From contig NZ_CALEMI010000149.1 of NCBI RefSeq assembly GCF_937910895.1, positions 1 through 58,716 on the forward strand: DNA of 58,716 nt. Direction: 5' to 3'. The notes beneath the pieces were generated by a model. The model worked only from the letters and a program-made list of their open reading frames with translations. It was not told the origin of the DNA and did not search any database. This DNA comes from an uncultured Dokdonia sp. GTDB taxonomy: Bacteria > Bacteroidota > Bacteroidia > Flavobacteriales > Flavobacteriaceae. The translations under genes and the position numbers were made by a program. How positions within the stretch are numbered: the stretch's first letter is position 1; each line of letters starts with the position of its first letter. Shown in pieces: positions 1 to 58,716 of this stretch.

Positions 1-1
1 T

Positions 2-385
2 GTCCCTCTTACAACTGGAAATTGGAAAGAAGTATCAAATATAAAAATTGAAAAAAATGAACTTATTTTATCTGTCAATGAACATAACGGAACGGTTTCT
101 GCTTTTTTTAAGAATATTCTTGATTGGCTCTCTAGAGTAGATCGTAATTTCTTAAGTGATACAAAGATTCTTTTAATGAGTACATCTCCTGGCGCCAGAG
201 GTGCTAAAATGGCATTAGAATATACCAAAGAGGTATTGCCACGTTTCGGTGGTACTGTTGTAGAGAGTTTTAGTTTCCCTTCATTTCAAGACAACTTTGA
301 TACGGAATCTAATACTATTAAAGATGCTACATTAGCTATGGGAGTAGATGAAGTTATCGCTTCTTTTCTTCAGGAAGTAAAGTGA
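2..385 (+). CDS. NAD(P)H-dependent FMN reductase family protein (5' truncated)
   Basis: The reading frame is open from the left window edge to a TGA at 383-385, so the N-terminus lies outside. The visible 127 residues include the flavodoxin-like stretch EHNGTVSAFFKNILDWLSR, the typical segment of NADPH-dependent FMN reductases that lies near the flavin, followed by KILLMSTSPGARGA and the end of the fold. Members reduce FMN or quinones with NAD(P)H in the cytosol. The missing N-terminus would hold the first phosphate-binding loop. An internal ATG at 176 exists, but conserved sequence upstream of it shows that it is not the start. The next gene is convergent and begins only 5 bp away. The family is fairly secure; the substrate is unknown. 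Confidence 0.8.
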   Translation, partial: VPLTTGNWKEVSNIKIEKNELILSVNEHNGTVSAFFKNILDWLSRVDRNFLSDTKILLMSTSPGARGAKMALEYTKEVLPRFGGTVVESFSFPSFQDNFDTESNTIKDATLAMGVDEVIASFLQEVK

Positions 386-390
386 TTATC

Positions 391-2082
391 TTATTTACCC
401 ATTTCTAATAAAGCAATATCAAATGGAGAGCTGAAGCTAACTTTCCCATCAATGACTCTTACTTTTTGTTTAGAATAGGTTTCAATGAGGTAGTCCGCTT
501 TCGCGAAAGCGTCATCAACAAAAAACTCTTTTTTTCCAAAGGGTAGATTCAAACCAACCACCACATGATCTGTGTACTTGCCTTTAGTCAAATGACGACT
601 AAAAATATAGTAGGGGTTGTTACTTATGACCGTATGTTTTCCTGCTCCTACCGCAGGGTGATTAGCTCTAAACTGACCTAGTTTTCTCCAATGTTCGAGT
701 ACTTTTTTTGTCTCCGTAGAATTTTTCTGATCATCCCAATTCATAAAACTACGTAGGGTAGCATCACCTTGGGTTCCTTCTATAACAAGGTTTCTGGCAC
801 TTTCATCACCATAATACACTTGTGATATTCCAGGGGTCAATAATAATTTTGTACCCGTCTCTTTTGCTTTCTTTCTTGTTATATCAAAGGGTTGTCCATC
901 ATCGTGAGAAGTGGCATAATTGGTGACGCTTACGTCTTTATGAGACGTATTGTTTATGCTGTCATATTTTGCAAACAGTGTTTCATAATCCCCTTGTGCA
1001 TCATATTTAAACTGAAAATTAATCAGGTTGTCAAATCCATTTGCAAAGTAATCTACCTTGGTGCCATCTCCAAAATCAAAGGCACGTCCACCATCGACAG
1101 AATAGTTATATACTTCTCCTAGCATAAAGAATTTATTATCGTCTAACACCTTATCAGGATGTGCCGTTTTATAAGCAGCAAATGCTTTTTCGGCTTGTTC
1201 ACGTAAGACTACCCAAGATGCCTCGTCTACGTGTTTTGCAGTATCTACACGATACGCATCTATGCCTAGTTCACGCACATAATCTGTGAGCCATTTGATA
1301 ATATAATTACGCGGTGTTTTCTTATATTCATTTTCAGTAAAAAAGGTGTTGAGTTCTTTTATTTCTTGCTCGTAGCGCCCTTCTGCTTTCCATTTTTCAA
1401 CAAGGTATTTTGGGAGTTCGACTTCTTTAGTACTTTCGGTAAGAATATCGGGTAAGTTTTCTACAAGACTACAGGCTGTTGTATTCTCATACGTAGAGAA
1501 TTTACAGTTAGGATCTTCTCTTGCCCAGTCTTCTCCCCAGAACGGATCTTGATTAGTCACGGGACCTGTATGATTTAATACCACATCCATCACAATACGG
1601 ATTCCATTGTTATGTGCAATATCTACCAATGCTTTTAATTCTTCCATGGTTCCAAAGTTAGGATCTAGCTGTGTCCAGTCTTTTGCCCAATATCCGTGAT
1701 ATCCGTAGGTGGCTCCTGTACCTTCATCTACCGCTCCGTGTATTTGCTCTACAACAGGTGTAAACCATAGTGCATTGATACCAAGTTCTTTAAAATATCC
1801 TTCTTCGATTTTGTCTTTGATCCCTTTGAGATCACCCCCTTCAAATCCTCGTAACACAGCTGTTTTCTTAGATCTGTCAAAATTAATATCGTTAGAAGGA
1901 TCACCATTATGAAAACGATCTGTCAACAGAAAATACATATTGGACGCTTCCCATAAAAAAGGGGTTGGTATTTCTACTTCTTCTACAGCAATATCGGGTA
2001 CGCTTTTTTCTGATGTATCTTCTTTACAGGCTGATACTAAAAACAATAAAATAAATAAGGAATAGAGCGTGTAATTCTTCAT
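391..2082 (-). CDS. GH13 alpha-amylase family lipoprotein
   Basis: This 563-residue secreted glycoside hydrolase probably hydrolyses alpha-1,4-glucans at the cell surface or in the periplasm. A lipoprotein signal (lipobox LVSAC, Cys19) starts the protein. The GH13 barrel motifs are in order: DVVLNH (166-171), YRVD with the nucleophile Asp280, the acid/base Glu323 in MLGEV, and SHDD (His393-Asp394). The C-terminal 100 or so residues look like the usual beta domain. The palindrome described elsewhere encodes AFAKA at 525-529 in that domain. It is transcribed divergently from menA. With the glg genes it suggests alpha-glucan metabolism, although it is not in that operon. The family is certain; the exact specificity is not. 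Confidence 0.92.
   Translation of the reverse strand: MKNYTLYSLFILLFLVSACKEDTSEKSVPDIAVEEVEIPTPFLWEASNMYFLLTDRFHNGDPSNDINFDRSKKTAVLRGFEGGDLKGIKDKIEEGYFKELGINALWFTPVVEQIHGAVDEGTGATYGYHGYWAKDWTQLDPNFGTMEELKALVDIAHNNGIRIVMDVVLNHTGPVTNQDPFWGEDWAREDPNCKFSTYENTTACSLVENLPDILTESTKEVELPKYLVEKWKAEGRYEQEIKELNTFFTENEYKKTPRNYIIKWLTDYVRELGIDAYRVDTAKHVDEASWVVLREQAEKAFAAYKTAHPDKVLDDNKFFMLGEVYNYSVDGGRAFDFGDGTKVDYFANGFDNLINFQFKYDAQGDYETLFAKYDSINNTSHKDVSVTNYATSHDDGQPFDITRKKAKETGTKLLLTPGISQVYYGDESARNLVIEGTQGDATLRSFMNWDDQKNSTETKKVLEHWRKLGQFRANHPAVGAGKHTVISNNPYYIFSRHLTKGKYTDHVVVGLNLPFGKKEFFVDDAFAKADYLIETYSKQKVRVIDGKVSFSSPFDIALLEMGK
496..511. repeat. Palindrome copy 1 (CGCTTTCGCGAAAGCG), coding
   Basis: Perfect 16-bp palindrome inside the GH13 gene, read as AFAKA (residues 525-529). 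Confidence 0.95.
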
Positions 2083-2132
2083 AATGATTTATTTGAAAAG
2101 CTAAGCTACTAAATTGCATTTAAAAAGCAATC

Positions 2133-2150
2133 CTTTTCGCGCAAAGCGAA
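2133..2150. repeat. Degenerate palindrome copy, intergenic
   Basis: TTTTCGCGCAAAGCGAAAG in the spacer between the divergent GH13 gene and menA resembles the right part of the palindrome with one extra C. It may be a decayed copy. Confidence 0.4.
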
Positions 2151-2160
2151 AGAAAATAAG

Positions 2161-2168
2161 TATTTTTG
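2161..2168 (+). promoter_or_regulatory. Possible -7 promoter element for menA
   Basis: TATTTTTG fits the Bacteroidota -7 consensus TAnnTTTG and lies 20 bp before the menA start. No convincing TTG element is seen at the expected -33 distance, so this is weak. Confidence 0.25.
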
Positions 2169-2187
2169 GTATTATAAAAATTGATTT

Positions 2188-3096
2188 ATGTCATCTTTAA
2201 AAGCTTGGATTCAAGCGGCTAGATTACGCACCTTGCCATTATCAATATCAGGAATATTAGTAGGAGGCGGGATGGCTGTACGTACTGGTTTTTTTGATTG
2301 GAGGATATGTGTATGTGCATTGTTAGCTACTTTAGGATTTCAGATCTTATCTAATTATGCAAATGATTATGGCGATGGCGTAAAAGGGACAGATAATGAA
2401 GATAGAGTAGGGCCCATGCGTGCGATGCAAAGCGGATTGCTTACAGCTTCCGATCTCAGAAAGGGAATTATCGTTACGTCCATCATTACAATTATTGTCG
2501 TTATTTATTTGATTTATATCGCTTTTGGAGCAGATCAATTAGTGCTTTCACTGGTGTTTATGTTTTTGGGGATCAGTGCTATTGTCTCTGCTATTAAATA
2601 TACGGTGGGCAAAAGTGCGTATGGATATAAAGGGTTAGGAGATGTTTTTGTGTTTTTATTTTTTGGACTAGTTGCCGTGATGGGTTCTTATTTTTTATAT
2701 GCACAACAACTTCCCTTAGTTCATTTTTTAGGCGCTATTACGATTGGTTTATTATCTACAACAGTATTACATCTCAATAATATGCGAGACCGTGTACAAG
2801 ATCAGAAAGTAGGAAAAAACACATTGGCAGTGATGTTAGGACAACACGGTGCTTTGCGTTATCACAATATCTTATTTGGTTGTAGTATCTTGAGTTGGTT
2901 AGGTTATTTACTGCTTTCTCATGCAGAACCGATTTTATTTATGAGTTGTTTGGCTTTTTTACCATTGTTAGCTCATTTTATAAAAGTGCAAAAAACAAAA
3001 AATCATATCTTATTAGATCCGCAATTAAAAGTGGTGGCATTATCTACTTTTTTACTTTCGGTGTTATTCTTTACCATTGCATACGTCACTATTTAA
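2188..3096 (+). CDS. menA: 1,4-dihydroxy-2-naphthoate polyprenyltransferase MenA
   Basis: MenA attaches the polyprenyl chain to 1,4-dihydroxy-2-naphthoate in the inner membrane, giving demethylmenaquinone. The 302-residue protein is hydrophobic throughout with about eight or nine membrane segments. It carries the two UbiA-type Asp-rich motifs: NYANDYGDGVKGTD (56-69) and the later LNNMRDRVQDQKVGKNT. Length and motifs fit MenA. It is the first gene of the cluster menA-menC-CPBP protease-menE, and menC follows only 9 bp after its stop. The ATG at 2188 gives the standard N-terminus with the LRTLPLS motif. Confidence is high because of the men neighbours. Confidence 0.95.
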   Translation: MSSLKAWIQAARLRTLPLSISGILVGGGMAVRTGFFDWRICVCALLATLGFQILSNYANDYGDGVKGTDNEDRVGPMRAMQSGLLTASDLRKGIIVTSIITIIVVIYLIYIAFGADQLVLSLVFMFLGISAIVSAIKYTVGKSAYGYKGLGDVFVFLFFGLVAVMGSYFLYAQQLPLVHFLGAITIGLLSTTVLHLNNMRDRVQDQKVGKNTLAVMLGQHGALRYHNILFGCSILSWLGYLLLSHAEPILFMSCLAFLPLLAHFIKVQKTKNHILLDPQLKVVALSTFLLSVLFFTIAYVTI

Positions 3097-3105
3097 ACTT
3101 TTTTT

Positions 3106-4155
3106 TTGAAAGCTACCTATCATAAACATATTCTCAATTTTAAAAGAGCCAGCGGTACGTCTAGAGGGGTTTTAAAAACAAAAGAGACTTGGTATATCGT
3201 CGTAGAAGATGGTGCTAAAAAAGGAATCGGAGAATGCGGTATTTTAAGAGGATTAAGTTTTGACGATCGCCCAGATTATGAAGAACGCTTGCGATGGACG
3301 TGTGCAAATATCGCCAAAGGTTCAGACGTTCTTTGGGAAGCACTTAAAGACTTTCCGAGCATTCAATTTGGTGTGGAGATGGCGTTTCTTTCTTTGAAAT
3401 CTTCAGATCCTTTTGTGTTGTTTCCATCCAAATTCACAGATCATACAGATGCTATTGCAATCAACGGCTTGGTGTGGATGGGCGATGAAGTATTTATGAA
3501 AGAGCAGATAGAAGAAAAACTAGCTGCAGGTTTTGATTGTATCAAGATGAAAATAGGGGCTATTGATTTTGAAAAAGAGCTAGCGTTGCTTCGGTTTATA
3601 CGGACGCATTACGATGCTTCAAAAATCACATTACGAGTAGATGCGAATGGTGGGTTTGCTTTCGCGAAAGCAAAAAAAGTTTTAAAACAATTGGCGACCT
3701 TAGATATCCATTCTATAGAACAACCTATCGCAGTGAGGAATTGGGAACAGATGAAAGAACTTTGCGCTGAAACCCCAACGCCTATTGCACTAGACGAAGA
3801 ATTAATTGGCATCACAGATGTAACAAAAAAACGAGATTTACTACAAACCGTACGGCCACAATACATCATATTGAAACCAAGTTTTATAGGTGGATTCCGA
3901 GGAAGTAAAGAATGGATAGATCAAGTAGAAGCACTAGGCATACAATGGTGGATCACCTCTGCTTTAGAAAGCAATGTAGGATTGAACGCCATTGCACAAT
4001 GGACGTACAAATTACAAGCCGAAGGACCACAAGGACTGGGTACCGGAAGCCTTTTTACAAACAATATACAATCGCCTCTAGAAGTAAGAGCAGGGGCTTT
4101 ACATTACAATAATCAACTAGATTGGAATTTTAATACAGATACATTATGTTTATAG
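3106..4155 (+). CDS. menC: o-succinylbenzoate synthase MenC (TTG start)
   Basis: MenC dehydrates SHCHC to o-succinylbenzoate. The 349-residue protein has all enolase-superfamily residues: KMK (Lys147, Lys149), the metal ligands Asp179 in RVDANGG, Glu205 in HSIEQP and Asp230 in IALDEE, and Lys257 in IILKPS. The menA stop codon (3094-3096) is in the same frame just upstream and no ATG follows before conserved sequence, so TTG at 3106 is the only workable start. The palindrome encodes AFAKA at 185-189, right after the DANGGF loop. The 3' end overlaps the next gene by 10 bp, indicating translational coupling. The family also contains dipeptide epimerases, but the men context decides for MenC. Confidence 0.93.
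   Translation: MKATYHKHILNFKRASGTSRGVLKTKETWYIVVEDGAKKGIGECGILRGLSFDDRPDYEERLRWTCANIAKGSDVLWEALKDFPSIQFGVEMAFLSLKSSDPFVLFPSKFTDHTDAIAINGLVWMGDEVFMKEQIEEKLAAGFDCIKMKIGAIDFEKELALLRFIRTHYDASKITLRVDANGGFAFAKAKKVLKQLATLDIHSIEQPIAVRNWEQMKELCAETPTPIALDEELIGITDVTKKRDLLQTVRPQYIILKPSFIGGFRGSKEWIDQVEALGIQWWITSALESNVGLNAIAQWTYKLQAEGPQGLGTGSLFTNNIQSPLEVRAGALHYNNQLDWNFNTDTLCL
3658..3671. repeat. Palindrome copy 2 (GCTTTCGCGAAAGC), coding
   Basis: Perfect 14-bp core inside menC, read as AFAKA (residues 185-189). Confidence 0.95.
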
Positions 4156-5105
4156 AACAAGCTTATAAAGGGTTACACGATTGGTGGAGATATTTGTTAG
4201 GATTTTTTGCCATATTTATTTTAGGATGGCAAATCATAGGGGTGATTCCAATATTTGCGAGTGCCTTTGCTAGGTCATCTAGTATGGGAGCGTTTTTGAA
4301 ATCTTCTGAAGAGATGTTTTTAAATCTCTATGAAGGAGAGAGCAATCTCTATTTAGTTTTGATGTTATTCACATTTATAGGAGGACTCATTGTATTGATT
4401 CCTGTTGTAAAATATTTCCATAAGCAAAAGTTTGTAACGATGCTTACAGCTAGACCTAAGCTAGATTGGAAACGAATATTCTTTGCTTTTGGCATTTGGG
4501 CGGCTTTTTCTATTATCACTACGATCATAGCGTATTATGCCTCACCAGAAGATCTACAATGGAATTTTAATTTAATGCCCTTCTTGGGATTGCTTGCTAT
4601 TACTTTACTGATGTTGCCTTTGCAAACTAGCTTTGAAGAATTTTTGTTCAGAGGATATCTAATGCAAGGTGTAGGAATGATAGCTAAAAACAGGTGGGTA
4701 CCTTTGCTTTTTACATCATTGGTTTTTGGATTGATGCATGCATTTAATCCTGAAATTGAAAAATTAGGATACAGTGTATTATCTATCTATATAGGTTTAG
4801 GATTCTTTTTAGGAATCATCACATTAATGGATGATGGTATGGAGTTGGCTTTAGGCTTTCACGCGGCTAATAACATGATTATAGCCTTGTTAGTAACATC
4901 AGATTGGACGGCTTTACAAACGAATTCTATATTTCTTGATGTATCAGAACCCTCTGCCATCGGTCAAATTGTACCTATATTCATTATTTTACCTATCTTA
5001 TTATTTGTATTTGCCAAAAAATACAAATGGACAAATTGGAAAGACAAATTAACAGGACGTATCCTTCCTAAAGAAATTATAGAAGTAGAAGTACTTGAAA
5101 ATTAA
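4146..5105 (+). CDS. CPBP family intramembrane metalloprotease
   Basis: This is a 319-residue polytopic membrane protein of the CPBP (CAAX protease and bacteriocin-processing, Abi) family. The three signature motifs are present: EEFLFRG (164-170), His198 in FGLMHAF, and HAANN (His239, Asn242/243). Members are putative glutamic or metal-dependent intramembrane proteases; substrates are mostly unknown. It starts 10 bp inside menC, giving a tightly coupled men transcript, and menE follows 53 bp later. Nothing in the sequence shows a role in menaquinone synthesis, so the position may only mean co-expression. The family call is secure, the function open. Confidence 0.9.
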   Translation: MFIEQAYKGLHDWWRYLLGFFAIFILGWQIIGVIPIFASAFARSSSMGAFLKSSEEMFLNLYEGESNLYLVLMLFTFIGGLIVLIPVVKYFHKQKFVTMLTARPKLDWKRIFFAFGIWAAFSIITTIIAYYASPEDLQWNFNLMPFLGLLAITLLMLPLQTSFEEFLFRGYLMQGVGMIAKNRWVPLLFTSLVFGLMHAFNPEIEKLGYSVLSIYIGLGFFLGIITLMDDGMELALGFHAANNMIIALLVTSDWTALQTNSIFLDVSEPSAIGQIVPIFIILPILLFVFAKKYKWTNWKDKLTGRILPKEIIEVEVLEN

Positions 5106-5158
5106 TGATAACATTAAGGTAACTTTTGCTTTATACAAAGGGTCTACTTTAGTTAATT

Positions 5159-6250
5159 ATGGTAGAAAGTAAAGAGCGATATACACGTGTACATCCCAAA
5201 TTCAAATTGAATGGGACGTCTTATTCTATGGCTTCTTTGCGAGCATTGGCGTACGATTTTATAAAAGAAGGCGAGCCTTATGAAGAGTCCGTAGGAACAT
5301 TTTTATTGGACTGGCTGAATGATAAATCCTATGTTACGGTAAAAACCTCAGGGTCTACAGGTGCTCCCAAAGCGATAAAGATTAAAAAAATACACATGTT
5401 TAATAGTGCGAAGGCAACTGCTAAGCATTTTAAACTTCCAGAAAAAACAACCGCATTACTATGCTTGCCTGCCGATTTTATTGCAGGTAAAATGATGTTG
5501 GTACGGGCAATGGTTTTAGGATGGCATATAGACATGGCGCAACCTACCTCCAATCCTTTGGATACCGTATATCGTCGCTATGATTTTTGTGCGATGACGC
5601 CTTTTCAGTTAGACAACTCCTTATCTAGATTACATCTTCTTTCAAAGCTCATTGTCGGTGGCGGTGCTATTTCTGAGGTATTACTAAAAAGACTACAGGG
5701 AATTTCTACCAAAGTATATGAAACGTACGGAATGACAGAAACCGTAACACATATTGCTGCTAGGCGTGTCAATCCTAAAAAGAAAAAGGAAGGACGTATT
5801 CCTTTTAAAACCCTATCAAAAGTAAGCGTTCACACAGATGATCGTGGCTGTCTTGTCATCAAAGCACCCTTGGTAAGTACAGATCCTGTGATCACAAATG
5901 ATTTGGTGCAGCTAGAGACGTATAAGAAGTTTATTTGGTTAGGTCGGGTGGATAATGTGATTAATAGTGGCGGTATAAAACTATATCCCGAACAGATAGA
6001 GCACAAGTTATCTCCTATGATTGATGTACCTTTTTTTGTCGCCGGAATCCCAGATGATGCGTTAGGAGAGAAGTTAGTTTTATTTGTAGAGCAGGAGGAA
6101 GAGTTCGCTTTCGCGAAAGCGGAATACGACTCCACCCATTTTGAAAAATATGAAATTCCTAAAACTATTTTCTCTATCCCAAGGTTTGAACGCACCGTAA
6201 ACGGAAAGCTGCAAAGAGGGCAAACCGTCTATAAAATGCTCAAAGCATAA
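5159..6250 (+). CDS. menE: o-succinylbenzoate-CoA ligase MenE
   Basis: MenE activates o-succinylbenzoate with ATP and CoA. The protein is short (363 residues) for an acyl-CoA ligase because the N-terminal part is reduced, as is common in Bacteroidota MenE. ANL motifs are clear: phosphate loop TSGSTGAPK (63-71), YETYGMTET, WLGRVDNVINSGG, and the C-terminal catalytic Lys in TVNGKLQRG. The palindrome encodes AFAKA at 317-321 in the variable part of the C-terminal lid domain. It closes the men cluster. The ATG at 5159 is preceded by a 53-bp gap after the CPBP gene. Confidence 0.93.
   Translation: MVESKERYTRVHPKFKLNGTSYSMASLRALAYDFIKEGEPYEESVGTFLLDWLNDKSYVTVKTSGSTGAPKAIKIKKIHMFNSAKATAKHFKLPEKTTALLCLPADFIAGKMMLVRAMVLGWHIDMAQPTSNPLDTVYRRYDFCAMTPFQLDNSLSRLHLLSKLIVGGGAISEVLLKRLQGISTKVYETYGMTETVTHIAARRVNPKKKKEGRIPFKTLSKVSVHTDDRGCLVIKAPLVSTDPVITNDLVQLETYKKFIWLGRVDNVINSGGIKLYPEQIEHKLSPMIDVPFFVAGIPDDALGEKLVLFVEQEEEFAFAKAEYDSTHFEKYEIPKTIFSIPRFERTVNGKLQRGQTVYKMLKA
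6106..6121. repeat. Palindrome copy 3 (CGCTTTCGCGAAAGCG), coding
   Basis: Perfect 16-bp palindrome inside menE, read as AFAKA (residues 317-321). Confidence 0.95.
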
Positions 6251-6333
6251 GTATCATTTCTTCAAAAAGTAGACTTCCCTCATCCGATGGGTAAGTTCCC
6301 TCATTGTTTATTTTATATACTGTTATTCTAAAG

Positions 6334-6341
6334 TAGGTTTG
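6334..6341 (+). promoter_or_regulatory. Possible -7 promoter element for the VWA gene
   Basis: TAGGTTTG matches TAnnTTTG, 25 bp before the ATG at 6366. A TTG at 6304-6306 is slightly too far away for the usual -33 element. Confidence 0.25.
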
Positions 6342-6365
6342 GATTGAATTTAAAAATCTAAAGCC

Positions 6366-8456
6366 ATGAAAACAATATTACAAATTGCCATCGTATTATT
6401 AATCCAACTACCTCTTTTTGCACAAACCATCACGATAAACGGTACCGTAAGTGAAGAAAACGGTCCACTTCCTGGAGCTTGTGTGCTTATAAAAGGAACG
6501 TCTAGTCAAGTCGCTACAGATTTTGACGGAAACTATACCATAAAAGCAAAATCAACTGATGTATTGGTATTTTCTTATGTGGGGTATACAAGACAAGAAG
6601 TTACCGTAGGAACACAAACCACTATTAATGTCACACTAGCATCAGATAATGTACTAGATGAGGTTATTGTCACTGCTCAAGGAATAAAGCGAGAAAAGAA
6701 AGCTTTTGGGTATGCTGTGAGTACTGTATCATCAGAAGAAATGTCAAGTAGAAAACAGAAACGAACATCACTCTCTACTATTCTAAATGGACGAGTAGTA
6801 GGAGCTAATGTCATAGAGAGTACTCAAAAAATACAAAGAAATACTCAAAAGTATATTTCTAAAAATGCACCTATCTATATCGTTGATGGAGTTCCTATTG
6901 ACCCATCACACGTAGACTTAGTAAAAAATATAGATCAAGATGTAATTGAAAGAAAGACAGTGCATGCTCCTAGCGAGAGTATCAAACTATTTGGATCAGA
7001 AGCAAGAAATGGTTGTGTAATTATTACTACCAAAAAAGGAAATTATCGTGTAGAGAATGACGAGAGTTATAAGGCATTGTTTGAAAACCAATTTAAGAGT
7101 GTAATGTTTGATCCACTCTCTACTATGTCTATAGATGTGGATAAAGCAGGATATAGCAACGTACGCAGAATGATCAATAACGGACAGGAAATTCCGATAT
7201 ATGCTGTAAAAATTGAGGAGATGATTAATTATTTTGACTATAATTATGCGCCACCTACAGATGATAAACCTTTTGCTGTACATTCAGAAGTAGTAGAAAC
7301 TCCGTGGAATAAAGATACACAGTTAGTACGCATCGGGCTTAAAGGAAAAGAATTAAACACCGATGAACTTCCAGCGTCTAACTTGACATTTTTGATTGAT
7401 GTTTCTGGATCAATGTCTAGTGCAAATAAGCTGCCTTTATTACAATCTGCTTTTGGAGTATTAGTAAAAAAGCTACGAAAAGAAGACAAGGTTTCTATTG
7501 TGGTCTATGCAGGGGCTGCTGGTGTTGTATTAGAACCTACTTCTGGAGATCAAAAAGAAAGAATTATGAACGCTATCAATAATCTAAGTGCAGGAGGATC
7601 TACTGCAGGAGGACAAGGCATAGAACTTGCGTATAAGTTAGCAAAAGAGCATTTTATTAAGAAGGGGAATAATCGTGTGATTCTCGCTACCGATGGAGAT
7701 TTTAATGTAGGACAAAGTGGTGATGACGATATGCAACGGTTGATTGAAGAAAAAAGAGATTCTGGTATATTCTTAACTTGTTTAGGCTTTGGTATGGGGA
7801 ATTATAAAGATTCAAAACTAGAAACACTGGCTGATAAAGGAAATGGAAATCACGCTTACATCGATACGATGCAAGAAGCACATAAATTTTTAGGAAAAGA
7901 ATTTGGTGGTACACTATATACCATTGCAAAAGATGTAAAAATTCAAGTAGAGTTTAATCCAACACTTGTAAAATCATATCGTTTGATAGGTTATGAAAAT
8001 AGATTACTTGCCAATGAAGATTTTGCAGATGACAAAAAAGATGCAGGAGAGATTGGAAGTGGACATACAGTAACAGCACTTTATGAAATTGTTCTAGTAG
8101 ATTCTTCGTATGATCCTGTTCCAGATAATACCCTCAAATACCAAACTCAAAAGATAAATAATCCTGTGATGGATAATGAGTTACTCACTGTAAAATTCAG
8201 ATATAAAGCTCCTGAAGGAACACAAAGTAAATTATTTTCTGAAATCGTCTATAATAAAGTAAAACCGATAGCTACAGCGAGTGAAGATGTGAAATTTATT
8301 TCGGCGGTAGCGATGTTTGGAATGCAACTTAGAGATTCAAAATTCACAAAAAATACAACCCAAGAAGATGTACTAGTACTCGCACAATCAGGTAGAGGCG
8401 AAGATGAAGATGGTTTTAGAGCAGAGTTTATTCGTCTTGTGAAAACAAGAAATTAA
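6366..8456 (+). CDS. SusC-plug/YfbK-type VWA fusion protein
   Basis: This is a 696-residue exported protein. Signal peptide (1-20, ending LFAQ) is followed by a carboxypeptidase-regulatory-like beta domain (about 22-95), then a segment like the TonB-dependent plug of SusC proteins (LDEVIVTAQGIKREKKAFGY, about 98-220). It then switches to a YfbK-like N-terminal domain (FDPLSTMSIDVDKAGYSNVRR) and a von Willebrand factor A domain with an intact MIDAS motif DVSGS (Asp345, Ser347, Ser349), then a YfbK-type C-terminal domain. There is no beta-barrel. VWA domains bind partners through a metal ion; the plug-like part may dock to an envelope machine. The adjacent gene 8526-9158 is a degraded relative. 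The molecular role is unknown. Confidence 0.85.
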   Translation: MKTILQIAIVLLIQLPLFAQTITINGTVSEENGPLPGACVLIKGTSSQVATDFDGNYTIKAKSTDVLVFSYVGYTRQEVTVGTQTTINVTLASDNVLDEVIVTAQGIKREKKAFGYAVSTVSSEEMSSRKQKRTSLSTILNGRVVGANVIESTQKIQRNTQKYISKNAPIYIVDGVPIDPSHVDLVKNIDQDVIERKTVHAPSESIKLFGSEARNGCVIITTKKGNYRVENDESYKALFENQFKSVMFDPLSTMSIDVDKAGYSNVRRMINNGQEIPIYAVKIEEMINYFDYNYAPPTDDKPFAVHSEVVETPWNKDTQLVRIGLKGKELNTDELPASNLTFLIDVSGSMSSANKLPLLQSAFGVLVKKLRKEDKVSIVVYAGAAGVVLEPTSGDQKERIMNAINNLSAGGSTAGGQGIELAYKLAKEHFIKKGNNRVILATDGDFNVGQSGDDDMQRLIEEKRDSGIFLTCLGFGMGNYKDSKLETLADKGNGNHAYIDTMQEAHKFLGKEFGGTLYTIAKDVKIQVEFNPTLVKSYRLIGYENRLLANEDFADDKKDAGEIGSGHTVTALYEIVLVDSSYDPVPDNTLKYQTQKINNPVMDNELLTVKFRYKAPEGTQSKLFSEIVYNKVKPIATASEDVKFISAVAMFGMQLRDSKFTKNTTQEDVLVLAQSGRGEDEDGFRAEFIRLVKTRN

Positions 8457-8525
8457 TACCACCACTATAGATCCACTTATAAGGAAGAGTTTATACACTC
8501 AGTAATAATTTAAAATAGAGAACAC

Positions 8526-9158
8526 ATGAAAACATATATCATTTATATAGTACTTATACTTACGACAATACAAATAAGAGCACAAGAAGACGTTTCTACA
8601 ACAGTCATTAAATTAAAAGATTTAATCACTCATGCAGCAGATTCATATCCAAATGAAGAACCACAACAAATTTATTTATTAATAGAAACAGGCGTCTCAG
8701 GCGTCTCTTCAGATCATCGGTTCTTTTTAGAACAGGGCGTGCAATTATTGCTAAAAAGATTGCAGCCGGAAGACAAAATAGCTATTGGCACCTATGGAGG
8801 AAGTAATACAACAATTGTATCTTATACAGAAGCTTCTAATGCAAGTCATATACTTAATGAATTACAAAAAATATATACCATCACTCATCAAAACACTGGC
8901 AATGACGGTATAGATATCGCATATCAGTTTGCAAAAAACCATTATGTAGAAGATTCAGAAAATAAAGTGATTATGATGCGTAATGATCAAGTGACAGGAA
9001 ATACCATCGTTACAAACGCCTCAGTAGAAAAAGAAAGTAAACATAAAATGACAAGAGCTGAGCGTAAAGAAGCTGGACAGCCGTATAAATTAGGAGGCGC
9101 TATCGCCATTACAGCACTTAGTATTTTACCAGAAGTACTAGAAATAATCAAAGATTAA
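8526..9158 (+). CDS. Degenerate VWA-like exported protein
   Basis: This 210-residue protein has a signal peptide ending in IRAQ. Its body aligns by eye with the VWA domain of the preceding gene: IYLLIETGVSGVSS parallels TFLIDVSGSMSS, LLLKRLQPEDKIAIGTYGG parallels LVKKLRKEDKVSIVVYAG, and GIDIAYQFAKNHYVEDSENKVI parallels GIELAYKLAKEHFIKKGNNRVI. The MIDAS Asp-x-Ser-x-Ser is lost (ETGVS), so metal-dependent binding should be gone. A hydrophobic segment lies near the C-terminus. It is probably co-transcribed with 6366-8456, 69 bp upstream. It is either a repurposed or a decaying paralogue. Confidence 0.7.
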   Translation: MKTYIIYIVLILTTIQIRAQEDVSTTVIKLKDLITHAADSYPNEEPQQIYLLIETGVSGVSSDHRFFLEQGVQLLLKRLQPEDKIAIGTYGGSNTTIVSYTEASNASHILNELQKIYTITHQNTGNDGIDIAYQFAKNHYVEDSENKVIMMRNDQVTGNTIVTNASVEKESKHKMTRAERKEAGQPYKLGGAIAITALSILPEVLEIIKD

Positions 9159-9228
9159 GATTGAGGCATCATTTTTGAAACATTTTATAATCAAATAAAA
9201 GATTGCATCTTTGTAAAAAATATTAGAA

Positions 9229-9705
9229 ATGAAACATACACTTGTTTTTGCGCTTGTTCTTTTTTTAGCAACCCTATCTGTAGAAGCTCAAAACTTAGGT
9301 AATATCCAGCGAGGTCAACGAGGATATTCACCTCAAGCAAAACCCACAGAAGCAGGGGAACCTGAGAAGCCAGATGTAAACCAATTGAGTATAGAGAAAG
9401 CAACACTTTATAAAGAAATGTTAGGTATTGACGTATTTCAAAAAGAAGTATTACGTACCTATCTAAAAGATTACTATACAGCCCGCGTAGATGTAGATTA
9501 TAACCCAGAATTAAAATTTGAGGACAAACAAAAGCTAATCAACGCAGAGCAAAAGAAGTTTGAGAAAGCCCTCAAGGAAGTATTTTCAGATGATCAAGTA
9601 GAACAAATCCTTCTAGAAGAACAATTTGGAAATAGAGCCAAAAAGAAAAAGAAAGAGGATAAAAAGAAGAAAAAGAAGAAGAAGAGTAAAAAGGAAAAAG
9701 GATAA
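9229..9705 (+). CDS. Exported helical protein with poly-lysine tail
   Basis: The 158-residue product is not assigned to a named family. It has a signal peptide ending VEAQ, a Pro/Gly-rich linker (about 25-50), a charged helical domain (55-130) and an extreme C-terminal tail in which nearly all of about 27 residues are Lys with some Glu, Asp and Ser. The tail could bind nucleic acid, anionic polysaccharide or LPS. A strong terminator follows at 9727-9755. The ATG at 9229 is the natural start before the signal peptide. Confidence 0.7.
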   Translation: MKHTLVFALVLFLATLSVEAQNLGNIQRGQRGYSPQAKPTEAGEPEKPDVNQLSIEKATLYKEMLGIDVFQKEVLRTYLKDYYTARVDVDYNPELKFEDKQKLINAEQKKFEKALKEVFSDDQVEQILLEEQFGNRAKKKKKEDKKKKKKKKSKKEKG

Positions 9706-9726
9706 TATTCAAGTATCATCCATTTT

Positions 9727-9755
9727 AAAAGAGTGCTATACGGCACTCTTTTTTA
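9727..9755 (+). terminator. Rho-independent terminator
   Basis: Arms AAAAGAGTGC (9727-9736) and GCACTCTTTT (9743-9752) pair around a 6-base loop and run into Ts, 21 bp after the stop of 9229-9705. Confidence 0.85.
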
Positions 9756-9846
9756 TTAGTGAAACGTTGTTTTTTAGAGTTGCGAAGCAATACATATAAA
9801 ACGGTTAGTGGAATTAATCCCGCTTTTTAGCGAAATCTAAAATCTA

Positions 9847-9880
9847 AATCCTCGAAGTAAGCTTCGAGGATTATTTTTTT
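9847..9880 (+). terminator. Hairpin with T-run before the M24 peptidase gene
   Basis: AATCCTCGAAG (9847-9857) pairs with CTTCGAGGATT (9862-9872) and is followed by seven Ts (9874-9880). It looks like a second terminator 33 bp before the ATG at 9913, or an attenuator if transcription starts upstream. Confidence 0.7.
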
Positions 9881-9912
9881 ACGTAATTTTATTCATTCCT
9901 AAAACCTGTTTT

Positions 9913-11229
9913 ATGATGACAAGAATATATACTTTTTTCCTTATCCTACTATCATTTGCTACGACGGCTCAAGTGATATCAGAACGTGATCGCGCAGTTG
10001 TGGTAGACGACATTTTGGAAGACCGTTTTAATACACTCCTTCCTAAGCTCATGGATCGAGCGGATATTGATATGTGGATCTTAATTTCTAGAGAGTATAA
10101 TGAAGACCCTGTACTTAAAACCATGTTACCTGCTACTTGGTTAAATGCACGTAGACGTACCATTCTTGTTTTTTATAGAGATCAAGAAAAAAATACCATC
10201 GAAAAATTAGCAGTGGCAAGATACAATATAGGTAAAAGTATCACCTCTGCTTGGGATAAAGAAAAAGAGCCAGATCAATGGAAAGCCCTCACAAAAATTA
10301 TAGAAGCACGTAACCCTAAAAAAATTGGACTTAACTATTCTGATAATTTTGGACTTGCAGACGGTATTGTACGTACCGATTATAATGAGTTCTTAGAAGC
10401 ATTACCACCTTCGTATGCTTCTAAAATTGTATCAGCAGAAAAACTGGCGATTGGTTGGATCGAATCACGTACGCCAAAAGAAATACAGTATTTTGAACAA
10501 TTGGTAGCTATCACACATGATATTATTAAAGACGCCTTTAGCAGTAAAGTCATTACCCCAGGTACCACCACAACAGATGATGTCGTTTGGTATTTAAGAC
10601 AACGTGTGACAGATATGGGATTAGAAACTTGGTTTCATCCTACTGTAGATATACAACGTAGTAACGAAAAACTGGCAAGCCACATAGAATCATTTTCAAA
10701 TAGACCTGAAGGTAAAGTGATCCAGAAAGGAGATCTGTTACATTGTGATTTTGGAATTACCTATTTAAGATTAAATACTGATTGTCAACAACATGCTTAT
10801 GTGCTTAAGGACGGAGAGAAGCAAGCACCTCAATATCTTGTAGATGCGCTTGCCGATGGAAACCGAGTGCAAGATATCTTAACCACCAATTTTCAGACAG
10901 GAAAAACAGGAAATCAAATCCTATTAAAAGCGCTCAAAGAAGGAAAAGATGAGCAACTTGTCCCTTCTATTTATACGCATCCATTAGGTTTGTACGGACA
11001 CTCCGCAGGACCTACCATTGGTATGTGGGATAGTCAAGGCGGTGTGCCAGGCACGGGAGATTATCCACTGTATGAAAATACAGCCTACGCTATAGAATTG
11101 AATACCACCGTTACGATTCCTGCTTGGGAAAAAGATATTCGGATTATGCTGGAAGAAGCAGGTTTCTGGGGCGAAGATGGATTCAGATATGTCTCAGGAA
11201 GACAAGAAGATTTGATTTTGATAGATTAG
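9913..11229 (+). CDS. M24 family metallopeptidase (Xaa-Pro aminopeptidase-like), exported
   Basis: The 438-residue protein starts with a signal peptide (MMTRIYTFFLILLSFATTAQ). It has a creatinase N-terminal domain (about 25-190) and a pita-bread catalytic domain with dinuclear metal ligands Asp279 (HCDFG), Asp290, His363 (YGHSAG) and Glu residues in AYAIELNT and MLEEAGFW. Members cleave N-terminal residues before proline in peptides or dipeptides; here it should act in the periplasm. Start could be the first or second ATG (9913/9916). It stands alone, with terminator-like hairpins before it and the palindrome after it. Confidence 0.88.
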   Translation: MMTRIYTFFLILLSFATTAQVISERDRAVVVDDILEDRFNTLLPKLMDRADIDMWILISREYNEDPVLKTMLPATWLNARRRTILVFYRDQEKNTIEKLAVARYNIGKSITSAWDKEKEPDQWKALTKIIEARNPKKIGLNYSDNFGLADGIVRTDYNEFLEALPPSYASKIVSAEKLAIGWIESRTPKEIQYFEQLVAITHDIIKDAFSSKVITPGTTTTDDVVWYLRQRVTDMGLETWFHPTVDIQRSNEKLASHIESFSNRPEGKVIQKGDLLHCDFGITYLRLNTDCQQHAYVLKDGEKQAPQYLVDALADGNRVQDILTTNFQTGKTGNQILLKALKEGKDEQLVPSIYTHPLGLYGHSAGPTIGMWDSQGGVPGTGDYPLYENTAYAIELNTTVTIPAWEKDIRIMLEEAGFWGEDGFRYVSGRQEDLILID

Positions 11230-11265
11230 AATTTCTATATGATTTCAAAGAGAAGTATTGTTTTT

Positions 11266-11285
11266 TACGCTTTCGCGAAAGCGTA
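11266..11285. repeat. Palindrome copy 4, extended intergenic form
   Basis: TACGCTTTCGCGAAAGCGTA is a perfect 20-bp palindrome between two convergent genes, the M24 peptidase and xerD. It is preceded by Ts on the plus strand (an A-tract on the minus strand). Confidence 0.95.
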
Positions 11286-11330
11286 TATTAAATCACTCTA
11301 ATTGAAAGTTAGTTTTTGAACTTCAATAGA

Positions 11331-12236
11331 TTAGTTTTCTTTACTTCTAGGGTGGTATTTTTGTAATACATCAGAAAGCTGAGACCTATCTACGTGCATA
11401 TATATATCGGTGGTGGTAATGCTTTCATGACCCAGCATTTGCTGAATGGAGCGTAGGTCGGCGCCGTTTTGAAGTAAATGCGTAGCAAAACTATGTCTAA
11501 ACGTATGCGGACTAATGGTCTTTTGTATTCCCGCTTTTATAGCCAAATCCTTAATAATCGTAAAAACCATGGCTCGTGTTAGCTGCCGTCCTCTGCGATT
11601 TAAAAATAAGGTGTTGCTATATTCAGGTTTTGGAGCGGTATGTATTCTTACTTCATTACGATATAAGTTAACATACTTTTGCGTGTGCTCACTTATAGGT
11701 ACAAAACGCTGTTTATCTCCTTTTCCAGTTACACTAATAAACCCCTCCTCAAAATATAAATCAGAGAGTTGTAATGTGATTAACTCAGACACACGAAGAC
11801 CACAGGCATACAGACATTCTAGCATGGCTCTATTGCGTTCTCCCTGCGGATGTCCTAAATCTATAGCAGCAATCAGTTGGTCTATTTCTTCTTCAGAAAG
11901 CGTGTCTGGTAACTTACGACCTATTTTTGGAGGGTCAATGAGATCTGTAGGATTATCATTTCGATAATCTTCAAAAATCAAATAGGTGAAGAATCCTTTT
12001 AATCCTGATAAAATCCGTGCTTGTGATCTTGGCTGTACTTCTTTTGCAATATCATAGACAAACTTTTGAAGCTCTTCTTTTGTAATAGTAATTGGACTTT
12101 TGGTGATCTGATGTTCCTCTAGAAAACGAATTAGTTTTGTGAGATCTCTAGAATAATTGGAAATTGTATTGTCAGAAAGTCCGCGCTCTATACGCAGATA
12201 ATTCTTATAATCGGTAACACTATTTTTCCAATTCAT
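11331..12236 (-). CDS. xerD: Site-specific tyrosine recombinase XerD
   Basis: XerD resolves chromosome dimers at dif together with XerC. The 301-residue protein has the SAM-like N-terminal domain (1-90) and a complete catalytic set: Arg148 (GLRVSE), Lys172 (GKGDKQR), His244 and Arg247 (HTFRHS), His270 (LGHES) and nucleophile Tyr279 (DIYMHVD). Length and the absence of neighbouring mobile genes point to the housekeeping enzyme and not an element integrase. No dif-like site was recognised. It is convergent with the M24 gene and divergent from the outer-membrane gene and aroQ. Confidence 0.9.
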   Translation of the reverse strand: MNWKNSVTDYKNYLRIERGLSDNTISNYSRDLTKLIRFLEEHQITKSPITITKEELQKFVYDIAKEVQPRSQARILSGLKGFFTYLIFEDYRNDNPTDLIDPPKIGRKLPDTLSEEEIDQLIAAIDLGHPQGERNRAMLECLYACGLRVSELITLQLSDLYFEEGFISVTGKGDKQRFVPISEHTQKYVNLYRNEVRIHTAPKPEYSNTLFLNRRGRQLTRAMVFTIIKDLAIKAGIQKTISPHTFRHSFATHLLQNGADLRSIQQMLGHESITTTDIYMHVDRSQLSDVLQKYHPRSKEN

Positions 12237-12629
12237 GCAGAGATACTTTTGTCATTAAAACGTTAGTATAGTATGTATAAAAGACACGAAGTCTAAAATA
12301 CTTGTTTTTTATGTAATCTAGAGGGATATGACTATTTCTACTTCAATTTAAAAAGTACGTATTTACAAAAAAAATAGTGCAATACTTATTTTTAATCTAG
12401 CGTAATGATGATTCTTAAAAAGGAAGTTTTTACACGTTTAAAAATTAGTTTTCAATTTTATTATGACACTTATATTTTGACTATGAGACTAGTATGGCAA
12501 AAGTAATAGTAGTCTGATTTTTTTATTTTTCCTTATTTTAAGAAAAATTTACAATATAAAAATCAATTTGTTTTGTAACAATTTGTAACTATGTAGTCTA
12601 ATACAAACGAACAATTAATTAAAACAATT
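12237..12629. other. Divergent intergenic region xerD/OMP
   Basis: This 393-bp, very AT-rich spacer separates divergent genes and must hold two promoters. Short direct repeats TTTGTAAC occur just upstream of 12600. No exact TAnnTTTG match in a good position, no RNA gene and no ORF with coding character were seen. Confidence 0.6.
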
Positions 12630-13145
12630 ATGAAAAAAATTATTCTTTTAGCCGCTGCGGCATTTATGATCACCACAGGTGTTAACGCACAAGAGACTAC
12701 TTTTGGAGCAAAAGCAGGTTTTACAAGCGGAAATGCAAAAGTAGATGTAGGAAGTGCTAGTGTATCTTCTAGCGAAAGCGGATTTTTTGTAGGTCTTGTT
12801 GTAGACATTCCTGTATCAGAAGGATTTCATGTACAGCCTGAAGCATTGTATACAAATATAGATGATACTAGCTTTTTACAAATTCCTGTATTGGCTAAAT
12901 ACTTAATTGGAGAAACTGGACTTAACCTACAGGCAGGTCCTCAGTTTAACCTTGTTTTGGAAGAAACAGCAGATGATTTTTCATCACTTTCTGTTGGATT
13001 AACAGGTGGGGTTGGATTTGACTTTACAGAAAAGTTCTTTGCAGAAGCACACTATAATGTGCAGTTAACAAATAGTTTTACTGGAAGTGAAGATATAACG
13101 TCAAAAATTGATTTCTTTAATATAGGTGTAGGATATAGATTCTAA
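12630..13145 (+). CDS. Outer membrane beta-barrel protein
   Basis: The 171-residue protein has a signal peptide ending in VNAQ, then alternating strands beginning TTFGAKAGF. It ends NIGVGYRF with the terminal aromatic residue expected for BAM-dependent insertion. It fits the small 8-strand PorT/OmpX-like barrel family common in Bacteroidota. Function is not predictable. It is monocistronic, with a long upstream region and a terminator at 13168-13199. Confidence 0.85.
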   Translation: MKKIILLAAAAFMITTGVNAQETTFGAKAGFTSGNAKVDVGSASVSSSESGFFVGLVVDIPVSEGFHVQPEALYTNIDDTSFLQIPVLAKYLIGETGLNLQAGPQFNLVLEETADDFSSLSVGLTGGVGFDFTEKFFAEAHYNVQLTNSFTGSEDITSKIDFFNIGVGYRF

Positions 13146-13167
13146 TCTTATAAGTTTTACTAATAAG

Positions 13168-13199
13168 AAAGTGCTTTCTCGTTTGGGAGCACTTTTTTT
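13168..13199 (+). terminator. Rho-independent terminator after the barrel gene
   Basis: AAAGTGCT (13168-13175) pairs with AGCACTTT (13188-13195) and is followed by Ts. Confidence 0.8.
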
Positions 13200-13220
13200 A
13201 TGTCTTGTAATGTGGTATTT

Positions 13221-13242
13221 TTACGCTTTCGCGAAAGCGTAA
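13221..13242. repeat. Palindrome copy 5, longest intergenic form
   Basis: A perfect 22-bp palindrome: TTACGC, the core, then GCGTAA. It lies downstream of the barrel gene terminator and upstream of aroQ, with a T-run before it on the plus strand. Confidence 0.95.
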
Positions 13243-13337
13243 ATCTTAGTACAATAAACGTATTTAAAAAGTTTCAATACAATAGAAATAATGAATATGC
13301 GAATTACAATTGACTTCTATAACAATAAAATAAACAG

Positions 13338-13754
13338 ATGAAATTACGCATCATTAACGGTCCCAATCTTAATCTCTTAGGAAAACGTGAACCAGAAATA
13401 TATGGAGGTAAGTCTTTTGAAGATTATTTTAGAGACCTGCAATTTAAGTATCGAAATATTGAACTTTCATACACGCAATCTAATATAGAAGGAGAATTGA
13501 TTACTCAGATCCAAGAATCTGATGGCATGTATGATGGTATTATTTTAAATGCTGCGGCATATACACATACCTCAATAGGTATAGGTGATGTAGTTGCTGC
13601 TATAGAAATTCCTGTGATTGAAGTACATATCTCTAATACATTTGCGCGTGAAGAGTTCAGACATCAGTCTTTTATATCAAAGTATGCAAAAGGAGTTATT
13701 TTAGGATTCGGCTTACAAAGTTATGATCTGGCTATTCAAAGCTTCATAAAGTAA
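13338..13754 (+). CDS. aroQ: Type II 3-dehydroquinate dehydratase AroQ
   Basis: AroQ is the third step of the shikimate pathway, making 3-dehydroshikimate in the cytosol. The 138-residue protein has the full type II signature: IINGPNLNLLGKREPEIYG at the N-terminus (catalytic Tyr in EIYG), SNIEGELI, the NAAAYTHTS substrate loop, EVHISN, and the REEFRH segment. Length is normal for the family, which is a dodecamer. It stands alone between the palindrome and a candidate inverted-repeat element. Confidence 0.95.
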   Translation: MKLRIINGPNLNLLGKREPEIYGGKSFEDYFRDLQFKYRNIELSYTQSNIEGELITQIQESDGMYDGIILNAAAYTHTSIGIGDVVAAIEIPVIEVHISNTFAREEFRHQSFISKYAKGVILGFGLQSYDLAIQSFIK

Positions 13755-13755
13755 T

Positions 13756-13914
13756 ACCAGTTATGAATTAAATTTACTGAAAAAGAAAATGATAATTTTT
13801 TTTCTTTATATAAGAAAGAAAAATTAATCATAGCCTTAGTTACGATTTCTTTTTATTTTGAAATAGAAAGGAAAAAAGGGTATTTTATTACAGTAAATTT
13901 AATTCGCAAATGGT
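13756..13914. repeat. Candidate miniature inverted-repeat element
   Basis: Terminal arms of 24 bp, starting ACCAGTTATGAATTAAAT at 13756-13779 and matching the reverse complement of 13891-13914 in 21 of 24 positions, enclose about 110 bp of non-coding AT-rich DNA. Size and structure resemble a MITE, or a long hairpin. It takes up about half of the 329-bp spacer between aroQ and 14084; the rest (13915-14083) shows nothing recognisable beyond a likely promoter area. Confidence 0.45.
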
Positions 13915-14083
13915 GTAAGCTATCATTTTAGATGACTTAGGTCGTGTAACTACTTTTTGTTATATTACTTACTAATCAGGTAATAAGAAAAAATATACTA
14001 GGAACTGGGTATTTTTACGTGCTTTTTTTAGATGTATTTTTATACTTTTAGTAATCAATACTTTATTTAAAAAATATACTATT

Positions 14084-14509
14084 ATGATAGCACCTATTAC
14101 TTTATCTGAAACAAACGCTACTCAAGCGAATACAGACTTTGACGATGCTTTGAAAAATGTACCAGCAACACTTATTTTGGTAATAGGTAACAATGCACTG
14201 GCAAAAGAAGCTATACAAAGGATTTCAGATTCTATCAATTCTGATGATCATTTTTACAAAGGAGTACGCGTTGTACATGCTCCTAAGATTGATTACATTC
14301 TAGATACTTTAAAAGGGTTGCATGTGAGTCCAAGATTAGAAGCTATAGATTGGACTGCAGTGAATTCTTATGTGTTTTTGTCAATTACTAATGTTTTTAA
14401 TAATATAAGCAATGTGGTATTAGCTTCTAAGTATGATACGCAACCAAATTATAATACAGAACAATCGATTATGTTGGCGTTGGCTTATGATAAAAATTTA
14501 AACGAATAA
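14084..14509 (+). CDS. Unknown soluble protein, first of a two-gene unit
   Basis: I do not recognise this 141-residue protein. It has no signal peptide. Predicted features are an alpha/beta pattern with a hydrophobic strand ATLILVIGNN near residue 30 and a second one, YVFLSITNVF, near 100. It starts at ATG 14084 and its stop is only 4 bp before the start of the large exported protein 14514-16340, so the two are almost certainly co-transcribed and may act together. Confidence 0.65.
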   Translation: MIAPITLSETNATQANTDFDDALKNVPATLILVIGNNALAKEAIQRISDSINSDDHFYKGVRVVHAPKIDYILDTLKGLHVSPRLEAIDWTAVNSYVFLSITNVFNNISNVVLASKYDTQPNYNTEQSIMLALAYDKNLNE

Positions 14510-14513
14510 AGTT

Positions 14514-16340
14514 ATGAGCATAAAAATAAATTTCCGGGCTCTTATTTTTCTTTACTGCTTTTGTTTGTCAGTAACCATGTCTTATGCTCAGGATGACAAA
14601 TCCGTATTTTCTATTTTAGAGAAAGATAGAGATGGTGGTTATCAGGACAAAGATTCCTCCTATATTAATAACCGAATCGTAGATATCAATAGTGTTTTAC
14701 AAATTGATTTAGATTTGGGAGAAATCACTTCAAAATTAGAAGAAAATACAACGGGATTGCCCACTGATATTGGAGAAAAAATCAGAAAGCTTACCATAGC
14801 TTTAAAAGAACGTAAAAAAGTTCTGAAAACATTTGATAGTTTATTGAATACGTATGACTACGATACATTCAAAGATACACCTGCTCTTAATGAGCAATGG
14901 GCGGCTGCTATGCAGCAACCAGCGATGAGTGTAGTAAGTCTTTGGGATGTAAGCCCTTATATTATGTCTGGAGATCCGGACGATAGGGATGTAAGTGTAA
15001 GACCTGGACCAACTTATAAAAGAGCGCAAATAGAACTAGAACGCATGACTAAAGAAGTCGAAGATTTTGCTGAGAAGCAAGGAATCTACGTTCAATTTGG
15101 GGCATGGTTGTATAAAAAGAATAACCAAAATACGCCATTACATATTCCAGGATTTGATTCTATTCAACCACAAACGTCTTATGAAGTAGATCGATGGAGA
15201 ATACTTCCTACACCCAAGCAACTAGCAGATTTACAAGAAGCCAGTGCGTTAGCAAAAGAGAACAAGGATAAAGGGGTATCAGTGCTTAAAAAGACTATTG
15301 ACATAGAAGTAAAACAATTAGAGGAAGTGCTTACAGGGCAATTTAACTCACTGGTGGACTCTTTGAATCTAGAAGTGCAACAGTTGCAACAAATAGCTAC
15401 TGATGAAATCACCCCCATTATTACAGAGTTTGAGGCTTTAAAAACATCCATTGAGACTTTTAAGAGTAGTGTAAAACAACGTATCTCCTATTATAAAGGT
15501 TTAGATATCAACTCAGCACTTGTGGTAACACAAGCAATAACACAAATTGAAAGTGATGTGGATTTTATTAAAAATGAGGGTCAAGCATTATTAACTCAAG
15601 CAACTAAGTTGTATAATGATATTAAAGCGTCAATAGATAGTACCATTACCAACGCCGATGCGCTAGAAGGGCTTGCAGAAAATATTAAGAATTATTTAAA
15701 AACGTGGTTAGATACTACACTAGAAAAAACGGATATTTCTGCAATAAAACAACTTTTACAAGGAACTCCCGTAGATTTTGAGTTGTTAAAATTTAGCGAT
15801 AAGGTTTTTAAATTATCGTTAAAAGATCTACCAAAACAAGCAGATTTAGATTTATATACTGCTGGAATACGACAAGATGGAGATCGAGTAGCGTTTAAGT
15901 TTCAAGTAGCTACGAAGGAGAAAACTATATATACAGAGAATAGAGAAGTGTATATGTTTAGAATTTTACCTCATATAGAAAGTACGGTAGGTGTTATTTT
16001 TGCAGATCCTTTGGCAAGAACAAATGTAAAAACACAATTTCAGATGGCTCCATATTATAACTTAATTCTTAAAGGATTATGGGATCAAAAGTTAAGAAGA
16101 AAAAGTGTCACCTATAATCGTATTTTTGATTGGGGAATTGGACTTCATATTTCTGCTCCAGATTTTGATGGCGATGATGTGCCCGAGTTAGGAGCAGGTT
16201 TAGTTCTTTCCATACTACACGATTATGTGCAGTCAGGAATTGCTATTAATGTATTTACAGGAGATCCTTATTGGTACTTTGGCTTGAGATTACCCATACC
16301 CTCTTTTAATATAGGTTCGATTCCTACATCATCAAATTAA
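14514..16340 (+). CDS. Unknown exported protein with coiled coil
   Basis: The 608-residue product is not assigned. It has a signal peptide (about 1-25, ending MSYAQ), then a long charged helical region with heptad-like character from about 240 to 400 (repeated Leu/Ile spacing with Gln/Glu/Lys), and a C-terminal 150-200 residues rich in beta strands with aromatic ends (for example GLHISAPDFDGDD and YWYFGLRLPIPSFN). The tail could be membrane-associated or barrel-like. It is the second gene of a pair with 14084-14509 and ends at a strong bidirectional terminator. Confidence 0.7.
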   Translation: MSIKINFRALIFLYCFCLSVTMSYAQDDKSVFSILEKDRDGGYQDKDSSYINNRIVDINSVLQIDLDLGEITSKLEENTTGLPTDIGEKIRKLTIALKERKKVLKTFDSLLNTYDYDTFKDTPALNEQWAAAMQQPAMSVVSLWDVSPYIMSGDPDDRDVSVRPGPTYKRAQIELERMTKEVEDFAEKQGIYVQFGAWLYKKNNQNTPLHIPGFDSIQPQTSYEVDRWRILPTPKQLADLQEASALAKENKDKGVSVLKKTIDIEVKQLEEVLTGQFNSLVDSLNLEVQQLQQIATDEITPIITEFEALKTSIETFKSSVKQRISYYKGLDINSALVVTQAITQIESDVDFIKNEGQALLTQATKLYNDIKASIDSTITNADALEGLAENIKNYLKTWLDTTLEKTDISAIKQLLQGTPVDFELLKFSDKVFKLSLKDLPKQADLDLYTAGIRQDGDRVAFKFQVATKEKTIYTENREVYMFRILPHIESTVGVIFADPLARTNVKTQFQMAPYYNLILKGLWDQKLRRKSVTYNRIFDWGIGLHISAPDFDGDDVPELGAGLVLSILHDYVQSGIAINVFTGDPYWYFGLRLPIPSFNIGSIPTSSN

Positions 16341-16360
16341 AAATACATTGTATACCATAA

Positions 16361-16398
16361 AAAAAACACCTTATTGAAATTTCAATAAGGTGTTTTTT
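16361..16398. terminator. Bidirectional terminator
   Basis: A perfect inverted repeat centred at 16379/16380 (AAACACCTTATTGAAATTTC and its complement) with A- and T-runs at the ends separates the convergent gene 14514-16340 and lpdA. Confidence 0.9.
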
Positions 16399-16416
16399 TA
16401 TGAAGTGATTTATATG

Positions 16417-17793
16417 TTATAAATGAATGACTTCACCATACGCATCTGCTACGGCTTCCATCACGGCTTCACTCATTGTTGGGTGTGGGTGAATGGTTTT
16501 TAGAACCTCGTGCCCTGTAGTTTCTAGTTTACGTCCAAGAACAGCTTCTGCGATCATATCGGTAACACCTGCACCAATCATGTGACATCCTAGCCATTCT
16601 CCATACTTCGCATCAAAGATAACTTTTACAAACCCATCTTTAGCTCCAGAAGCACTCGCTTTACCAGAAGCAGAGAATGGAAATTTACCAACTTTAAGTT
16701 CGTAACCTGCTTCTTTAGCTTGCTTTTCTGTCATTCCTACACTTGCGATTTCTGGTGAAGCGTATGTACATCCAGGAATGTTTCCGTAATCAATAGCTTC
16801 CACGTGCATTCCAGCTATTTTCTCAACACAGGTAATTCCTTCTGCAGAAGCTACGTGAGCAAGTGCGGGTCCTTTAGTCACATCACCAATTGCATAATAT
16901 CCTGGGATGTTTGTTTGGTACCAATCGTTTACAATTATTTTATCACGATCTACGACAATACCAACATCTTCTAGTCCTATATTCTCAATATTTGTTTTAA
17001 TACCTACTGCAGAAAGTACGATATCTGCTTCTAGAATTTCTTCTCCTTTTTTTGTTTTAACGGTAGCTTTTACTCCGTTTTCTGTTTTTTCAACTTTCTC
17101 AACAGAACTATTGGTCATTACAGTAATTCCTGCTTTTTTCATAGAACGTTCAAATTGTTTTGAAACATCCTCATCTTCTACAGGAACTACATTTGGCATA
17201 TACTCTACGATAGTTACTTCTGTTCCCATCGAGTTATAAAAACTTGCAAATTCTACTCCAATCGCACCAGAACCAACCACAATCATTTTCTTAGGCTGTT
17301 TGTCTAAGGTCATTGCCTTGCGATATCCTATAACCGTTTCTCCATCTTGAGGTAAACTTGGTAGTTCTCTAGAGCGAGCCCCTGTTGCTATGATAATATG
17401 ATCTGCACTATACTCTTTACCGTCAACTTCTACTTTCTTTCCAGGCTTTATTTTACCATAGCCTTCAATCACATCAATTTTATTTTTTTTCATCAGGAAT
17501 TGAACACCTTTACTCATTCCTTCTGCGACTCCACGACTCCGTTTTACAACGGCAGCAAAATCTTTATCTACATTATCTACTTTAAGACCGTAATCTTCAG
17601 CATGCTTAAGGTATTCAAAAACTTGGGCACTTTTAAGTAATGCTTTTGTAGGGATACATCCCCAATTTAAACATACACCTCCGAGGCTTTCTTTTTCTAC
17701 AACTGCAGTTTTTAACCCCAGTTGAGAAGCTCTAATAGCTGTTACATATCCGCCAGGGCCACTCCCTAAAACGATAACATCATACTTGCTCAT
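16417..17793 (-). CDS. lpdA: Dihydrolipoyl dehydrogenase
   Basis: This is the E3 component of the 2-oxoacid dehydrogenase complexes and glycine cleavage, reoxidising dihydrolipoamide with NAD. The 458-residue protein shows the FAD motif GSGPGG (10-15), the redox-active disulfide Cys41/Cys46 (GGVCLNWGCIPTK), the NAD motif GSGAIGVEFASF, and the C-terminal HPHPTMSE (His437, Glu442). It is not next to E1/E2 genes here, which is usual for a shared E3. It lies downstream of msrB and separated from it by a likely terminator. Confidence 0.95.
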   Translation of the reverse strand: MSKYDVIVLGSGPGGYVTAIRASQLGLKTAVVEKESLGGVCLNWGCIPTKALLKSAQVFEYLKHAEDYGLKVDNVDKDFAAVVKRSRGVAEGMSKGVQFLMKKNKIDVIEGYGKIKPGKKVEVDGKEYSADHIIIATGARSRELPSLPQDGETVIGYRKAMTLDKQPKKMIVVGSGAIGVEFASFYNSMGTEVTIVEYMPNVVPVEDEDVSKQFERSMKKAGITVMTNSSVEKVEKTENGVKATVKTKKGEEILEADIVLSAVGIKTNIENIGLEDVGIVVDRDKIIVNDWYQTNIPGYYAIGDVTKGPALAHVASAEGITCVEKIAGMHVEAIDYGNIPGCTYASPEIASVGMTEKQAKEAGYELKVGKFPFSASGKASASGAKDGFVKVIFDAKYGEWLGCHMIGAGVTDMIAEAVLGRKLETTGHEVLKTIHPHPTMSEAVMEAVADAYGEVIHL

Positions 17794-17850
17794 AGTTAGA
17801 TTTTTTATGGTCTATTTTACAGTGCGAAAATACATATTAAACACCATATC

Positions 17851-17885
17851 TTAAAACTAAAATCCCGAAGTGTTTCCTCAGGATT
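17851..17885 (-). terminator. Likely terminator downstream of msrB
   Basis: On the minus strand AATCCTGAGG (17885-17876) pairs with CTTCGGGATT (17870-17861), with two G-U pairs, followed by a T-rich stretch. It would end the msrB transcript before lpdA. Confidence 0.55.
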
Positions 17886-17914
17886 CTAATTCCTCATTTT
17901 ATTTTGAAAAGTAA

Positions 17915-18307
17915 TTATTCTTTAAAATTGATACTGGCAGAGTTCACACAGTATCGTTGTCCTGTTTCTGTAGGGCCGTCATTAAAAACATGACCTAAGT
18001 GAGAACCGCAGTTTGCACATACTATTTCGGTACGCATCATTCCAAGTGTAGTATCTCTTATATATTCAACAGTACCATCTATAGAGGCATCAAAACTTGG
18101 CCATCCACAGCCGCTATCAAATTTTTGGGAACTCTCAAATAACTTAGCATTACACGCACCACAGTGATAAGCGCCATCTTCTTTGTGTAGGTTGTACTCA
18201 CCTGTAAATGGACGTTCAGTTCCTTTTTTTCGAAGAATCGCATAACGCTCTGGACCTAATTCTTCTAGCCATTCAGCTTCAGTTTTATCTACGGGGTATT
18301 TTTTCAT
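17915..18307 (-). CDS. msrB: Peptide-methionine (R)-S-oxide reductase MsrB, cytosolic
   Basis: MsrB reduces the R epimer of methionine sulfoxide in proteins. The 130-residue protein is a complete single-domain enzyme: zinc ligands Cys49/Cys52 and Cys97/Cys100, SGCGWPSF with resolving-type Cys67, and catalytic Cys120 in RYCVNSASI. It has no signal peptide, so it should be cytosolic. A second msrB, carried by a lipoprotein, lies 78 bp upstream on the same strand. Probable co-transcription suggests joint protection of cytosol and envelope. Confidence 0.94.
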   Translation of the reverse strand: MKKYPVDKTEAEWLEELGPERYAILRKKGTERPFTGEYNLHKEDGAYHCGACNAKLFESSQKFDSGCGWPSFDASIDGTVEYIRDTTLGMMRTEIVCANCGSHLGHVFNDGPTETGQRYCVNSASINFKE

Positions 18308-18318
18308 AACATTATTAT

Positions 18319-18331
18319 TTTCGCGAAAGCG
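18319..18331. repeat. Partial palindrome copy between msrB genes
   Basis: TTTCGCGAAAGCG keeps the centre and right arm, but the left GC of the palindrome is lost (ATTATTTTCGCG). Confidence 0.75.
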
Positions 18332-18385
18332 GAAATCTTTTCTTAGTTAGTTCTATATTACAAGTCAATAGGCAATTCCTTTTTC

Positions 18386-18865
18386 TCATTCTCCTTCTGG
18401 TACAAATACCAAAGCATCACCATTTATGCAGTGACGTTTGCCAGTAGTATTTTTCGGGCCATCATTAAATACGTGTCCCAAATGACCTCCACACGTTGCA
18501 CAATGCTCTTCTGTTCTTGTATATCCTAGTTTACGATCTGTAGCGTATGCTACATTTCCTTCAACAGGACGATCAAAACTTGGCCATCCTGTACCGCTAT
18601 CAAATTTGTGTTTTCCTTCAAAAACAGGAGTGCCACAACCTGCACATTTATACGTTCCGTCTGAGTAAATTTTGTTCAATTCACTAGAAAACGGTCGCTC
18701 GGTACCTTCCTCGCGTAATATATAATATTGATCTTCAGTCAGTTCAGCTTTCCATTCAGCTTCTGTTTTTTGAACAGGGAATACTTCAGTTTCTTTTTCT
18801 TGTGCTTTTCCATTACAGCTTACTAACAGCAATGTAAATAAAGCAAGTGCACATTGTTTTATCAT
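18386..18865 (-). CDS. msrB: MsrB methionine sulfoxide reductase, lipoprotein
   Basis: This second MsrB is 159 residues with a lipoprotein signal (LLVSC, Cys17), so it works in the periplasm or on a membrane. Zinc ligands Cys74/77 and Cys122/125 and catalytic Cys146 (KRHCINGD) are present. Unlike the downstream copy it has Thr92 in SGTGWPSF where the other has Cys, so it lacks the usual resolving cysteine and should use another reductant path. It is the first gene of the tandem msrB pair. Confidence 0.92.
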   Translation of the reverse strand: MIKQCALALFTLLLVSCNGKAQEKETEVFPVQKTEAEWKAELTEDQYYILREEGTERPFSSELNKIYSDGTYKCAGCGTPVFEGKHKFDSGTGWPSFDRPVEGNVAYATDRKLGYTRTEEHCATCGGHLGHVFNDGPKNTTGKRHCINGDALVFVPEGE

Positions 18866-19121
18866 AACGTTTCTCTTTTTTGTAAAAATACGATTTATCG
18901 GTTTTTATGTCGTTAAAACTATTCTAAAATGACACATTAAAATTTTGTGCACAAACTAACAACTATAACGTTGTAGATTTAAGGAGCTGCCCGTAAACAA
19001 GGGTTTCTCTTTTTTATGGGAACTAATATGTTGATTTTTTAATGTATTTTTCACATATTAATAGTTACAAAATAAGAGATTTGTCTTAAATTATTAAACT
19101 CGTAAAAATGAACCAACATTT

Positions 19122-20543
19122 ATGAAGATTATACATGTGAGTGCCGAGTGCTATCCCATAGCAAAAGTGGGTGGTCTAGCCGATGTCGTGGGTGCATTAC
19201 CTAAGTATCAAAACAGGATAGGAAACTATGCTACTGTGATCATGCCTTATTACGATACTGCTTATGTTGAAAAAGCAATGACAACAATCGATTTTTGTTA
19301 CAACCTTGTGGTGGATCAAAAGACGTATTTTGCTGAGATACTTTCTGTAGACGATCCTTCTTTGGGGTATCCGCTATTTTTAGTTCGTATTGCCGACTTA
19401 ACAGACCGTAAAGAGGTATATGGCTATGAAGATGATCCGCTGCGTTTTGTTGCATTTCAGCGAGTAGCGCTTCAATGGATCTTACAAAAAAATGACCTTC
19501 CAAATGTTGTACACTGTCACGATCATCACACAGGATTGATCCCTTTTATGATGAGTCATTGTGAAGATTTTTCAGCACTTAAAGATATTCCCACCGTACT
19601 CTCGATACATAATGCTCAATATCAAGGACAATTTTCTCATGAAATGGGAGGAATTTTACCACGCTTTCGCGAAAGCGATCTAGGTCTCCTCGATTGGGGA
19701 GGAATGATCAACCCGCTAGCTGCTGCTATAAAATGTGCCTGGCGTGTAAATACCGTTTCTCCATCCTATATGGAAGAATTAATGCAAAAAGCAAATGGAC
19801 TCGAGTGGTTGCTCAATCATGAAAGTGCAAAATGCGTGGGAATTCTCAATGGAATAGATGCCGAAACTTGGAACCCTGCAACCGATACCTATTTACATAA
19901 AAATTATAATATCCGTACTCGACAATCAGGTCGTAAAGCTAATAAGACAGCATTGTGTGATGAGTTTGGACTGGATGCAAGTAAACCTCTTTTTGGGTTT
20001 ATAGGTCGTTTGGTATGGGAAAAAGGATCAGATATTCTGCCAGCGATCATAGATCAAGCCTTACAAGAATATGATGTTAATGTAATCGTATTAGGTTCTG
20101 GCGCAACAGAAGTCGAATCTCAATTGGCAAATCTTGCTATAAAATATAAAGGCAGTTACAATGCCTATATCGGATATCAAGAACGGATGTCTCATCAAGT
20201 ATATGCAGGCGTAGATTTTTTATTGATGCCTAGCCGTGTAGAACCTTGTGGATTAAACCAAATGTATGCCTTACGCTATGGGTGTATGCCCATTGTAAGA
20301 AGCACTGGTGGCTTAAAAGATACGGTTATTGATCTAGGGGAAGAAGGTGGTTTTGGGATCTGTCATAACGATACATCGGTAGGAGATGTAGTGTATAGTA
20401 TAGGGAGAGCCGTCACTCATTTCAAGGATCAAAAGAAATTTAAAGAAATACAAAAAACAATGATGCAAATAGAGCACAGCTGGGAAAAATCTGCTCAAAT
20501 GTATGTATCTTTATATAATAAGTTAAAAAAAGAAGTAAAATGA
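19122..20543 (+). CDS. glgA: Glycogen synthase GlgA
   Basis: GlgA extends alpha-1,4-glucan from ADP-glucose. The 473-residue GT5 enzyme shows the ADP-glucose loop KVGGLADV (from Lys15), HDHHTGLIPF, and the C-terminal EPCGLNQMYALRYG with STGGLKDTV. The palindrome is read here in another frame as RFRES (181-185). It begins the operon glgA-glgC-glgB and its stop overlaps the glgC start by 4 bp. The 256-bp upstream region contains no other gene and presumably carries the operon promoter. Confidence 0.95.
   Translation: MKIIHVSAECYPIAKVGGLADVVGALPKYQNRIGNYATVIMPYYDTAYVEKAMTTIDFCYNLVVDQKTYFAEILSVDDPSLGYPLFLVRIADLTDRKEVYGYEDDPLRFVAFQRVALQWILQKNDLPNVVHCHDHHTGLIPFMMSHCEDFSALKDIPTVLSIHNAQYQGQFSHEMGGILPRFRESDLGLLDWGGMINPLAAAIKCAWRVNTVSPSYMEELMQKANGLEWLLNHESAKCVGILNGIDAETWNPATDTYLHKNYNIRTRQSGRKANKTALCDEFGLDASKPLFGFIGRLVWEKGSDILPAIIDQALQEYDVNVIVLGSGATEVESQLANLAIKYKGSYNAYIGYQERMSHQVYAGVDFLLMPSRVEPCGLNQMYALRYGCMPIVRSTGGLKDTVIDLGEEGGFGICHNDTSVGDVVYSIGRAVTHFKDQKKFKEIQKTMMQIEHSWEKSAQMYVSLYNKLKKEVK
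19662..19677. repeat. Palindrome copy 6 (CGCTTTCGCGAAAGCG), coding
   Basis: Perfect 16-bp palindrome in glgA, read as RFRES (181-185). Confidence 0.95.
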
Positions 20544-21808
20544 ATAAAAAGGTATTAGCAATTATTTTAGGAGGAGGACAAGGGTCAAGGTTATATCCAC
20601 TTACAAAAATGAGATCCAAACCTGCAGTACCCATTGCGGGGAAGTACCGTCTTGTAGACATTCCTATTTCTAACTGTTTAAGTTCTAATATCAAACGTAT
20701 GTTTGTGTTAACGCAGTTTAACTCAGCTTCTTTAAACAAACATATCAAGCATACGTATCAATTTAGTTATTTTTCTGATGCTTTTGTAGATATTCTTGCT
20801 GCAGAGCAAACCCCAGAAAACAAAGGATGGTTTCAGGGTACAGCAGATGCGGTACGCCAGAGTATGCACCATTTTAAAGGTTACGAATCTGATTATATTT
20901 TAATCCTATCCGGAGATCAATTATACCAGATGGATTTTAATGAAATGCTAGAAGCACATATTGCATCTGACGCCAAAATTAGTATTGCATCCTTACCCGT
21001 AAATGCAAAAGATGCGACTTCATTTGGAATTTTAAAAACGAATGATGACCAAACCATTGGTTCCTTTATAGAAAAGCCAGAAGAAAAATTGTTACCAGAC
21101 TGGAAATCAAATGTATCTCCAGCTATGAAAAAAGAAGGAAAACACTATCTAGCTTCTATGGGGATTTACATCTTTAATAAAGACTTATTAATAGAACTTT
21201 TAGAGGGTACAAAAACCAATGATTTTGGAAAGGAAATTATTCCGCAAGCCATTAGTGAGCACAAAGTATTAAGTTATGCGTATGAAGGCTATTGGACAGA
21301 TATAGGAAACATAGAATCTTTCTTTGAAGCCAATATAGACCTGACATCTGACATTCCAAAATTCAATCTCTTTAATAGAGACCGTAGCATATTAACACGC
21401 CCTCGTGTGTTACCCCCAACAAAAATATCTGGTACCACCTTAGAGAAATCTATTGTAGCAGAAGGAAGTATCATACATGGGAGTCGTATTGCTAACTCTG
21501 TCATAGGAATTCGTTCAAGAGTAGGAAAAGGGACAGTGATAGAAAACTCCTATGTGATGGGAAGTAATCGCTTTTTAGATTTAGAAGAAATTGATGCTGC
21601 TCGTGCCAAAGGGATCCCCCATGAAGGAATTGGAGATCGTTGCTTTATTACAAATTGTATTATTGATAAAAACGCCAAGATAGGAGACGATGTTCGTATC
21701 ACTGGAGGAAAACACCTAGAAGATATAGAGACAGACACCTATGTGGTAAGAGATGGCATTGTCGTTGTTAAAAATGGAGCTTTGATCCCTTCAGGAACCA
21801 TTATTTAA
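20540..21808 (+). CDS. glgC: Glucose-1-phosphate adenylyltransferase GlgC
   Basis: GlgC makes ADP-glucose from glucose-1-phosphate and ATP, the committed step of glycogen synthesis. The 422-residue protein starts with the nucleotidyltransferase motif GGGQGSRLYPLT and continues KPAVPIAGKYRLVDIPISN. It has the SGDQLYQMDF catalytic region, FIEKP, and a C-terminal left-handed beta-helix (hexapeptide repeats, for example SIIHGSRIANSVIGIRS). It overlaps glgA by 4 bp and ends 2 bp before glgB. The order matches glgA-glgC-glgB gene sets of Bacteroidota. Confidence 0.95.
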   Translation: MNKKVLAIILGGGQGSRLYPLTKMRSKPAVPIAGKYRLVDIPISNCLSSNIKRMFVLTQFNSASLNKHIKHTYQFSYFSDAFVDILAAEQTPENKGWFQGTADAVRQSMHHFKGYESDYILILSGDQLYQMDFNEMLEAHIASDAKISIASLPVNAKDATSFGILKTNDDQTIGSFIEKPEEKLLPDWKSNVSPAMKKEGKHYLASMGIYIFNKDLLIELLEGTKTNDFGKEIIPQAISEHKVLSYAYEGYWTDIGNIESFFEANIDLTSDIPKFNLFNRDRSILTRPRVLPPTKISGTTLEKSIVAEGSIIHGSRIANSVIGIRSRVGKGTVIENSYVMGSNRFLDLEEIDAARAKGIPHEGIGDRCFITNCIIDKNAKIGDDVRITGGKHLEDIETDTYVVRDGIVVVKNGALIPSGTII

Positions 21809-21810
21809 CT

Positions 21811-23721
21811 ATGAATAGTGTACAAACCTACAGTCTATTTACAGATTTTGACATTTCGTTGTTTAAAGCTGGAAAACACTTTCGTTTACACGAAAAAATG
21901 GGCTCGCATATTTGCACGGTAGACGGTGTAAAAGGAACCTATTTTGCTGTTTGGGCACCAAGTGCAAACCAAGTATCAGTGATCGGTGATTTTAATCACT
22001 GGCAAGATGGCGAACATAAGCTTCAGGTACGTTGGGATGCCAGCGGTATTTGGGAAGGATTTATTCCCACCGTTGGTCATAGCGATACCTACAAATACAA
22101 AATTCATTCTAACCATAACGGAATTGTTACCGAAAAAGCAGATCCTTTTGCCAGACGTGCCGAGCATCCGCCTAAAACGGCTTCTATCGTCTATAGTACA
22201 GATCATGTCTGGAAAGACAAGGACTGGATGAAAAAGCGACACAAGCATAACAGCTTGAAAGCGCCTTACTCTGTGTATGAAATCCATCTAGGATCTTGGA
22301 AACGTAACGTTGAAGAAAATAGAAGTTTAAGTTATTCAGAACTCGCAACTGAACTAGTAACTTATATCAAAGAAATGAACTTTACACACGTAGAGTTGAT
22401 GCCTATCATGGAATATCCCTATGATCCGAGTTGGGGCTACCAACTTACAGGGTATTTTGCACCTACCTCTCGTTTTGGATACCCAGAAGAATTAATGACA
22501 CTCATCGATGCGTTTCATCAAAACGATATTGGAGTCATCTTAGATTGGGTACCCTCTCATTTTCCAGAAGATGCCCACGGACTCGGTAATTTTGACGGAA
22601 CCGCTTGTTACGAACATCCAGACCGTCGTAAAGGATATCATCCCGATTGGAAATCATTGATTTTTAATTATGAAAGAAATGAAGTACGTTCTTTTCTGAT
22701 CAGTAATGCGTTATTTTGGCTAGATCAATATCATATAGACGGTTTACGCGTAGATGCTGTAGCCTCTATGCTCTATCTTGATTATAGCCGAGAAGAAGGC
22801 GAGTGGGAACCCAATGATCAGGGCGGGAGAGAAAATCTTGCCGTGATTAGTTTCTTACAAGAACTCAATCAAGAAGTATATGCTAGCTTCCCAGACGTAC
22901 AAACCATCGCCGAAGAATCTACAAGTTTCCCAATGGTAAGCAAGCCTGTATTTGTAGGCGGTTTAGGATTTGGTATGAAATGGATGATGGGGTGGATGCA
23001 CGATACTTTAAACTACTTTAAAAGAGATACTCTATACAGAAATCATCATCATAACGAGATTAGTTTTAGTATGACTTATGGGTTTACAGAAAACTTTATG
23101 TTGCCATTATCCCATGATGAGGTAGTGTACGGAAAACAATCTATCTTAGGTCGTATGCCTGGTGATGAGTGGCAACGCTTTGCAAATCTCAGATTGCTTT
23201 ACACCTATATGTATACACATCCAGGAGGTAAACTTCTTTTTATGGGAAGTGAATTTGGGCAAGGTACTGAGTGGGATTTTAAAGATCAGCTAGATTGGTA
23301 TGTGCTACAATATGATACTCATAAAGGCGTACAGAAAACAGTAGCAGATCTTAACCATTTATATAGAACAGTACCCGCACTCTATGAAAAACAATTTGAA
23401 GCAGAAGGCTTTGAGTGGATCGCTCATGACGATAGTGAAAATGCAGTGTTAAGCTACATACGTAGAGGTAATAAACCCGATACATTAATAATCGGAGTGT
23501 TTAATATGACGCCTGTTCCTCGTCCTAAATATCGTATTGGAGTCCCATTAAAAGGGAGCTTACTCGAAATTTTCAACAGCGACGCTACCATCTATGGAGG
23601 AACTGGAAAATATCACAACAAAAAACTAACTGTTTCCAAAACTTCGTGGAATGGTAAAACACATTCGACAGAAATTATGGTGCCACCGCTAGCAGGAATC
23701 GTATTGGAGTTAAAAGTGTAA
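21811..23721 (+). CDS. glgB: 1,4-alpha-glucan branching enzyme GlgB
   Basis: GlgB forms alpha-1,6 branches in glycogen. The 636-residue protein has a CBM48-like N-terminal domain (about 25-115, YFAVWAPSANQVSVIGDFN) and a GH13 barrel with GLRVDAVASMLYLDY (nucleophile Asp315), TIAEES (Glu368) and LPLSHDEVVYGK, then a C-terminal beta domain. Length is typical of the form with one N-terminal domain. It follows glgC by 2 bp, so the three synthesis genes are translationally coupled. Confidence 0.95.
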   Translation: MNSVQTYSLFTDFDISLFKAGKHFRLHEKMGSHICTVDGVKGTYFAVWAPSANQVSVIGDFNHWQDGEHKLQVRWDASGIWEGFIPTVGHSDTYKYKIHSNHNGIVTEKADPFARRAEHPPKTASIVYSTDHVWKDKDWMKKRHKHNSLKAPYSVYEIHLGSWKRNVEENRSLSYSELATELVTYIKEMNFTHVELMPIMEYPYDPSWGYQLTGYFAPTSRFGYPEELMTLIDAFHQNDIGVILDWVPSHFPEDAHGLGNFDGTACYEHPDRRKGYHPDWKSLIFNYERNEVRSFLISNALFWLDQYHIDGLRVDAVASMLYLDYSREEGEWEPNDQGGRENLAVISFLQELNQEVYASFPDVQTIAEESTSFPMVSKPVFVGGLGFGMKWMMGWMHDTLNYFKRDTLYRNHHHNEISFSMTYGFTENFMLPLSHDEVVYGKQSILGRMPGDEWQRFANLRLLYTYMYTHPGGKLLFMGSEFGQGTEWDFKDQLDWYVLQYDTHKGVQKTVADLNHLYRTVPALYEKQFEAEGFEWIAHDDSENAVLSYIRRGNKPDTLIIGVFNMTPVPRPKYRIGVPLKGSLLEIFNSDATIYGGTGKYHNKKLTVSKTSWNGKTHSTEIMVPPLAGIVLELKV

Positions 23722-23744
23722 TGTTATTTGGCTATAAATCTCTA

Positions 23745-23764
23745 TACGCTTTCGCGAAAGCGTA
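23745..23764. repeat. Palindrome copy 7, extended intergenic form
   Basis: TACGCTTTCGCGAAAGCGTA, 24 bp after the glgB stop, followed by an A-tract (GCGTAAAAATCC). Confidence 0.95.
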
Positions 23765-23884
23765 AAAATCCTCACAAAAAACAAGATAACTACACTACGA
23801 AAACGTTAGCGTTAATAACTTATTACGATTAATTTCCATCTTTTAAATAGATAGTGTTTATTTGAATATTAAAATAATGATGCT

Positions 23885-26299
23885 ATGATTATTAATACAG
23901 AATTGCAACAAAAAGGGAACCAATTTCCCAATCAAATTATAGATTTTTCCAAAGAAGTAGATACGTTATATTTCAAAACCCAAAATCACGTTATCCTACA
24001 GCTTACTGTTTTAAGAGACAGTGTATTGCGTTTTAGATATGCGACAGGTGGTGCTTTTGAAAATGATTTTTCTTATGCTATAGATGAAGATGCACACAGA
24101 GGTTATAATCACTTAGAAGTAACTAGTAATGATGTTAACTATATTGTAACGACTTCAAAGCTTGTTGTTCATATAGAAAAACTAAGCCTTCAAGCCAAAA
24201 TTTATGATTTGAAAGGTACTTTGATTAATGAAGACGAGTTAGGCTTTCATTATGAAGAAAGCTTTGAATTTGGCGGAAACATCGTCAAAATGAGTAAAAA
24301 GGCACAACATGCCGAGAGTTTTTATGGATTAGGTGATAAGCCAATGCACATGAATTTACGTGGTAAGCGTGTGCAAAATTGGGCTACAGATCAGTATGCT
24401 TTTGGTAAAGATCAGGATCCTATCTATAAAAGTGTTCCTTTTTACATAGGACTGAATAAAAAGAAAGCGTATGGAGTTTTCTTTGACAATACGTTTCGAA
24501 CATTTTTTGATTTTTGTCACGAACGTATGGATGTGACTAGCTTTTGGGCACAAGGCGGTGAGATGAATTACTATTTCATTTATGGGCCTTCTATGTCTGA
24601 TGTTGTAAAAAGTTATACCAATCTTACTGGAGTACCAGAATTACCTCCTATGTGGGCATTGGGATATCAACAATGTAAATGGAGCTATTATCCAGAGAGC
24701 AATGTGAAAGAAATAGCGGCTAAGTTTAGAGAATTGAAGATTCCTTGCGATGGAATTTATCTGGATATCGACTATATGGATGGTTTCCGATGTTTTACTT
24801 GGAATAAAGAATATTTTCCAGATCCAAAACGCATGGTTAAAGAACTTGCCGATGATGGTTTTAAAACCATTGTAATCATAGATCCAGGCATTAAAATCGA
24901 TGAAGATTACAGTGTCTATAAAGAAGGTGTAGAAAATGATTATTTCTGTAAACGTGCAGACGGTCCTTATATGAAAGGTAAAGTATGGCCAGGAGAATGT
25001 AATTTTCCTGATTATACCAATCCAGAAGTACGTAAGTGGTGGGCAGGTCTTTTTAAAGAACTTATTAGCGAAATAGGCGTTAAAGGTGTTTGGAATGACA
25101 TGAATGAGCCAGCGGTTATGGAAGTCCCAGGAAAGACATTTCCGCCAGATGTAAGACATGATTATGATGGCAATCCTTGTAGTCATAGAAAAGCACATAA
25201 TATTTATGGAACACAAATGGCACGCGCTACCTATGAAGGCGTCAAGAAATTTGCGTATCCAAAACGTCCTTTTGTCATTACACGTTCTGCATATAGTGGC
25301 GCACAGCGATATACCTCTTCTTGGACAGGTGATAATGTTGCAAGTTGGGAGCATTTATGGGTAGCTAATATTCAGGTGCAACGTATGTGTATCTCAGGAA
25401 TGTCTTTTACGGGAACAGATATAGGAGGATTTGCAGAACAACCTACAGGAGAATTATATGCACGATGGATACAGCTTGGTGTTTTTCATCCATTTTGTAG
25501 AACGCATTCTTCTGGACATCACGGAGAACAAGAACCTTGGGCATTTGATCCAGGTGTCACTGATATTGCTCGTAAGTTTATCAACCTACGCTATCGATTA
25601 TTACCTTATTTGTATACTATGTTCCATGAGTACACTCAAAATGGAACGCCGCTATTAAAACCGCTTGTATATTTTGATCAAGACGATTTACAAACCCATT
25701 ATAGAACGGATGAATTTGTTTTTGGTCATCAGATATTAGTGTGTCCTATTTTGGAACCTAATGCAAAAGGGAGACGTATGTATATACCGAGAGGTATATG
25801 GTATAATTACTGGGACAAACTTCCTGTAGAAGGAGGGAAAGAACAATGGGTAGATGCAGATGTAGATAGTATGCCTTTGTTTATAAAAGCAGGATCTATT
25901 ATTCCTAAATATCCTATTCAACAATATGTAGGAGAGAAGAAGATCGAACAAGTAGAACTTGAAGTACATTATGCATTAGGAAAACATTCATCAAATCTTT
26001 ATGAAGATGCCCAGGACGGTTATGATTATACAAAAGAAAGATATAGTTATAGAACTTTTAAATTTCACGGAAGAGAAGAAGATTGTGTTTTACAACAGCA
26101 TAAGAGAGGAAGCTTTATCACGCCTTATGAAACGTACAGAATACAGTTTATAGGACTCCCTTTTGAAATCAAAGAAATAGAAGTAGACAATACAAAGGTG
26201 TCACTAGAAAGTGTAAATTATGATTCAAAAGCGTGCTCTATCGAAGTAACTAAGAATTTTACGGAGTTACAAATTTTCGGAAACACAGATAATTCGTAA
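23885..26299 (+). CDS. GH31 alpha-glucosidase
   Basis: An 804-residue GH31 enzyme that releases glucose from the non-reducing ends of alpha-glucans. It has the N-terminal beta-sandwich (about 1-240), the GH31 barrel with IYLDIDYMDGF, nucleophile Asp405 in GVWNDMNEP, the acid/base Asp483 in SWTGDN, and GTDIGGF, then proximal and distal beta domains. No signal peptide is visible, so it is probably cytosolic. Its position after glgB suggests it works on glycogen or oligosaccharides derived from it. A palindrome lies in the 163-bp gap, so it may have its own promoter. Confidence 0.92.
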   Translation: MIINTELQQKGNQFPNQIIDFSKEVDTLYFKTQNHVILQLTVLRDSVLRFRYATGGAFENDFSYAIDEDAHRGYNHLEVTSNDVNYIVTTSKLVVHIEKLSLQAKIYDLKGTLINEDELGFHYEESFEFGGNIVKMSKKAQHAESFYGLGDKPMHMNLRGKRVQNWATDQYAFGKDQDPIYKSVPFYIGLNKKKAYGVFFDNTFRTFFDFCHERMDVTSFWAQGGEMNYYFIYGPSMSDVVKSYTNLTGVPELPPMWALGYQQCKWSYYPESNVKEIAAKFRELKIPCDGIYLDIDYMDGFRCFTWNKEYFPDPKRMVKELADDGFKTIVIIDPGIKIDEDYSVYKEGVENDYFCKRADGPYMKGKVWPGECNFPDYTNPEVRKWWAGLFKELISEIGVKGVWNDMNEPAVMEVPGKTFPPDVRHDYDGNPCSHRKAHNIYGTQMARATYEGVKKFAYPKRPFVITRSAYSGAQRYTSSWTGDNVASWEHLWVANIQVQRMCISGMSFTGTDIGGFAEQPTGELYARWIQLGVFHPFCRTHSSGHHGEQEPWAFDPGVTDIARKFINLRYRLLPYLYTMFHEYTQNGTPLLKPLVYFDQDDLQTHYRTDEFVFGHQILVCPILEPNAKGRRMYIPRGIWYNYWDKLPVEGGKEQWVDADVDSMPLFIKAGSIIPKYPIQQYVGEKKIEQVELEVHYALGKHSSNLYEDAQDGYDYTKERYSYRTFKFHGREEDCVLQQHKRGSFITPYETYRIQFIGLPFEIKEIEVDNTKVSLESVNYDSKACSIEVTKNFTELQIFGNTDNS

Positions 26300-26325
26300 C
26301 TTTAGTGACTAAACGAATAATAGCC

Positions 26326-27153
26326 ATGAAAACAAAGCAATTATGTACCCTTCTATTAACTGTTGTATTAATATGCGCTTGTAAAACAAGCCCTTTTACA
26401 GGAAAGAAAACGCTAAATTTTGTAAGCAATGCTCAACTATTCCCTATGGCATTTCAGCAGTATGATCAGTTTCTTTCTGAAAATAAGGTAATAACAGGAA
26501 CGGAAGATGCAAGAATGGTAAAAAGTGTAGGAGAAAAAATTAAAGTTGCTGCAGAACGTTACCTCACTTCATTAGGTGAGCCAGGCTATCTTAAAGATTA
26601 TAGATGGGAATATAACCTTGTAGCCGATGAGGCTATTAATGCTTGGGCAATGCCAGGTGGTAAAATTGTGGTCTATACTGGAATCTTACCAATCACTCAA
26701 ACAGAAACAGGACTCGCGATGGTAATGGGACACGAGTTAGCACACGCACTTGCAGACCACGGAGCACAGCGTATGAGCGCCGCACAGTTACAGCAAATAG
26801 GAGCGCTTGGGGTTGCTGTTGGAACAGGAGTAGCTGGACAAAGTCAAGAACAACAAGCCACTTGGATGCAAGCCTATGGTCTGGCTTCACAAGTAGGAGC
26901 GATGCTACCTTTTAGCCGTTCTCATGAGACACAGGCAGATGAGATAGGAATTGTCATAGCAGCCATTGCAGGATATAATCCTGACGAAGCTGCCAATTTA
27001 TGGAGACGCATGAAACAGGCAAGTAACGGGCAAGCACCACCACAAATATTAAGTACACACCCGTCTAATGATACTAGAATTGCAAACCTCACTGCAAAAG
27101 CACCATTTGCCAAACAAGAAGCTGCCAAATTTGGAGTGACTACATTTAAATAA
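26326..27153 (+). CDS. M48 family metalloprotease, lipoprotein
   Basis: This is a zinc peptidase of 275 residues. The lipoprotein signal MKTKQLCTLLLTVVLICAC (Cys19) fits the ATG at 26326 better than the upstream GTG at 26305. The zinc motif is HELAH (136-140) with the third ligand in ETQADEIG. It resembles LoiP/BepA/Oma1-type proteases that clean up misfolded envelope proteins. It starts 26 bp after the GH31 stop, so read-through from that gene is possible, but the function is unrelated. A terminator follows at 27203-27236. Confidence 0.9.
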   Translation: MKTKQLCTLLLTVVLICACKTSPFTGKKTLNFVSNAQLFPMAFQQYDQFLSENKVITGTEDARMVKSVGEKIKVAAERYLTSLGEPGYLKDYRWEYNLVADEAINAWAMPGGKIVVYTGILPITQTETGLAMVMGHELAHALADHGAQRMSAAQLQQIGALGVAVGTGVAGQSQEQQATWMQAYGLASQVGAMLPFSRSHETQADEIGIVIAAIAGYNPDEAANLWRRMKQASNGQAPPQILSTHPSNDTRIANLTAKAPFAKQEAAKFGVTTFK

Positions 27154-27202
27154 AAAAGTCTTTTAAACAACTTCAATAAAGATTTAAGAATAATATATCA
27201 TA

Positions 27203-27236
27203 AGGAAAGCTACGCAATCGTGTAGCTTTCTTATTT
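27203..27236 (+). terminator. Rho-independent terminator
   Basis: GAAAGCTAC (27205-27213) pairs with GTAGCTTTC (27222-27230), then TTATTTT. It separates the M48 gene from the MFS gene. Confidence 0.8.
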
Positions 27237-27243
27237 TAGTGCT

Positions 27244-28542
27244 ATGAAGATACTGTTACAAAAAGGCGATAAGAAACTTTTGAATGCTTGGGCATTCTAT
27301 GATTGGGCAAACTCTGTATATAGTCTGGTCATTGCATCTGCAATTTTCCCCATATTTTACGATGCTATTTTCGAAATACAAGGAATAAATACCTTAGTCG
27401 TTTTTGGGAAAGAGTGGAAGAGTAGTTCCTTAATCTTTGGAACAACAGCAGTTGCTTTCTCTATAGTAGCAATGATTTCTCCATTACTTTCTGGTGTCGC
27501 TGATTTTTTAGGAAATAAAAAGATTTTTCTAAAGTTCTTTTGTTATCTGGGAGCATCTAGTACGATAGGATTATACTTTTTTTCCATAGAGCATATCTAT
27601 ATAGGTCTTACCTTGTATTTGCTCGCACTTATAGGTTTCTGGGGGAGTTTGGTGTTTTACAACTCATACTTGCCAGACATAGCTCATGTAGACCAACATG
27701 ATAGTATCAGTGCCAAGGGTTTCTCTCTAGGATATATAGGGAGTGTGATTCTTCTAGTTGCTTGTTTAATCATGATTATGAGTCAAGAAAGTGGAGAAGA
27801 CAAAGTAACCATGATGCGCTTTTCATTTGTTTTAACTGGGGTCTGGTGGATTGTATTTAGTCAGTATACCTATCTCTATTTGCCCAAAGGTAATAAGAGT
27901 GATGGTAGCTTATCTAAAAGTGTTTTTTATCAGGGCTTTAAAGAGTTTAAGGCCATTTGGATAGAGATGCAACATAAACCTCGTTTAAAATCATACCTAA
28001 TCGCTTTTTTTGTGTACAGTATGGGAGTTCAAACCGTAATGCTGGCAGCTGCGTATTTTGGAGCCGAAGAATTAGATTGGGGGGACACTGATAAAACCTT
28101 TGGACTTATAACAAGTATCTTATTAATTCAATTGGTTGCTGTATTAGGAGCATTTTTGACATCAAAATTGTCTTCAAAAATTGGAAATATTAAAGCACTT
28201 ATCGTTATTAATATGATATGGATAGGGATTTGTGCGTGGGCATTTTTTGTGTACACACCTATCCAATTTTATATCACTGCAGGTGTTGTAGGTTTGGTTA
28301 TGGGAGGTGTGCAAGCACTTTCAAGGTCTACCTATGCTAAGTTTCTTCCAGAAACAGATGACACTACTTCCTACTTTAGTTTTTATGACGTATCAGAAAA
28401 AATAGGAATTGTATTTGGGATGATTATGTTTTTAACCATGCAGGAAGTAACAAAGAGTATGAGATACTCTATTATATTTTTAATCTTATTTTTTGGTGTG
28501 GGTGTTTTACTATTAAAAAAGGTGCCAAAGAAAGAAAAATAA
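27244..28542 (+). CDS. MFS transporter, UMF1/Atg22-like family
   Basis: The 432-residue protein has about 12 membrane segments and the family hallmark NAWAFYDWANSVYSLVIAS at the N-terminus. The central loop around 215-240 is charged, and the second half carries the motif GGVQALSRSTYAKFLPE. UMF1 proteins are proposed exporters of amino acids or related solutes; the substrate is not known. It starts right after the terminator of the M48 gene. A split palindrome lies just downstream. Confidence 0.88.
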   Translation: MKILLQKGDKKLLNAWAFYDWANSVYSLVIASAIFPIFYDAIFEIQGINTLVVFGKEWKSSSLIFGTTAVAFSIVAMISPLLSGVADFLGNKKIFLKFFCYLGASSTIGLYFFSIEHIYIGLTLYLLALIGFWGSLVFYNSYLPDIAHVDQHDSISAKGFSLGYIGSVILLVACLIMIMSQESGEDKVTMMRFSFVLTGVWWIVFSQYTYLYLPKGNKSDGSLSKSVFYQGFKEFKAIWIEMQHKPRLKSYLIAFFVYSMGVQTVMLAAAYFGAEELDWGDTDKTFGLITSILLIQLVAVLGAFLTSKLSSKIGNIKALIVINMIWIGICAWAFFVYTPIQFYITAGVVGLVMGGVQALSRSTYAKFLPETDDTTSYFSFYDVSEKIGIVFGMIMFLTMQEVTKSMRYSIIFLILFFGVGVLLLKKVPKKEK

Positions 28543-28562
28543 TAGGATGCTGTATTTTAGAG

Positions 28563-28626
28563 TACGCTTTCGTACTTCGTCAAGCTCAGTATAAACTTCA
28601 GCATCGCTAGGCTCTTTGAAAGCGTA
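28563..28626. repeat. Palindrome copy split by a 44-bp insert
   Basis: Left half TACGCTTTCG (28563-28572) and right half TGAAAGCGTA (28617-28626) are separated by a sequence that starts TACTTCGTCAAGCTCAGTAT. The break is exactly at the centre of the palindrome. An A-tract follows. Confidence 0.7.
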
Positions 28627-28687
28627 TAAAAAAAGCACTCATCTTTACATTGAAACATTTTAATAAAACAGACTAGAATATTTTACT

Positions 28688-28695
28688 TAAGTTTG
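28688..28695 (+). promoter_or_regulatory. Possible -7 element for the lipoprotein gene
   Basis: TAAGTTTG matches TAnnTTTG, 29 bp before the ATG at 28724. No well-spaced TTG box was found. Confidence 0.3.
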
Positions 28696-28723
28696 CGTTA
28701 GAAGTTTACAAATCTATTTTAGC

Positions 28724-29632
28724 ATGAAAAAAATATCCTACTATCTATCTTTTCTTTTACTATGTACAGCAATAACCTTTATTTCTTGTGACGATGAGCA
28801 ATTAGAAGGGGAATTTTCTAGTACTCCAGACGGAAGTGATCCAGCTGTATTTTGTGCAGAAACTGGACTCCTTGCTATCGCTGAGGCACAAATAGCACTT
28901 ATAGGTTTAGATCCAGCCGATGCTCAAGCAGGATGTGATTCTCTTAGAGCGACTATTAACAGTTTTATAGCTACTTGTGGAGATGAAGGGGGTACGCTAC
29001 AAATGCTATTGGATGAGTTGGGTACTGACTGTAATCTTGTAACTGATGGCGGTGGTGACGATGATGATGATTCAGGAATAGATGGTGTTTTTTTTATAAC
29101 ATTTAGGGCAAATGGAGAACTTGTTGATATGCGTTTTGACACAGCAAGTACTTCGGCAGATTTTCTTACAAACATGAGTTTTTCAGGTCCAGTTGGTGAC
29201 GATTGTGCAAGAGATTACGGTCCTGGTTTAAATGCCAATAATGATAGCTTTATACCACAATCTGGTGTAGAGTTTTATAATTTACTAAGCCTTAATGATC
29301 TTTGTACTACAACACCTGAAAGTGAAGCGATTAATTTAGCTTTTCCTACGGGTAATTATTCTTACAGTACTTCAGATTCAGAATATGGAGTAGGATTTGG
29401 TTATTCTCCCTCTGAGGACAATTTTTTCAACACTTTAGGAGGATCACAATCGGGTAGCACTTTTAGTATTCAATCATCAGAGGAAGCTAATATATTTGTA
29501 GCAGGTAATCTATTTGAAGCGGGTCAAACCATAGAAGGAACATTTAGTTGTACAATATATAACGAATCTAATCCTGGTGAAACTATAGCGATTACTGATG
29601 GATCTTTCAGATTAAGAGTTAGTGAGGATTAA
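28724..29632 (+). CDS. Unknown lipoprotein with Asp-rich linker
   Basis: A 302-residue lipoprotein (lipobox FISC, Cys22). Residues 30-110 form a helical domain with several Cys (AETGLLAIAEAQ, AGCDSLRATINSF, TCGDEGG). A GGGDDDDDSG linker leads to a beta-sandwich-like C-terminal domain (FITFRANGELVDMRF to GSFRLRVSED) that looks like small Bacteroidota surface lipoproteins (DUF6252-like, tentative). It probably sits on the outer membrane. It ends at a very strong bidirectional terminator. Confidence 0.7.
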   Translation: MKKISYYLSFLLLCTAITFISCDDEQLEGEFSSTPDGSDPAVFCAETGLLAIAEAQIALIGLDPADAQAGCDSLRATINSFIATCGDEGGTLQMLLDELGTDCNLVTDGGGDDDDDSGIDGVFFITFRANGELVDMRFDTASTSADFLTNMSFSGPVGDDCARDYGPGLNANNDSFIPQSGVEFYNLLSLNDLCTTTPESEAINLAFPTGNYSYSTSDSEYGVGFGYSPSEDNFFNTLGGSQSGSTFSIQSSEEANIFVAGNLFEAGQTIEGTFSCTIYNESNPGETIAITDGSFRLRVSED

Positions 29633-29650
29633 TCACTAAATAACAAGAAT

Positions 29651-29700
29651 ATCCTATATAAAAAATGCTCTCCATCTGGAGAGCATTTTTTATATAGGAT
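29651..29700. terminator. Long bidirectional terminator
   Basis: Perfect 23-bp arms (29651-29673 and 29678-29700) around a 4-base loop ATCT, containing the core AAAAAATGCTCTCC, separate the convergent genes 28724-29632 and 29711-30430. Confidence 0.9.
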
Positions 29701-29710
29701 CCAATATTTT

Positions 29711-30430
29711 TTATTGCATTTTGATTTTTCCAGATCCAGAAACTTTGGTGTCTTGCTTATCCGGATTTCCATAATAATCGATATCTCCAGAGCCACTTAC
29801 ACGCGCTCTAATACTTTTACTACAGTATACAGAGATATCTCCTGAACCAGCTACGCTTACGACAGCATTATCTGCTTTTAAATCCTTTGCGTGTACTTCT
29901 CCAGAACCTGCTACACTTACATCCAGATCTCTACTGTTTCCAGTGAGGGTAAGATCTCCAGAACCCGCTACACTTGCATCTACACTATCAGCATCTACTT
30001 TTAAGGTAAGGTCACCAGAACCTGCAACAGAGGTTCTAAAGTTGGTGGTTTTAATTACATCTTTGTTCCACATATTTCCAGAACCCGCAAGTGATACTTC
30101 ATCTAAATCTTGAAAAGGAACTGTGATTTTGATTTTCTTTGTGGCACGTATATTCTTGTTGTTTTCTACTTTAATTTTAAGGGCGTTTCCGCGTACTTCT
30201 GTAACGATATATTCCATAAGGTTACTATCTCCTTCTATCGTGATAGTTCCTTCTTTACCAGCAACAAGTTCTACGTCAAAGGATCCTCCAACGTTCACTT
30301 CGTCATAGCTGCCTACAGATCTCGTAATGGTTGTGATATTTCCATTTCCTTTTTCTCCTTTACCCCACCATTGTGCTTGGACTTGTAATGAAGTTACTAG
30401 AATGAGACAGATTGTGATTACTTTTTTCAT
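29711..30430 (-). CDS. DUF2807 (head GIN domain) exported protein
   Basis: The 239-residue protein has a signal peptide ending VQAQ and a DUF2807 beta-helix-like domain. It begins RSVGSYDEVNVGGSFDVEL, and the body repeats VAGSGD units (at least six AGSG/SGSG turns) that would stack as a right-handed beta solenoid. This family is called a putative autotransporter adhesin head domain, but its function is unproven. It is the last gene of the minus-strand unit that begins with the ECF sigma factor, 22 bp after the DUF4097-like gene, so it is probably part of the sigma regulon. Confidence 0.85.
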   Translation of the reverse strand: MKKVITICLILVTSLQVQAQWWGKGEKGNGNITTITRSVGSYDEVNVGGSFDVELVAGKEGTITIEGDSNLMEYIVTEVRGNALKIKVENNKNIRATKKIKITVPFQDLDEVSLAGSGNMWNKDVIKTTNFRTSVAGSGDLTLKVDADSVDASVAGSGDLTLTGNSRDLDVSVAGSGEVHAKDLKADNAVVSVAGSGDISVYCSKSIRARVSGSGDIDYYGNPDKQDTKVSGSGKIKMQ

Positions 30431-30452
30431 AATGTTTGATTTTTAGATTGAT

Positions 30453-31538
30453 TTATAATTTTGTGAATGTAACTCCACCATATTCAGAGTTGATGTTAAT
30501 GTTATTTTGACTGTTAGCATTTCCGTAATATCCTTCATAATATTTATCTGAAGATTCAATACGTTTTTTTGTAATTTCTAGGTTCTCTTGACCACTAAAC
30601 CCTGCATACTCCAAAGAAATATTAAAGGTAAAAGTGTAGTCACTATGATACCCTAATTTAATACCTGTGTAATCACTTTTGATAACCACATCACCAGCGG
30701 TAGCACTAAGTTCATTAATACGTACAGAACCGTAGCTGGTATTAAGATTTACATTGCCTCGGATAATTTCAAACGCCGTAGATAAGTAATCTCCTCTTCC
30801 TGTAAGTTCACGTACAGTTCCTACTTGTAGTTTTCCATAATCACATACATAGTTAAGATTTTCTATAGTTCCAAATTCACTTTTGGTATAATCTGCGTCT
30901 AGTTCTATTTTACCTGCTTTTTCTAAATTAAAGCTTGAGTAATCTGCCGTGATACGACCACTTTTCATATACTCAATAGTAGAGTTATTGGTATAGTCAA
31001 AGCTGAGACTATTGTTTTCTCCAAGCAGTTCTCCTATTGTAAGTTTTCCATAGTCGCAGTTTATTCTTGCATTCCCGCGTATTTTGTTGATAGAGATACC
31101 ACCGTAGTCATTACTAATGTCAATAGCATTGGTTACAGGAACTTTTATTTCATATCGTATTTCCATATTCACGTTACTGCTTTTCCAACTTTTCCACCAA
31201 GAGCGACCTCCTCCTTGATTAAGTTTTGTGATGGCGCTTACAAAGCTAGCGCTCCCATCAAATACAACATTAATCTCATCCAGCTTCTCCTGTACCTTTT
31301 CTTCGTTATTACCATTAGTTTTGATAAATACTTCAATAACAGTTTTGTTTTGATTCCAAGAGACAATATTTACATTGCCGTAGCTATTGTCTATTTTTAA
31401 ACGCGCATCAGGATTGACTGTAAACTCCTTTTTTATTTTCTTCTCTTTGGTATACTGTCCTTTAAAACCATTGTATGCCAATACAACCGTAGGAATCGTA
31501 ATTAGGATAAAGAATAAAGTATAAATTTTTGTTTTCAT
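30453..31538 (-). CDS. DUF4097-like beta-repeat exported protein
   Basis: A 361-residue exported protein. The start at 31538 gives the signal peptide MKTKIYTLFFILITIPTVVLA; an upstream in-frame ATG at 31586 would only add an uncharacteristic tail. The mature part contains repeated strands with DYG/SYG turns (DNSYGNVNI, CDYGKLTIGELL, NTSYGSVRINEL, NSEYGGVTF), typical of DUF4097/adhesin-like solenoids. It follows the anti-sigma-like gene by 22 bp and precedes the DUF2807 gene. Function unknown; envelope location likely. Confidence 0.82.
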   Translation of the reverse strand: MKTKIYTLFFILITIPTVVLAYNGFKGQYTKEKKIKKEFTVNPDARLKIDNSYGNVNIVSWNQNKTVIEVFIKTNGNNEEKVQEKLDEINVVFDGSASFVSAITKLNQGGGRSWWKSWKSSNVNMEIRYEIKVPVTNAIDISNDYGGISINKIRGNARINCDYGKLTIGELLGENNSLSFDYTNNSTIEYMKSGRITADYSSFNLEKAGKIELDADYTKSEFGTIENLNYVCDYGKLQVGTVRELTGRGDYLSTAFEIIRGNVNLNTSYGSVRINELSATAGDVVIKSDYTGIKLGYHSDYTFTFNISLEYAGFSGQENLEITKKRIESSDKYYEGYYGNANSQNNININSEYGGVTFTKL

Positions 31539-31560
31539 AATATGGGTATGATTAGGTCTT

Positions 31561-32109
31561 CTATAATGTAGAAGGACGTAATTCATTTAATTTTTTAATA
31601 GCGTCTATATGTTCTAATACTTGCTGTAACAAATCTATTCTGTTCTGAAAATTACTAATCATCGCATAAATCACTCTCTTGTCTTGACCGCTTTGAGCTA
31701 GATCATTCTTTAATTGATCATAATCTGCTTCTAGCGTTTTGAGCCTTTTGGTAGCGTCATCGACAATGGCTTGTGTCTCTGGGGTTGCTTGTTTGTTGAT
31801 TTCAAAGAGTTCTCTTTCTATCGTCTGCGTAAAAAATTGCTGTGTTTGTTCCATCTCTGGAGACACGTCGGCAAGTTCACTTCCATCAGGTAGTGTATTT
31901 CGCGTAAGCGTAATCATAAAAACTAAGGCGATACTTGCTGCCACGGCAAGTGGTTTCCACCAATTCATTTTGCGTACAGGAACTTCTTTGACCTGAGATG
32001 CACTTTGTAGTTTTTTTAAGAACCGTGCTTTGTGATCTGCGCTAGGTTCTGCTACTTTGAGCTGACCATCTAGGCGCTCAAATAGTTGTTCTATATTGTC
32101 CTTCTTCAT
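31561..32109 (-). CDS. Anti-sigma-factor-like membrane protein
   Basis: A 182-residue protein with a short N-terminal cytosolic part (MKKDNIEQLFERLDGQLKV), one membrane segment (WWKPLAVAASIALVFMITL, about 55-75) and a helical periplasmic part with heptad-like leucines. The start at 32109 is chosen over 32172 because it leaves a 32-bp overlap with the sigma gene and gives a natural N-terminus. It has no zinc-type HxxxCxxC motif. Its place directly after the ECF sigma gene makes it the probable regulator of that sigma factor; this is inference from context. Confidence 0.75.
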   Translation of the reverse strand: MKKDNIEQLFERLDGQLKVAEPSADHKARFLKKLQSASQVKEVPVRKMNWWKPLAVAASIALVFMITLTRNTLPDGSELADVSPEMEQTQQFFTQTIERELFEINKQATPETQAIVDDATKRLKTLEADYDQLKNDLAQSGQDKRVIYAMISNFQNRIDLLQQVLEHIDAIKKLNELRPSTL

Positions 32110-32656
32110 AATTTTGTAATTTTTTTCGTAAACTGTCTTTTGCTCTGGAAACGACCGTTCTGCAATTGGCATAGCTTACATTTAATATCATACTCATCTC
32201 TTCATAATCATAGCCTTCGATGAGGTGAAGGGATAGTGCTTGTCTATAATTATCCTTTAAGCTATCCATAGCGTGTAAAACCTGCTGTGCTTTTACCTGA
32301 CTTAGATCCGCTTCTGCAATACCCTCTGTATCATCTTCAATACGATATAAATGATCTTCTATAGGCGTTTCATCTCGCTTTTTGGTTCGTTGATAGCTAT
32401 TTAAACTTTTATTCACCACAATTCGTTTTAACCAGCTTCCAAAGGTCGCTTCTCCTTTAAAGCTATCTAGTTTTGTAAAGGCATTGAGAAACGCTTCTTG
32501 CATCACATCTTCAGCTTCGGCGGTATCTTTTACAATGTGTAAGGCGGTATTGTACATCGCTTTATAATAGCGATTGTAAACTTCCAGCTGTGCACTTTGC
32601 TGTCCTTTTTTACACAAAGGAATAAGATCCGTAATATCGCGATTGGTTAATGTCAC
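32078..32656 (-). CDS. ECF-type RNA polymerase sigma factor
   Basis: A 192-residue sigma-70 family protein with region 2 (YYKAMYNTALHIVKDTAEAEDVMQEAFLNAF, then SFGSWLKRIVVN) and region 4 (HLIEGYDYEEMSMILNVSYANCRTVVSRAKDSLRKKL, helix-turn-helix). It heads a four-gene minus-strand unit with an anti-sigma-like membrane protein and two envelope adhesin-like proteins. That suggests it directs an envelope response that includes its own operon. The start at 32656 fits the length of the family. Confidence 0.92.
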   Translation of the reverse strand: MTLTNRDITDLIPLCKKGQQSAQLEVYNRYYKAMYNTALHIVKDTAEAEDVMQEAFLNAFTKLDSFKGEATFGSWLKRIVVNKSLNSYQRTKKRDETPIEDHLYRIEDDTEGIAEADLSQVKAQQVLHAMDSLKDNYRQALSLHLIEGYDYEEMSMILNVSYANCRTVVSRAKDSLRKKLQNYEEGQYRTTI

Positions 32657-32850
32657 TTTATTGGTTTGGTTACTTCTGTTATAAAGATGCGTGCTTTTTT
32701 GGTTTGTTACACTTTCGTGAAAAAATATTTTGAATGTGTAACCTTTTCTGTGAGTAATGAAGTAGTCTATTTTATATATAGTTAGTATAACTATTTTTTA
32801 AGACTAATTTTGTTTTTTTAGAATGTCACGAAATTTTTTAAAAAAGACTT

Positions 32851-35127
32851 TTAAAAATCATTATATTCCTTGTCAATGTATTTATTTATATACTGTGTTA
32901 CAGATTTTGAATCATTATTTTCATCTAAGATAAATTTCAAAGCATTTGAAAAATTATTATCAGAAAATAAACCTATTAAATTATTAAGATTTGAATATTT
33001 TTTTTCAGTAAAATCGTTAAATCTTAGTGAAAATAAAATTGGCATAATTAAACCTTTGTATTTTTTATTTTGAGTTTGATTTAAGGTATTTATAATAGCT
33101 GTTATTTTTTCATCATTATTATAATAAAAAATAGAGCTATTAAACTGTAGTTTTATAATTTCATTCATTAAGATATTATTTTCCTCAAATAGCTTAATGC
33201 CTTTATCTAGTAGTTTATGATCAGGCGCTATTAAAAGATTTCTTAAAATTATATCAAGGAATGGAATGTATCCGATTCCAGAATACTTGGAATTCAAATC
33301 ATCACTAAAAACATCACGAAATTTTTTTAAAAAAAAAGACATAAATGGAATAGGGTTTTTTTTAAATTCTTCTTCTTCAAAAGTTAAAGTCTTAAAGAGT
33401 GACAAGAATGGACTATCCTCTGAAATATATTCTGGGAAGCTATTGAAAATTTTGTACTCCTCCGATTGTTTGTCAATAGTATATGTGTTTTCTTTACGAT
33501 GTGAATTTTCTATGTTATGTGAATGTTTTAGAATTAATTCTGCATATAAGTAATTTAACCCAGTAATTTCTAACTCGTTAATTTTTGCTGATTGTAAATT
33601 TTCAAAAGTTTTGTTGATTAATTTTCTATAATAAGTATCTCTGAAATATTTACTTAATAAGTCAAAACTTGGATTAAAAATATATATATCTTTTTCTTGT
33701 TTGTGTATTATTACAAAAATTATTTTTTTTACAATTTCTTCAAAAATTCTGGTGCTTACATTTTGTATTGTTTCAAAAATTTCTAGAAAGAATATAGATG
33801 AATCTACATTAAGTTTTAGTTGATATTCTATTAAGTCATCTATAATTTCATTGTCAGCCTGATCTTTATCAATTAGATTAATTAATAGTTCAAGTACAAT
33901 ATGCCAATAAGAATTAGTAACATATTCACCTATCAAAGCATTACGCTCTCCTTTTTTATGTTTCTTTTCAATATTAGAAAATATCCAGAAAGCGGTAAAG
34001 TATTCAAGAAATGTTTTGTGCGTGAAATTATTATCAAAGTAAAGGGATCTTTTTTGTGCGTATAGTAAAAACTCTTCAGATTGTGAATCTGAAGTAAAAT
34101 CATCTGCAATTTTTAGTTTTTCAGTTAAACTCTTAGCGACTGTATTTTTAGCTCTTTGATAGGTTACTTTACCATCTTGGTTACTCAACTCTCTGTATTG
34201 CCAGTAGGCTAAATCTGCAAAAATGGTGTCTTTACGTTTATAAATATCTTCTGATAAATTAATTTCCATGCTCTTACTATGATCCCATTTGTCGACTAAT
34301 GTTTTTGTGCAAGATTGATAGATTTCAAGTTTAGATTCAGGTACTTTAAGATTGTTTCTATATAATATGACGATCAGTGATAATAACAGAGGGTTTGAGA
34401 TTAACTCATTGTCTATTAAATCCTTTTTTTCTAAAAGATCATTGATTTCCTTTTGCCTAATTTTTTTGTTGTTTTCCTCAATAGAATACCAATTTTTTAT
34501 GTATTCTTCTATTTGATTGTCATTAAAATTATTAATGGTCAATCTAATAGTGTTTTTATCTTCTAATGGAGCATCACTATATCCTATAATACGCGAAGTT
34601 GTTATTGTTTTAGTTCTCTTGTATTGATCAATAAAGTTTTCGATATCATTTTTTACAGATAATTTGTCGTTGATATCAAAGATTTCATCTAACCCGTCAA
34701 AAATTATCAATGTTTGCTTATTATTTAGGATAAATTCTAAATTTTCAAGCAAAATGTTAGAAATAGCATATTCAAGATCAATTAGATGAATTAAATATTT
34801 TAATAACCCTCCTTTTTTCTCTTTTTTGAAAGCATGATATTTTCGTAACTCTATTCTAAAGGGGATTCTATTTGTTATATCAGAATTAGTGAATATTGTT
34901 TTTTCTTTTTTTATCGTTTTTAATGTTATAAATTTTGTAAGGATAGATTTCCCACTCCCTGGATTACCTAGTATAATTATACTTTTATCGTTGTCAAAAA
35001 TATTTTCTAATTGCCGATTATTTATTTTTTTTCCTTCAGAGAAAATAGGTTTTACAAATAAATCTTCTAATTTTTTTCTTTTCCCCTTTTTTACATTTAA
35101 ATCTAGCCCTAATCCAATAAAATTCAA
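32851..35127 (-). CDS. NACHT NTPase (downstream part of a stop-split bNACHT gene)
   Basis: The 758-residue open frame carries a NACHT STAND NTPase: Walker A GNPGSGKS (54-61), Walker B LIIFDGLDE (140-148), the sensor-like TTSRIIGY and the NPLLLSLIVILYRN segment. A long helical C-terminal half (about 330-758) is likely the sensor. Bacterial NACHT proteins are known antiphage effectors. It begins with TTG directly after the TAA of 35128-35697 and in the same frame; no ATG occurs before about residue 290. So the two frames are most likely one gene of about 948 codons cut by one nonsense codon. Base composition is far more AT-rich than its neighbours, pointing to transfer. Confidence 0.8.
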   Translation of the reverse strand: MNFIGLGLDLNVKKGKRKKLEDLFVKPIFSEGKKINNRQLENIFDNDKSIIILGNPGSGKSILTKFITLKTIKKEKTIFTNSDITNRIPFRIELRKYHAFKKEKKGGLLKYLIHLIDLEYAISNILLENLEFILNNKQTLIIFDGLDEIFDINDKLSVKNDIENFIDQYKRTKTITTSRIIGYSDAPLEDKNTIRLTINNFNDNQIEEYIKNWYSIEENNKKIRQKEINDLLEKKDLIDNELISNPLLLSLIVILYRNNLKVPESKLEIYQSCTKTLVDKWDHSKSMEINLSEDIYKRKDTIFADLAYWQYRELSNQDGKVTYQRAKNTVAKSLTEKLKIADDFTSDSQSEEFLLYAQKRSLYFDNNFTHKTFLEYFTAFWIFSNIEKKHKKGERNALIGEYVTNSYWHIVLELLINLIDKDQADNEIIDDLIEYQLKLNVDSSIFFLEIFETIQNVSTRIFEEIVKKIIFVIIHKQEKDIYIFNPSFDLLSKYFRDTYYRKLINKTFENLQSAKINELEITGLNYLYAELILKHSHNIENSHRKENTYTIDKQSEEYKIFNSFPEYISEDSPFLSLFKTLTFEEEEFKKNPIPFMSFFLKKFRDVFSDDLNSKYSGIGYIPFLDIILRNLLIAPDHKLLDKGIKLFEENNILMNEIIKLQFNSSIFYYNNDEKITAIINTLNQTQNKKYKGLIMPILFSLRFNDFTEKKYSNLNNLIGLFSDNNFSNALKFILDENNDSKSVTQYINKYIDKEYNDF

Positions 35128-35697
35128 TTAAGTGTAGTTATTGATAAGACTTTTTTTGTATTTTTTTATGAAGTCAGAAAAGTCAAATTGATCTTGAAAT
35201 TTAGATTCAATTATTTGTCTTAGATCTTTTACTTCGTTAAAAGAAAGGGTAGATATTTCTAAGACATCTTCTATTTTGTTTTCTATTCCTAAAGTAATTA
35301 GATATATTTCTTTGTTACTTAATAATTCATTGAAGAAGATATCCTTATGAAGTTCTTTTTTTAGAAGCGTTATAAATTCTAAAATGAAACCTGATGGTAA
35401 TGTTTTTATATCAAATTTTTCTTCAATTATAGCAATGTTAACTTTTGAATCAATGAATAGTAGTTTCATTAATCCATTAACGATAGATTCGTGCTTAAAG
35501 AAATATTCAAAATTTCCACCTAAAACATCTGGATATTTTTTTTGTAATTTTTTAGCAGTATTGTTTACTTTTTTGTAGAATTTTTCATCAAAACTTTTCG
35601 AGGTAATTTTATCATATACTTCATCAAAACCTTTATCTAAAAGTTTGTTCCCTAACCAAGATCCTACAGATATTAAAGCAGCTGTTTCTATTATCAT
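35128..35697 (-). CDS. N-terminal part of a stop-split bNACHT gene
   Basis: The 189-residue helical product (MIIETAALISVGSWLGNKLL... to INNYT) has no recognised catalytic motif. It lies in the same frame as the NACHT NTPase and is separated from it by a single TAA, whose next codon is TTG. Many bacterial NACHT proteins have an N-terminal helical or effector domain of about this size before the NTPase, which fits a split gene. If read separately it would be a small companion protein. It begins with ATG at 35697; the upstream 35698-36163 spacer should carry its promoter. Confidence 0.6.
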   Translation of the reverse strand: MIIETAALISVGSWLGNKLLDKGFDEVYDKITSKSFDEKFYKKVNNTAKKLQKKYPDVLGGNFEYFFKHESIVNGLMKLLFIDSKVNIAIIEEKFDIKTLPSGFILEFITLLKKELHKDIFFNELLSNKEIYLITLGIENKIEDVLEISTLSFNEVKDLRQIIESKFQDQFDFSDFIKKYKKSLINNYT

Positions 35698-36163
35698 TTT
35701 ATATTTTGATTTATAAGGTTTAAGTGTAATTGTTTAAATATAAGTATAATAACATAATTTTTTGAAATGTACTTATTAATGATTTCAACAATCTATTATA
35801 CCCTTTCGCGAAAGCGTAAAAAAATACATAGAAGAAGGTAAAAGATACTTTTTAAAAATAATAAGAGGTATTGAACCTTAGGGCAACCCCTGAACCCTAT
35901 ACCTTAAACCCAAGGCTCAGGATATTAAACCGAAGATCCCGCTGGAAAAAGCGGAATTAGTTCAACTAACTATTTTGAATTCATCCTTCGGACTTTTTAA
36001 AATAGATTTTCACTAATAATCTGGCATAACAATTGACTTCTGTATGGCGAAGACAGTGTATATATATAGGGTTGTACCTATAGAAATCTAATACGCTGAT
36101 AATTAATTAAAAAAATAAAGCCCCTAGTCCATTAGAAATGTGACATAGTGGCGTATATATAGT
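35698..36163. other. Divergent spacer NACHT/lon with structured segment
   Basis: A 466-bp spacer. It holds a palindrome copy (35799-35818). A segment at 35930-35998 has an outer stem CCGAAG/CTTCGG, an inner stem CCGCT/AGCGG and a T-run. The lon promoter is presumably in 36000-36160. No protein gene is seen; the outer stem with T-run could be a terminator, an attenuator or a small RNA. Confidence 0.5.
35799..35818. repeat. Palindrome copy, extended form with one mismatch
   Basis: TACCCTTTCGCGAAAGCGTA differs from the 20-bp consensus by one base (G to C at 35802); an A-tract follows. Confidence 0.85.
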
Positions 36164-38614
36164 ATGGCAAAACCAAAATTTACAACACTTGACAGATTGT
36201 CATTGCAAGAAATAGATGGAGATGCAGAGTTAATCCCTCTAATGACTCCAGAAGATGAAGAGGCGATTAATAGAGAAGAACTTCCTGATAGTATTCCGAT
36301 TTTACCGTTACGTAATATGGTGCTTTTTCCTGGGGTTGTGATTCCTATTTCAGCAGGAAGAGATACGTCTATCAAGCTGATAGATGAAGCAAATAAAGGA
36401 GGGAAAATTGTAGGTGTCGTTGCTCAAAAAGATGAAGAAGTAGAAAACCCAACGGCAGATGATATTCATAAAGTAGGAGTAGTGGCTCGTATTTTACGCG
36501 TATTAAAAATGCCAGACGGAAATGTAACTGTCATTATTCAAGGGAAGAAGCGTTTTGAGATCAAAGAAGTGACTTCAGAAAAACCGTACATGATGGCACG
36601 TATTGCTGAGTATCCTGAAAAGCGCCCAACAAAAACAAATAAAGAATTCAAGGCAGCGATTGATTCTATACGTGATTTGTCCTTACAGATTATTCAGGAT
36701 TCGCCTAATATCCCATCAGAAGCCTCTTTTGCGATCAAGAATATTGAAAGTAGCTCTTTCTTAATCAATTTTGTAAGTTCTAATATGAATCTTACCGTTG
36801 ATGAAAAGCAGGAGTTATTAGAAGTGAACGATCTTCATAAGCGTGCTTTAGAGACCCTTAAATTTATGGATATGGAGCGCCAGAAACTGGAGCTTAAAAA
36901 TGATATCCAGAGTAAGGTGCAAAGTGACATGAGTCAGCAGCAACGTGAGTACTTTTTACATCAACAAATGAAAACCATTCAAGAAGAGCTTGGAGGTGTT
37001 TCTTCTGAAGATGAAATAGAAGAAATGCGTATCCGTTCTAAAGACAAAAAATGGGATGAAAAAGTAGGAAAGCATTTTAAGAAAGAACTTGCTAAGATGC
37101 AACGTATGAATCCGCAAGTAGCGGAGTATAGTATACAGCGTAACTATTTAGATTTATTTCTTGACTTACCGTGGAATGAGTTTAGTACCGATAAGTTTGA
37201 TTTAAAACGCGCCAAAAAAATATTGGACCGTGATCATTATGGACTGGATGATGTAAAACGTCGTATTATAGAATACCTAGCGGTTTTAAAACTGCGTAAC
37301 GATATGAAGTCGCCTATCTTATGTTTGTACGGTCCTCCTGGGGTTGGGAAAACATCTTTAGGAAAATCGATTGCAGAAGCTTTAGGAAGAGAGTATGTAC
37401 GTATGAGTTTAGGAGGTGTACGCGATGAAGCAGAAATAAGAGGGCATCGTAAAACGTATATAGGGGCAATGCCAGGGCGTATCATTCAAAGCCTTAAGAA
37501 AGCAGGGACAAGTAATCCTGTATTTGTCCTGGATGAGATAGATAAGCTAAGTACAGGAAACCAAGGAGATCCTTCCTCGGCTTTATTAGAAGTATTAGAT
37601 CCCGAACAAAATAGTGAGTTTCACGATAACTTCTTAGAGATGGGCTTTGACCTTTCTAAAGTGATGTTTATCGCTACGTCAAATAGTTTAAATACCATCC
37701 AACCTGCATTATTAGATCGTATGGAGATCATTAATGTCACCGGATATACTATTGAAGAAAAAGTAGAAATCGCTAAGCGTCACTTACTACCAAAGCAAAT
37801 AAAAGAGCATGGTATGGATGATACGCAGATTAAAATTGCAAAGCCACAATTAGAAAAAATTGTAGAAGGATATACAAGAGAATCTGGTGTACGTGGTCTT
37901 GAAAAGCAAATTGCAAAAATGGTACGCTATGGCGCAAAAAATATCGCCATGGAAGAAGACTATAATGTGAAAGTGACAAATGATGATATTATTGAAGTAT
38001 TGGGATCACCTCGATTAGAGCGTGATAAATATGAAAATAATGATGTAGCTGGAGTGGTGACAGGATTGGCTTGGACCAGAGTAGGAGGAGATATTTTATT
38101 TATAGAATCTGCTTTATCCAAAGGAAAGGGAGTACTCACCATCACAGGAAATCTAGGAAAGGTGATGAAAGAAAGTGCTACCATTGCGATGGAGTATATC
38201 AAGGCAAATGCTGAAACACTAGGGCTCAATCCTGAAATGTTTGATACATACAATGTACACATTCACGTACCAGAAGGAGCAACTCCAAAAGATGGCCCTA
38301 GCGCGGGAATCACAATGCTAACGTCTCTAGTCTCTTTATTTACACAACGTAAAGTTAAGAAGAGTCTTGCCATGACAGGAGAGATTACCCTACGTGGTAA
38401 AGTATTACCTGTAGGAGGAATTAAAGAAAAAATTCTTGCTGCAAAACGCGCAAAAATAAAAGAGATTCTTTTGTGTGAGCAAAACCGTAGAGATATAGAA
38501 GAGATCAAAGCAGATTATTTGAAAGGATTGACATTTCACTATGTCAAAGATATGAGCGAAGTATTAGAATTGGCACTTACAAAACAGAAAGTGAAGAATG
38601 CAAAAAAGCTATAA
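36164..38614 (+). CDS. lon: ATP-dependent Lon protease
   Basis: Lon degrades misfolded and short-lived cytosolic proteins. The 816-residue enzyme has the N-terminal substrate domain ([14 protein letters not shown] near 45), the AAA+ module with Walker A GPPGVGKT (390-397) and the P domain with catalytic Ser713 in KDGPSAG and Lys756 in GGIKEK. It is complete. The start ATG at 36164 gives the usual acidic N-terminal leader. It is followed by two hairpins, then porQ. No heat-shock element could be identified with confidence. Confidence 0.97.
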
Positions 38615-38657
38615 TACCAAATATAATTTTAAGGGAGTATTAAAATTATATTTGGTA
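38615..38657. repeat. Perfect 18-bp inverted repeat after lon
   Basis: TACCAAATATAATTTTAA (38615-38632) and its exact complement (38640-38657) flank a 7-base loop. No T-run follows, and AT content is high. A 14-base part of the right arm recurs near 54767. Confidence 0.75.
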
Positions 38658-38680
38658 AAATCATAGAATGCATACAAATG

Positions 38681-38708
38681 AAAGGGCGAGATTATATTCT
38701 CGCCTTTT
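38681..38708 (+). terminator. Terminator between lon and porQ
   Basis: GGCGAGA (38685-38691) pairs with TCTCGCC (38698-38704), followed by TTTT. Confidence 0.75.
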
Positions 38709-38814
38709 ATATTTTACGCTCCTGTCAAAATATATTATACTTGTATGCGTTTTGAAATAGTACATTTGGTACCCTATAAAATAGACGTAGTCTATAAAGA
38801 CTAGAATAAGTCGC

Positions 38815-39831
38815 ATGCAGAAATATTTATTTTTAGTATTATTTTTAATAGCTACCTTTTGTCATGCGCAGTTAGGAGGTCGTGCAACCTACCAATTTCT
38901 TAATCTAACTACATCACCAAGACAAGCCGCACTAGGAGGCAAAGTCATCACAAACTACGACTATGATCCTGATTCTGGGCTTTATAATCCAGCGACCATC
39001 AATTACAGAATGGACAATCAATTGTCTGTAAACTATGTCAATTATCTGGCAGATATAAATTATGGTACTGCCAGTTATGCTTATCTATGGGATAGACGTA
39101 CCCAAGTAATTCACGCAGGGATTACCTACATCAACTACGGAACTTTTGATGGAAGAGATGAAAACGGAAATCCGACAGGAGATTTTGGAGGTGGCGAAGC
39201 CGCTTTATCTATTGGATATGCGACAAATATCCCCTATACAGATTTTCACGTCGGAGCCAATGTCAAGTTGATTACCTCCAAACTAGAGCAATACTCATCT
39301 GCTGGTGTAGCTGTAGATCTTGGTTTTATCTATAATTACGAAAAATGGGATTTGAATGTAGCCGCTGTAGTTCGTAATCTAGGAACACAAATTACTCCGT
39401 ATGTAGATACCATTGAAAAATTACCATTAGAAATAGATGCTGGAATTTCTCAGATAGTTCCCAATGTTCCTATACGATGGCATCTTACATTTGAAAATCT
39501 TCAATTATGGAATATCGCTTTCGAAAATGAAGCGAGAGGCATTACTGATCTTGACGGGAATACCACAGGAGAAGAAATAGGATTTCTGGATAATGTGATT
39601 CGGCATACTATTGTAGGTGTGGAACTCTTCCCAAGAAGTGGTTTTAATATCAGATTAGGATATAATTTTAGACGTAGTGAGGAGTTACGTATTATCGATC
39701 AGCGAAGCTTTGCGGGGATTAGTGCGGGTATCGGAATTAAGATCAATAAAATTCGTTTTAACTATGCCTACGCACGTTTTAATAGCGCAGCGGCAAGTAG
39801 TCTGTTTGGATTGAATATTGATTTGCAGTAG
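38815..39831 (+). CDS. porQ: Type IX secretion system protein PorQ
   Basis: PorQ is an outer-membrane barrel protein needed for type IX secretion. The 338-residue product has a signal peptide ending CHAQ, then the PorV/PorQ-like start LGGRATYQFLNLTTSPRQAALGGK, many beta strands, and a C-terminal FGLNIDLQ. The opening segment and length match PorQ well. It shows that the host has type IX secretion, a Bacteroidota feature often tied to gliding or surface export. A terminator lies upstream; it is probably monocistronic or starts a unit with cmk. Confidence 0.85.
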   Translation: MQKYLFLVLFLIATFCHAQLGGRATYQFLNLTTSPRQAALGGKVITNYDYDPDSGLYNPATINYRMDNQLSVNYVNYLADINYGTASYAYLWDRRTQVIHAGITYINYGTFDGRDENGNPTGDFGGGEAALSIGYATNIPYTDFHVGANVKLITSKLEQYSSAGVAVDLGFIYNYEKWDLNVAAVVRNLGTQITPYVDTIEKLPLEIDAGISQIVPNVPIRWHLTFENLQLWNIAFENEARGITDLDGNTTGEEIGFLDNVIRHTIVGVELFPRSGFNIRLGYNFRRSEELRIIDQRSFAGISAGIGIKINKIRFNYAYARFNSAAASSLFGLNIDLQ

Positions 39832-39862
39832 CTGGTTTTTAATTTCTTTATTTTTTAGTAAG

Positions 39863-39895
39863 CCAAATCCCAAATCCCAAATCCCAAATCCCAAA
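39863..39895. repeat. Heptanucleotide tandem array (CCAAATC)
   Basis: Four full copies of CCAAATC plus a partial one in the porQ-cmk spacer. Confidence 0.9.
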
Positions 39896-39910
39896 AAATA
39901 ATTAATTTTT

Positions 39911-39962
39911 AGCATCCAGCATCCAGCATCCAGCATCCAGCATCCAGCATCCAGCATCCAGC
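39911..39962. repeat. Heptanucleotide tandem array (AGCATCC)
   Basis: Seven full copies of AGCATCC plus AGC, only 15 bp after the CCAAATC array. The period 7 is not a multiple of 3. The minus-strand frame reading it (39685-39966) is low-complexity and not a gene. Confidence 0.92.
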
Positions 39963-40056
39963 ACATCTACCACAACCAGCATCTCCAATAAAAACTTCCA
40001 TATTATTTCATCCCTCCATTTCTAATTTCTACATTCGTATTTTTAATAGCACTTTT

Positions 40057-40749
40057 GTGAAAATAATCATTGCCATAGACGGATATTCATCCACAGGGAA
40101 AAGTACGGTTGCTAAGCAACTAGCCGACTGGCTTGAATATATTTATGTGGATACAGGTGCGATGTATCGCGCGGTCACCCTATACGCGATGCGTGAAGGA
40201 CTCATAAGCGATGGTTTTTTTGATAAAGAAGCACTTATTAAAAAGTTAGATAAGGTAGAGATCACTTTCGTGAAAAATCCCTCGACTGGAAAAGCAGATG
40301 TGTGCCTGAATGGTGAAAATGTAGAACGTTATATCAGAACGCTCGAAGTTTCTTCTTTTGTCAGTCCTATTGCAACCGTGTCTGAAGTTCGTGCAAAGCT
40401 CGTAGAACAGCAACAACGGATGGGTGAAGAAAAAGGGATTGTGATGGATGGACGCGATATCGGAACTGTTGTGTTTCCCAATGCAGAGCTCAAAATATTT
40501 ATGACAGCTAGTGCAGAAGAACGTGCTAAAAGACGTTACAACGAACTTTTAGAGCGAGGAGATACCGTTAGCTATGCATCTGTGTTAAGCAACGTTGTAG
40601 AGCGAGATACGATAGATACCACTCGTGAAGACTCTCCGCTTGTAAAAGCACACGATGCCATAGAAATTGACAATACAGAAACCAATGTAGAAGATCAGTT
40701 TCATACTATTTTGCAATTAGCAAAAGATCGTATCGCTAAGCGTATTTAG
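40057..40749 (+). CDS. cmk: Cytidylate kinase Cmk (GTG start)
   Basis: Cmk phosphorylates CMP and dCMP. The 230-residue protein has the P-loop GYSSTGKST near residue 9, the YVDTGAMYRA substrate loop, the MDGRDIGTVVFP motif and the lid-like Arg pair (AKRRYNEL). The conserved beginning IIIAIDGYSSTGKST starts exactly at GTG 40057, so GTG is the start. Downstream lies a 188-bp spacer before tolC. Confidence 0.94.
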   Translation: MKIIIAIDGYSSTGKSTVAKQLADWLEYIYVDTGAMYRAVTLYAMREGLISDGFFDKEALIKKLDKVEITFVKNPSTGKADVCLNGENVERYIRTLEVSSFVSPIATVSEVRAKLVEQQQRMGEEKGIVMDGRDIGTVVFPNAELKIFMTASAEERAKRRYNELLERGDTVSYASVLSNVVERDTIDTTREDSPLVKAHDAIEIDNTETNVEDQFHTILQLAKDRIAKRI

Positions 40750-40937
40750 TCGGTAGCTTTTAGGGCATACTTTTTATCAGTTAAAAACTAAAAAATCCCT
40801 TTCTACAAAGACTCAAAGTGTTTAATCTATACTAAAAGCCAATGCTATTTAGTTATAGTCAAATAGCCAATAGCTGGAATCGTTTATGCTTATACCTTAA
40901 TATTGTGTCAAGTATTAAAGTTATTATTAAAAGAATA

Positions 40938-42356
40938 TTACAATACAGGGCGTACTCCTATACTCTTAAACAATTTCGCTTTTGCTTTTAAAAAGGCATT
41001 TTGAAGTTTGTTTTGTTTTAGATAGGCATCAATCAGTCCTTTCTCTCGTGAGTTGACTAAGAATATAGAACTTTCTCCTAACTCAAACTTACGTTCTTCG
41101 CCAGTGAGCAATACCTGATAATTTGTTACAATATCGACTATAAGCGTATTCTGCCTTGTGTACGAATCTAACTCCTTATAAATCGCTTTTACATTATTTT
41201 CGATAGTGAGTTCTGTTGTAATCAGATCCAGTTCTGTATTACGTACTTTCAGTTTTGAAAGTTTTAACTCTCCACGTTCTTTCCTTAAGAATAACGGAAA
41301 ACTAAAATTGATCCCCCCCTTATATTGATTGGCCAAAAAACTATTTCCTATATCTGGAGTTTCTGTAAGGAAATTGTATTCCAACTTCAATTTTGGGAGT
41401 AGCTTGTTTGCCTTTAGGCTTCTGTCTACTTGGAGTCCTTCTAGTTTAAGAGCAAGCGATTGTAGTTTAGGATGGTTGGCTACCGTAAACGTCTCCAGCG
41501 ATTGTCCTGCAATTTGTAAGGAGATATCGACCTCACTTCTAATATCCAGATTAGGGATCACATTGTCTTCCAACTCTAAGGGGATATCATTATTGAGCCA
41601 TAAAAAATTGGAGAGTTCCATTCTTGCATTAAACAATGTGACCTTTGCTTGTTCAAGGCTTAATTGTCTATCTTGAAGTGATATAAATGCTTCGGTAGCG
41701 TCTATTTGAGCACTTTCTCCAACTTCAACATTTTTTTGAATTCCTTGATACCGGAGTAGTGCATTGCTTACAAATTGCTCTATGGTAATGACATCTTGAT
41801 AGGCTTGCAACCAGTTAAAATACGCAAGTGCAGCATCATAAATTACTTGATTAATGAGTAAGTCGCGATCTGCTTCTGTTTGTTGTCTAAAGAATTTTGC
41901 TTTTCGTAAGGTTGCCATGCGCTCATTGATCCATAACCCTTGTCCGATGTTTACAGACACACCTGCCGAAAAAAGCCCGTCGTCTGGCAAGAAGTTCTCC
42001 GGATTTAAGAACACTCCTTCATTACGTTCAAAACCTGCTTTTAGCTCAACGCCATACCAAGTTGGGATTTTAAGTTTTGCATCAAAAAGGTCATAATACT
42101 CACTGTCCTTAAAATCTTTACGGTCGTAGTCTGCAACTAGTTTTGGGTCAAATCCTCCGCGGGCTCTTAAGACTTCAGCCTGCCCTTCACTTAAGACAAG
42201 TTGCGCTTGTTTGACCACAGGATGAAATTGCTTTACATAGCCAAGATATTCTTCAAAGCCTAGTATTTTTTCGGCTTCGGGGAGTGTGGTTGTTTGCGCT
42301 TTCGCGAAAGCGGACCCTAAAAGAAATAAAGCTATATGCAAAAATGGTTTTATCAT
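40938..42356 (-). CDS. TolC family outer membrane efflux protein
   Basis: A 472-residue TolC-type channel: signal peptide, two long alpha-helical hairpins (for example LRKAKFFRQQTEADRDLLIN) and beta segments. It forms the outer-membrane exit of the exporter made with the ABC protein and HlyD upstream. The palindrome encodes SAFAKAQ at the end of the signal peptide (residues 16-20), so the AKA signal-peptidase site is palindrome DNA. Its start overlaps the HlyD stop by 4 bp, so translation is coupled. Confidence 0.88.
   Translation of the reverse strand: MIKPFLHIALFLLGSAFAKAQTTTLPEAEKILGFEEYLGYVKQFHPVVKQAQLVLSEGQAEVLRARGGFDPKLVADYDRKDFKDSEYYDLFDAKLKIPTWYGVELKAGFERNEGVFLNPENFLPDDGLFSAGVSVNIGQGLWINERMATLRKAKFFRQQTEADRDLLINQVIYDAALAYFNWLQAYQDVITIEQFVSNALLRYQGIQKNVEVGESAQIDATEAFISLQDRQLSLEQAKVTLFNARMELSNFLWLNNDIPLELEDNVIPNLDIRSEVDISLQIAGQSLETFTVANHPKLQSLALKLEGLQVDRSLKANKLLPKLKLEYNFLTETPDIGNSFLANQYKGGINFSFPLFLRKERGELKLSKLKVRNTELDLITTELTIENNVKAIYKELDSYTRQNTLIVDIVTNYQVLLTGEERKFELGESSIFLVNSREKGLIDAYLKQNKLQNAFLKAKAKLFKSIGVRPVL
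42297..42312. repeat. Palindrome copy 8 (CGCTTTCGCGAAAGCG), coding
   Basis: Perfect 16-bp palindrome in the tolC-like gene, read as AFAKA (16-20) at the signal peptide cleavage site. Confidence 0.95.
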
Positions 42357-43705
42357 TTTGTTGTTGCCTTTTCGGTTGCTGAATCTGCTTGATAATAGTT
42401 AGGAGGGAAGCCGTTAAGTTGTCTCCAAAGTTCAAACCAGATCGGAACATCATCTAGTAATGCGATGGCGCGTGCTCCAGAACCAGCACGTAAAGCGTCT
42501 GGCCACGGCTCTTCATTTGGGTCTGGTGCTACTAATAATCTGTATTTCCCGTTATCGCTTATAAAGGTTTCTACAGCTACGATCTTACCAGCATAGGTTC
42601 CTGTAGAAACATTGGGCCATCCGCTAAAAATAATAGCTGGCCACCCGTCAAACTGGATACGAACAGGACTCCCTTTATGTGCCAATGGCAAGTCGATAGG
42701 ATTGATAAACATCTCGACTGCTAGATCTGCATTATCAGGCATAATATTAATGAGTTCGTCTCCTTCTTTAAATGTCTCTCCTACACCTGCTCTAATGGCT
42801 TTATTGATATAGCCGCTTTGCGGTGCACGTACATAGTAAAGACTGTTACGGATCTGATAATTTGATAAGGAGTTCTCTAATTTTGTCACTTGTGCTTCTG
42901 CATCAAAACCGCTAGAAGATGCCGTAAATTTATCACTTTGCGCTTTAGATATCTTATCTATATACTCAGCTTCGGTACGTGTAATTTCTACTTGCGCATT
43001 AATGACATTATTTTTACTGGTTAATAAATCATTTTTCTGAGAGATGAGTTTTGCTTGTGTTTCTTGTAGTTTTAATCTTTTGTCTTCTACATCTTTAGTG
43101 GCTTTGAGGCCTTCTGCTTGTAATTGCTCTGTACGCTCATATTGACGTTCTGCTATAATAAGATTTGTTTTTGCTGCTTCCAGATCTATACTATCACTCT
43201 GTACTTTTAGTTTGGATTGTAACAGTTTGTTACGTGCTTGTTCTAATTTAAGAAGGCGTTCTCGCTGTAAGGCAGCTACTTGATTATTCAATGCATTTAC
43301 TTTGCCTTGATAGGCTACAACAGAACCAGCTTTTGCATTTATTTGTTCTTCTGTACGCGCTATTAGATTAGGATCAAAATAGTCATCTTTAATTTCAGAG
43401 ATATGCACAATGGTATCTCCTTTTTCTACATAATCTCCTTCTTGTACATACCATTCTTCTATGCGTCCAGGAATTTGTGATTGTACTGTGGTCGCACGTT
43501 GTTCTGGCCGTAAGGTGGTGAGATATCCATTTCCTGTAATATTTTGTGTCCAAGGAAGGAATAGAATAATAATACCTACGCCAGAGAATGTAAGCAAAAA
43601 GCTATTAAAATGCTTATAATGCTTTTTATGCATTACCTTCTCTATAGCCTTATAATTTTTAAGGTCTACGGTTTTGTTGAGTTTGTTTTCGGCAATATTA
43701 AGCAT
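42353..43705 (-). CDS. HlyD family membrane fusion protein
   Basis: A 450-residue periplasmic adaptor with one N-terminal membrane segment (about 35-55, FSGVGIIILFLPW). A biotinyl-lipoyl-like domain (RPEQRATTVQSQIPGRIEEWYVQEGD), a long coiled-coil hairpin (Gln/Leu/Arg rich, about 110-280) and a barrel domain follow. It connects the inner-membrane ABC protein with TolC. It is encoded 2 bp after the ABC gene, and its stop overlaps the start of the TolC gene. Substrate unknown, probably a peptide, protein or small compound. Confidence 0.9.
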   Translation of the reverse strand: MLNIAENKLNKTVDLKNYKAIEKVMHKKHYKHFNSFLLTFSGVGIIILFLPWTQNITGNGYLTTLRPEQRATTVQSQIPGRIEEWYVQEGDYVEKGDTIVHISEIKDDYFDPNLIARTEEQINAKAGSVVAYQGKVNALNNQVAALQRERLLKLEQARNKLLQSKLKVQSDSIDLEAAKTNLIIAERQYERTEQLQAEGLKATKDVEDKRLKLQETQAKLISQKNDLLTSKNNVINAQVEITRTEAEYIDKISKAQSDKFTASSSGFDAEAQVTKLENSLSNYQIRNSLYYVRAPQSGYINKAIRAGVGETFKEGDELINIMPDNADLAVEMFINPIDLPLAHKGSPVRIQFDGWPAIIFSGWPNVSTGTYAGKIVAVETFISDNGKYRLLVAPDPNEEPWPDALRAGSGARAIALLDDVPIWFELWRQLNGFPPNYYQADSATEKATTK

Positions 43706-43707
43706 GA

Positions 43708-45357
43708 TTAATCTTTTTTAATGATAGATCCCTTTTCTACAATAATATGGTTATGACAAAACTGTTTCCATTTAGGGTTTTGACTCACGACAACAAGCGT
43801 CCATTTGTGCTCTTCTTCTGTTAAAAACTTGATAAGTCTTTCTGCTTCGCTTTCGCTAAAATGATCTAGCGGGTCTTTTAATATTAGTAATTTAGGCTTT
43901 CTGATAATACTACGAGCCAATACAATCTTTTTGGTGATGGTGTACGGGATTTGTCTTCCTTCTGGATAAATAATGGTTTGTAGTCCTTTATTTTGCATCT
44001 TTATAAATTCGGAAAGCCCCGTCTTTTCTATTGCCCAATCAATTTGCTTTTCTGTGATAGTCACATCGCCAAAAGTGATGTTTTCTTTTAATGTGCCTTC
44101 AAACGGCGACTCTTCATTTAAGGATTGTCCTACATACGATCTGTAGTGATTCAAATTGATACTTTTTAAAGATCTTTCGTTGATAAATATATCACCAGCA
44201 CTTGGTTCAAAAATACCAGCGATGAGTCGTAGTAAGGTTGTTTTACCAGAACCTTGAGGACCTTGTATCACATAATTTTGACCTGGTTGAAGTGTTAAGG
44301 ATACGTCTTTTATAATATGCTTATAGCTGACATCCTTAAGTTCAACACGAAGGGGTGTATGCTCATCTAGTGGACGGTCTCCATCTTGTGGCTCTAAATC
44401 TTTATCTACCACTTGCCCTATTTTTTCAAGGGAAGTAAGAATGTCATATACAGATTCTAATCCAGTGATCAGTTTTTCTACAGAGCTTATGACTAAAAGA
44501 ATGATGATCTCTGCAGCTACAAACTGTCCGATATTCATTTGTTGGTTTAGTACTAAAATTCCTCCAATTAATAATAGCCCTCCAGTAACTAGTACTTTGA
44601 AGCCAATCATCTGCATGAATTGTAAAACAAGAATCTTAAAGTGGCTTTCACGAGCACGTAAATATTCTAACACGAGTTTATCATTTTTTTCAAGTGCGTG
44701 TGAGGTTTGTCCTGAGAGTTTAAAGCTGGTAATGGTTCTAGCAATTTCTTGAATCCAATGCGCTACTTTATATTTTTGCTTAGATTCATCAAGGCTGGTA
44801 TCCAAGCCTTTTTGTGCGGTAAACCTAAAAACCAAGTATACCAAAAAGATAAGGAGTACTCCATATATGATAAAAAATGGGTGGTAGAAGGATAGCAATA
44901 ATAATCCAAAAATAATTTGTAGAATCGCCGCAGGGAAATCAATCAAGATTTTAGGCAAACTTTTTTGAATGGTCAAGGTATCAAAAAAACGATTAGCCAA
45001 TTCTGGTGGATAAAAATCACTCAATTCGCTCATTTTTATTTTTGGAAATCTATAGGCAAATTCAAAAGAAGAACGGGCAAATAATTTTTGCTGGACATTC
45101 TCCAAAATACGCATTTGCATAAGTTGTAAGGCAACTACAAAAATAGTTCCTATAGTGACCAAGACGACAAGAACAATCCACGAAGTGCTTATTTGTGCAC
45201 CTTGAATAAGATTAATAATGGCTTGTATTCCTAGCGGAAGTGATAAACTCACTAATCCAGCAAAAATGGCATAAAAAATAATTTGTTTAATATCTTTTCG
45301 ATCTAACTGCAATAGACCTGAAAGACGTTGGGTAGCTGTAAGAACAGTCTTTGCCAT
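43708..45357 (-). CDS. ABC exporter with degenerate ATPase domain
   Basis: A 549-residue fused exporter half: six-segment membrane domain (1-310) and a nucleotide-binding domain. Walker A is normal (GPQGSGKTT, Lys372), but other catalytic parts are not. The signature position reads IPYTI instead of LSGGQ, Walker B is LLILKDPLD with Lys494 for the Asp and Asp495 for the Glu, and the H-loop His is Gln526 (VVVSQN). ATP could still bind, but normal hydrolysis is doubtful. It lies in a TetR-ABC-HlyD-TolC operon. It has no peptidase domain, so it is not a bacteriocin-processing exporter. Confidence 0.88.
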   Translation of the reverse strand: MAKTVLTATQRLSGLLQLDRKDIKQIIFYAIFAGLVSLSLPLGIQAIINLIQGAQISTSWIVLVVLVTIGTIFVVALQLMQMRILENVQQKLFARSSFEFAYRFPKIKMSELSDFYPPELANRFFDTLTIQKSLPKILIDFPAAILQIIFGLLLLSFYHPFFIIYGVLLIFLVYLVFRFTAQKGLDTSLDESKQKYKVAHWIQEIARTITSFKLSGQTSHALEKNDKLVLEYLRARESHFKILVLQFMQMIGFKVLVTGGLLLIGGILVLNQQMNIGQFVAAEIIILLVISSVEKLITGLESVYDILTSLEKIGQVVDKDLEPQDGDRPLDEHTPLRVELKDVSYKHIIKDVSLTLQPGQNYVIQGPQGSGKTTLLRLIAGIFEPSAGDIFINERSLKSINLNHYRSYVGQSLNEESPFEGTLKENITFGDVTITEKQIDWAIEKTGLSEFIKMQNKGLQTIIYPEGRQIPYTITKKIVLARSIIRKPKLLILKDPLDHFSESEAERLIKFLTEEEHKWTLVVVSQNPKWKQFCHNHIIVEKGSIIKKD

Positions 45358-45358
45358 A

Positions 45359-46036
45359 TTATCTTAAATTTAATGTGTTATAAACTAAGTGTGTAAAATA
45401 ATCTGTGGGTGATACGGTATCATTACAATCTGTAATGGATGTAAAATGTTCTTTCAAAAAGTGTTGGTGTAGTGTTCCTTCTAACACGGTACTTGCAAGA
45501 CTGGTTGCATACGGATAGGAGGGACTCACTTCTTGTATGATTTCGCGTAAGCGTATAATTAATCGTTTATAAATGACAAAATATCCTTCTTTATTCTCTG
45601 CATCGACTTCTTTGGTAAGGTACGATTTTGAATACTCGCTAATGATGATTTTACTAAGTAGGACTTCATTGATATGTGAAAAATTAGAATCTTCCTGAAT
45701 TACTTGTGTCACTACATCTAATGCTTTTTGTAACTTTTGTTCTGGATCATTTAGAGCAGCTGTTGCAAATACCAATCTGTACTCCATCCATCCCCAATAC
45801 CAATTGGTCAAATATAATAGTAGCATGTGTTTATTTTCAAAATAACGATAGATAGAACTTTCGTTAGAGCCTATGTCACTGCCTAGCTTTTTAAAGGTAA
45901 ATTCTTCAAAGCCTAATTGATCAATGAGAATGATACTGTTCTCGACAATGCGTTTTCCTAAGCTGGATGATTCAGGATCTTTCAGAGACAGTTTTTCAGG
46001 AACACTGATCTTTAGATTTAAAAGAAGTCGTTGCAT
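45359..46036 (-). CDS. TetR/AcrR family transcriptional regulator
   Basis: A 225-residue protein with an N-terminal helix-turn-helix (IVENSIILIDQLGFEEFTFKKLGSDIGSNESSIYRYFENKHMLLLYL) and a TetR-type ligand domain. It is the first gene of the exporter operon, 1 bp before the ABC gene, and probably represses it. The inducing ligand is unknown. The start at 46036 places its promoter in the 126-bp spacer toward the CutA-like gene. Confidence 0.88.
   Translation of the reverse strand: MQRLLLNLKISVPEKLSLKDPESSSLGKRIVENSIILIDQLGFEEFTFKKLGSDIGSNESSIYRYFENKHMLLLYLTNWYWGWMEYRLVFATAALNDPEQKLQKALDVVTQVIQEDSNFSHINEVLLSKIIISEYSKSYLTKEVDAENKEGYFVIYKRLIIRLREIIQEVSPSYPYATSLASTVLEGTLHQHFLKEHFTSITDCNDTVSPTDYFTHLVYNTLNLR
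45541..45556. repeat. Degenerate palindrome copy in the TetR gene
   Basis: TTTCGCGTAAGCGTA keeps the right half with one A-to-T change; the same variant occurs at 31898-31914 in the anti-sigma-like gene. Confidence 0.4.
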
Positions 46037-46162
46037 ACTATTTTATATTAGATTTCAAATTTAATAGTATCACTATTATAAATAAATAGTTTAACTCGCT
46101 TTTAACGTGTAGGACACCTTTTTATTATTAAATTAGAGTCGTTTTATCAAAACTTCTGTCGT

Positions 46163-46477
46163 ATGATGTTATTAAATGTAGTCGCTCATAGTACAACGCA
46201 AGCAAAAGAAATTGCTGTGTATTTACTTGATCATAAATTTATTACCCAAGCATCTATAGGAGAAAAGGAAGTGTATGAACTCAATGAAAATCACAAGTTA
46301 CAAGGATCAAAACAGTATGTGATCAAAGGAATCTCTAAGGCGCTACTTTTTGATACGATCAATAAAAAACTAAGAGAAAAGTACTCAGATCAAATGCCTA
46401 TAGTATTTGCTGAACCTCTTATTTATATCGACTCCGAGCAGAATGAAAAGTTTCTGGAGGGGATTGTGAAGGTGTGA
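46163..46477 (+). CDS. CutA-like small protein (tentative)
   Basis: The 104-residue product is similar in layout to CutA1: an opening strand VVAHSTTQAKEIAVYLLDHKFITQASI, where CutA has its conserved helix after TTxP-like residues, and a later segment YVIKGISKALLFDTINKKLREKYSDQMPIVFAEPLI, which fits the CutA helix and PxI region. CutA is a trimer of the P-II-like fold. Some key residues differ, so this is a remote match. It is divergent from the TetR gene and convergent with yebC, separated by a terminator. Confidence 0.5.
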   Translation: MMLLNVVAHSTTQAKEIAVYLLDHKFITQASIGEKEVYELNENHKLQGSKQYVIKGISKALLFDTINKKLREKYSDQMPIVFAEPLIYIDSEQNEKFLEGIVKV

Positions 46478-46591
46478 TATTCATCTAAAGAAACCAAACT
46501 AATTATCTAAAACAAAAAAATCAACACCTTGTAAAGCCAACATAAACATCGTTATTCAGAATCTAAAACAGATTCGAACTTTATAGAAACA

Positions 46592-46630
46592 AAAGAGAGG
46601 TTGTTTAAAACAAAACAACCTCTCTTTTTA
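46592..46630. terminator. Bidirectional terminator
   Basis: AAAAGAGAGGTTGTT (46592-46606) pairs with AACAACCTCTCTTTT (46615-46629) between the convergent CutA-like and yebC genes. Confidence 0.85.
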
Positions 46631-46645
46631 CTTTAACTGTATGTT

Positions 46646-47377
46646 CTATTCTTCTTCATCGTCGTCAGAAGCTTCCATGGTGTGGAATACGTTCTGGACA
46701 TCGTCGTCATCTTCTATTTTTTCTAAAAGCTTATTGACATCTGCTTCTTGTTCTGGTGTCAATTTTTTAGTTACCTGTGGAATCCGATCAAAACCAGAAG
46801 ATAAAATTTCTGCACCGCGTTCTTCTAATGCTGACTGAATCGCACCAAAACTCTCAAAAGGAGCATAAATATGAATCCCTTCTTCATCTTGAAAAACCTC
46901 TTCGGCACCATAGTCTATAAACTCAAGTTCGATTTCTTCTACGTCTTGCCCTTCTGCTTCGATACGGAAAGTACACGTATGGTCAAACATAAAGACAACA
47001 GATCCAGAAGTTCCTAAACTTCCATCACATTTATTAAAATACGAACGCACATTGGCAACGGTACGGGTATTATTATCTGTAGCAGTTTCTACCAAAATAG
47101 CAATCCCATGGGGTGCATAGCCTTCAAAAATCACTTCTTTAAAATCGCCAAGGCTTTTGTCACTTGCTTTTTTTATAGCACGCTCTACATTGTCCTTTGG
47201 CATATTTACAGACTTCGCATTTTGAATAACGGCGCGTAATCTAGAATTACTATCAGGATCTGGGCCACCTTCTTTAACAGCCATAACAATATCTTTCCCA
47301 ATACGTGTAAACGCTTTTGACATCGCGCTCCAACGTTTCATTTTACGTGCTTTTCTAAATTCAAATGCTCTTCCCAT
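46646..47377 (-). CDS. YebC/PmpR family protein
   Basis: A 243-residue protein of the YebC family, now linked to translation of proline-rich stretches and to gene regulation. The start at 47377 gives the family N-terminus MGRAFEFRKARKMKRWSAMSK; an upstream ATG at 47407 would add ten residues not seen in relatives. The body has GGPDPDSNSRLRAVIQNAKSVNMPKDNVERAIKKA and the central GYAPHGIAILVE motif, then an acidic C-terminus. It is downstream of the pterin dehydratase gene on the same strand. Confidence 0.93.
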   Translation of the reverse strand: MGRAFEFRKARKMKRWSAMSKAFTRIGKDIVMAVKEGGPDPDSNSRLRAVIQNAKSVNMPKDNVERAIKKASDKSLGDFKEVIFEGYAPHGIAILVETATDNNTRTVANVRSYFNKCDGSLGTSGSVVFMFDHTCTFRIEAEGQDVEEIELEFIDYGAEEVFQDEEGIHIYAPFESFGAIQSALEERGAEILSSGFDRIPQVTKKLTPEQEADVNKLLEKIEDDDDVQNVFHTMEASDDDEEE

Positions 47378-47452
47378 AATAAACTTTAATCCCTCAAAAG
47401 GGTTCATTTTACGACTTTTAAGTTGAAATTAAAAAGTCAATTTCCAAATTAT

Positions 47453-47475
47453 ACTTCGTAAATCTATCACGAAGT
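47453..47475 (-). terminator. Weak hairpin between the dehydratase and yebC
   Basis: ACTTCGT and ACGAAGT arms around 9 bases. It could be a weak terminator of the dehydratase transcript. Confidence 0.3.
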
Positions 47476-47525
47476 AGCTGATTTAAGTCTGTAAAAATAA
47501 TAAAAAGTAAGACTTTTCAAAGTAT

Positions 47526-47810
47526 CTATGCATTGAGAATATCCTCAATCGCAGCCGCCAAATCAAAATCTTTTTCAGTGACTCCACCCGCATCGTGTGT
47601 CGATAATGAGATAGATAACTCATTATACACATTACTCCAATCTGGATGGTGTTGTAAACGCTCTGCTTCAAAAGCGATACGCGTCATTGTAGAAAATACT
47701 TCTCTAAAATTTTCGAACTCCAAGGTGGTATGAATCGCATTTTCATCATATTCCCAATCTGGAAAATCTTCTAAACGGTCTTTAATCTGTGCTTCTGTTA
47801 GTTTCTTCAT
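47526..47810 (-). CDS. 4a-hydroxytetrahydrobiopterin dehydratase (PCD/PhhB)
   Basis: A 94-residue pterin-4a-carbinolamine dehydratase, which recycles the cofactor of aromatic amino acid hydroxylases. The active-site motif RLQHHPDW (His54, His55, Trp58) and the family ending THDAGGVTEKDFDLAAAIEDIL are clear. folE (GTP cyclohydrolase I) is found later in the window at 54151, which fits pterin metabolism in the host. No hydroxylase gene is present here. Confidence 0.92.
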   Translation of the reverse strand: MKKLTEAQIKDRLEDFPDWEYDENAIHTTLEFENFREVFSTMTRIAFEAERLQHHPDWSNVYNELSISLSTHDAGGVTEKDFDLAAAIEDILNA

Positions 47811-47902
47811 AGCGCTGTTATTTTGCTAGATTATTGAATGATTTAATCTTATCTAAGTGTTTAAATCGTACTTAGATATGGAAACTCTAATGTACGTAAT
47901 TT

Positions 47903-47918
47903 CGCTTTCGCGAAAGCG
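47903..47918. repeat. Palindrome copy 9 (CGCTTTCGCGAAAGCG), intergenic
   Basis: Perfect 16-bp palindrome upstream of the dehydratase gene; the right side continues GCGTA but the left does not. Confidence 0.95.
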
Positions 47919-48076
47919 TACTCAGAAAAAAAATAATAGAATATATGAGATTTAGCTATTAGTCGGTAGCTCTTAGACGTTAGTCTTTAGCTCTTAGCTT
48001 GTGGCTTTTAGTTGGTAGTGGTTAGTGATCTGTGATTATTAATAGCTTATAAATTCCCGATATGCGTGTCGTTTTA

Positions 48077-48117
48077 AAAATAGAGTAACACTCTATTTTA
48101 GAGTAGTACTCTATTTT
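48077..48117. repeat. Double inverted repeat AAAATAGAGT/ACTCTATTTT
   Basis: AAAATAGAGT, spacer AAC, ACTCTATTTT, then AGAGT-AGT-ACTCTATTTT. Two overlapping hairpins share the same word, a layout seen in operators and in terminators; no dedicated gene nearby explains it. Confidence 0.6.
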
Positions 48118-48255
48118 ACATATCCCTATCCTTCTTATCAAGTGGTAATTTTAAAAGAATAATATCTTATATATATATATATCAAGTCTTGAATCTTGAT
48201 TCCAACTACCATCTAATAGCTAACGACTACTAGCTAAAAAAGCCAATAGCTATTT

Positions 48256-49020
48256 TCAGAATCCTTCAAAAGCGCCTAATCCAAACAAGGCAAAGTCATA
48301 CTTTACAGGGTCGTGAGGATCTAATTTTCGTAATGATGTATCAAGTTCGGCGAGAGATTTGGCGTCATTTTGCTTTCGCGAAAGCAATTTTAACTTTCTT
48401 CCTACATTACCCGTATGCACATCCAGCGGACAGGAAAGAAGCGAGGGTGAGATATTTTTCCAAATTCCAAAATCAACGCCTGATTTGGCATCACGTACCA
48501 TCCAACGTAAGAACATATTGATGCGCTTCGCTGCCGAATTCCGTAACGGATCACTCACGTGTTTCTGTGTACGTTGCAGATGAGGGATTTCAAAAAATAC
48601 TTCTTTAAAATGGGAAATAGCTGGTTGTAATCCTTCTTTGGTGATTCCAGACGCAAACACCGCTTCGAGTCCGTTGTGGTTTTGATAGATGTTTTGAAGC
48701 GAACGGATAAAGGTTTCTACATCCAGTTCATTGAATGTTCGATGCACAAAACCCGTGAAATATTCTGCTTGATCAGCATGATAATTTAAGATAAACTCAT
48801 GGGGTTCATTGCCCATCAGATCCATCAGTTTGGTCGCATTGGTAATAATGCTTTTGCGATTTCCCCAAGCAATGGTTGCTGTCAAAAAAGCAGCAATCTC
48901 GATATCTTCTTTCTTCTCAAACCGATGCGGAATCTGAATAGGATCATGCGGAATAAAATCTGGACGTTCATATTGTAGTGCTTTCTCGTCCAGAAAACTC
49001 TTGAGTTCTTTTTTATTCAT
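48256..49020 (-). CDS. TIGR02757 (DUF2400) family protein
   Basis: A 254-residue cytosolic protein of the conserved TIGR02757 family, common in Bacteroidota and of unknown function. The start at 49020 (MNKKELKSFLDEKALQYERPDFI) fits the family; an upstream frame start at 49047 would lie deep inside the preceding gene. Recognisable segments are AAFLTATIAWGNRKSIITNATKL, DPLRNSAAKRINMFLRWMVR and CPLDVHTGNVGRKL, with a helical fold related to DNA glycosylases (my memory, unverified). The palindrome is read here in a third frame as LLSRKQN. Start overlaps the upstream gene by 8 bp. Confidence 0.82.
   Translation of the reverse strand: MNKKELKSFLDEKALQYERPDFIPHDPIQIPHRFEKKEDIEIAAFLTATIAWGNRKSIITNATKLMDLMGNEPHEFILNYHADQAEYFTGFVHRTFNELDVETFIRSLQNIYQNHNGLEAVFASGITKEGLQPAISHFKEVFFEIPHLQRTQKHVSDPLRNSAAKRINMFLRWMVRDAKSGVDFGIWKNISPSLLSCPLDVHTGNVGRKLKLLSRKQNDAKSLAELDTSLRKLDPHDPVKYDFALFGLGAFEGF
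48370..48387. repeat. Palindrome copy 10, coding, with different flanks
   Basis: TTGCTTTCGCGAAAGCAA: 14-bp core with symmetrical TT/AA flanks, inside the TIGR02757 gene, read as LLSRKQ. Confidence 0.95.
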
Positions 49021-50713
49021 TGTCGAAGGTATAGGAGTAAAAACCATCTTTTAGATTGTTCGTACGCATTTGTGGCACCGATCTAAAATAGGCTTTAAAA
49101 TCATTGAGATGCTGTAATTGAATACAAGGAAGCTCACAATCTCCTGTCGCCCAAAAGAAATCAATATTTGTAGGTGTATAAAGTTTTAGATTTCCTTCCT
49201 GATGGACAGTGTAGGTGGCTTGGGTGTATTTTGTGTTGGGATGTGGTTTGACAAGGTATTTTAAAGAAAATACACTAAGACTTAATTGAAATTTATTTTC
49301 CGTAAGTGTATTAAGATTAAATGGAATAAATAAAGGGACGGCAATGGCTATCGTAGCTAGGGTAAGACCTATTTTGATAAGAGATTTTTTAGTAATACTT
49401 ACAGCGATTAGGGTAAGTGCTAGTAGCATAAAGAACCCTAAAAAAAAGCGATATTGAGGCGAGGTTAGCCATAAAAACAAGAGTTGTACAATGCTTATGA
49501 AATAAAGAATATAGAGTGGTTTTTTAAAACGAACTTTTCTAATAAAAAACGGAAAAAGAATCAGGACAACACACATCGCGATATTAAATAAGCCGTGAAG
49601 TTTTGGGAGTCGAAGCCAGTGTATGATACGCTGCAATAGCGTACTATTTTCATATTCTTTTGGGGTTAAGAAAAAGGCATAGTGTTTTGTCGTTTCTACA
49701 AGATATTCTTGTAGTTGCAAAGGCAACATCCAGTCTACACTGGTCAATCTAAAACTAGCGATAGGATAGAGTGGATAGCCAGAAATAATACTGTTTTTTA
49801 CTGCAAAAAGCACAAAAGCAATTCCTGAAATTATTGATAATTTCAGTAGATCTTGCTTGACAGATTTTCTACTTTTTATGTATAAAATGACAGGGAATAT
49901 AATGAGAAAAACAGCTGTTACTTTTATAAAAACAGCAAATACACCTAAAACAAATATGATGCTAAGGGGCGTCTCTTTGCTTGATAGATAGTGCGTTAAA
50001 AACTCTCCAAAGATTATCAAGGAAAGTAGATAGATGGGTAAATCTGGCGATGGTGTACTGATAAATTGGAATAAGAATACATTAAAAATAGGAAATAACC
50101 CAATGAGTAATAGATGCTTTTCTTTTTGTTTAAAATAGTGTCCTAACTTGTCTAGTGCATACACATTACCGAGAACGAGGTAAAACCCATTGATGTCATT
50201 AAAAAAGGGTGCTATTTCATTTAGGTTAAGCGCACTTTGTAAGATATGCCATCCAGAATGCTGAGCTAAAAAAAAGTGAAAATTAGCGAGCCCTTTTACA
50301 AATCCGTAGGTGTCAAGCCATTTGATGGTTTGTATGTAATAGGATTCATTATCTAATATATAGGGGGCACTTGCGCATTGTGCTGCGGCAAATAGCGTGA
50401 TGATAATTAATAGGATGTTGAGATAGGGTGGGAGTGTTTTTATTTTCGCTTTAAGCGAAAGGAGAAACCCTTTATATACCTTTCTTTTCCATAGTCCTAA
50501 ACCTAGAGTAATGCCTATAAGAATGCTTTCAAAATAGATTTGTAATCCGCTGAAAATAGCCCAAATACTTGCTAGTAAAGCAATGGCAAATCCTCCCAAG
50601 AAAAAGGTAATAACTGGATGGGATTTTCCGAGTTTGAAACTGTCTTGAAATGCAACCCCTATAGTACTTGTTATTATAAATAGATAGCACCAGTATATTA
50701 AAACAGCGAGCAT
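49013..50713 (-). CDS. Polytopic membrane protein, GT-C glycosyltransferase-like
   Basis: A 566-residue protein with about 12 or more membrane helices and a short C-terminal soluble tail. Helices alternate with the segments LDNESYYIQTIKWLDTYG and GLANFHFFLAQHSGWHIL. Such an acidic first loop and topology recall the LIC_10190 / PMT-like GT-C family, which use lipid-linked sugars; substrate and activity are not known. Neighbours are the TIGR02757 gene (8-bp overlap) and lolD (1-bp gap), so the three genes form one unit. Confidence 0.65.
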   Translation of the reverse strand: MLAVLIYWCYLFIITSTIGVAFQDSFKLGKSHPVITFFLGGFAIALLASIWAIFSGLQIYFESILIGITLGLGLWKRKVYKGFLLSLKAKIKTLPPYLNILLIIITLFAAAQCASAPYILDNESYYIQTIKWLDTYGFVKGLANFHFFLAQHSGWHILQSALNLNEIAPFFNDINGFYLVLGNVYALDKLGHYFKQKEKHLLLIGLFPIFNVFLFQFISTPSPDLPIYLLSLIIFGEFLTHYLSSKETPLSIIFVLGVFAVFIKVTAVFLIIFPVILYIKSRKSVKQDLLKLSIISGIAFVLFAVKNSIISGYPLYPIASFRLTSVDWMLPLQLQEYLVETTKHYAFFLTPKEYENSTLLQRIIHWLRLPKLHGLFNIAMCVVLILFPFFIRKVRFKKPLYILYFISIVQLLFLWLTSPQYRFFLGFFMLLALTLIAVSITKKSLIKIGLTLATIAIAVPLFIPFNLNTLTENKFQLSLSVFSLKYLVKPHPNTKYTQATYTVHQEGNLKLYTPTNIDFFWATGDCELPCIQLQHLNDFKAYFRSVPQMRTNNLKDGFYSYTFDNE

Positions 50714-50714
50714 A

Positions 50715-51380
50715 TTATTGAGTTACAAAAGAGCCATCTACCATGGTTAATTTACGATCTGCCATATCTGCGAGTTCTTCGTTATGAGTAACAATGACCA
50801 AGGTCTGTCCAAACTCATCACGGAGTTTAAAGAATAACTCATGAAGATTTTCTGCGCTTTCTGTATCTAAATTTCCAGAAGGCTCATCTGCAAGAATGAG
50901 GGCAGGTTTATTCATTAGCGCTCTTGCTACGGCAACGCGTTGTTGTTCTCCTCCAGAAAGCTCATTAGGTTTATGATGGTACCGATGTGAAAGCCCTAAA
51001 AAGTCTAAAAGTTCTTTGGCTCTTTTTTCTGCTTCGGCTTTAGGTATTTTTGCAATGTAGGCAGGAATACATACATTTTCTATAGCTGTAAATTCAGGTA
51101 ATAACTGATGAAATTGGAAGATAAAGCCAATGTGCTTATTTCTAAACTGGCTAAGTTCTTTTGGCGAAAGCCTACCTAAAGATTGATTATTTATTTCTAA
51201 AAAAGTATTCTCAAGAACGTCTGGTGTATCTAGTGTGCCGAGTATTTGAAGTAAGGTCGTTTTACCAGCTCCACTAGGACCAACAATAGAAACGACTTCT
51301 CCTTTTTTGATATCTAGTGAGACATCTTTGAGTACTTGAAGATCACCATACGTTTTTGAAATATGTTTTGCTGTTACCAT
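50715..51380 (-). CDS. LolD-type ABC transporter ATP-binding protein
   Basis: A 221-residue ATPase with Walker [12 protein letters not shown], signature LSGGEQQR, Walker [13 protein letters not shown] and H-loop VTHNEE, all intact. Its pattern is that of LolD/MacB ATPases, which power lipoprotein sorting or mechanotransmission in the envelope. No LolC/E-like permease is adjacent; the permease may be elsewhere. It is 1 bp upstream of the membrane protein gene 49013-50713 in reading order. Confidence 0.85.
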
Positions 51381-51439
51381 TGGCTGTATTTACGAAGTGA
51401 AAGTACTACATTATATAGTATCAAGCAATCGTAAAAAGT

Positions 51440-53878
51440 TTATGACGTCTTTTTAAAGACCGTTTTTATGTTGTTGTAATCTATAAAGTAAGTAACCCGA
51501 AGTGATACGGTATGTTGTAAGGGTTGATCAAATAACGAATTAAGACTCTGTGTATAATTCAATTGAGATTGATCATCGCTATTAAAAATCTGATTTCTGT
51601 AAAGAAGGGTAGCTTCACTTCCAGGCGCAAATCGCCATCTAAAACTCAAATCCATATTCCAAATATTAAAATTGGCATTCGGATCTCTAAGCACTGTTAT
51701 ATCATAGTCGTCTATTTCTGTTCTGGATCCATCTTCATTTAGTATAAAAAAGATATTACTACTATGGTCTGCGACGCTCCAGAAATTACGTAGGCGTAGA
51801 TCAATCGCTTTAAAAGGATCGAAGTTATAACTTGCACTAATGGTGTTTTCAAAAGAAGTAACATCTCTAAGTCCTAGGAATACGTCGGTATCTGTATTGT
51901 CTACCCAGCCAAAGTTTTTCTTGCGGGTGCTGTAATTAGAAGAAAGGATTAAGAGAAACTTATCTGAAAAGCGGTATCTCGGAGAGAAGTTAAGGCTGTA
52001 GTTTACCTGGTCTTGATTACCAAACCACTGGCGTACACTACCTCGTAGATCAAAAGCAAACTTTTTTCTGAAGTCTGTAGATATAAAACCACGTACACTT
52101 GCATTCGGTTCAAAAACGACAAATCGTCCTTCTACTCTTGGTTCAAAATAGTCATTGTCACGAGAGTTATAATCTGCATCTACTCCAAAAGCAAATCGCT
52201 CTATCGTGGCAAAAAAAGTATTTATATCTATACTATTCCTAGTTTGTACACTAGGTCTATAGAGTCTTCTATGCCTTGCCGATAAACTGATACGGTATCT
52301 ATTAAATTTACCTCTGGGTTGTATCAACTCATACGATCCAGAAGCTGAAAAGTTATTAAAGTTGTTTCTAAAATTTAACCCTAAGTCATTAATATCTAAT
52401 TTGGTATTTGCAAGATCATGCCCAAAACGATAGCGCCACGCTCCTCTAATTTTAAAGAAGTCAAACTCTGATTGAAATCCTGTTTTAATTCCGTCAGGCG
52501 TACTTACATTGCTTATCACCGCTCTTCCTGAACCTCTATAGTTATTGCCTTTGTCTGCGATATCAAACACACCTGCAGTAACATTAGCATCTCTAAAATT
52601 ACTCCCGCTTCGTATCACACTTGTATTGATGAGTGATACTGAAGAGTTTTGATTAAATTGCTGATCAACTACTACTACATTATAGTTTGTCAAAGGCTCT
52701 ATACGTTCTTCCCTAGATTCACCAGTAATCGTATCACGTATGATCGCAAAGGTATTTTCTCCTACAGAATTTAAGACACCAACGCCTAGTCCATTTTTAG
52801 TACGTCCAGATAATTTTACAGAATTTAGCAATTTTACGTTATCGGGCTGTTCAATGATTTCTTCATTTTCTGCAAGATTGTCTACGCTTCCAGAAGGGCT
52901 GCCCCCTATACGTCTTGAAAAGAAAATTTCTCCCTTTTGGAAAAGATCAATTCCTTCGGTAAAGAAGGATCTATTTTCACCAAAGGTTTGTTCAAAGGGT
53001 CCCAAGTTTAAACGTACATTATCAAAAGCGACTTGTCCAAAATCAGGTATTAATTGGGCATCTAGCGTAAAACTATCGCTGAGTCCGTATTTAATATCCA
53101 ATCCCCCTGCAAAGTTGGTTTGGTTTTCTCCATCAAATGTGATGGTTTGCGCTTGCGCGAAAGGAAAAAAAGTAAGACGCACTGGAGGGTCAATATTTTG
53201 AACGCCATTTACAATCCCATTATATTGCGTATCTCTTCCTATCCCACGCTGAATCCGACTCCACGTGTGAGTTTCATTTTTACGTAAAAGTCTACGATAA
53301 AAATTTACACTCCAGTTTTGAATATCAACTACTGGAAAGCGTAAGGCATTATAAGGAATGCGATACTCTGCATACCATCCTTTTTCATCACGCGATACCC
53401 TACACTGAAAAACAACATTAAAACCAAAGTCACGATCGTTTTGCGTCACCCTTTGATCTCCGATAGTACCTGCACTGGTCACATAAAATCGCGTTTCATT
53501 GATACCATCATCATAGGTATTGAGCGCCACCATAAAGTGATCTGCTTGCACAAAAATTTCATCCCGTTGCGAAAACTGACTTGCAATAGAGTCTGGAGAA
53601 GGGTCATACATGTAGGCGGCAACATAGACTGCCCTATCATCATACGCCATTTTAACCTCTGTGCGAAAAGCATCTTCGATGGTACCTTCATTTCCAGGTT
53701 CAAACATCTGAAAGTCTCCATACGCAGGAAGTTTACTCCATATAGCATCATCTAATATTCCATCTATTTTCGGAGGGGTGTCAATTCTAGTCGCCGTAAG
53801 TTCTTTTTTTTGTGCTAGCACAGATTGCTGTAATAAAGCAACAAAAACAACTAAAAAAACGGAAACACCCTTATGCAT
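51440..53878 (-). CDS. DUF5916 outer-membrane protein with CBM9-like domain
   Basis: An 812-residue exported protein. Signal peptide (SVLAQ) is followed by a carbohydrate-binding CBM9-like domain (about 25-220: TRIDTPPKIDGILDDAIWSKLP, then VAAYMYDPSPDS) and a long C-terminal DUF5916 domain of many strands, most likely an outer-membrane barrel of the large Bacteroidota family. Function is unknown, possibly sugar-related binding or a surface role. It is monocistronic. A degenerate palindrome lies near residue 240. Confidence 0.82.
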   Translation of the reverse strand: MHKGVSVFLVVFVALLQQSVLAQKKELTATRIDTPPKIDGILDDAIWSKLPAYGDFQMFEPGNEGTIEDAFRTEVKMAYDDRAVYVAAYMYDPSPDSIASQFSQRDEIFVQADHFMVALNTYDDGINETRFYVTSAGTIGDQRVTQNDRDFGFNVVFQCRVSRDEKGWYAEYRIPYNALRFPVVDIQNWSVNFYRRLLRKNETHTWSRIQRGIGRDTQYNGIVNGVQNIDPPVRLTFFPFAQAQTITFDGENQTNFAGGLDIKYGLSDSFTLDAQLIPDFGQVAFDNVRLNLGPFEQTFGENRSFFTEGIDLFQKGEIFFSRRIGGSPSGSVDNLAENEEIIEQPDNVKLLNSVKLSGRTKNGLGVGVLNSVGENTFAIIRDTITGESREERIEPLTNYNVVVVDQQFNQNSSVSLINTSVIRSGSNFRDANVTAGVFDIADKGNNYRGSGRAVISNVSTPDGIKTGFQSEFDFFKIRGAWRYRFGHDLANTKLDINDLGLNFRNNFNNFSASGSYELIQPRGKFNRYRISLSARHRRLYRPSVQTRNSIDINTFFATIERFAFGVDADYNSRDNDYFEPRVEGRFVVFEPNASVRGFISTDFRKKFAFDLRGSVRQWFGNQDQVNYSLNFSPRYRFSDKFLLILSSNYSTRKKNFGWVDNTDTDVFLGLRDVTSFENTISASYNFDPFKAIDLRLRNFWSVADHSSNIFFILNEDGSRTEIDDYDITVLRDPNANFNIWNMDLSFRWRFAPGSEATLLYRNQIFNSDDQSQLNYTQSLNSLFDQPLQHTVSLRVTYFIDYNNIKTVFKKTS
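53149..53164. repeat. Degenerate palindrome copy in the DUF5916 gene
   Basis: GCGCTTGCGCGAAAGG differs from the palindrome at several positions, read as FAQAQ-like peptide. Confidence 0.3.
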
Positions 53879-54150
53879 AAAAGAACTCTTTTGTTAAAGT
53901 TACAAATCTAAAGGTGTCTATAAGATCATTGTACTAATTAAAAGTTAAAAAGAAAGTGAGCTTCGTTAACAAAAAAAGTATATTTGTAGAACAGTACTTT
54001 GTGATATATTTTTCTTTTTTAGTTAAACAAAAATAATTACACTTGTATCTTCATTATTGCTAGGTGATTATACAAAGTAATCATTACTAACATTTAAATA
54101 TCACAGGGTACTGAAACTGAAAAAAAATAATTGCTGAATAAAGAAAAAAT

Positions 54151-54747
54151 ATGCCATACAGAAAATTTGAAGAATACAATATTGAAGTAACAGAGAGTAT
54201 TAAAAAGAATTTTGAATCCATTATAGATGATTTAGGAGAAGACACTTCAAGAGAAGGAATTGTTAAAACACCAGAAAGAGCCGCAAAGGCAATGCAGTAT
54301 CTTACTTCCGGATACAATATGAACCCTGCCAAAATTTTAAAAGGTGCCATGTTTAAGGAAGACTATGACGATATGGTCATTGTAAAAGATATAGAGTTAT
54401 ACTCTTTATGTGAACACCATATGTTACCATTTTTCGGAAAAGCTCATATTGCTTATATCCCTAATGGTCATATTGTAGGTTTGAGTAAACTCCCTCGTAT
54501 TGTAGATGTGTTCTCAAGACGCTTACAAGTACAAGAACGATTAACACACGATATCTTAGAGTGTATTAATGATACACTAAAGCCTAAAGGAGTGGCTGTC
54601 GTTATAGAAGCGTCTCACATGTGTATGATGATGCGTGGTGTTCAAAAACAAAATTCTACAACCACCACATCAGGCTTTAGAGGACAGTTTGAAAAAATTG
54701 AAACCCGCACAGAATTTCTTAAATTAATAAGCTCAAGTTTATCATAA
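54151..54747 (+). CDS. folE: GTP cyclohydrolase I FolE
   Basis: FolE opens GTP to 7,8-dihydroneopterin triphosphate, first step of folate and pterin synthesis. The 198-residue protein has zinc and active-site motifs [18 protein letters not shown] and SHMCMMMRG, with RVQ-like LQVQERLT, and the ending [15 protein letters not shown]. The short N-terminal extension before EEYNIEV-type residues is acceptable. It is probably monocistronic with the small membrane protein gene downstream. The pterin dehydratase at 47526 belongs to the same area of metabolism. Confidence 0.95.
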
Positions 54748-54821
54748 TATCATAAGCGTTTGCTCATAATTATATTTGGTATACCAATTGCTTGAACAAA
54801 AGTGTTATATTTAATACAATT

Positions 54822-55133
54822 ATGAGTAAATACAAATTATTAATTATTGGTCTTATTATAGACGGGGTAGGCATTCTAACATCTAGCTGGATACTACCGC
54901 TTATAGGTGATTTTGCAGATATTGTTTGGGCACCACTTTCTGCTTGGATCATGACAAAGATGTATAAAGGGAATGCAGGTAAGATCGCAGGAGCTGCCAC
55001 CTTTATAGAAGAAATTTTACCAGGAATAGACATCATTCCTTCTTTTACATTGATGTGGTTTTATACTTTTGTAATTGCTAGAAAAAAAGTTGAGACTGTA
55101 GAAAAAGAAAGCGATATAATCGATATTACTTAA
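54822..55133 (+). CDS. Small membrane protein of unknown function
   Basis: A 103-residue protein with two to three membrane segments ([49 protein letters not shown]) and a charged C-terminal tail. The start ATG at 54822 is preferred to a TTG at 54792 because it gives a compact N-terminus. Conserved-looking motif [14 protein letters not shown]. Its 3' end overlaps that of the convergent ybaB gene by 8 bp. Function not known. Confidence 0.7.
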
Positions 55134-55449
55134 ACAGATCCATACCAGGGATATTAGGCATTCCTTCTTTTGCGACGGCTCCCATTTCTGTGTCGTGTAT
55201 ATTTTGTGCCTTCTCTAATGCTTTATTTATGGTTAAAATAAGATAGTCTTCTAGCTGCTCTTTATCTTGTAAAAGATTTTCAGATAGTTCTATTTCTTTT
55301 ATACGTCCACTTGCCGTAGCTGTCACTTTAAGAAGGCCATCACTAGATTGTTCATCAACAAGCACTGTTTTAAGTCTTTCTTTAGTTGCCTCTGCCTTAG
55401 CTTTTGCCTCTTGTAATTTTCCCATAAGGCCCATCATATCTCCAAACAT
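55126..55449 (-). CDS. YbaB/EbfC family nucleoid-associated protein
   Basis: A 107-residue DNA-binding protein, [26 protein letters not shown] at the N-terminus, a strand pattern with [13 protein letters not shown], and [15 protein letters not shown]. Family members bind DNA as dimers and shape the nucleoid. Elsewhere the gene is often next to recR or dnaX, but not here. It lies tail to tail with the small membrane protein gene (8-bp overlap) and divergent from the S9 peptidase gene. Confidence 0.9.
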
Positions 55450-55516
55450 ATTTTATAATTTTAAAATGATTGCTACAAATTTATTAAATTGACCCTTCCG
55501 AATCTACAAATAAAGT

Positions 55517-57652
55517 ATGAAAAAAATAGTTCCCTTGTTCCTACTTACCCTTATTTTTGTAATTAGTTGTAATCAAAAAAAAACAAGAAATTTGGCAAAA
55601 GACATCATTCCTCCAAAAGCAGAAAAAAAACCAGTAAATCTAGAAAAGCATGGTGACATACGCGTAGATAATTATTTTTGGATGAATGAGCGAGATCATC
55701 CTGAAGTTATCGATTATCTAGAGCGAGAGAATGATTACTATGATAAACTGACAGAACATACCAAAGATTTTCAAGTAACGTTGTTTGAAGAAATGAAAGG
55801 TCGCATCAAAGAAGATGATGCATCGGTACCTTATAAAAGAAATGGCTACTGGTATTACGGTCGTTATGAAATTGGAAAAGGATATCCTGTTTATTGTAGA
55901 AAAAAGGATTCATTAGATAACGAAGAGATTATTCTTTTTGATAATAATGTGATGGCAGAAGGCCATGCATATTTTGATCAAGCTGGATATACCATTTCTG
56001 AAGACAATAAAATGGCTGCTTTTGGTACTGATCTTGTAAGTAGACGTAAGTATACCATCCAATTTAAAAATCTTGAAACTGGAGAACTTCTTGAAGAAAA
56101 AATAGAAAATACAACGGGAAGAGCTATCTGGGCAAACGATAATAAAACCCTCTATTATACTAGAAAAGACGAAGAGACCTTACGCTCAAATCAAATCTTT
56201 AAACACATATTAGGAACTTCCCCTGAAGAAGATCAACTAGTTTTTCAAGAAGACGACGAGACTTTTAATACGTATGTCTATAAGACAAAATCTAGGAAGT
56301 TTATCATGATAGGATCAAGTAGTACCCTTACTTCTGAATATCAGTTTACGACAGCAGAAGATGGCGTAAGTGATTTTAAAATGCTACAAAAACGAGAGCG
56401 AGGTTTGGAATACAGTGTGGCACATTATGATGAAGATTTTTATATTCTTACCAATATGGATGATGCAACCAACTTTAAGTTGATGAAAACTCCAGAAACT
56501 GCTACCGAAAAAGAAAATTGGACCGAAGTAATACCGCATAGAAAAGATGTACTTCTAGAAGATGTAGATATATTTAAAGATTTTTTAGTGGTAAGCGAGC
56601 GTACCAATGGGCTTAATAAAATACATATTAAGCGTTGGGATGGCACAGAAGACTACTACTTGCCTTTTGATAATGAAACCTATACAGCAAACACAGGAAC
56701 CAATGTAGATTTTGATACAGAAATTCTTAGATATGGGTATAATGCATTAAACACCCCTACATCTGTGATTGATTTTAATATGGTCACAAAAGAACGCGAA
56801 GTAAAAAAAGAACAAGAAGTGCTAGGCGGTACCTTCAAAAAAGAAAACTATATCATGGAACGGATATGGGCAACTGCCAGAGATGGTGTAAAAGTTCCTG
56901 TATCTATCGTCTACCATAAAGACACTAAGAAAAACGGGAATGCTCCGCTTTTACAATACGCCTACGGGAGCTACGGTAATACGATTGACCCTTCATTTTC
57001 TAGCATCCGATTAACATTACTTGATCGCGGATTTATCTACGCAATTGCACACGTACGAGGCGGAGAATACTTAGGACGTGAGTGGTACGAAGACGGAAAA
57101 CTGCTTAAAAAGAAAAATACTTTTACAGACTTTATAGATGTTTCAAAACATTTAATAGATCAAGACTATACATCTTCAGAACATTTATATGCCTCAGGAG
57201 GATCTGCTGGTGGTCTCTTAATGGGTGCGATTATGAATATAGCGCCAGAACTGTATCACGGTGTGATTGCTTCCGTACCATTTGTAGATGTTGTGACCAC
57301 AATGCTCGACGACACTATCCCATTAACCACAGGAGAGTATGATGAGTGGGGAAATCCTAACACAAAAGAGTATTATGATTATATGAAAAGTTATAGTCCT
57401 TATGATAACGCTTTCGCGAAAGCGTACCCAAACGTTTTTGTAACCACAGGATATCACGATAGCCAAGTGCAATACTGGGAACCTGCAAAGTGGATCGCCA
57501 AATTAAGAGAGTATAATACAGGAGATAATCAAGTCTTGTTTTTTTGTGATATGGACGCTGGTCATGGAGGTGCTTCGGGTAGATTTGAAGCCTTAAAAGA
57601 GGTGGCAAAAGATTATGCATTCTTATTAGATCTAGAAAACATAGATAAATAA
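55517..57652 (+). CDS. S9 prolyl oligopeptidase (oligopeptidase B type), lipoprotein
   Basis: A 711-residue serine peptidase with a lipoprotein signal (FVISC), a seven-bladed propeller (about 80-410) and an alpha/beta hydrolase domain with nucleophile Ser563 (GGSAGG), Asp648 (YHDSQ) and His683 (AGHGG). It cleaves short peptides after basic residues in the oligopeptidase B group; here in the envelope. The palindrome encodes AFAKA at 632-636, exactly where E. coli PtrB has five other residues, with no change of length (from memory). Confidence 0.92.
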   Translation: MKKIVPLFLLTLIFVISCNQKKTRNLAKDIIPPKAEKKPVNLEKHGDIRVDNYFWMNERDHPEVIDYLERENDYYDKLTEHTKDFQVTLFEEMKGRIKEDDASVPYKRNGYWYYGRYEIGKGYPVYCRKKDSLDNEEIILFDNNVMAEGHAYFDQAGYTISEDNKMAAFGTDLVSRRKYTIQFKNLETGELLEEKIENTTGRAIWANDNKTLYYTRKDEETLRSNQIFKHILGTSPEEDQLVFQEDDETFNTYVYKTKSRKFIMIGSSSTLTSEYQFTTAEDGVSDFKMLQKRERGLEYSVAHYDEDFYILTNMDDATNFKLMKTPETATEKENWTEVIPHRKDVLLEDVDIFKDFLVVSERTNGLNKIHIKRWDGTEDYYLPFDNETYTANTGTNVDFDTEILRYGYNALNTPTSVIDFNMVTKEREVKKEQEVLGGTFKKENYIMERIWATARDGVKVPVSIVYHKDTKKNGNAPLLQYAYGSYGNTIDPSFSSIRLTLLDRGFIYAIAHVRGGEYLGREWYEDGKLLKKKNTFTDFIDVSKHLIDQDYTSSEHLYASGGSAGGLLMGAIMNIAPELYHGVIASVPFVDVVTTMLDDTIPLTTGEYDEWGNPNTKEYYDYMKSYSPYDNAFAKAYPNVFVTTGYHDSQVQYWEPAKWIAKLREYNTGDNQVLFFCDMDAGHGGASGRFEALKEVAKDYAFLLDLENIDK
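57408..57425. repeat. Palindrome copy 11, coding
   Basis: ACGCTTTCGCGAAAGCGT, perfect over 18 bp, in the S9 peptidase gene, read as AFAKA (632-636). Confidence 0.95.
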
Positions 57653-57664
57653 CAAAAAATATAG

Positions 57665-57672
57665 TACTTTTG
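57665..57672 (+). promoter_or_regulatory. Possible -7 element for the cysteine synthase gene
   Basis: TACTTTTG matches TAnnTTTG, 58 bp before the ATG at 57730. No clear -33 TTG. Confidence 0.3.
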
Positions 57673-57729
57673 TTCCGATTTGAGTATTGATTTTAACCAG
57701 AAATAAACTCAACATCTAACTTAATTTTT

Positions 57730-58716
57730 ATGGCTGATCAACTTCATGTTTACGATAATGTATTACAACTTATAGGTAATACGCCACTTATCAAGCTGAA
57801 TAGAATTACTAAAGATTTTGATGGAGACTTTTATGCTAAAGTAGAAGCCTTTAATCCAGGACATTCTTCAAAAGACCGTATCGCACTTCATATTATAGAA
57901 GAAGCAGAGCGTAATGGAGTTTTAAAACCTGGAGATACAATCATAGAGACGACCTCTGGTAACACAGGTTTTAGTATTGCTATGGTTAGTATTATCAAAG
58001 GCTACGAATGCATTCTAGCAGTAAGTTCAAAATCATCTCCAGATAAAATAGATGCTCTTAAAGCAATGGGAGCAAAGGTATATGTGTGTCCTGCAAATGT
58101 AAGTGCAGATGATCCTCGTTCTTATTACAGTGTTGCAAAACGCTTGCATGAAGAAACAAAAGGATCTGTATATATCAACCAATATTTTAATGAGTCAAAT
58201 ATAGACGCACATTTTAATACCACTGGACCAGAAATTTGGAAACAAACAGAAGGAAAAATTACACATTTTGTTGTAGGTGTAGGTACTGGTGGGACTATAT
58301 CTGGAGTTGGTAAATATTTAAAAGAAAAGAATCCAAATATTAAAATTTGGGGTATAGATACCTATGGAAGTGTTTTTAAAAAATACCATGAAACAGGGAT
58401 TTTTGATCAAAATGAGATTTATCCCTATGTGACTGAAGGTATTGGGGAGGATATATTGCCTAAAAATGTAGATTTTGATATTATTGATGGTTTTACAAAA
58501 GTAACTGATAAAGATGGAGCTTTATATACCCAAAGACTAGCTAAAGAGGAAGGAATGTTTTTAGGAAATTCTGCAGGATCTGCTATAAAAGGAGTACTCC
58601 AATTAAAAAAACATTTTACAAAAGATGACGTAATTGTTGTTTTATTTCACGACCATGGAAGCCGCTATGTAGGTAAAATGTTTAATGATGATTGGATGCG
58701 AGAAAAGGGATATTTG
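57730..58716 (+). CDS. Cysteine synthase family PLP enzyme (3' truncated)
   Basis: The frame runs from ATG 57730 off the right window edge (329 codons seen). It is a fold-type II PLP enzyme: NVLQLIGNTPLIKLNRI, the Schiff-base Lys in SSKDRIALHIIEEAE, TTSGNTGFSIAM and the PLP-phosphate loop GTGGTISGVGKYL. Such enzymes make cysteine from O-acetylserine, or act as cystathionine beta-synthase; the sequence alone does not decide. The S9 peptidase upstream is unrelated. The end is missing, so the C-terminal part and possible CBS domain cannot be judged. Confidence 0.85.
   Translation, partial: MADQLHVYDNVLQLIGNTPLIKLNRITKDFDGDFYAKVEAFNPGHSSKDRIALHIIEEAERNGVLKPGDTIIETTSGNTGFSIAMVSIIKGYECILAVSSKSSPDKIDALKAMGAKVYVCPANVSADDPRSYYSVAKRLHEETKGSVYINQYFNESNIDAHFNTTGPEIWKQTEGKITHFVVGVGTGGTISGVGKYLKEKNPNIKIWGIDTYGSVFKKYHETGIFDQNEIYPYVTEGIGEDILPKNVDFDIIDGFTKVTDKDGALYTQRLAKEEGMFLGNSAGSAIKGVLQLKKHFTKDDVIVVLFHDHGSRYVGKMFNDDWMREKGYL

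Follow-up and report, generated by a model that had tools for sequence, protein, structure and literature searches.

Among the closest known parallels to the repeat reported here is HIP1 (GCGATCGC), an 8-bp cyanobacterial palindrome that, like the alternate cyanobacterial HIPs, occurs in extreme excess throughout a clade and is absent from related clades (PMC4390886). That source dates HIP1 to 1995, describes the function of highly iterated palindromes as still little known twenty years later, and pairs cyanobacterial HIPs with cognate methyltransferases (PMC4390886, 2015). The palindrome described in this study, GCTTTCGCGAAAGC, likewise shows a genome-wide excess over Markov expectation. However, it occurs in the Bacteroidota, its core is neither GCGATCGC nor a derivative, this 14-bp core sits in an extended motif of about 50 bp, and none of the three methyltransferase families examined (C5, N6_N4 and D12) is common to the genomes that carry it. 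It is also found on phage contigs.

A second parallel is offered by the uptake sequences of the Neisseriaceae (DUS) and Pasteurellaceae (USS), which are concentrated in the shared genome. As in those systems, the Dokdonia palindrome has hundreds of copies in genes and spacers, long and weak flanks, and a clade-limited excess (three genera) with few near-misses (326 perfect, 39 one-mismatch and 68 two-mismatch copies in 1.28 Mb). Unlike those oriented, non-palindromic motifs, it has perfect dyad symmetry, and we know of no uptake system in Dokdonia. For all its likeness to HIP1 and to uptake sequences, the palindrome does not pass defining tests of either. A literature search by sequence found no mention of the 14-mer or 12-mer core, and the 10-mer of the core was not among the matches listed. 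A text search found no publication joining Dokdonia, methyltransferase and restriction-modification.

Copies in the window and across the family

The window, the whole stretch of 58,716 nucleotides of Dokdonia DNA that was analysed, contains 11 perfect cores, all at the coordinates given by the first-pass annotation (Table 1). It called even one such 14-mer unexpected by chance; 15 matches with two or fewer mismatches were counted compared to 0.04 expected from 100 shuffles. The partial copies that it listed also exist, but some had been misplaced by 2–3 bases and are given here at corrected positions. A split copy that it placed at 28563 was confirmed slightly downstream, with its halves parted by a short REP-like element. 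Both genes and spacers carry the palindrome, as had been noted, but the accompanying remark, which denied that it was a gene feature, needs correction, since ORFs contain 7 of the 11 cores and the remaining ones are intergenic.

Table 1. Perfect, near and split copies of the palindrome in the window (no strand assigned)
Feature	Position	Context
Perfect core GCTTTCGCGAAAGC	497..510	in ORF 391-2082 (alpha-amylase family, minus strand), phase 0
Perfect core	3658..3671	in ORF 3106-4155, phase 0, reads AFAKA
Perfect core	6107..6120	in ORF 5159-6250, phase 0 (AFAKA); homologous place in G012 differs by one substitution
Perfect core	11269..11282	intergenic; TAC/GTA shoulders
Perfect core	13225..13238	intergenic; TAC/GTA shoulders
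Perfect core	19663..19676	in ORF 19122-20543 (starch synthase catalytic domain), phase 1
Perfect core	23748..23761	intergenic; TAC/GTA shoulders
Near copy, 2 mismatches	18317..18330	
Split copy, GCTTTCG + GAAAGC around REP-like insert (TACTTCGTCAAGCTCAGTATAAACTTC...)	28566..28623	
Weak near copy, 3 mismatches, TATTTCGCGTAAGC	31896..31909	
Near copy, 1 mismatch, CCTTTCGCGAAAGC	35802..35815	
Perfect core	42298..42311	in ORF 40938-42356, phase 0
Near copy, 2 mismatches	45539..45552	
Perfect core	47904..47917	intergenic
Perfect core	48372..48385	in ORF 48256-49047 (DUF2400), phase 2
Near copy, 2 mismatches	53151..53164	
Perfect core	57410..57423	in ORF 55517-57652 (S9 peptidase), phase 0

The first-pass annotation had named copies restricted to the window, or genome-wide counts no higher than expected, as grounds for refutation, and the palindrome passes this test. 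The whole 4.81-Mb Dokdonia (Flavobacteriaceae) genome holds 878 perfect copies, compared to 0 for the reversed control. In a sister genome (G016), 225 copies were counted in 820 kb, compared to 0.001–0.002 expected under Markov models of order 1–3; an order-5 model predicts 3.8 for the same 820 kb, but its hexamer counts already include the motif. All 18 Dokdonia genomes examined carry hundreds of copies (369–905 per genome), as do four genomes of two other genera, g11 and g219 (408–664). The maximum among 391 further genomes sampled from the Flavobacteriaceae is 19. Among the genomes searched, the palindrome is limited to three genera. Genomes of g173 have only 9 and 6 copies; on a lon tree, g173 groups with Dokdonia and g219 (support 91, branching order within the group unresolved), while g11 falls outside this grouping on that one gene tree. 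No comparable alternative palindrome was found in other genera, the strongest 12-mer reaching 6 copies, in samples of the same lon region from nine genomes (100 kb each for g173 and g105; 202 kb each for Winogradskyella/Psychroserpens, Aquimarina and Christiangramia). A plasmid search returned no matches, although a short and repetitive query makes this a weak test.

Across 12 near-complete Dokdonia genomes, the palindrome occurs once per 3.6–7.5 kb and covers the whole chromosome. Copy number does not depend on genome size, with a mean of 801 at 2.9–3.6 Mb (n = 8) and 795 at 4.3–5.5 Mb (n = 4); the range behind these means is 570–905.

Structure, placement and origin of the site

The full unit is about 50 bp long and dyad-symmetric, running from a C-poor arm through TAC, the invariant core and GTA to a G-poor arm. 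The core is its own reverse complement, as previously stated, and strong conservation ends about 18 bases beyond it (24 examined per side). The two arms vary independently, with base-pair covariation no greater than expected, so the unit is not a hairpin; a cruciform was rejected on the same evidence.

Of 368 copies, 186 lie in ORFs (in all frames) and 181 in intergenic DNA. Once sites were oriented by gene, arm bias was identical on both sides, and site density was equal in divergent, tandem and convergent spacers. Together these observations indicate action on DNA rather than RNA. With no preference for any spacer class, a role as promoter or terminator was rejected. The earlier suggestion of a regulatory dimer site therefore stands only in part: the dyad and independent half-sites fit a symmetric, presumably dimeric reader, but the indifference to spacer class speaks against an operator.

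Sites are distributed more evenly than random (mean 5.5, variance 3.5 per 20 kb). Close pairs are rare (16 at less than 1 kb compared to 76 expected), with mutual avoidance within 1–1.5 kb, and the longest site-free gaps extend to 17.6 kb. Strand or replication bias, for which the first-pass annotation had proposed a test, was not apparent: sites ignore gene orientation and show no clear ori-ter gradient, with a thin stretch at about 1.6–2.1 Mb on one arm only. Bins of deviating GC (4/41) averaged 2.75 sites compared to 5.78, although the rank correlation was not significant.

In cross-species comparisons, the position of the site was kept in 40 of 58 cases, compared to 37 of 1891 neighbouring 14-mers (2%), and genic sites were kept across genera in 6 of 19 comparisons at 35–71% protein identity. 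Selection or drive keeps the sites where they are from one species to the next. Genic copies arose mostly by base substitution rather than insertion, the motif aligning without a gap for 15 of 18 queries against motif-free genera and 18 of 19 against g11/g219. For example, the place homologous to the starch synthase core is gap-free and differs by 1 base in G016 and by 7 in G004. A gap at the site was seen in 12 of 64 cross-species comparisons. In L007, the site homologous to the core at 42298 is split by a 42-bp insert with inverted repeats, and an intact palindrome aligns to the split copy of the window. The parallel with HIP1 drawn by the first-pass annotation is thus borne out by a highly iterated palindrome of substitution origin in both genes and spacers. 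Its other parallel, the Rickettsia palindromic elements, fails because most genic copies align without the gap that in-frame insertion into genes, the defining trait of those elements, would leave.

Phage contigs that appear to belong to motif hosts carry 40 copies in 281 kb (11 records, 2–7 each), or about one site per 7 kb, with the same extended motif and independently varying arms. Where phage flanks were less than 70% identical, the exact site was present in 22 of 38 comparisons and a one-base difference in 13, and phages often retain the site at 65% DNA identity. None of 30 related phage contigs whose major head proteins are at most 58% identical contained a copy, and the 22-mer GTACGCTTTCGCGAAAGCGTAC had no match among viral contigs. 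Two groups of motif-bearing phage contigs are temperate, so these phages may simply follow whatever happens to the chromosome of their host.

Explanations for the site

We consider it very probable that GCTTTCGCGAAAGC is under selection as the recognition site of a single, symmetric putative reader. Our best explanation overall, which we favour tentatively, is that the site is a self-DNA tag for this putative two-fold symmetric reader, most likely in uptake or exchange. Each subunit of such a protein would bind one half-site in duplex DNA, independently of the direction of transcription. Site-bearing DNA would be preferentially taken up or recombined, by which the site could spread and be maintained, in a mode of action like that of an uptake sequence. 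A self-DNA tag is the most likely use because a second site within about 1–1.5 kb is rarely kept, copy number is independent of genome length, and phage DNA acquires the site. We are slightly more reserved about the exchange step taken alone, in which the site tags self DNA during DNA exchange. More doubtful again is the fullest version, a new kind of DNA "passport". In three genera of the Flavobacteriaceae, a ~50-bp dyad tag with a putative symmetric reader would mark DNA as self when it is taken up or exchanged; drive would propagate the tag, a second site being excluded within about 1 kb, and temperate phages of these hosts would have adopted it. Several points count against the best explanation: even spacing also suits a role in chromosome architecture, known uptake sequences are, to our knowledge, not palindromic, the temperate phages may owe the site to their hosts alone, copy number varies behind the similar means, and g11 does not group with Dokdonia on the lon tree.

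The strongest alternative, although unlikely, is a role in chromosome architecture or topology, with a nucleoid protein or topoisomerase docking at the dyad every few kb, in phages as well. Even coverage of the chromosome without regard to gene orientation, the symmetric ~50-bp footprint with independent halves, and the density on phage contigs are all consistent with this. However, larger genomes do not hold more copies, and g173 has almost none despite its position on the lon tree. Noc-binding sites and parS, dimer-bound palindromes of 14–16 bp with TTTC...GAAA halves, are similar, but the palindrome far exceeds Noc sites in number. A further point against the architectural role is that only a single ParB match was found in 12 of 13 motif genomes, and a Noc-like ParB paralogue was rejected as the shared reader. 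A parS-like cluster present separately in G016 suggests that ParB/parS is a separate system, a point in favour of that role.

Considerably less likely is a Chi-like recombination or anti-degradation signal, palindromic and so bidirectional, that phages would carry against host nuclease. The density is near that of E. coli Chi, and phage lineages retain the site, as with Chi, while related lineages are without it. Known Chi sites, however, are short, asymmetric and oriented, and site-free gaps here reach 17.6 kb. RecBCD was rejected since RecC was found in 0 of 38 genomes; a Chi-like system would therefore have to be AddAB or other.

A HIP-type methylation mark, with an orphan methyltransferase recognising the core and the sites serving repair or strand discrimination, is improbable. 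It has the cyanobacterial precedent in its favour, and the commonest near-miss is a C-to-T type change (9 of the 39 one-mismatch copies). However, the conserved unit is much longer than the usual methyltransferase site, and each family is missing from several of 16 motif genomes (C5 is present in 7, N6_N4 over the cut-off in 2 and D12 in 10), so a shared enzyme from these families was rejected. No match over the cut-off to any of the three was obtained in G006, G009 or G305 (G006 has one N6_N4 match below it), although these genomes hold 757, 808 and 664 copies. The methylation site proposed by the first-pass annotation is therefore not supported for C5, N6_N4 and D12.

Spread by insertion as a mobile repeat of the REP/RAYT, RPE or MITE type is largely refuted. 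The palindrome resembles REP/BIME and REPIN-RAYT elements in being short and having hundreds of copies, REP-like elements are present in some sites, some comparisons are gapped at the site, and RAYT (Y1 transposase) occurs in 3 of 3 g11 genomes. Nevertheless, copies are mostly not inserted, half are genic, and conservation is not strong past ~18 bases from the core. RAYT was rejected, being found in 2 of 12 Dokdonia genomes (missing in 10) and 0 of 1 for g219. Least probable of all, and also largely refuted, is action at the RNA level, as a terminator, attenuator or processing hairpin. In its favour, a perfect 14-bp palindrome can fold and about half of the copies are intergenic. Against it, the arms do not covary, their bias does not differ between the two sides of the site, convergent spacers are not favoured, and genic copies occupy every frame.

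The Dokdonia palindrome provides an independent case of an iterated palindrome in culturable marine bacteria, with a motif longer and cleaner than HIP1. Contrasts are at hand in a related genus almost without the motif, phage lineages with and without it, and genomes lacking three methyltransferase families. With culturable hosts, a clean motif and these contrasts, the question of what such palindromes do is directly testable.

Copper and heavy-metal islands that lie in other genera carry the palindrome; no blastn match to the heavy-metal islands was obtained in the Dokdonia samples, and their donor was not found. The site may act as a barcode that marks DNA once it has passed through motif-rich hosts.

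Abundance and distribution of the palindrome

All 11 perfect copies of the 14-bp palindrome listed for the window in the first-pass annotation were found at their coordinates, and allowing up to two mismatches gives 15 matches where 0.04 are expected. The organism's own genome (169 contigs, 4.81 Mb) contains the 14-mer 878 times and a reversed control not once. The comparison with a Markov model proposed in the same annotation gave a count far above expectation in an 820-kb sample of the sister Dokdonia genome G016, with 225 copies against 0.001–0.002 expected at orders 1–3; at order 5, where the motif itself raises the prediction, the figure is 3.8. Near-misses are scarce (326 perfect, 39 one-mismatch and 68 two-mismatch copies in 1.28 Mb of Dokdonia sequence), and in a simple equilibrium model this surplus of exact copies relative to one-mismatch ones would, by our arithmetic, correspond to a scaled selection of about 6. 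Among the 39 one-mismatch copies the most frequent form is GCTTTCGCAAAAGC (9 copies), which amounts to C becoming T at the outer C of TCGCGA; it could be a variant that is tolerated, or a hot spot of mutation.

The source organism is a Dokdonia by its Lon protein, which shares 89–96% identity with ten named Dokdonia records and nests within their group in the tree. In a set of 118 genomes, made up of relatives and the source genome itself, the motif is present in 18 of 18 members of the genus at 369–905 copies and in G027, of genus g11, at 578; the other 52 same-family genomes have at most 17 each, and 47 genomes of the same order have none. A draw of 397 genomes from the family yielded six with at least 400 copies (two Dokdonia, three g11, one g219), 74 with 1–19 and 317 without the motif. 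In a draw of 395 from the phylum, no genome outside the family had more than one copy, and eight had one. No comparable palindrome was detected in 100–202 kb samples of five other sets of genera, nor was a report of the motif found in the literature searched, most subscription papers being outside its reach. In a tree of a single gene, lon, g219 and the motif-poor genus g173 group with Dokdonia (support 91) in an order the tree does not settle, and g11 stands apart on branches of weak support.

Where other genera have a few copies, these often lie in clusters. Four clusters (L121–L124, from G029, G142 and G278) are partly 69–88% alike between genera, some sites coincide by coordinates among L122, L123 and L124, and L123 carries copper and heavy-metal efflux, ATPase and multicopper oxidase genes. 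Searching the four with blastn against the Dokdonia samples gave no match. These islands are probable imports from a motif-bearing host.

Anatomy and conservation of the site

The unit exceeds the 14-bp core. At the 225 G016 sites the bases outward from the core are C (86%), A (61%) and T (78%), followed by an outer arm (−4 to −18) with only 2–12% C; the opposite side is the mirror image. Left and right flanks agree no more than composition predicts, and the halves are therefore independent. Sites in g11 and g219 share this layout with weaker TAC shoulders, and 33 distinct phage sites have 10% C in the arm against a background of 20%, the base at −1 being partly fixed by the 16-mer used for retrieval. 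Read in gene orientation, genic sites have 6.8% C in the upstream arm and 8.7% of its complement in the downstream arm (coding-strand background 17.6% C, 21.2% G). This similar two-sided bias, together with equal use of spacer classes (1.02–1.19 sites per kb), argues for action on duplex DNA.

Of 368 Dokdonia sites, 186 lie in ORFs and 181 in spacers, though ORFs, called by a simple script that missed short and end-cut genes, make up 87% of the sequence. Genic frames are used unevenly (AFAKA frame 105, others 47 and 34). When site-bearing ORFs are aligned to relatives, the motif is ungapped for 15 of 18 queries if the relatives come from genera lacking it and for 18 of 19 if they come from g11 or g219; genic sites therefore arise mostly by substitution. 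Three very large ORFs of 7–12 kb (L145, L148 and L151 in G016) contain no copies.

Between Dokdonia species (alignments of at most 85% identity), the exact 14-mer is kept in 40 of 58 comparisons, which are non-independent (they come from 43 different query sites, of which 32 are conserved in one comparison or more), against 37 of 1891 for neighbouring 14-mers. Without the identity limit 46 of 64 comparisons keep it; 12 of the other 18 are gapped, some through inserts, and six carry 1, 1, 2, 2, 4 and 7 substitutions. The 14-mer is exact in 6 of 19 genic comparisons with the genera g11 or g219, at 35–71% protein identity; the other 13 differ at 5–10 positions.

Phage contigs and REP-like inserts

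The 16-mer CGCTTTCGCGAAAGCG occurs in 41 IMG/VR stretches, compared to 14, with one copy each, for a control palindrome with swapped halves. Seven of the 41 exceed 50% GC; these and L240, which resembles one of them, are probably chance matches. The phage set (12 loci in 11 records, picked because the site is present; G461 and G468 represent almost identical phages) has 2–7 copies per record, for a total of 40 in 281 kb, or roughly one every 7 kb. Several records are clearly tailed phages, with terminase, portal, major head, tape-measure or baseplate proteins. Two groups are probably temperate, since one encodes an integrase and the other Mu-like transposition proteins and an S24-type repressor. 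L251, which encodes a sugar transporter, may be host DNA.

Where phage flanks are less than 70% identical, the site is unchanged in 22 of 38 comparisons, off by one base in 13 and by six in three; most are alignments of 64–67% identity, with both directions and near-identical phages counted. For one major head protein, all five related loci at 99–100% identity have sites, whereas the 30 at 58% or less, many mutually close and only 4–19 kb long, have none. Likewise, five of six relatives of a Mu-like phage terminase have sites and the sixth (34% identity) does not. The site thus follows phage lineage and, we infer, the putative host.

A REP-like element (signature CTTCG-n-C-nnn-GCTCAG) lies at or beside the palindrome or half of it in 8 of 15 cases in 1.80 Mb of Dokdonia sequence, compared to 4.7% of random places. 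Elsewhere no signature match lies at the palindrome (0 of 9 in lon regions of other genera; g219 0 of 3, g11 0 of 1, g173 and g105 0 of 1). In Dokdonia the element thus seems to land preferentially at the palindrome, with insertion points often recurrent at GCTTTCGC|GAAAGC or near GCT|TTCGCGAAAGC. An origin of the palindromes from the element is unlikely because elements are few and palindromes many. The 42-bp insert with inverted repeats that splits a genic palindrome in L007 is a whole number of codons.

Inserts and other features located in the window and compared loci
Source	Locus	Position	Feature
G012	L089		REP-like element in or beside palindrome
G012	L092		REP-like element in or beside palindrome
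G012	L094		REP-like element in or beside palindrome
G012	L099		REP-like element in or beside palindrome
G012	L100		REP-like element in or beside palindrome
G012	L101		REP-like element in or beside palindrome
G012	L102		REP-like element in or beside palindrome
G016	L140		REP-like element in or beside palindrome
Window		28566-28623	Split copy; further REP-like case, 15-base variant
	L127	10838	Further REP-like case, 15-base variant
	L007	homologous to window 42298	42-bp inverted-repeat insert splitting palindrome inside coding gene
G016	L133	368-3332	Three parS-like sites (TGTTCCACGTGAAACA and variants) clustered near GC-skew switch

What the site may be for

The site is conserved, dyad-symmetric, neither RNA-like nor operator-like, mostly not inserted, and shared with phage contigs. 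A putative symmetric protein would read it. Uptake sequences under molecular drive exclude one another over about 1 kb, occur in numbers that do not follow genome size, are confined to a clade and have few near-misses. The palindrome resembles them in all four respects, and on this likeness our preferred reading is a self-DNA exchange tag, held with somewhat less than even confidence; we do not claim it as a member of the uptake-sequence or HIP families. The main rival is a chromosome-architecture site.

Sites are evenly spread along the complete G016 chromosome (mean 5.5, variance 3.5 in 41 samples of 20 kb); pairs less than 1 kb apart number 16 against 76 expected, and spacing is near random beyond 1.5 kb. 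Among 12 Dokdonia genomes at least 99% complete (six less complete excluded), copy number ranges from 570 to 905 independently of size (mean 801 in eight of 2.9–3.6 Mb, 795 in four of 4.3–5.5 Mb), and density drops as size rises (rank correlation −0.80, P 0.002). This argues against a requirement for one site in every stretch of DNA and favours a process linked to shared DNA. In the genomes surveyed, neither ParB paralogues nor RecC nor RAYT accounts for the site, and nor does any of three families of methyltransferase.

It should also be noted that the parS-like cluster in G016 probably marks the origin region.
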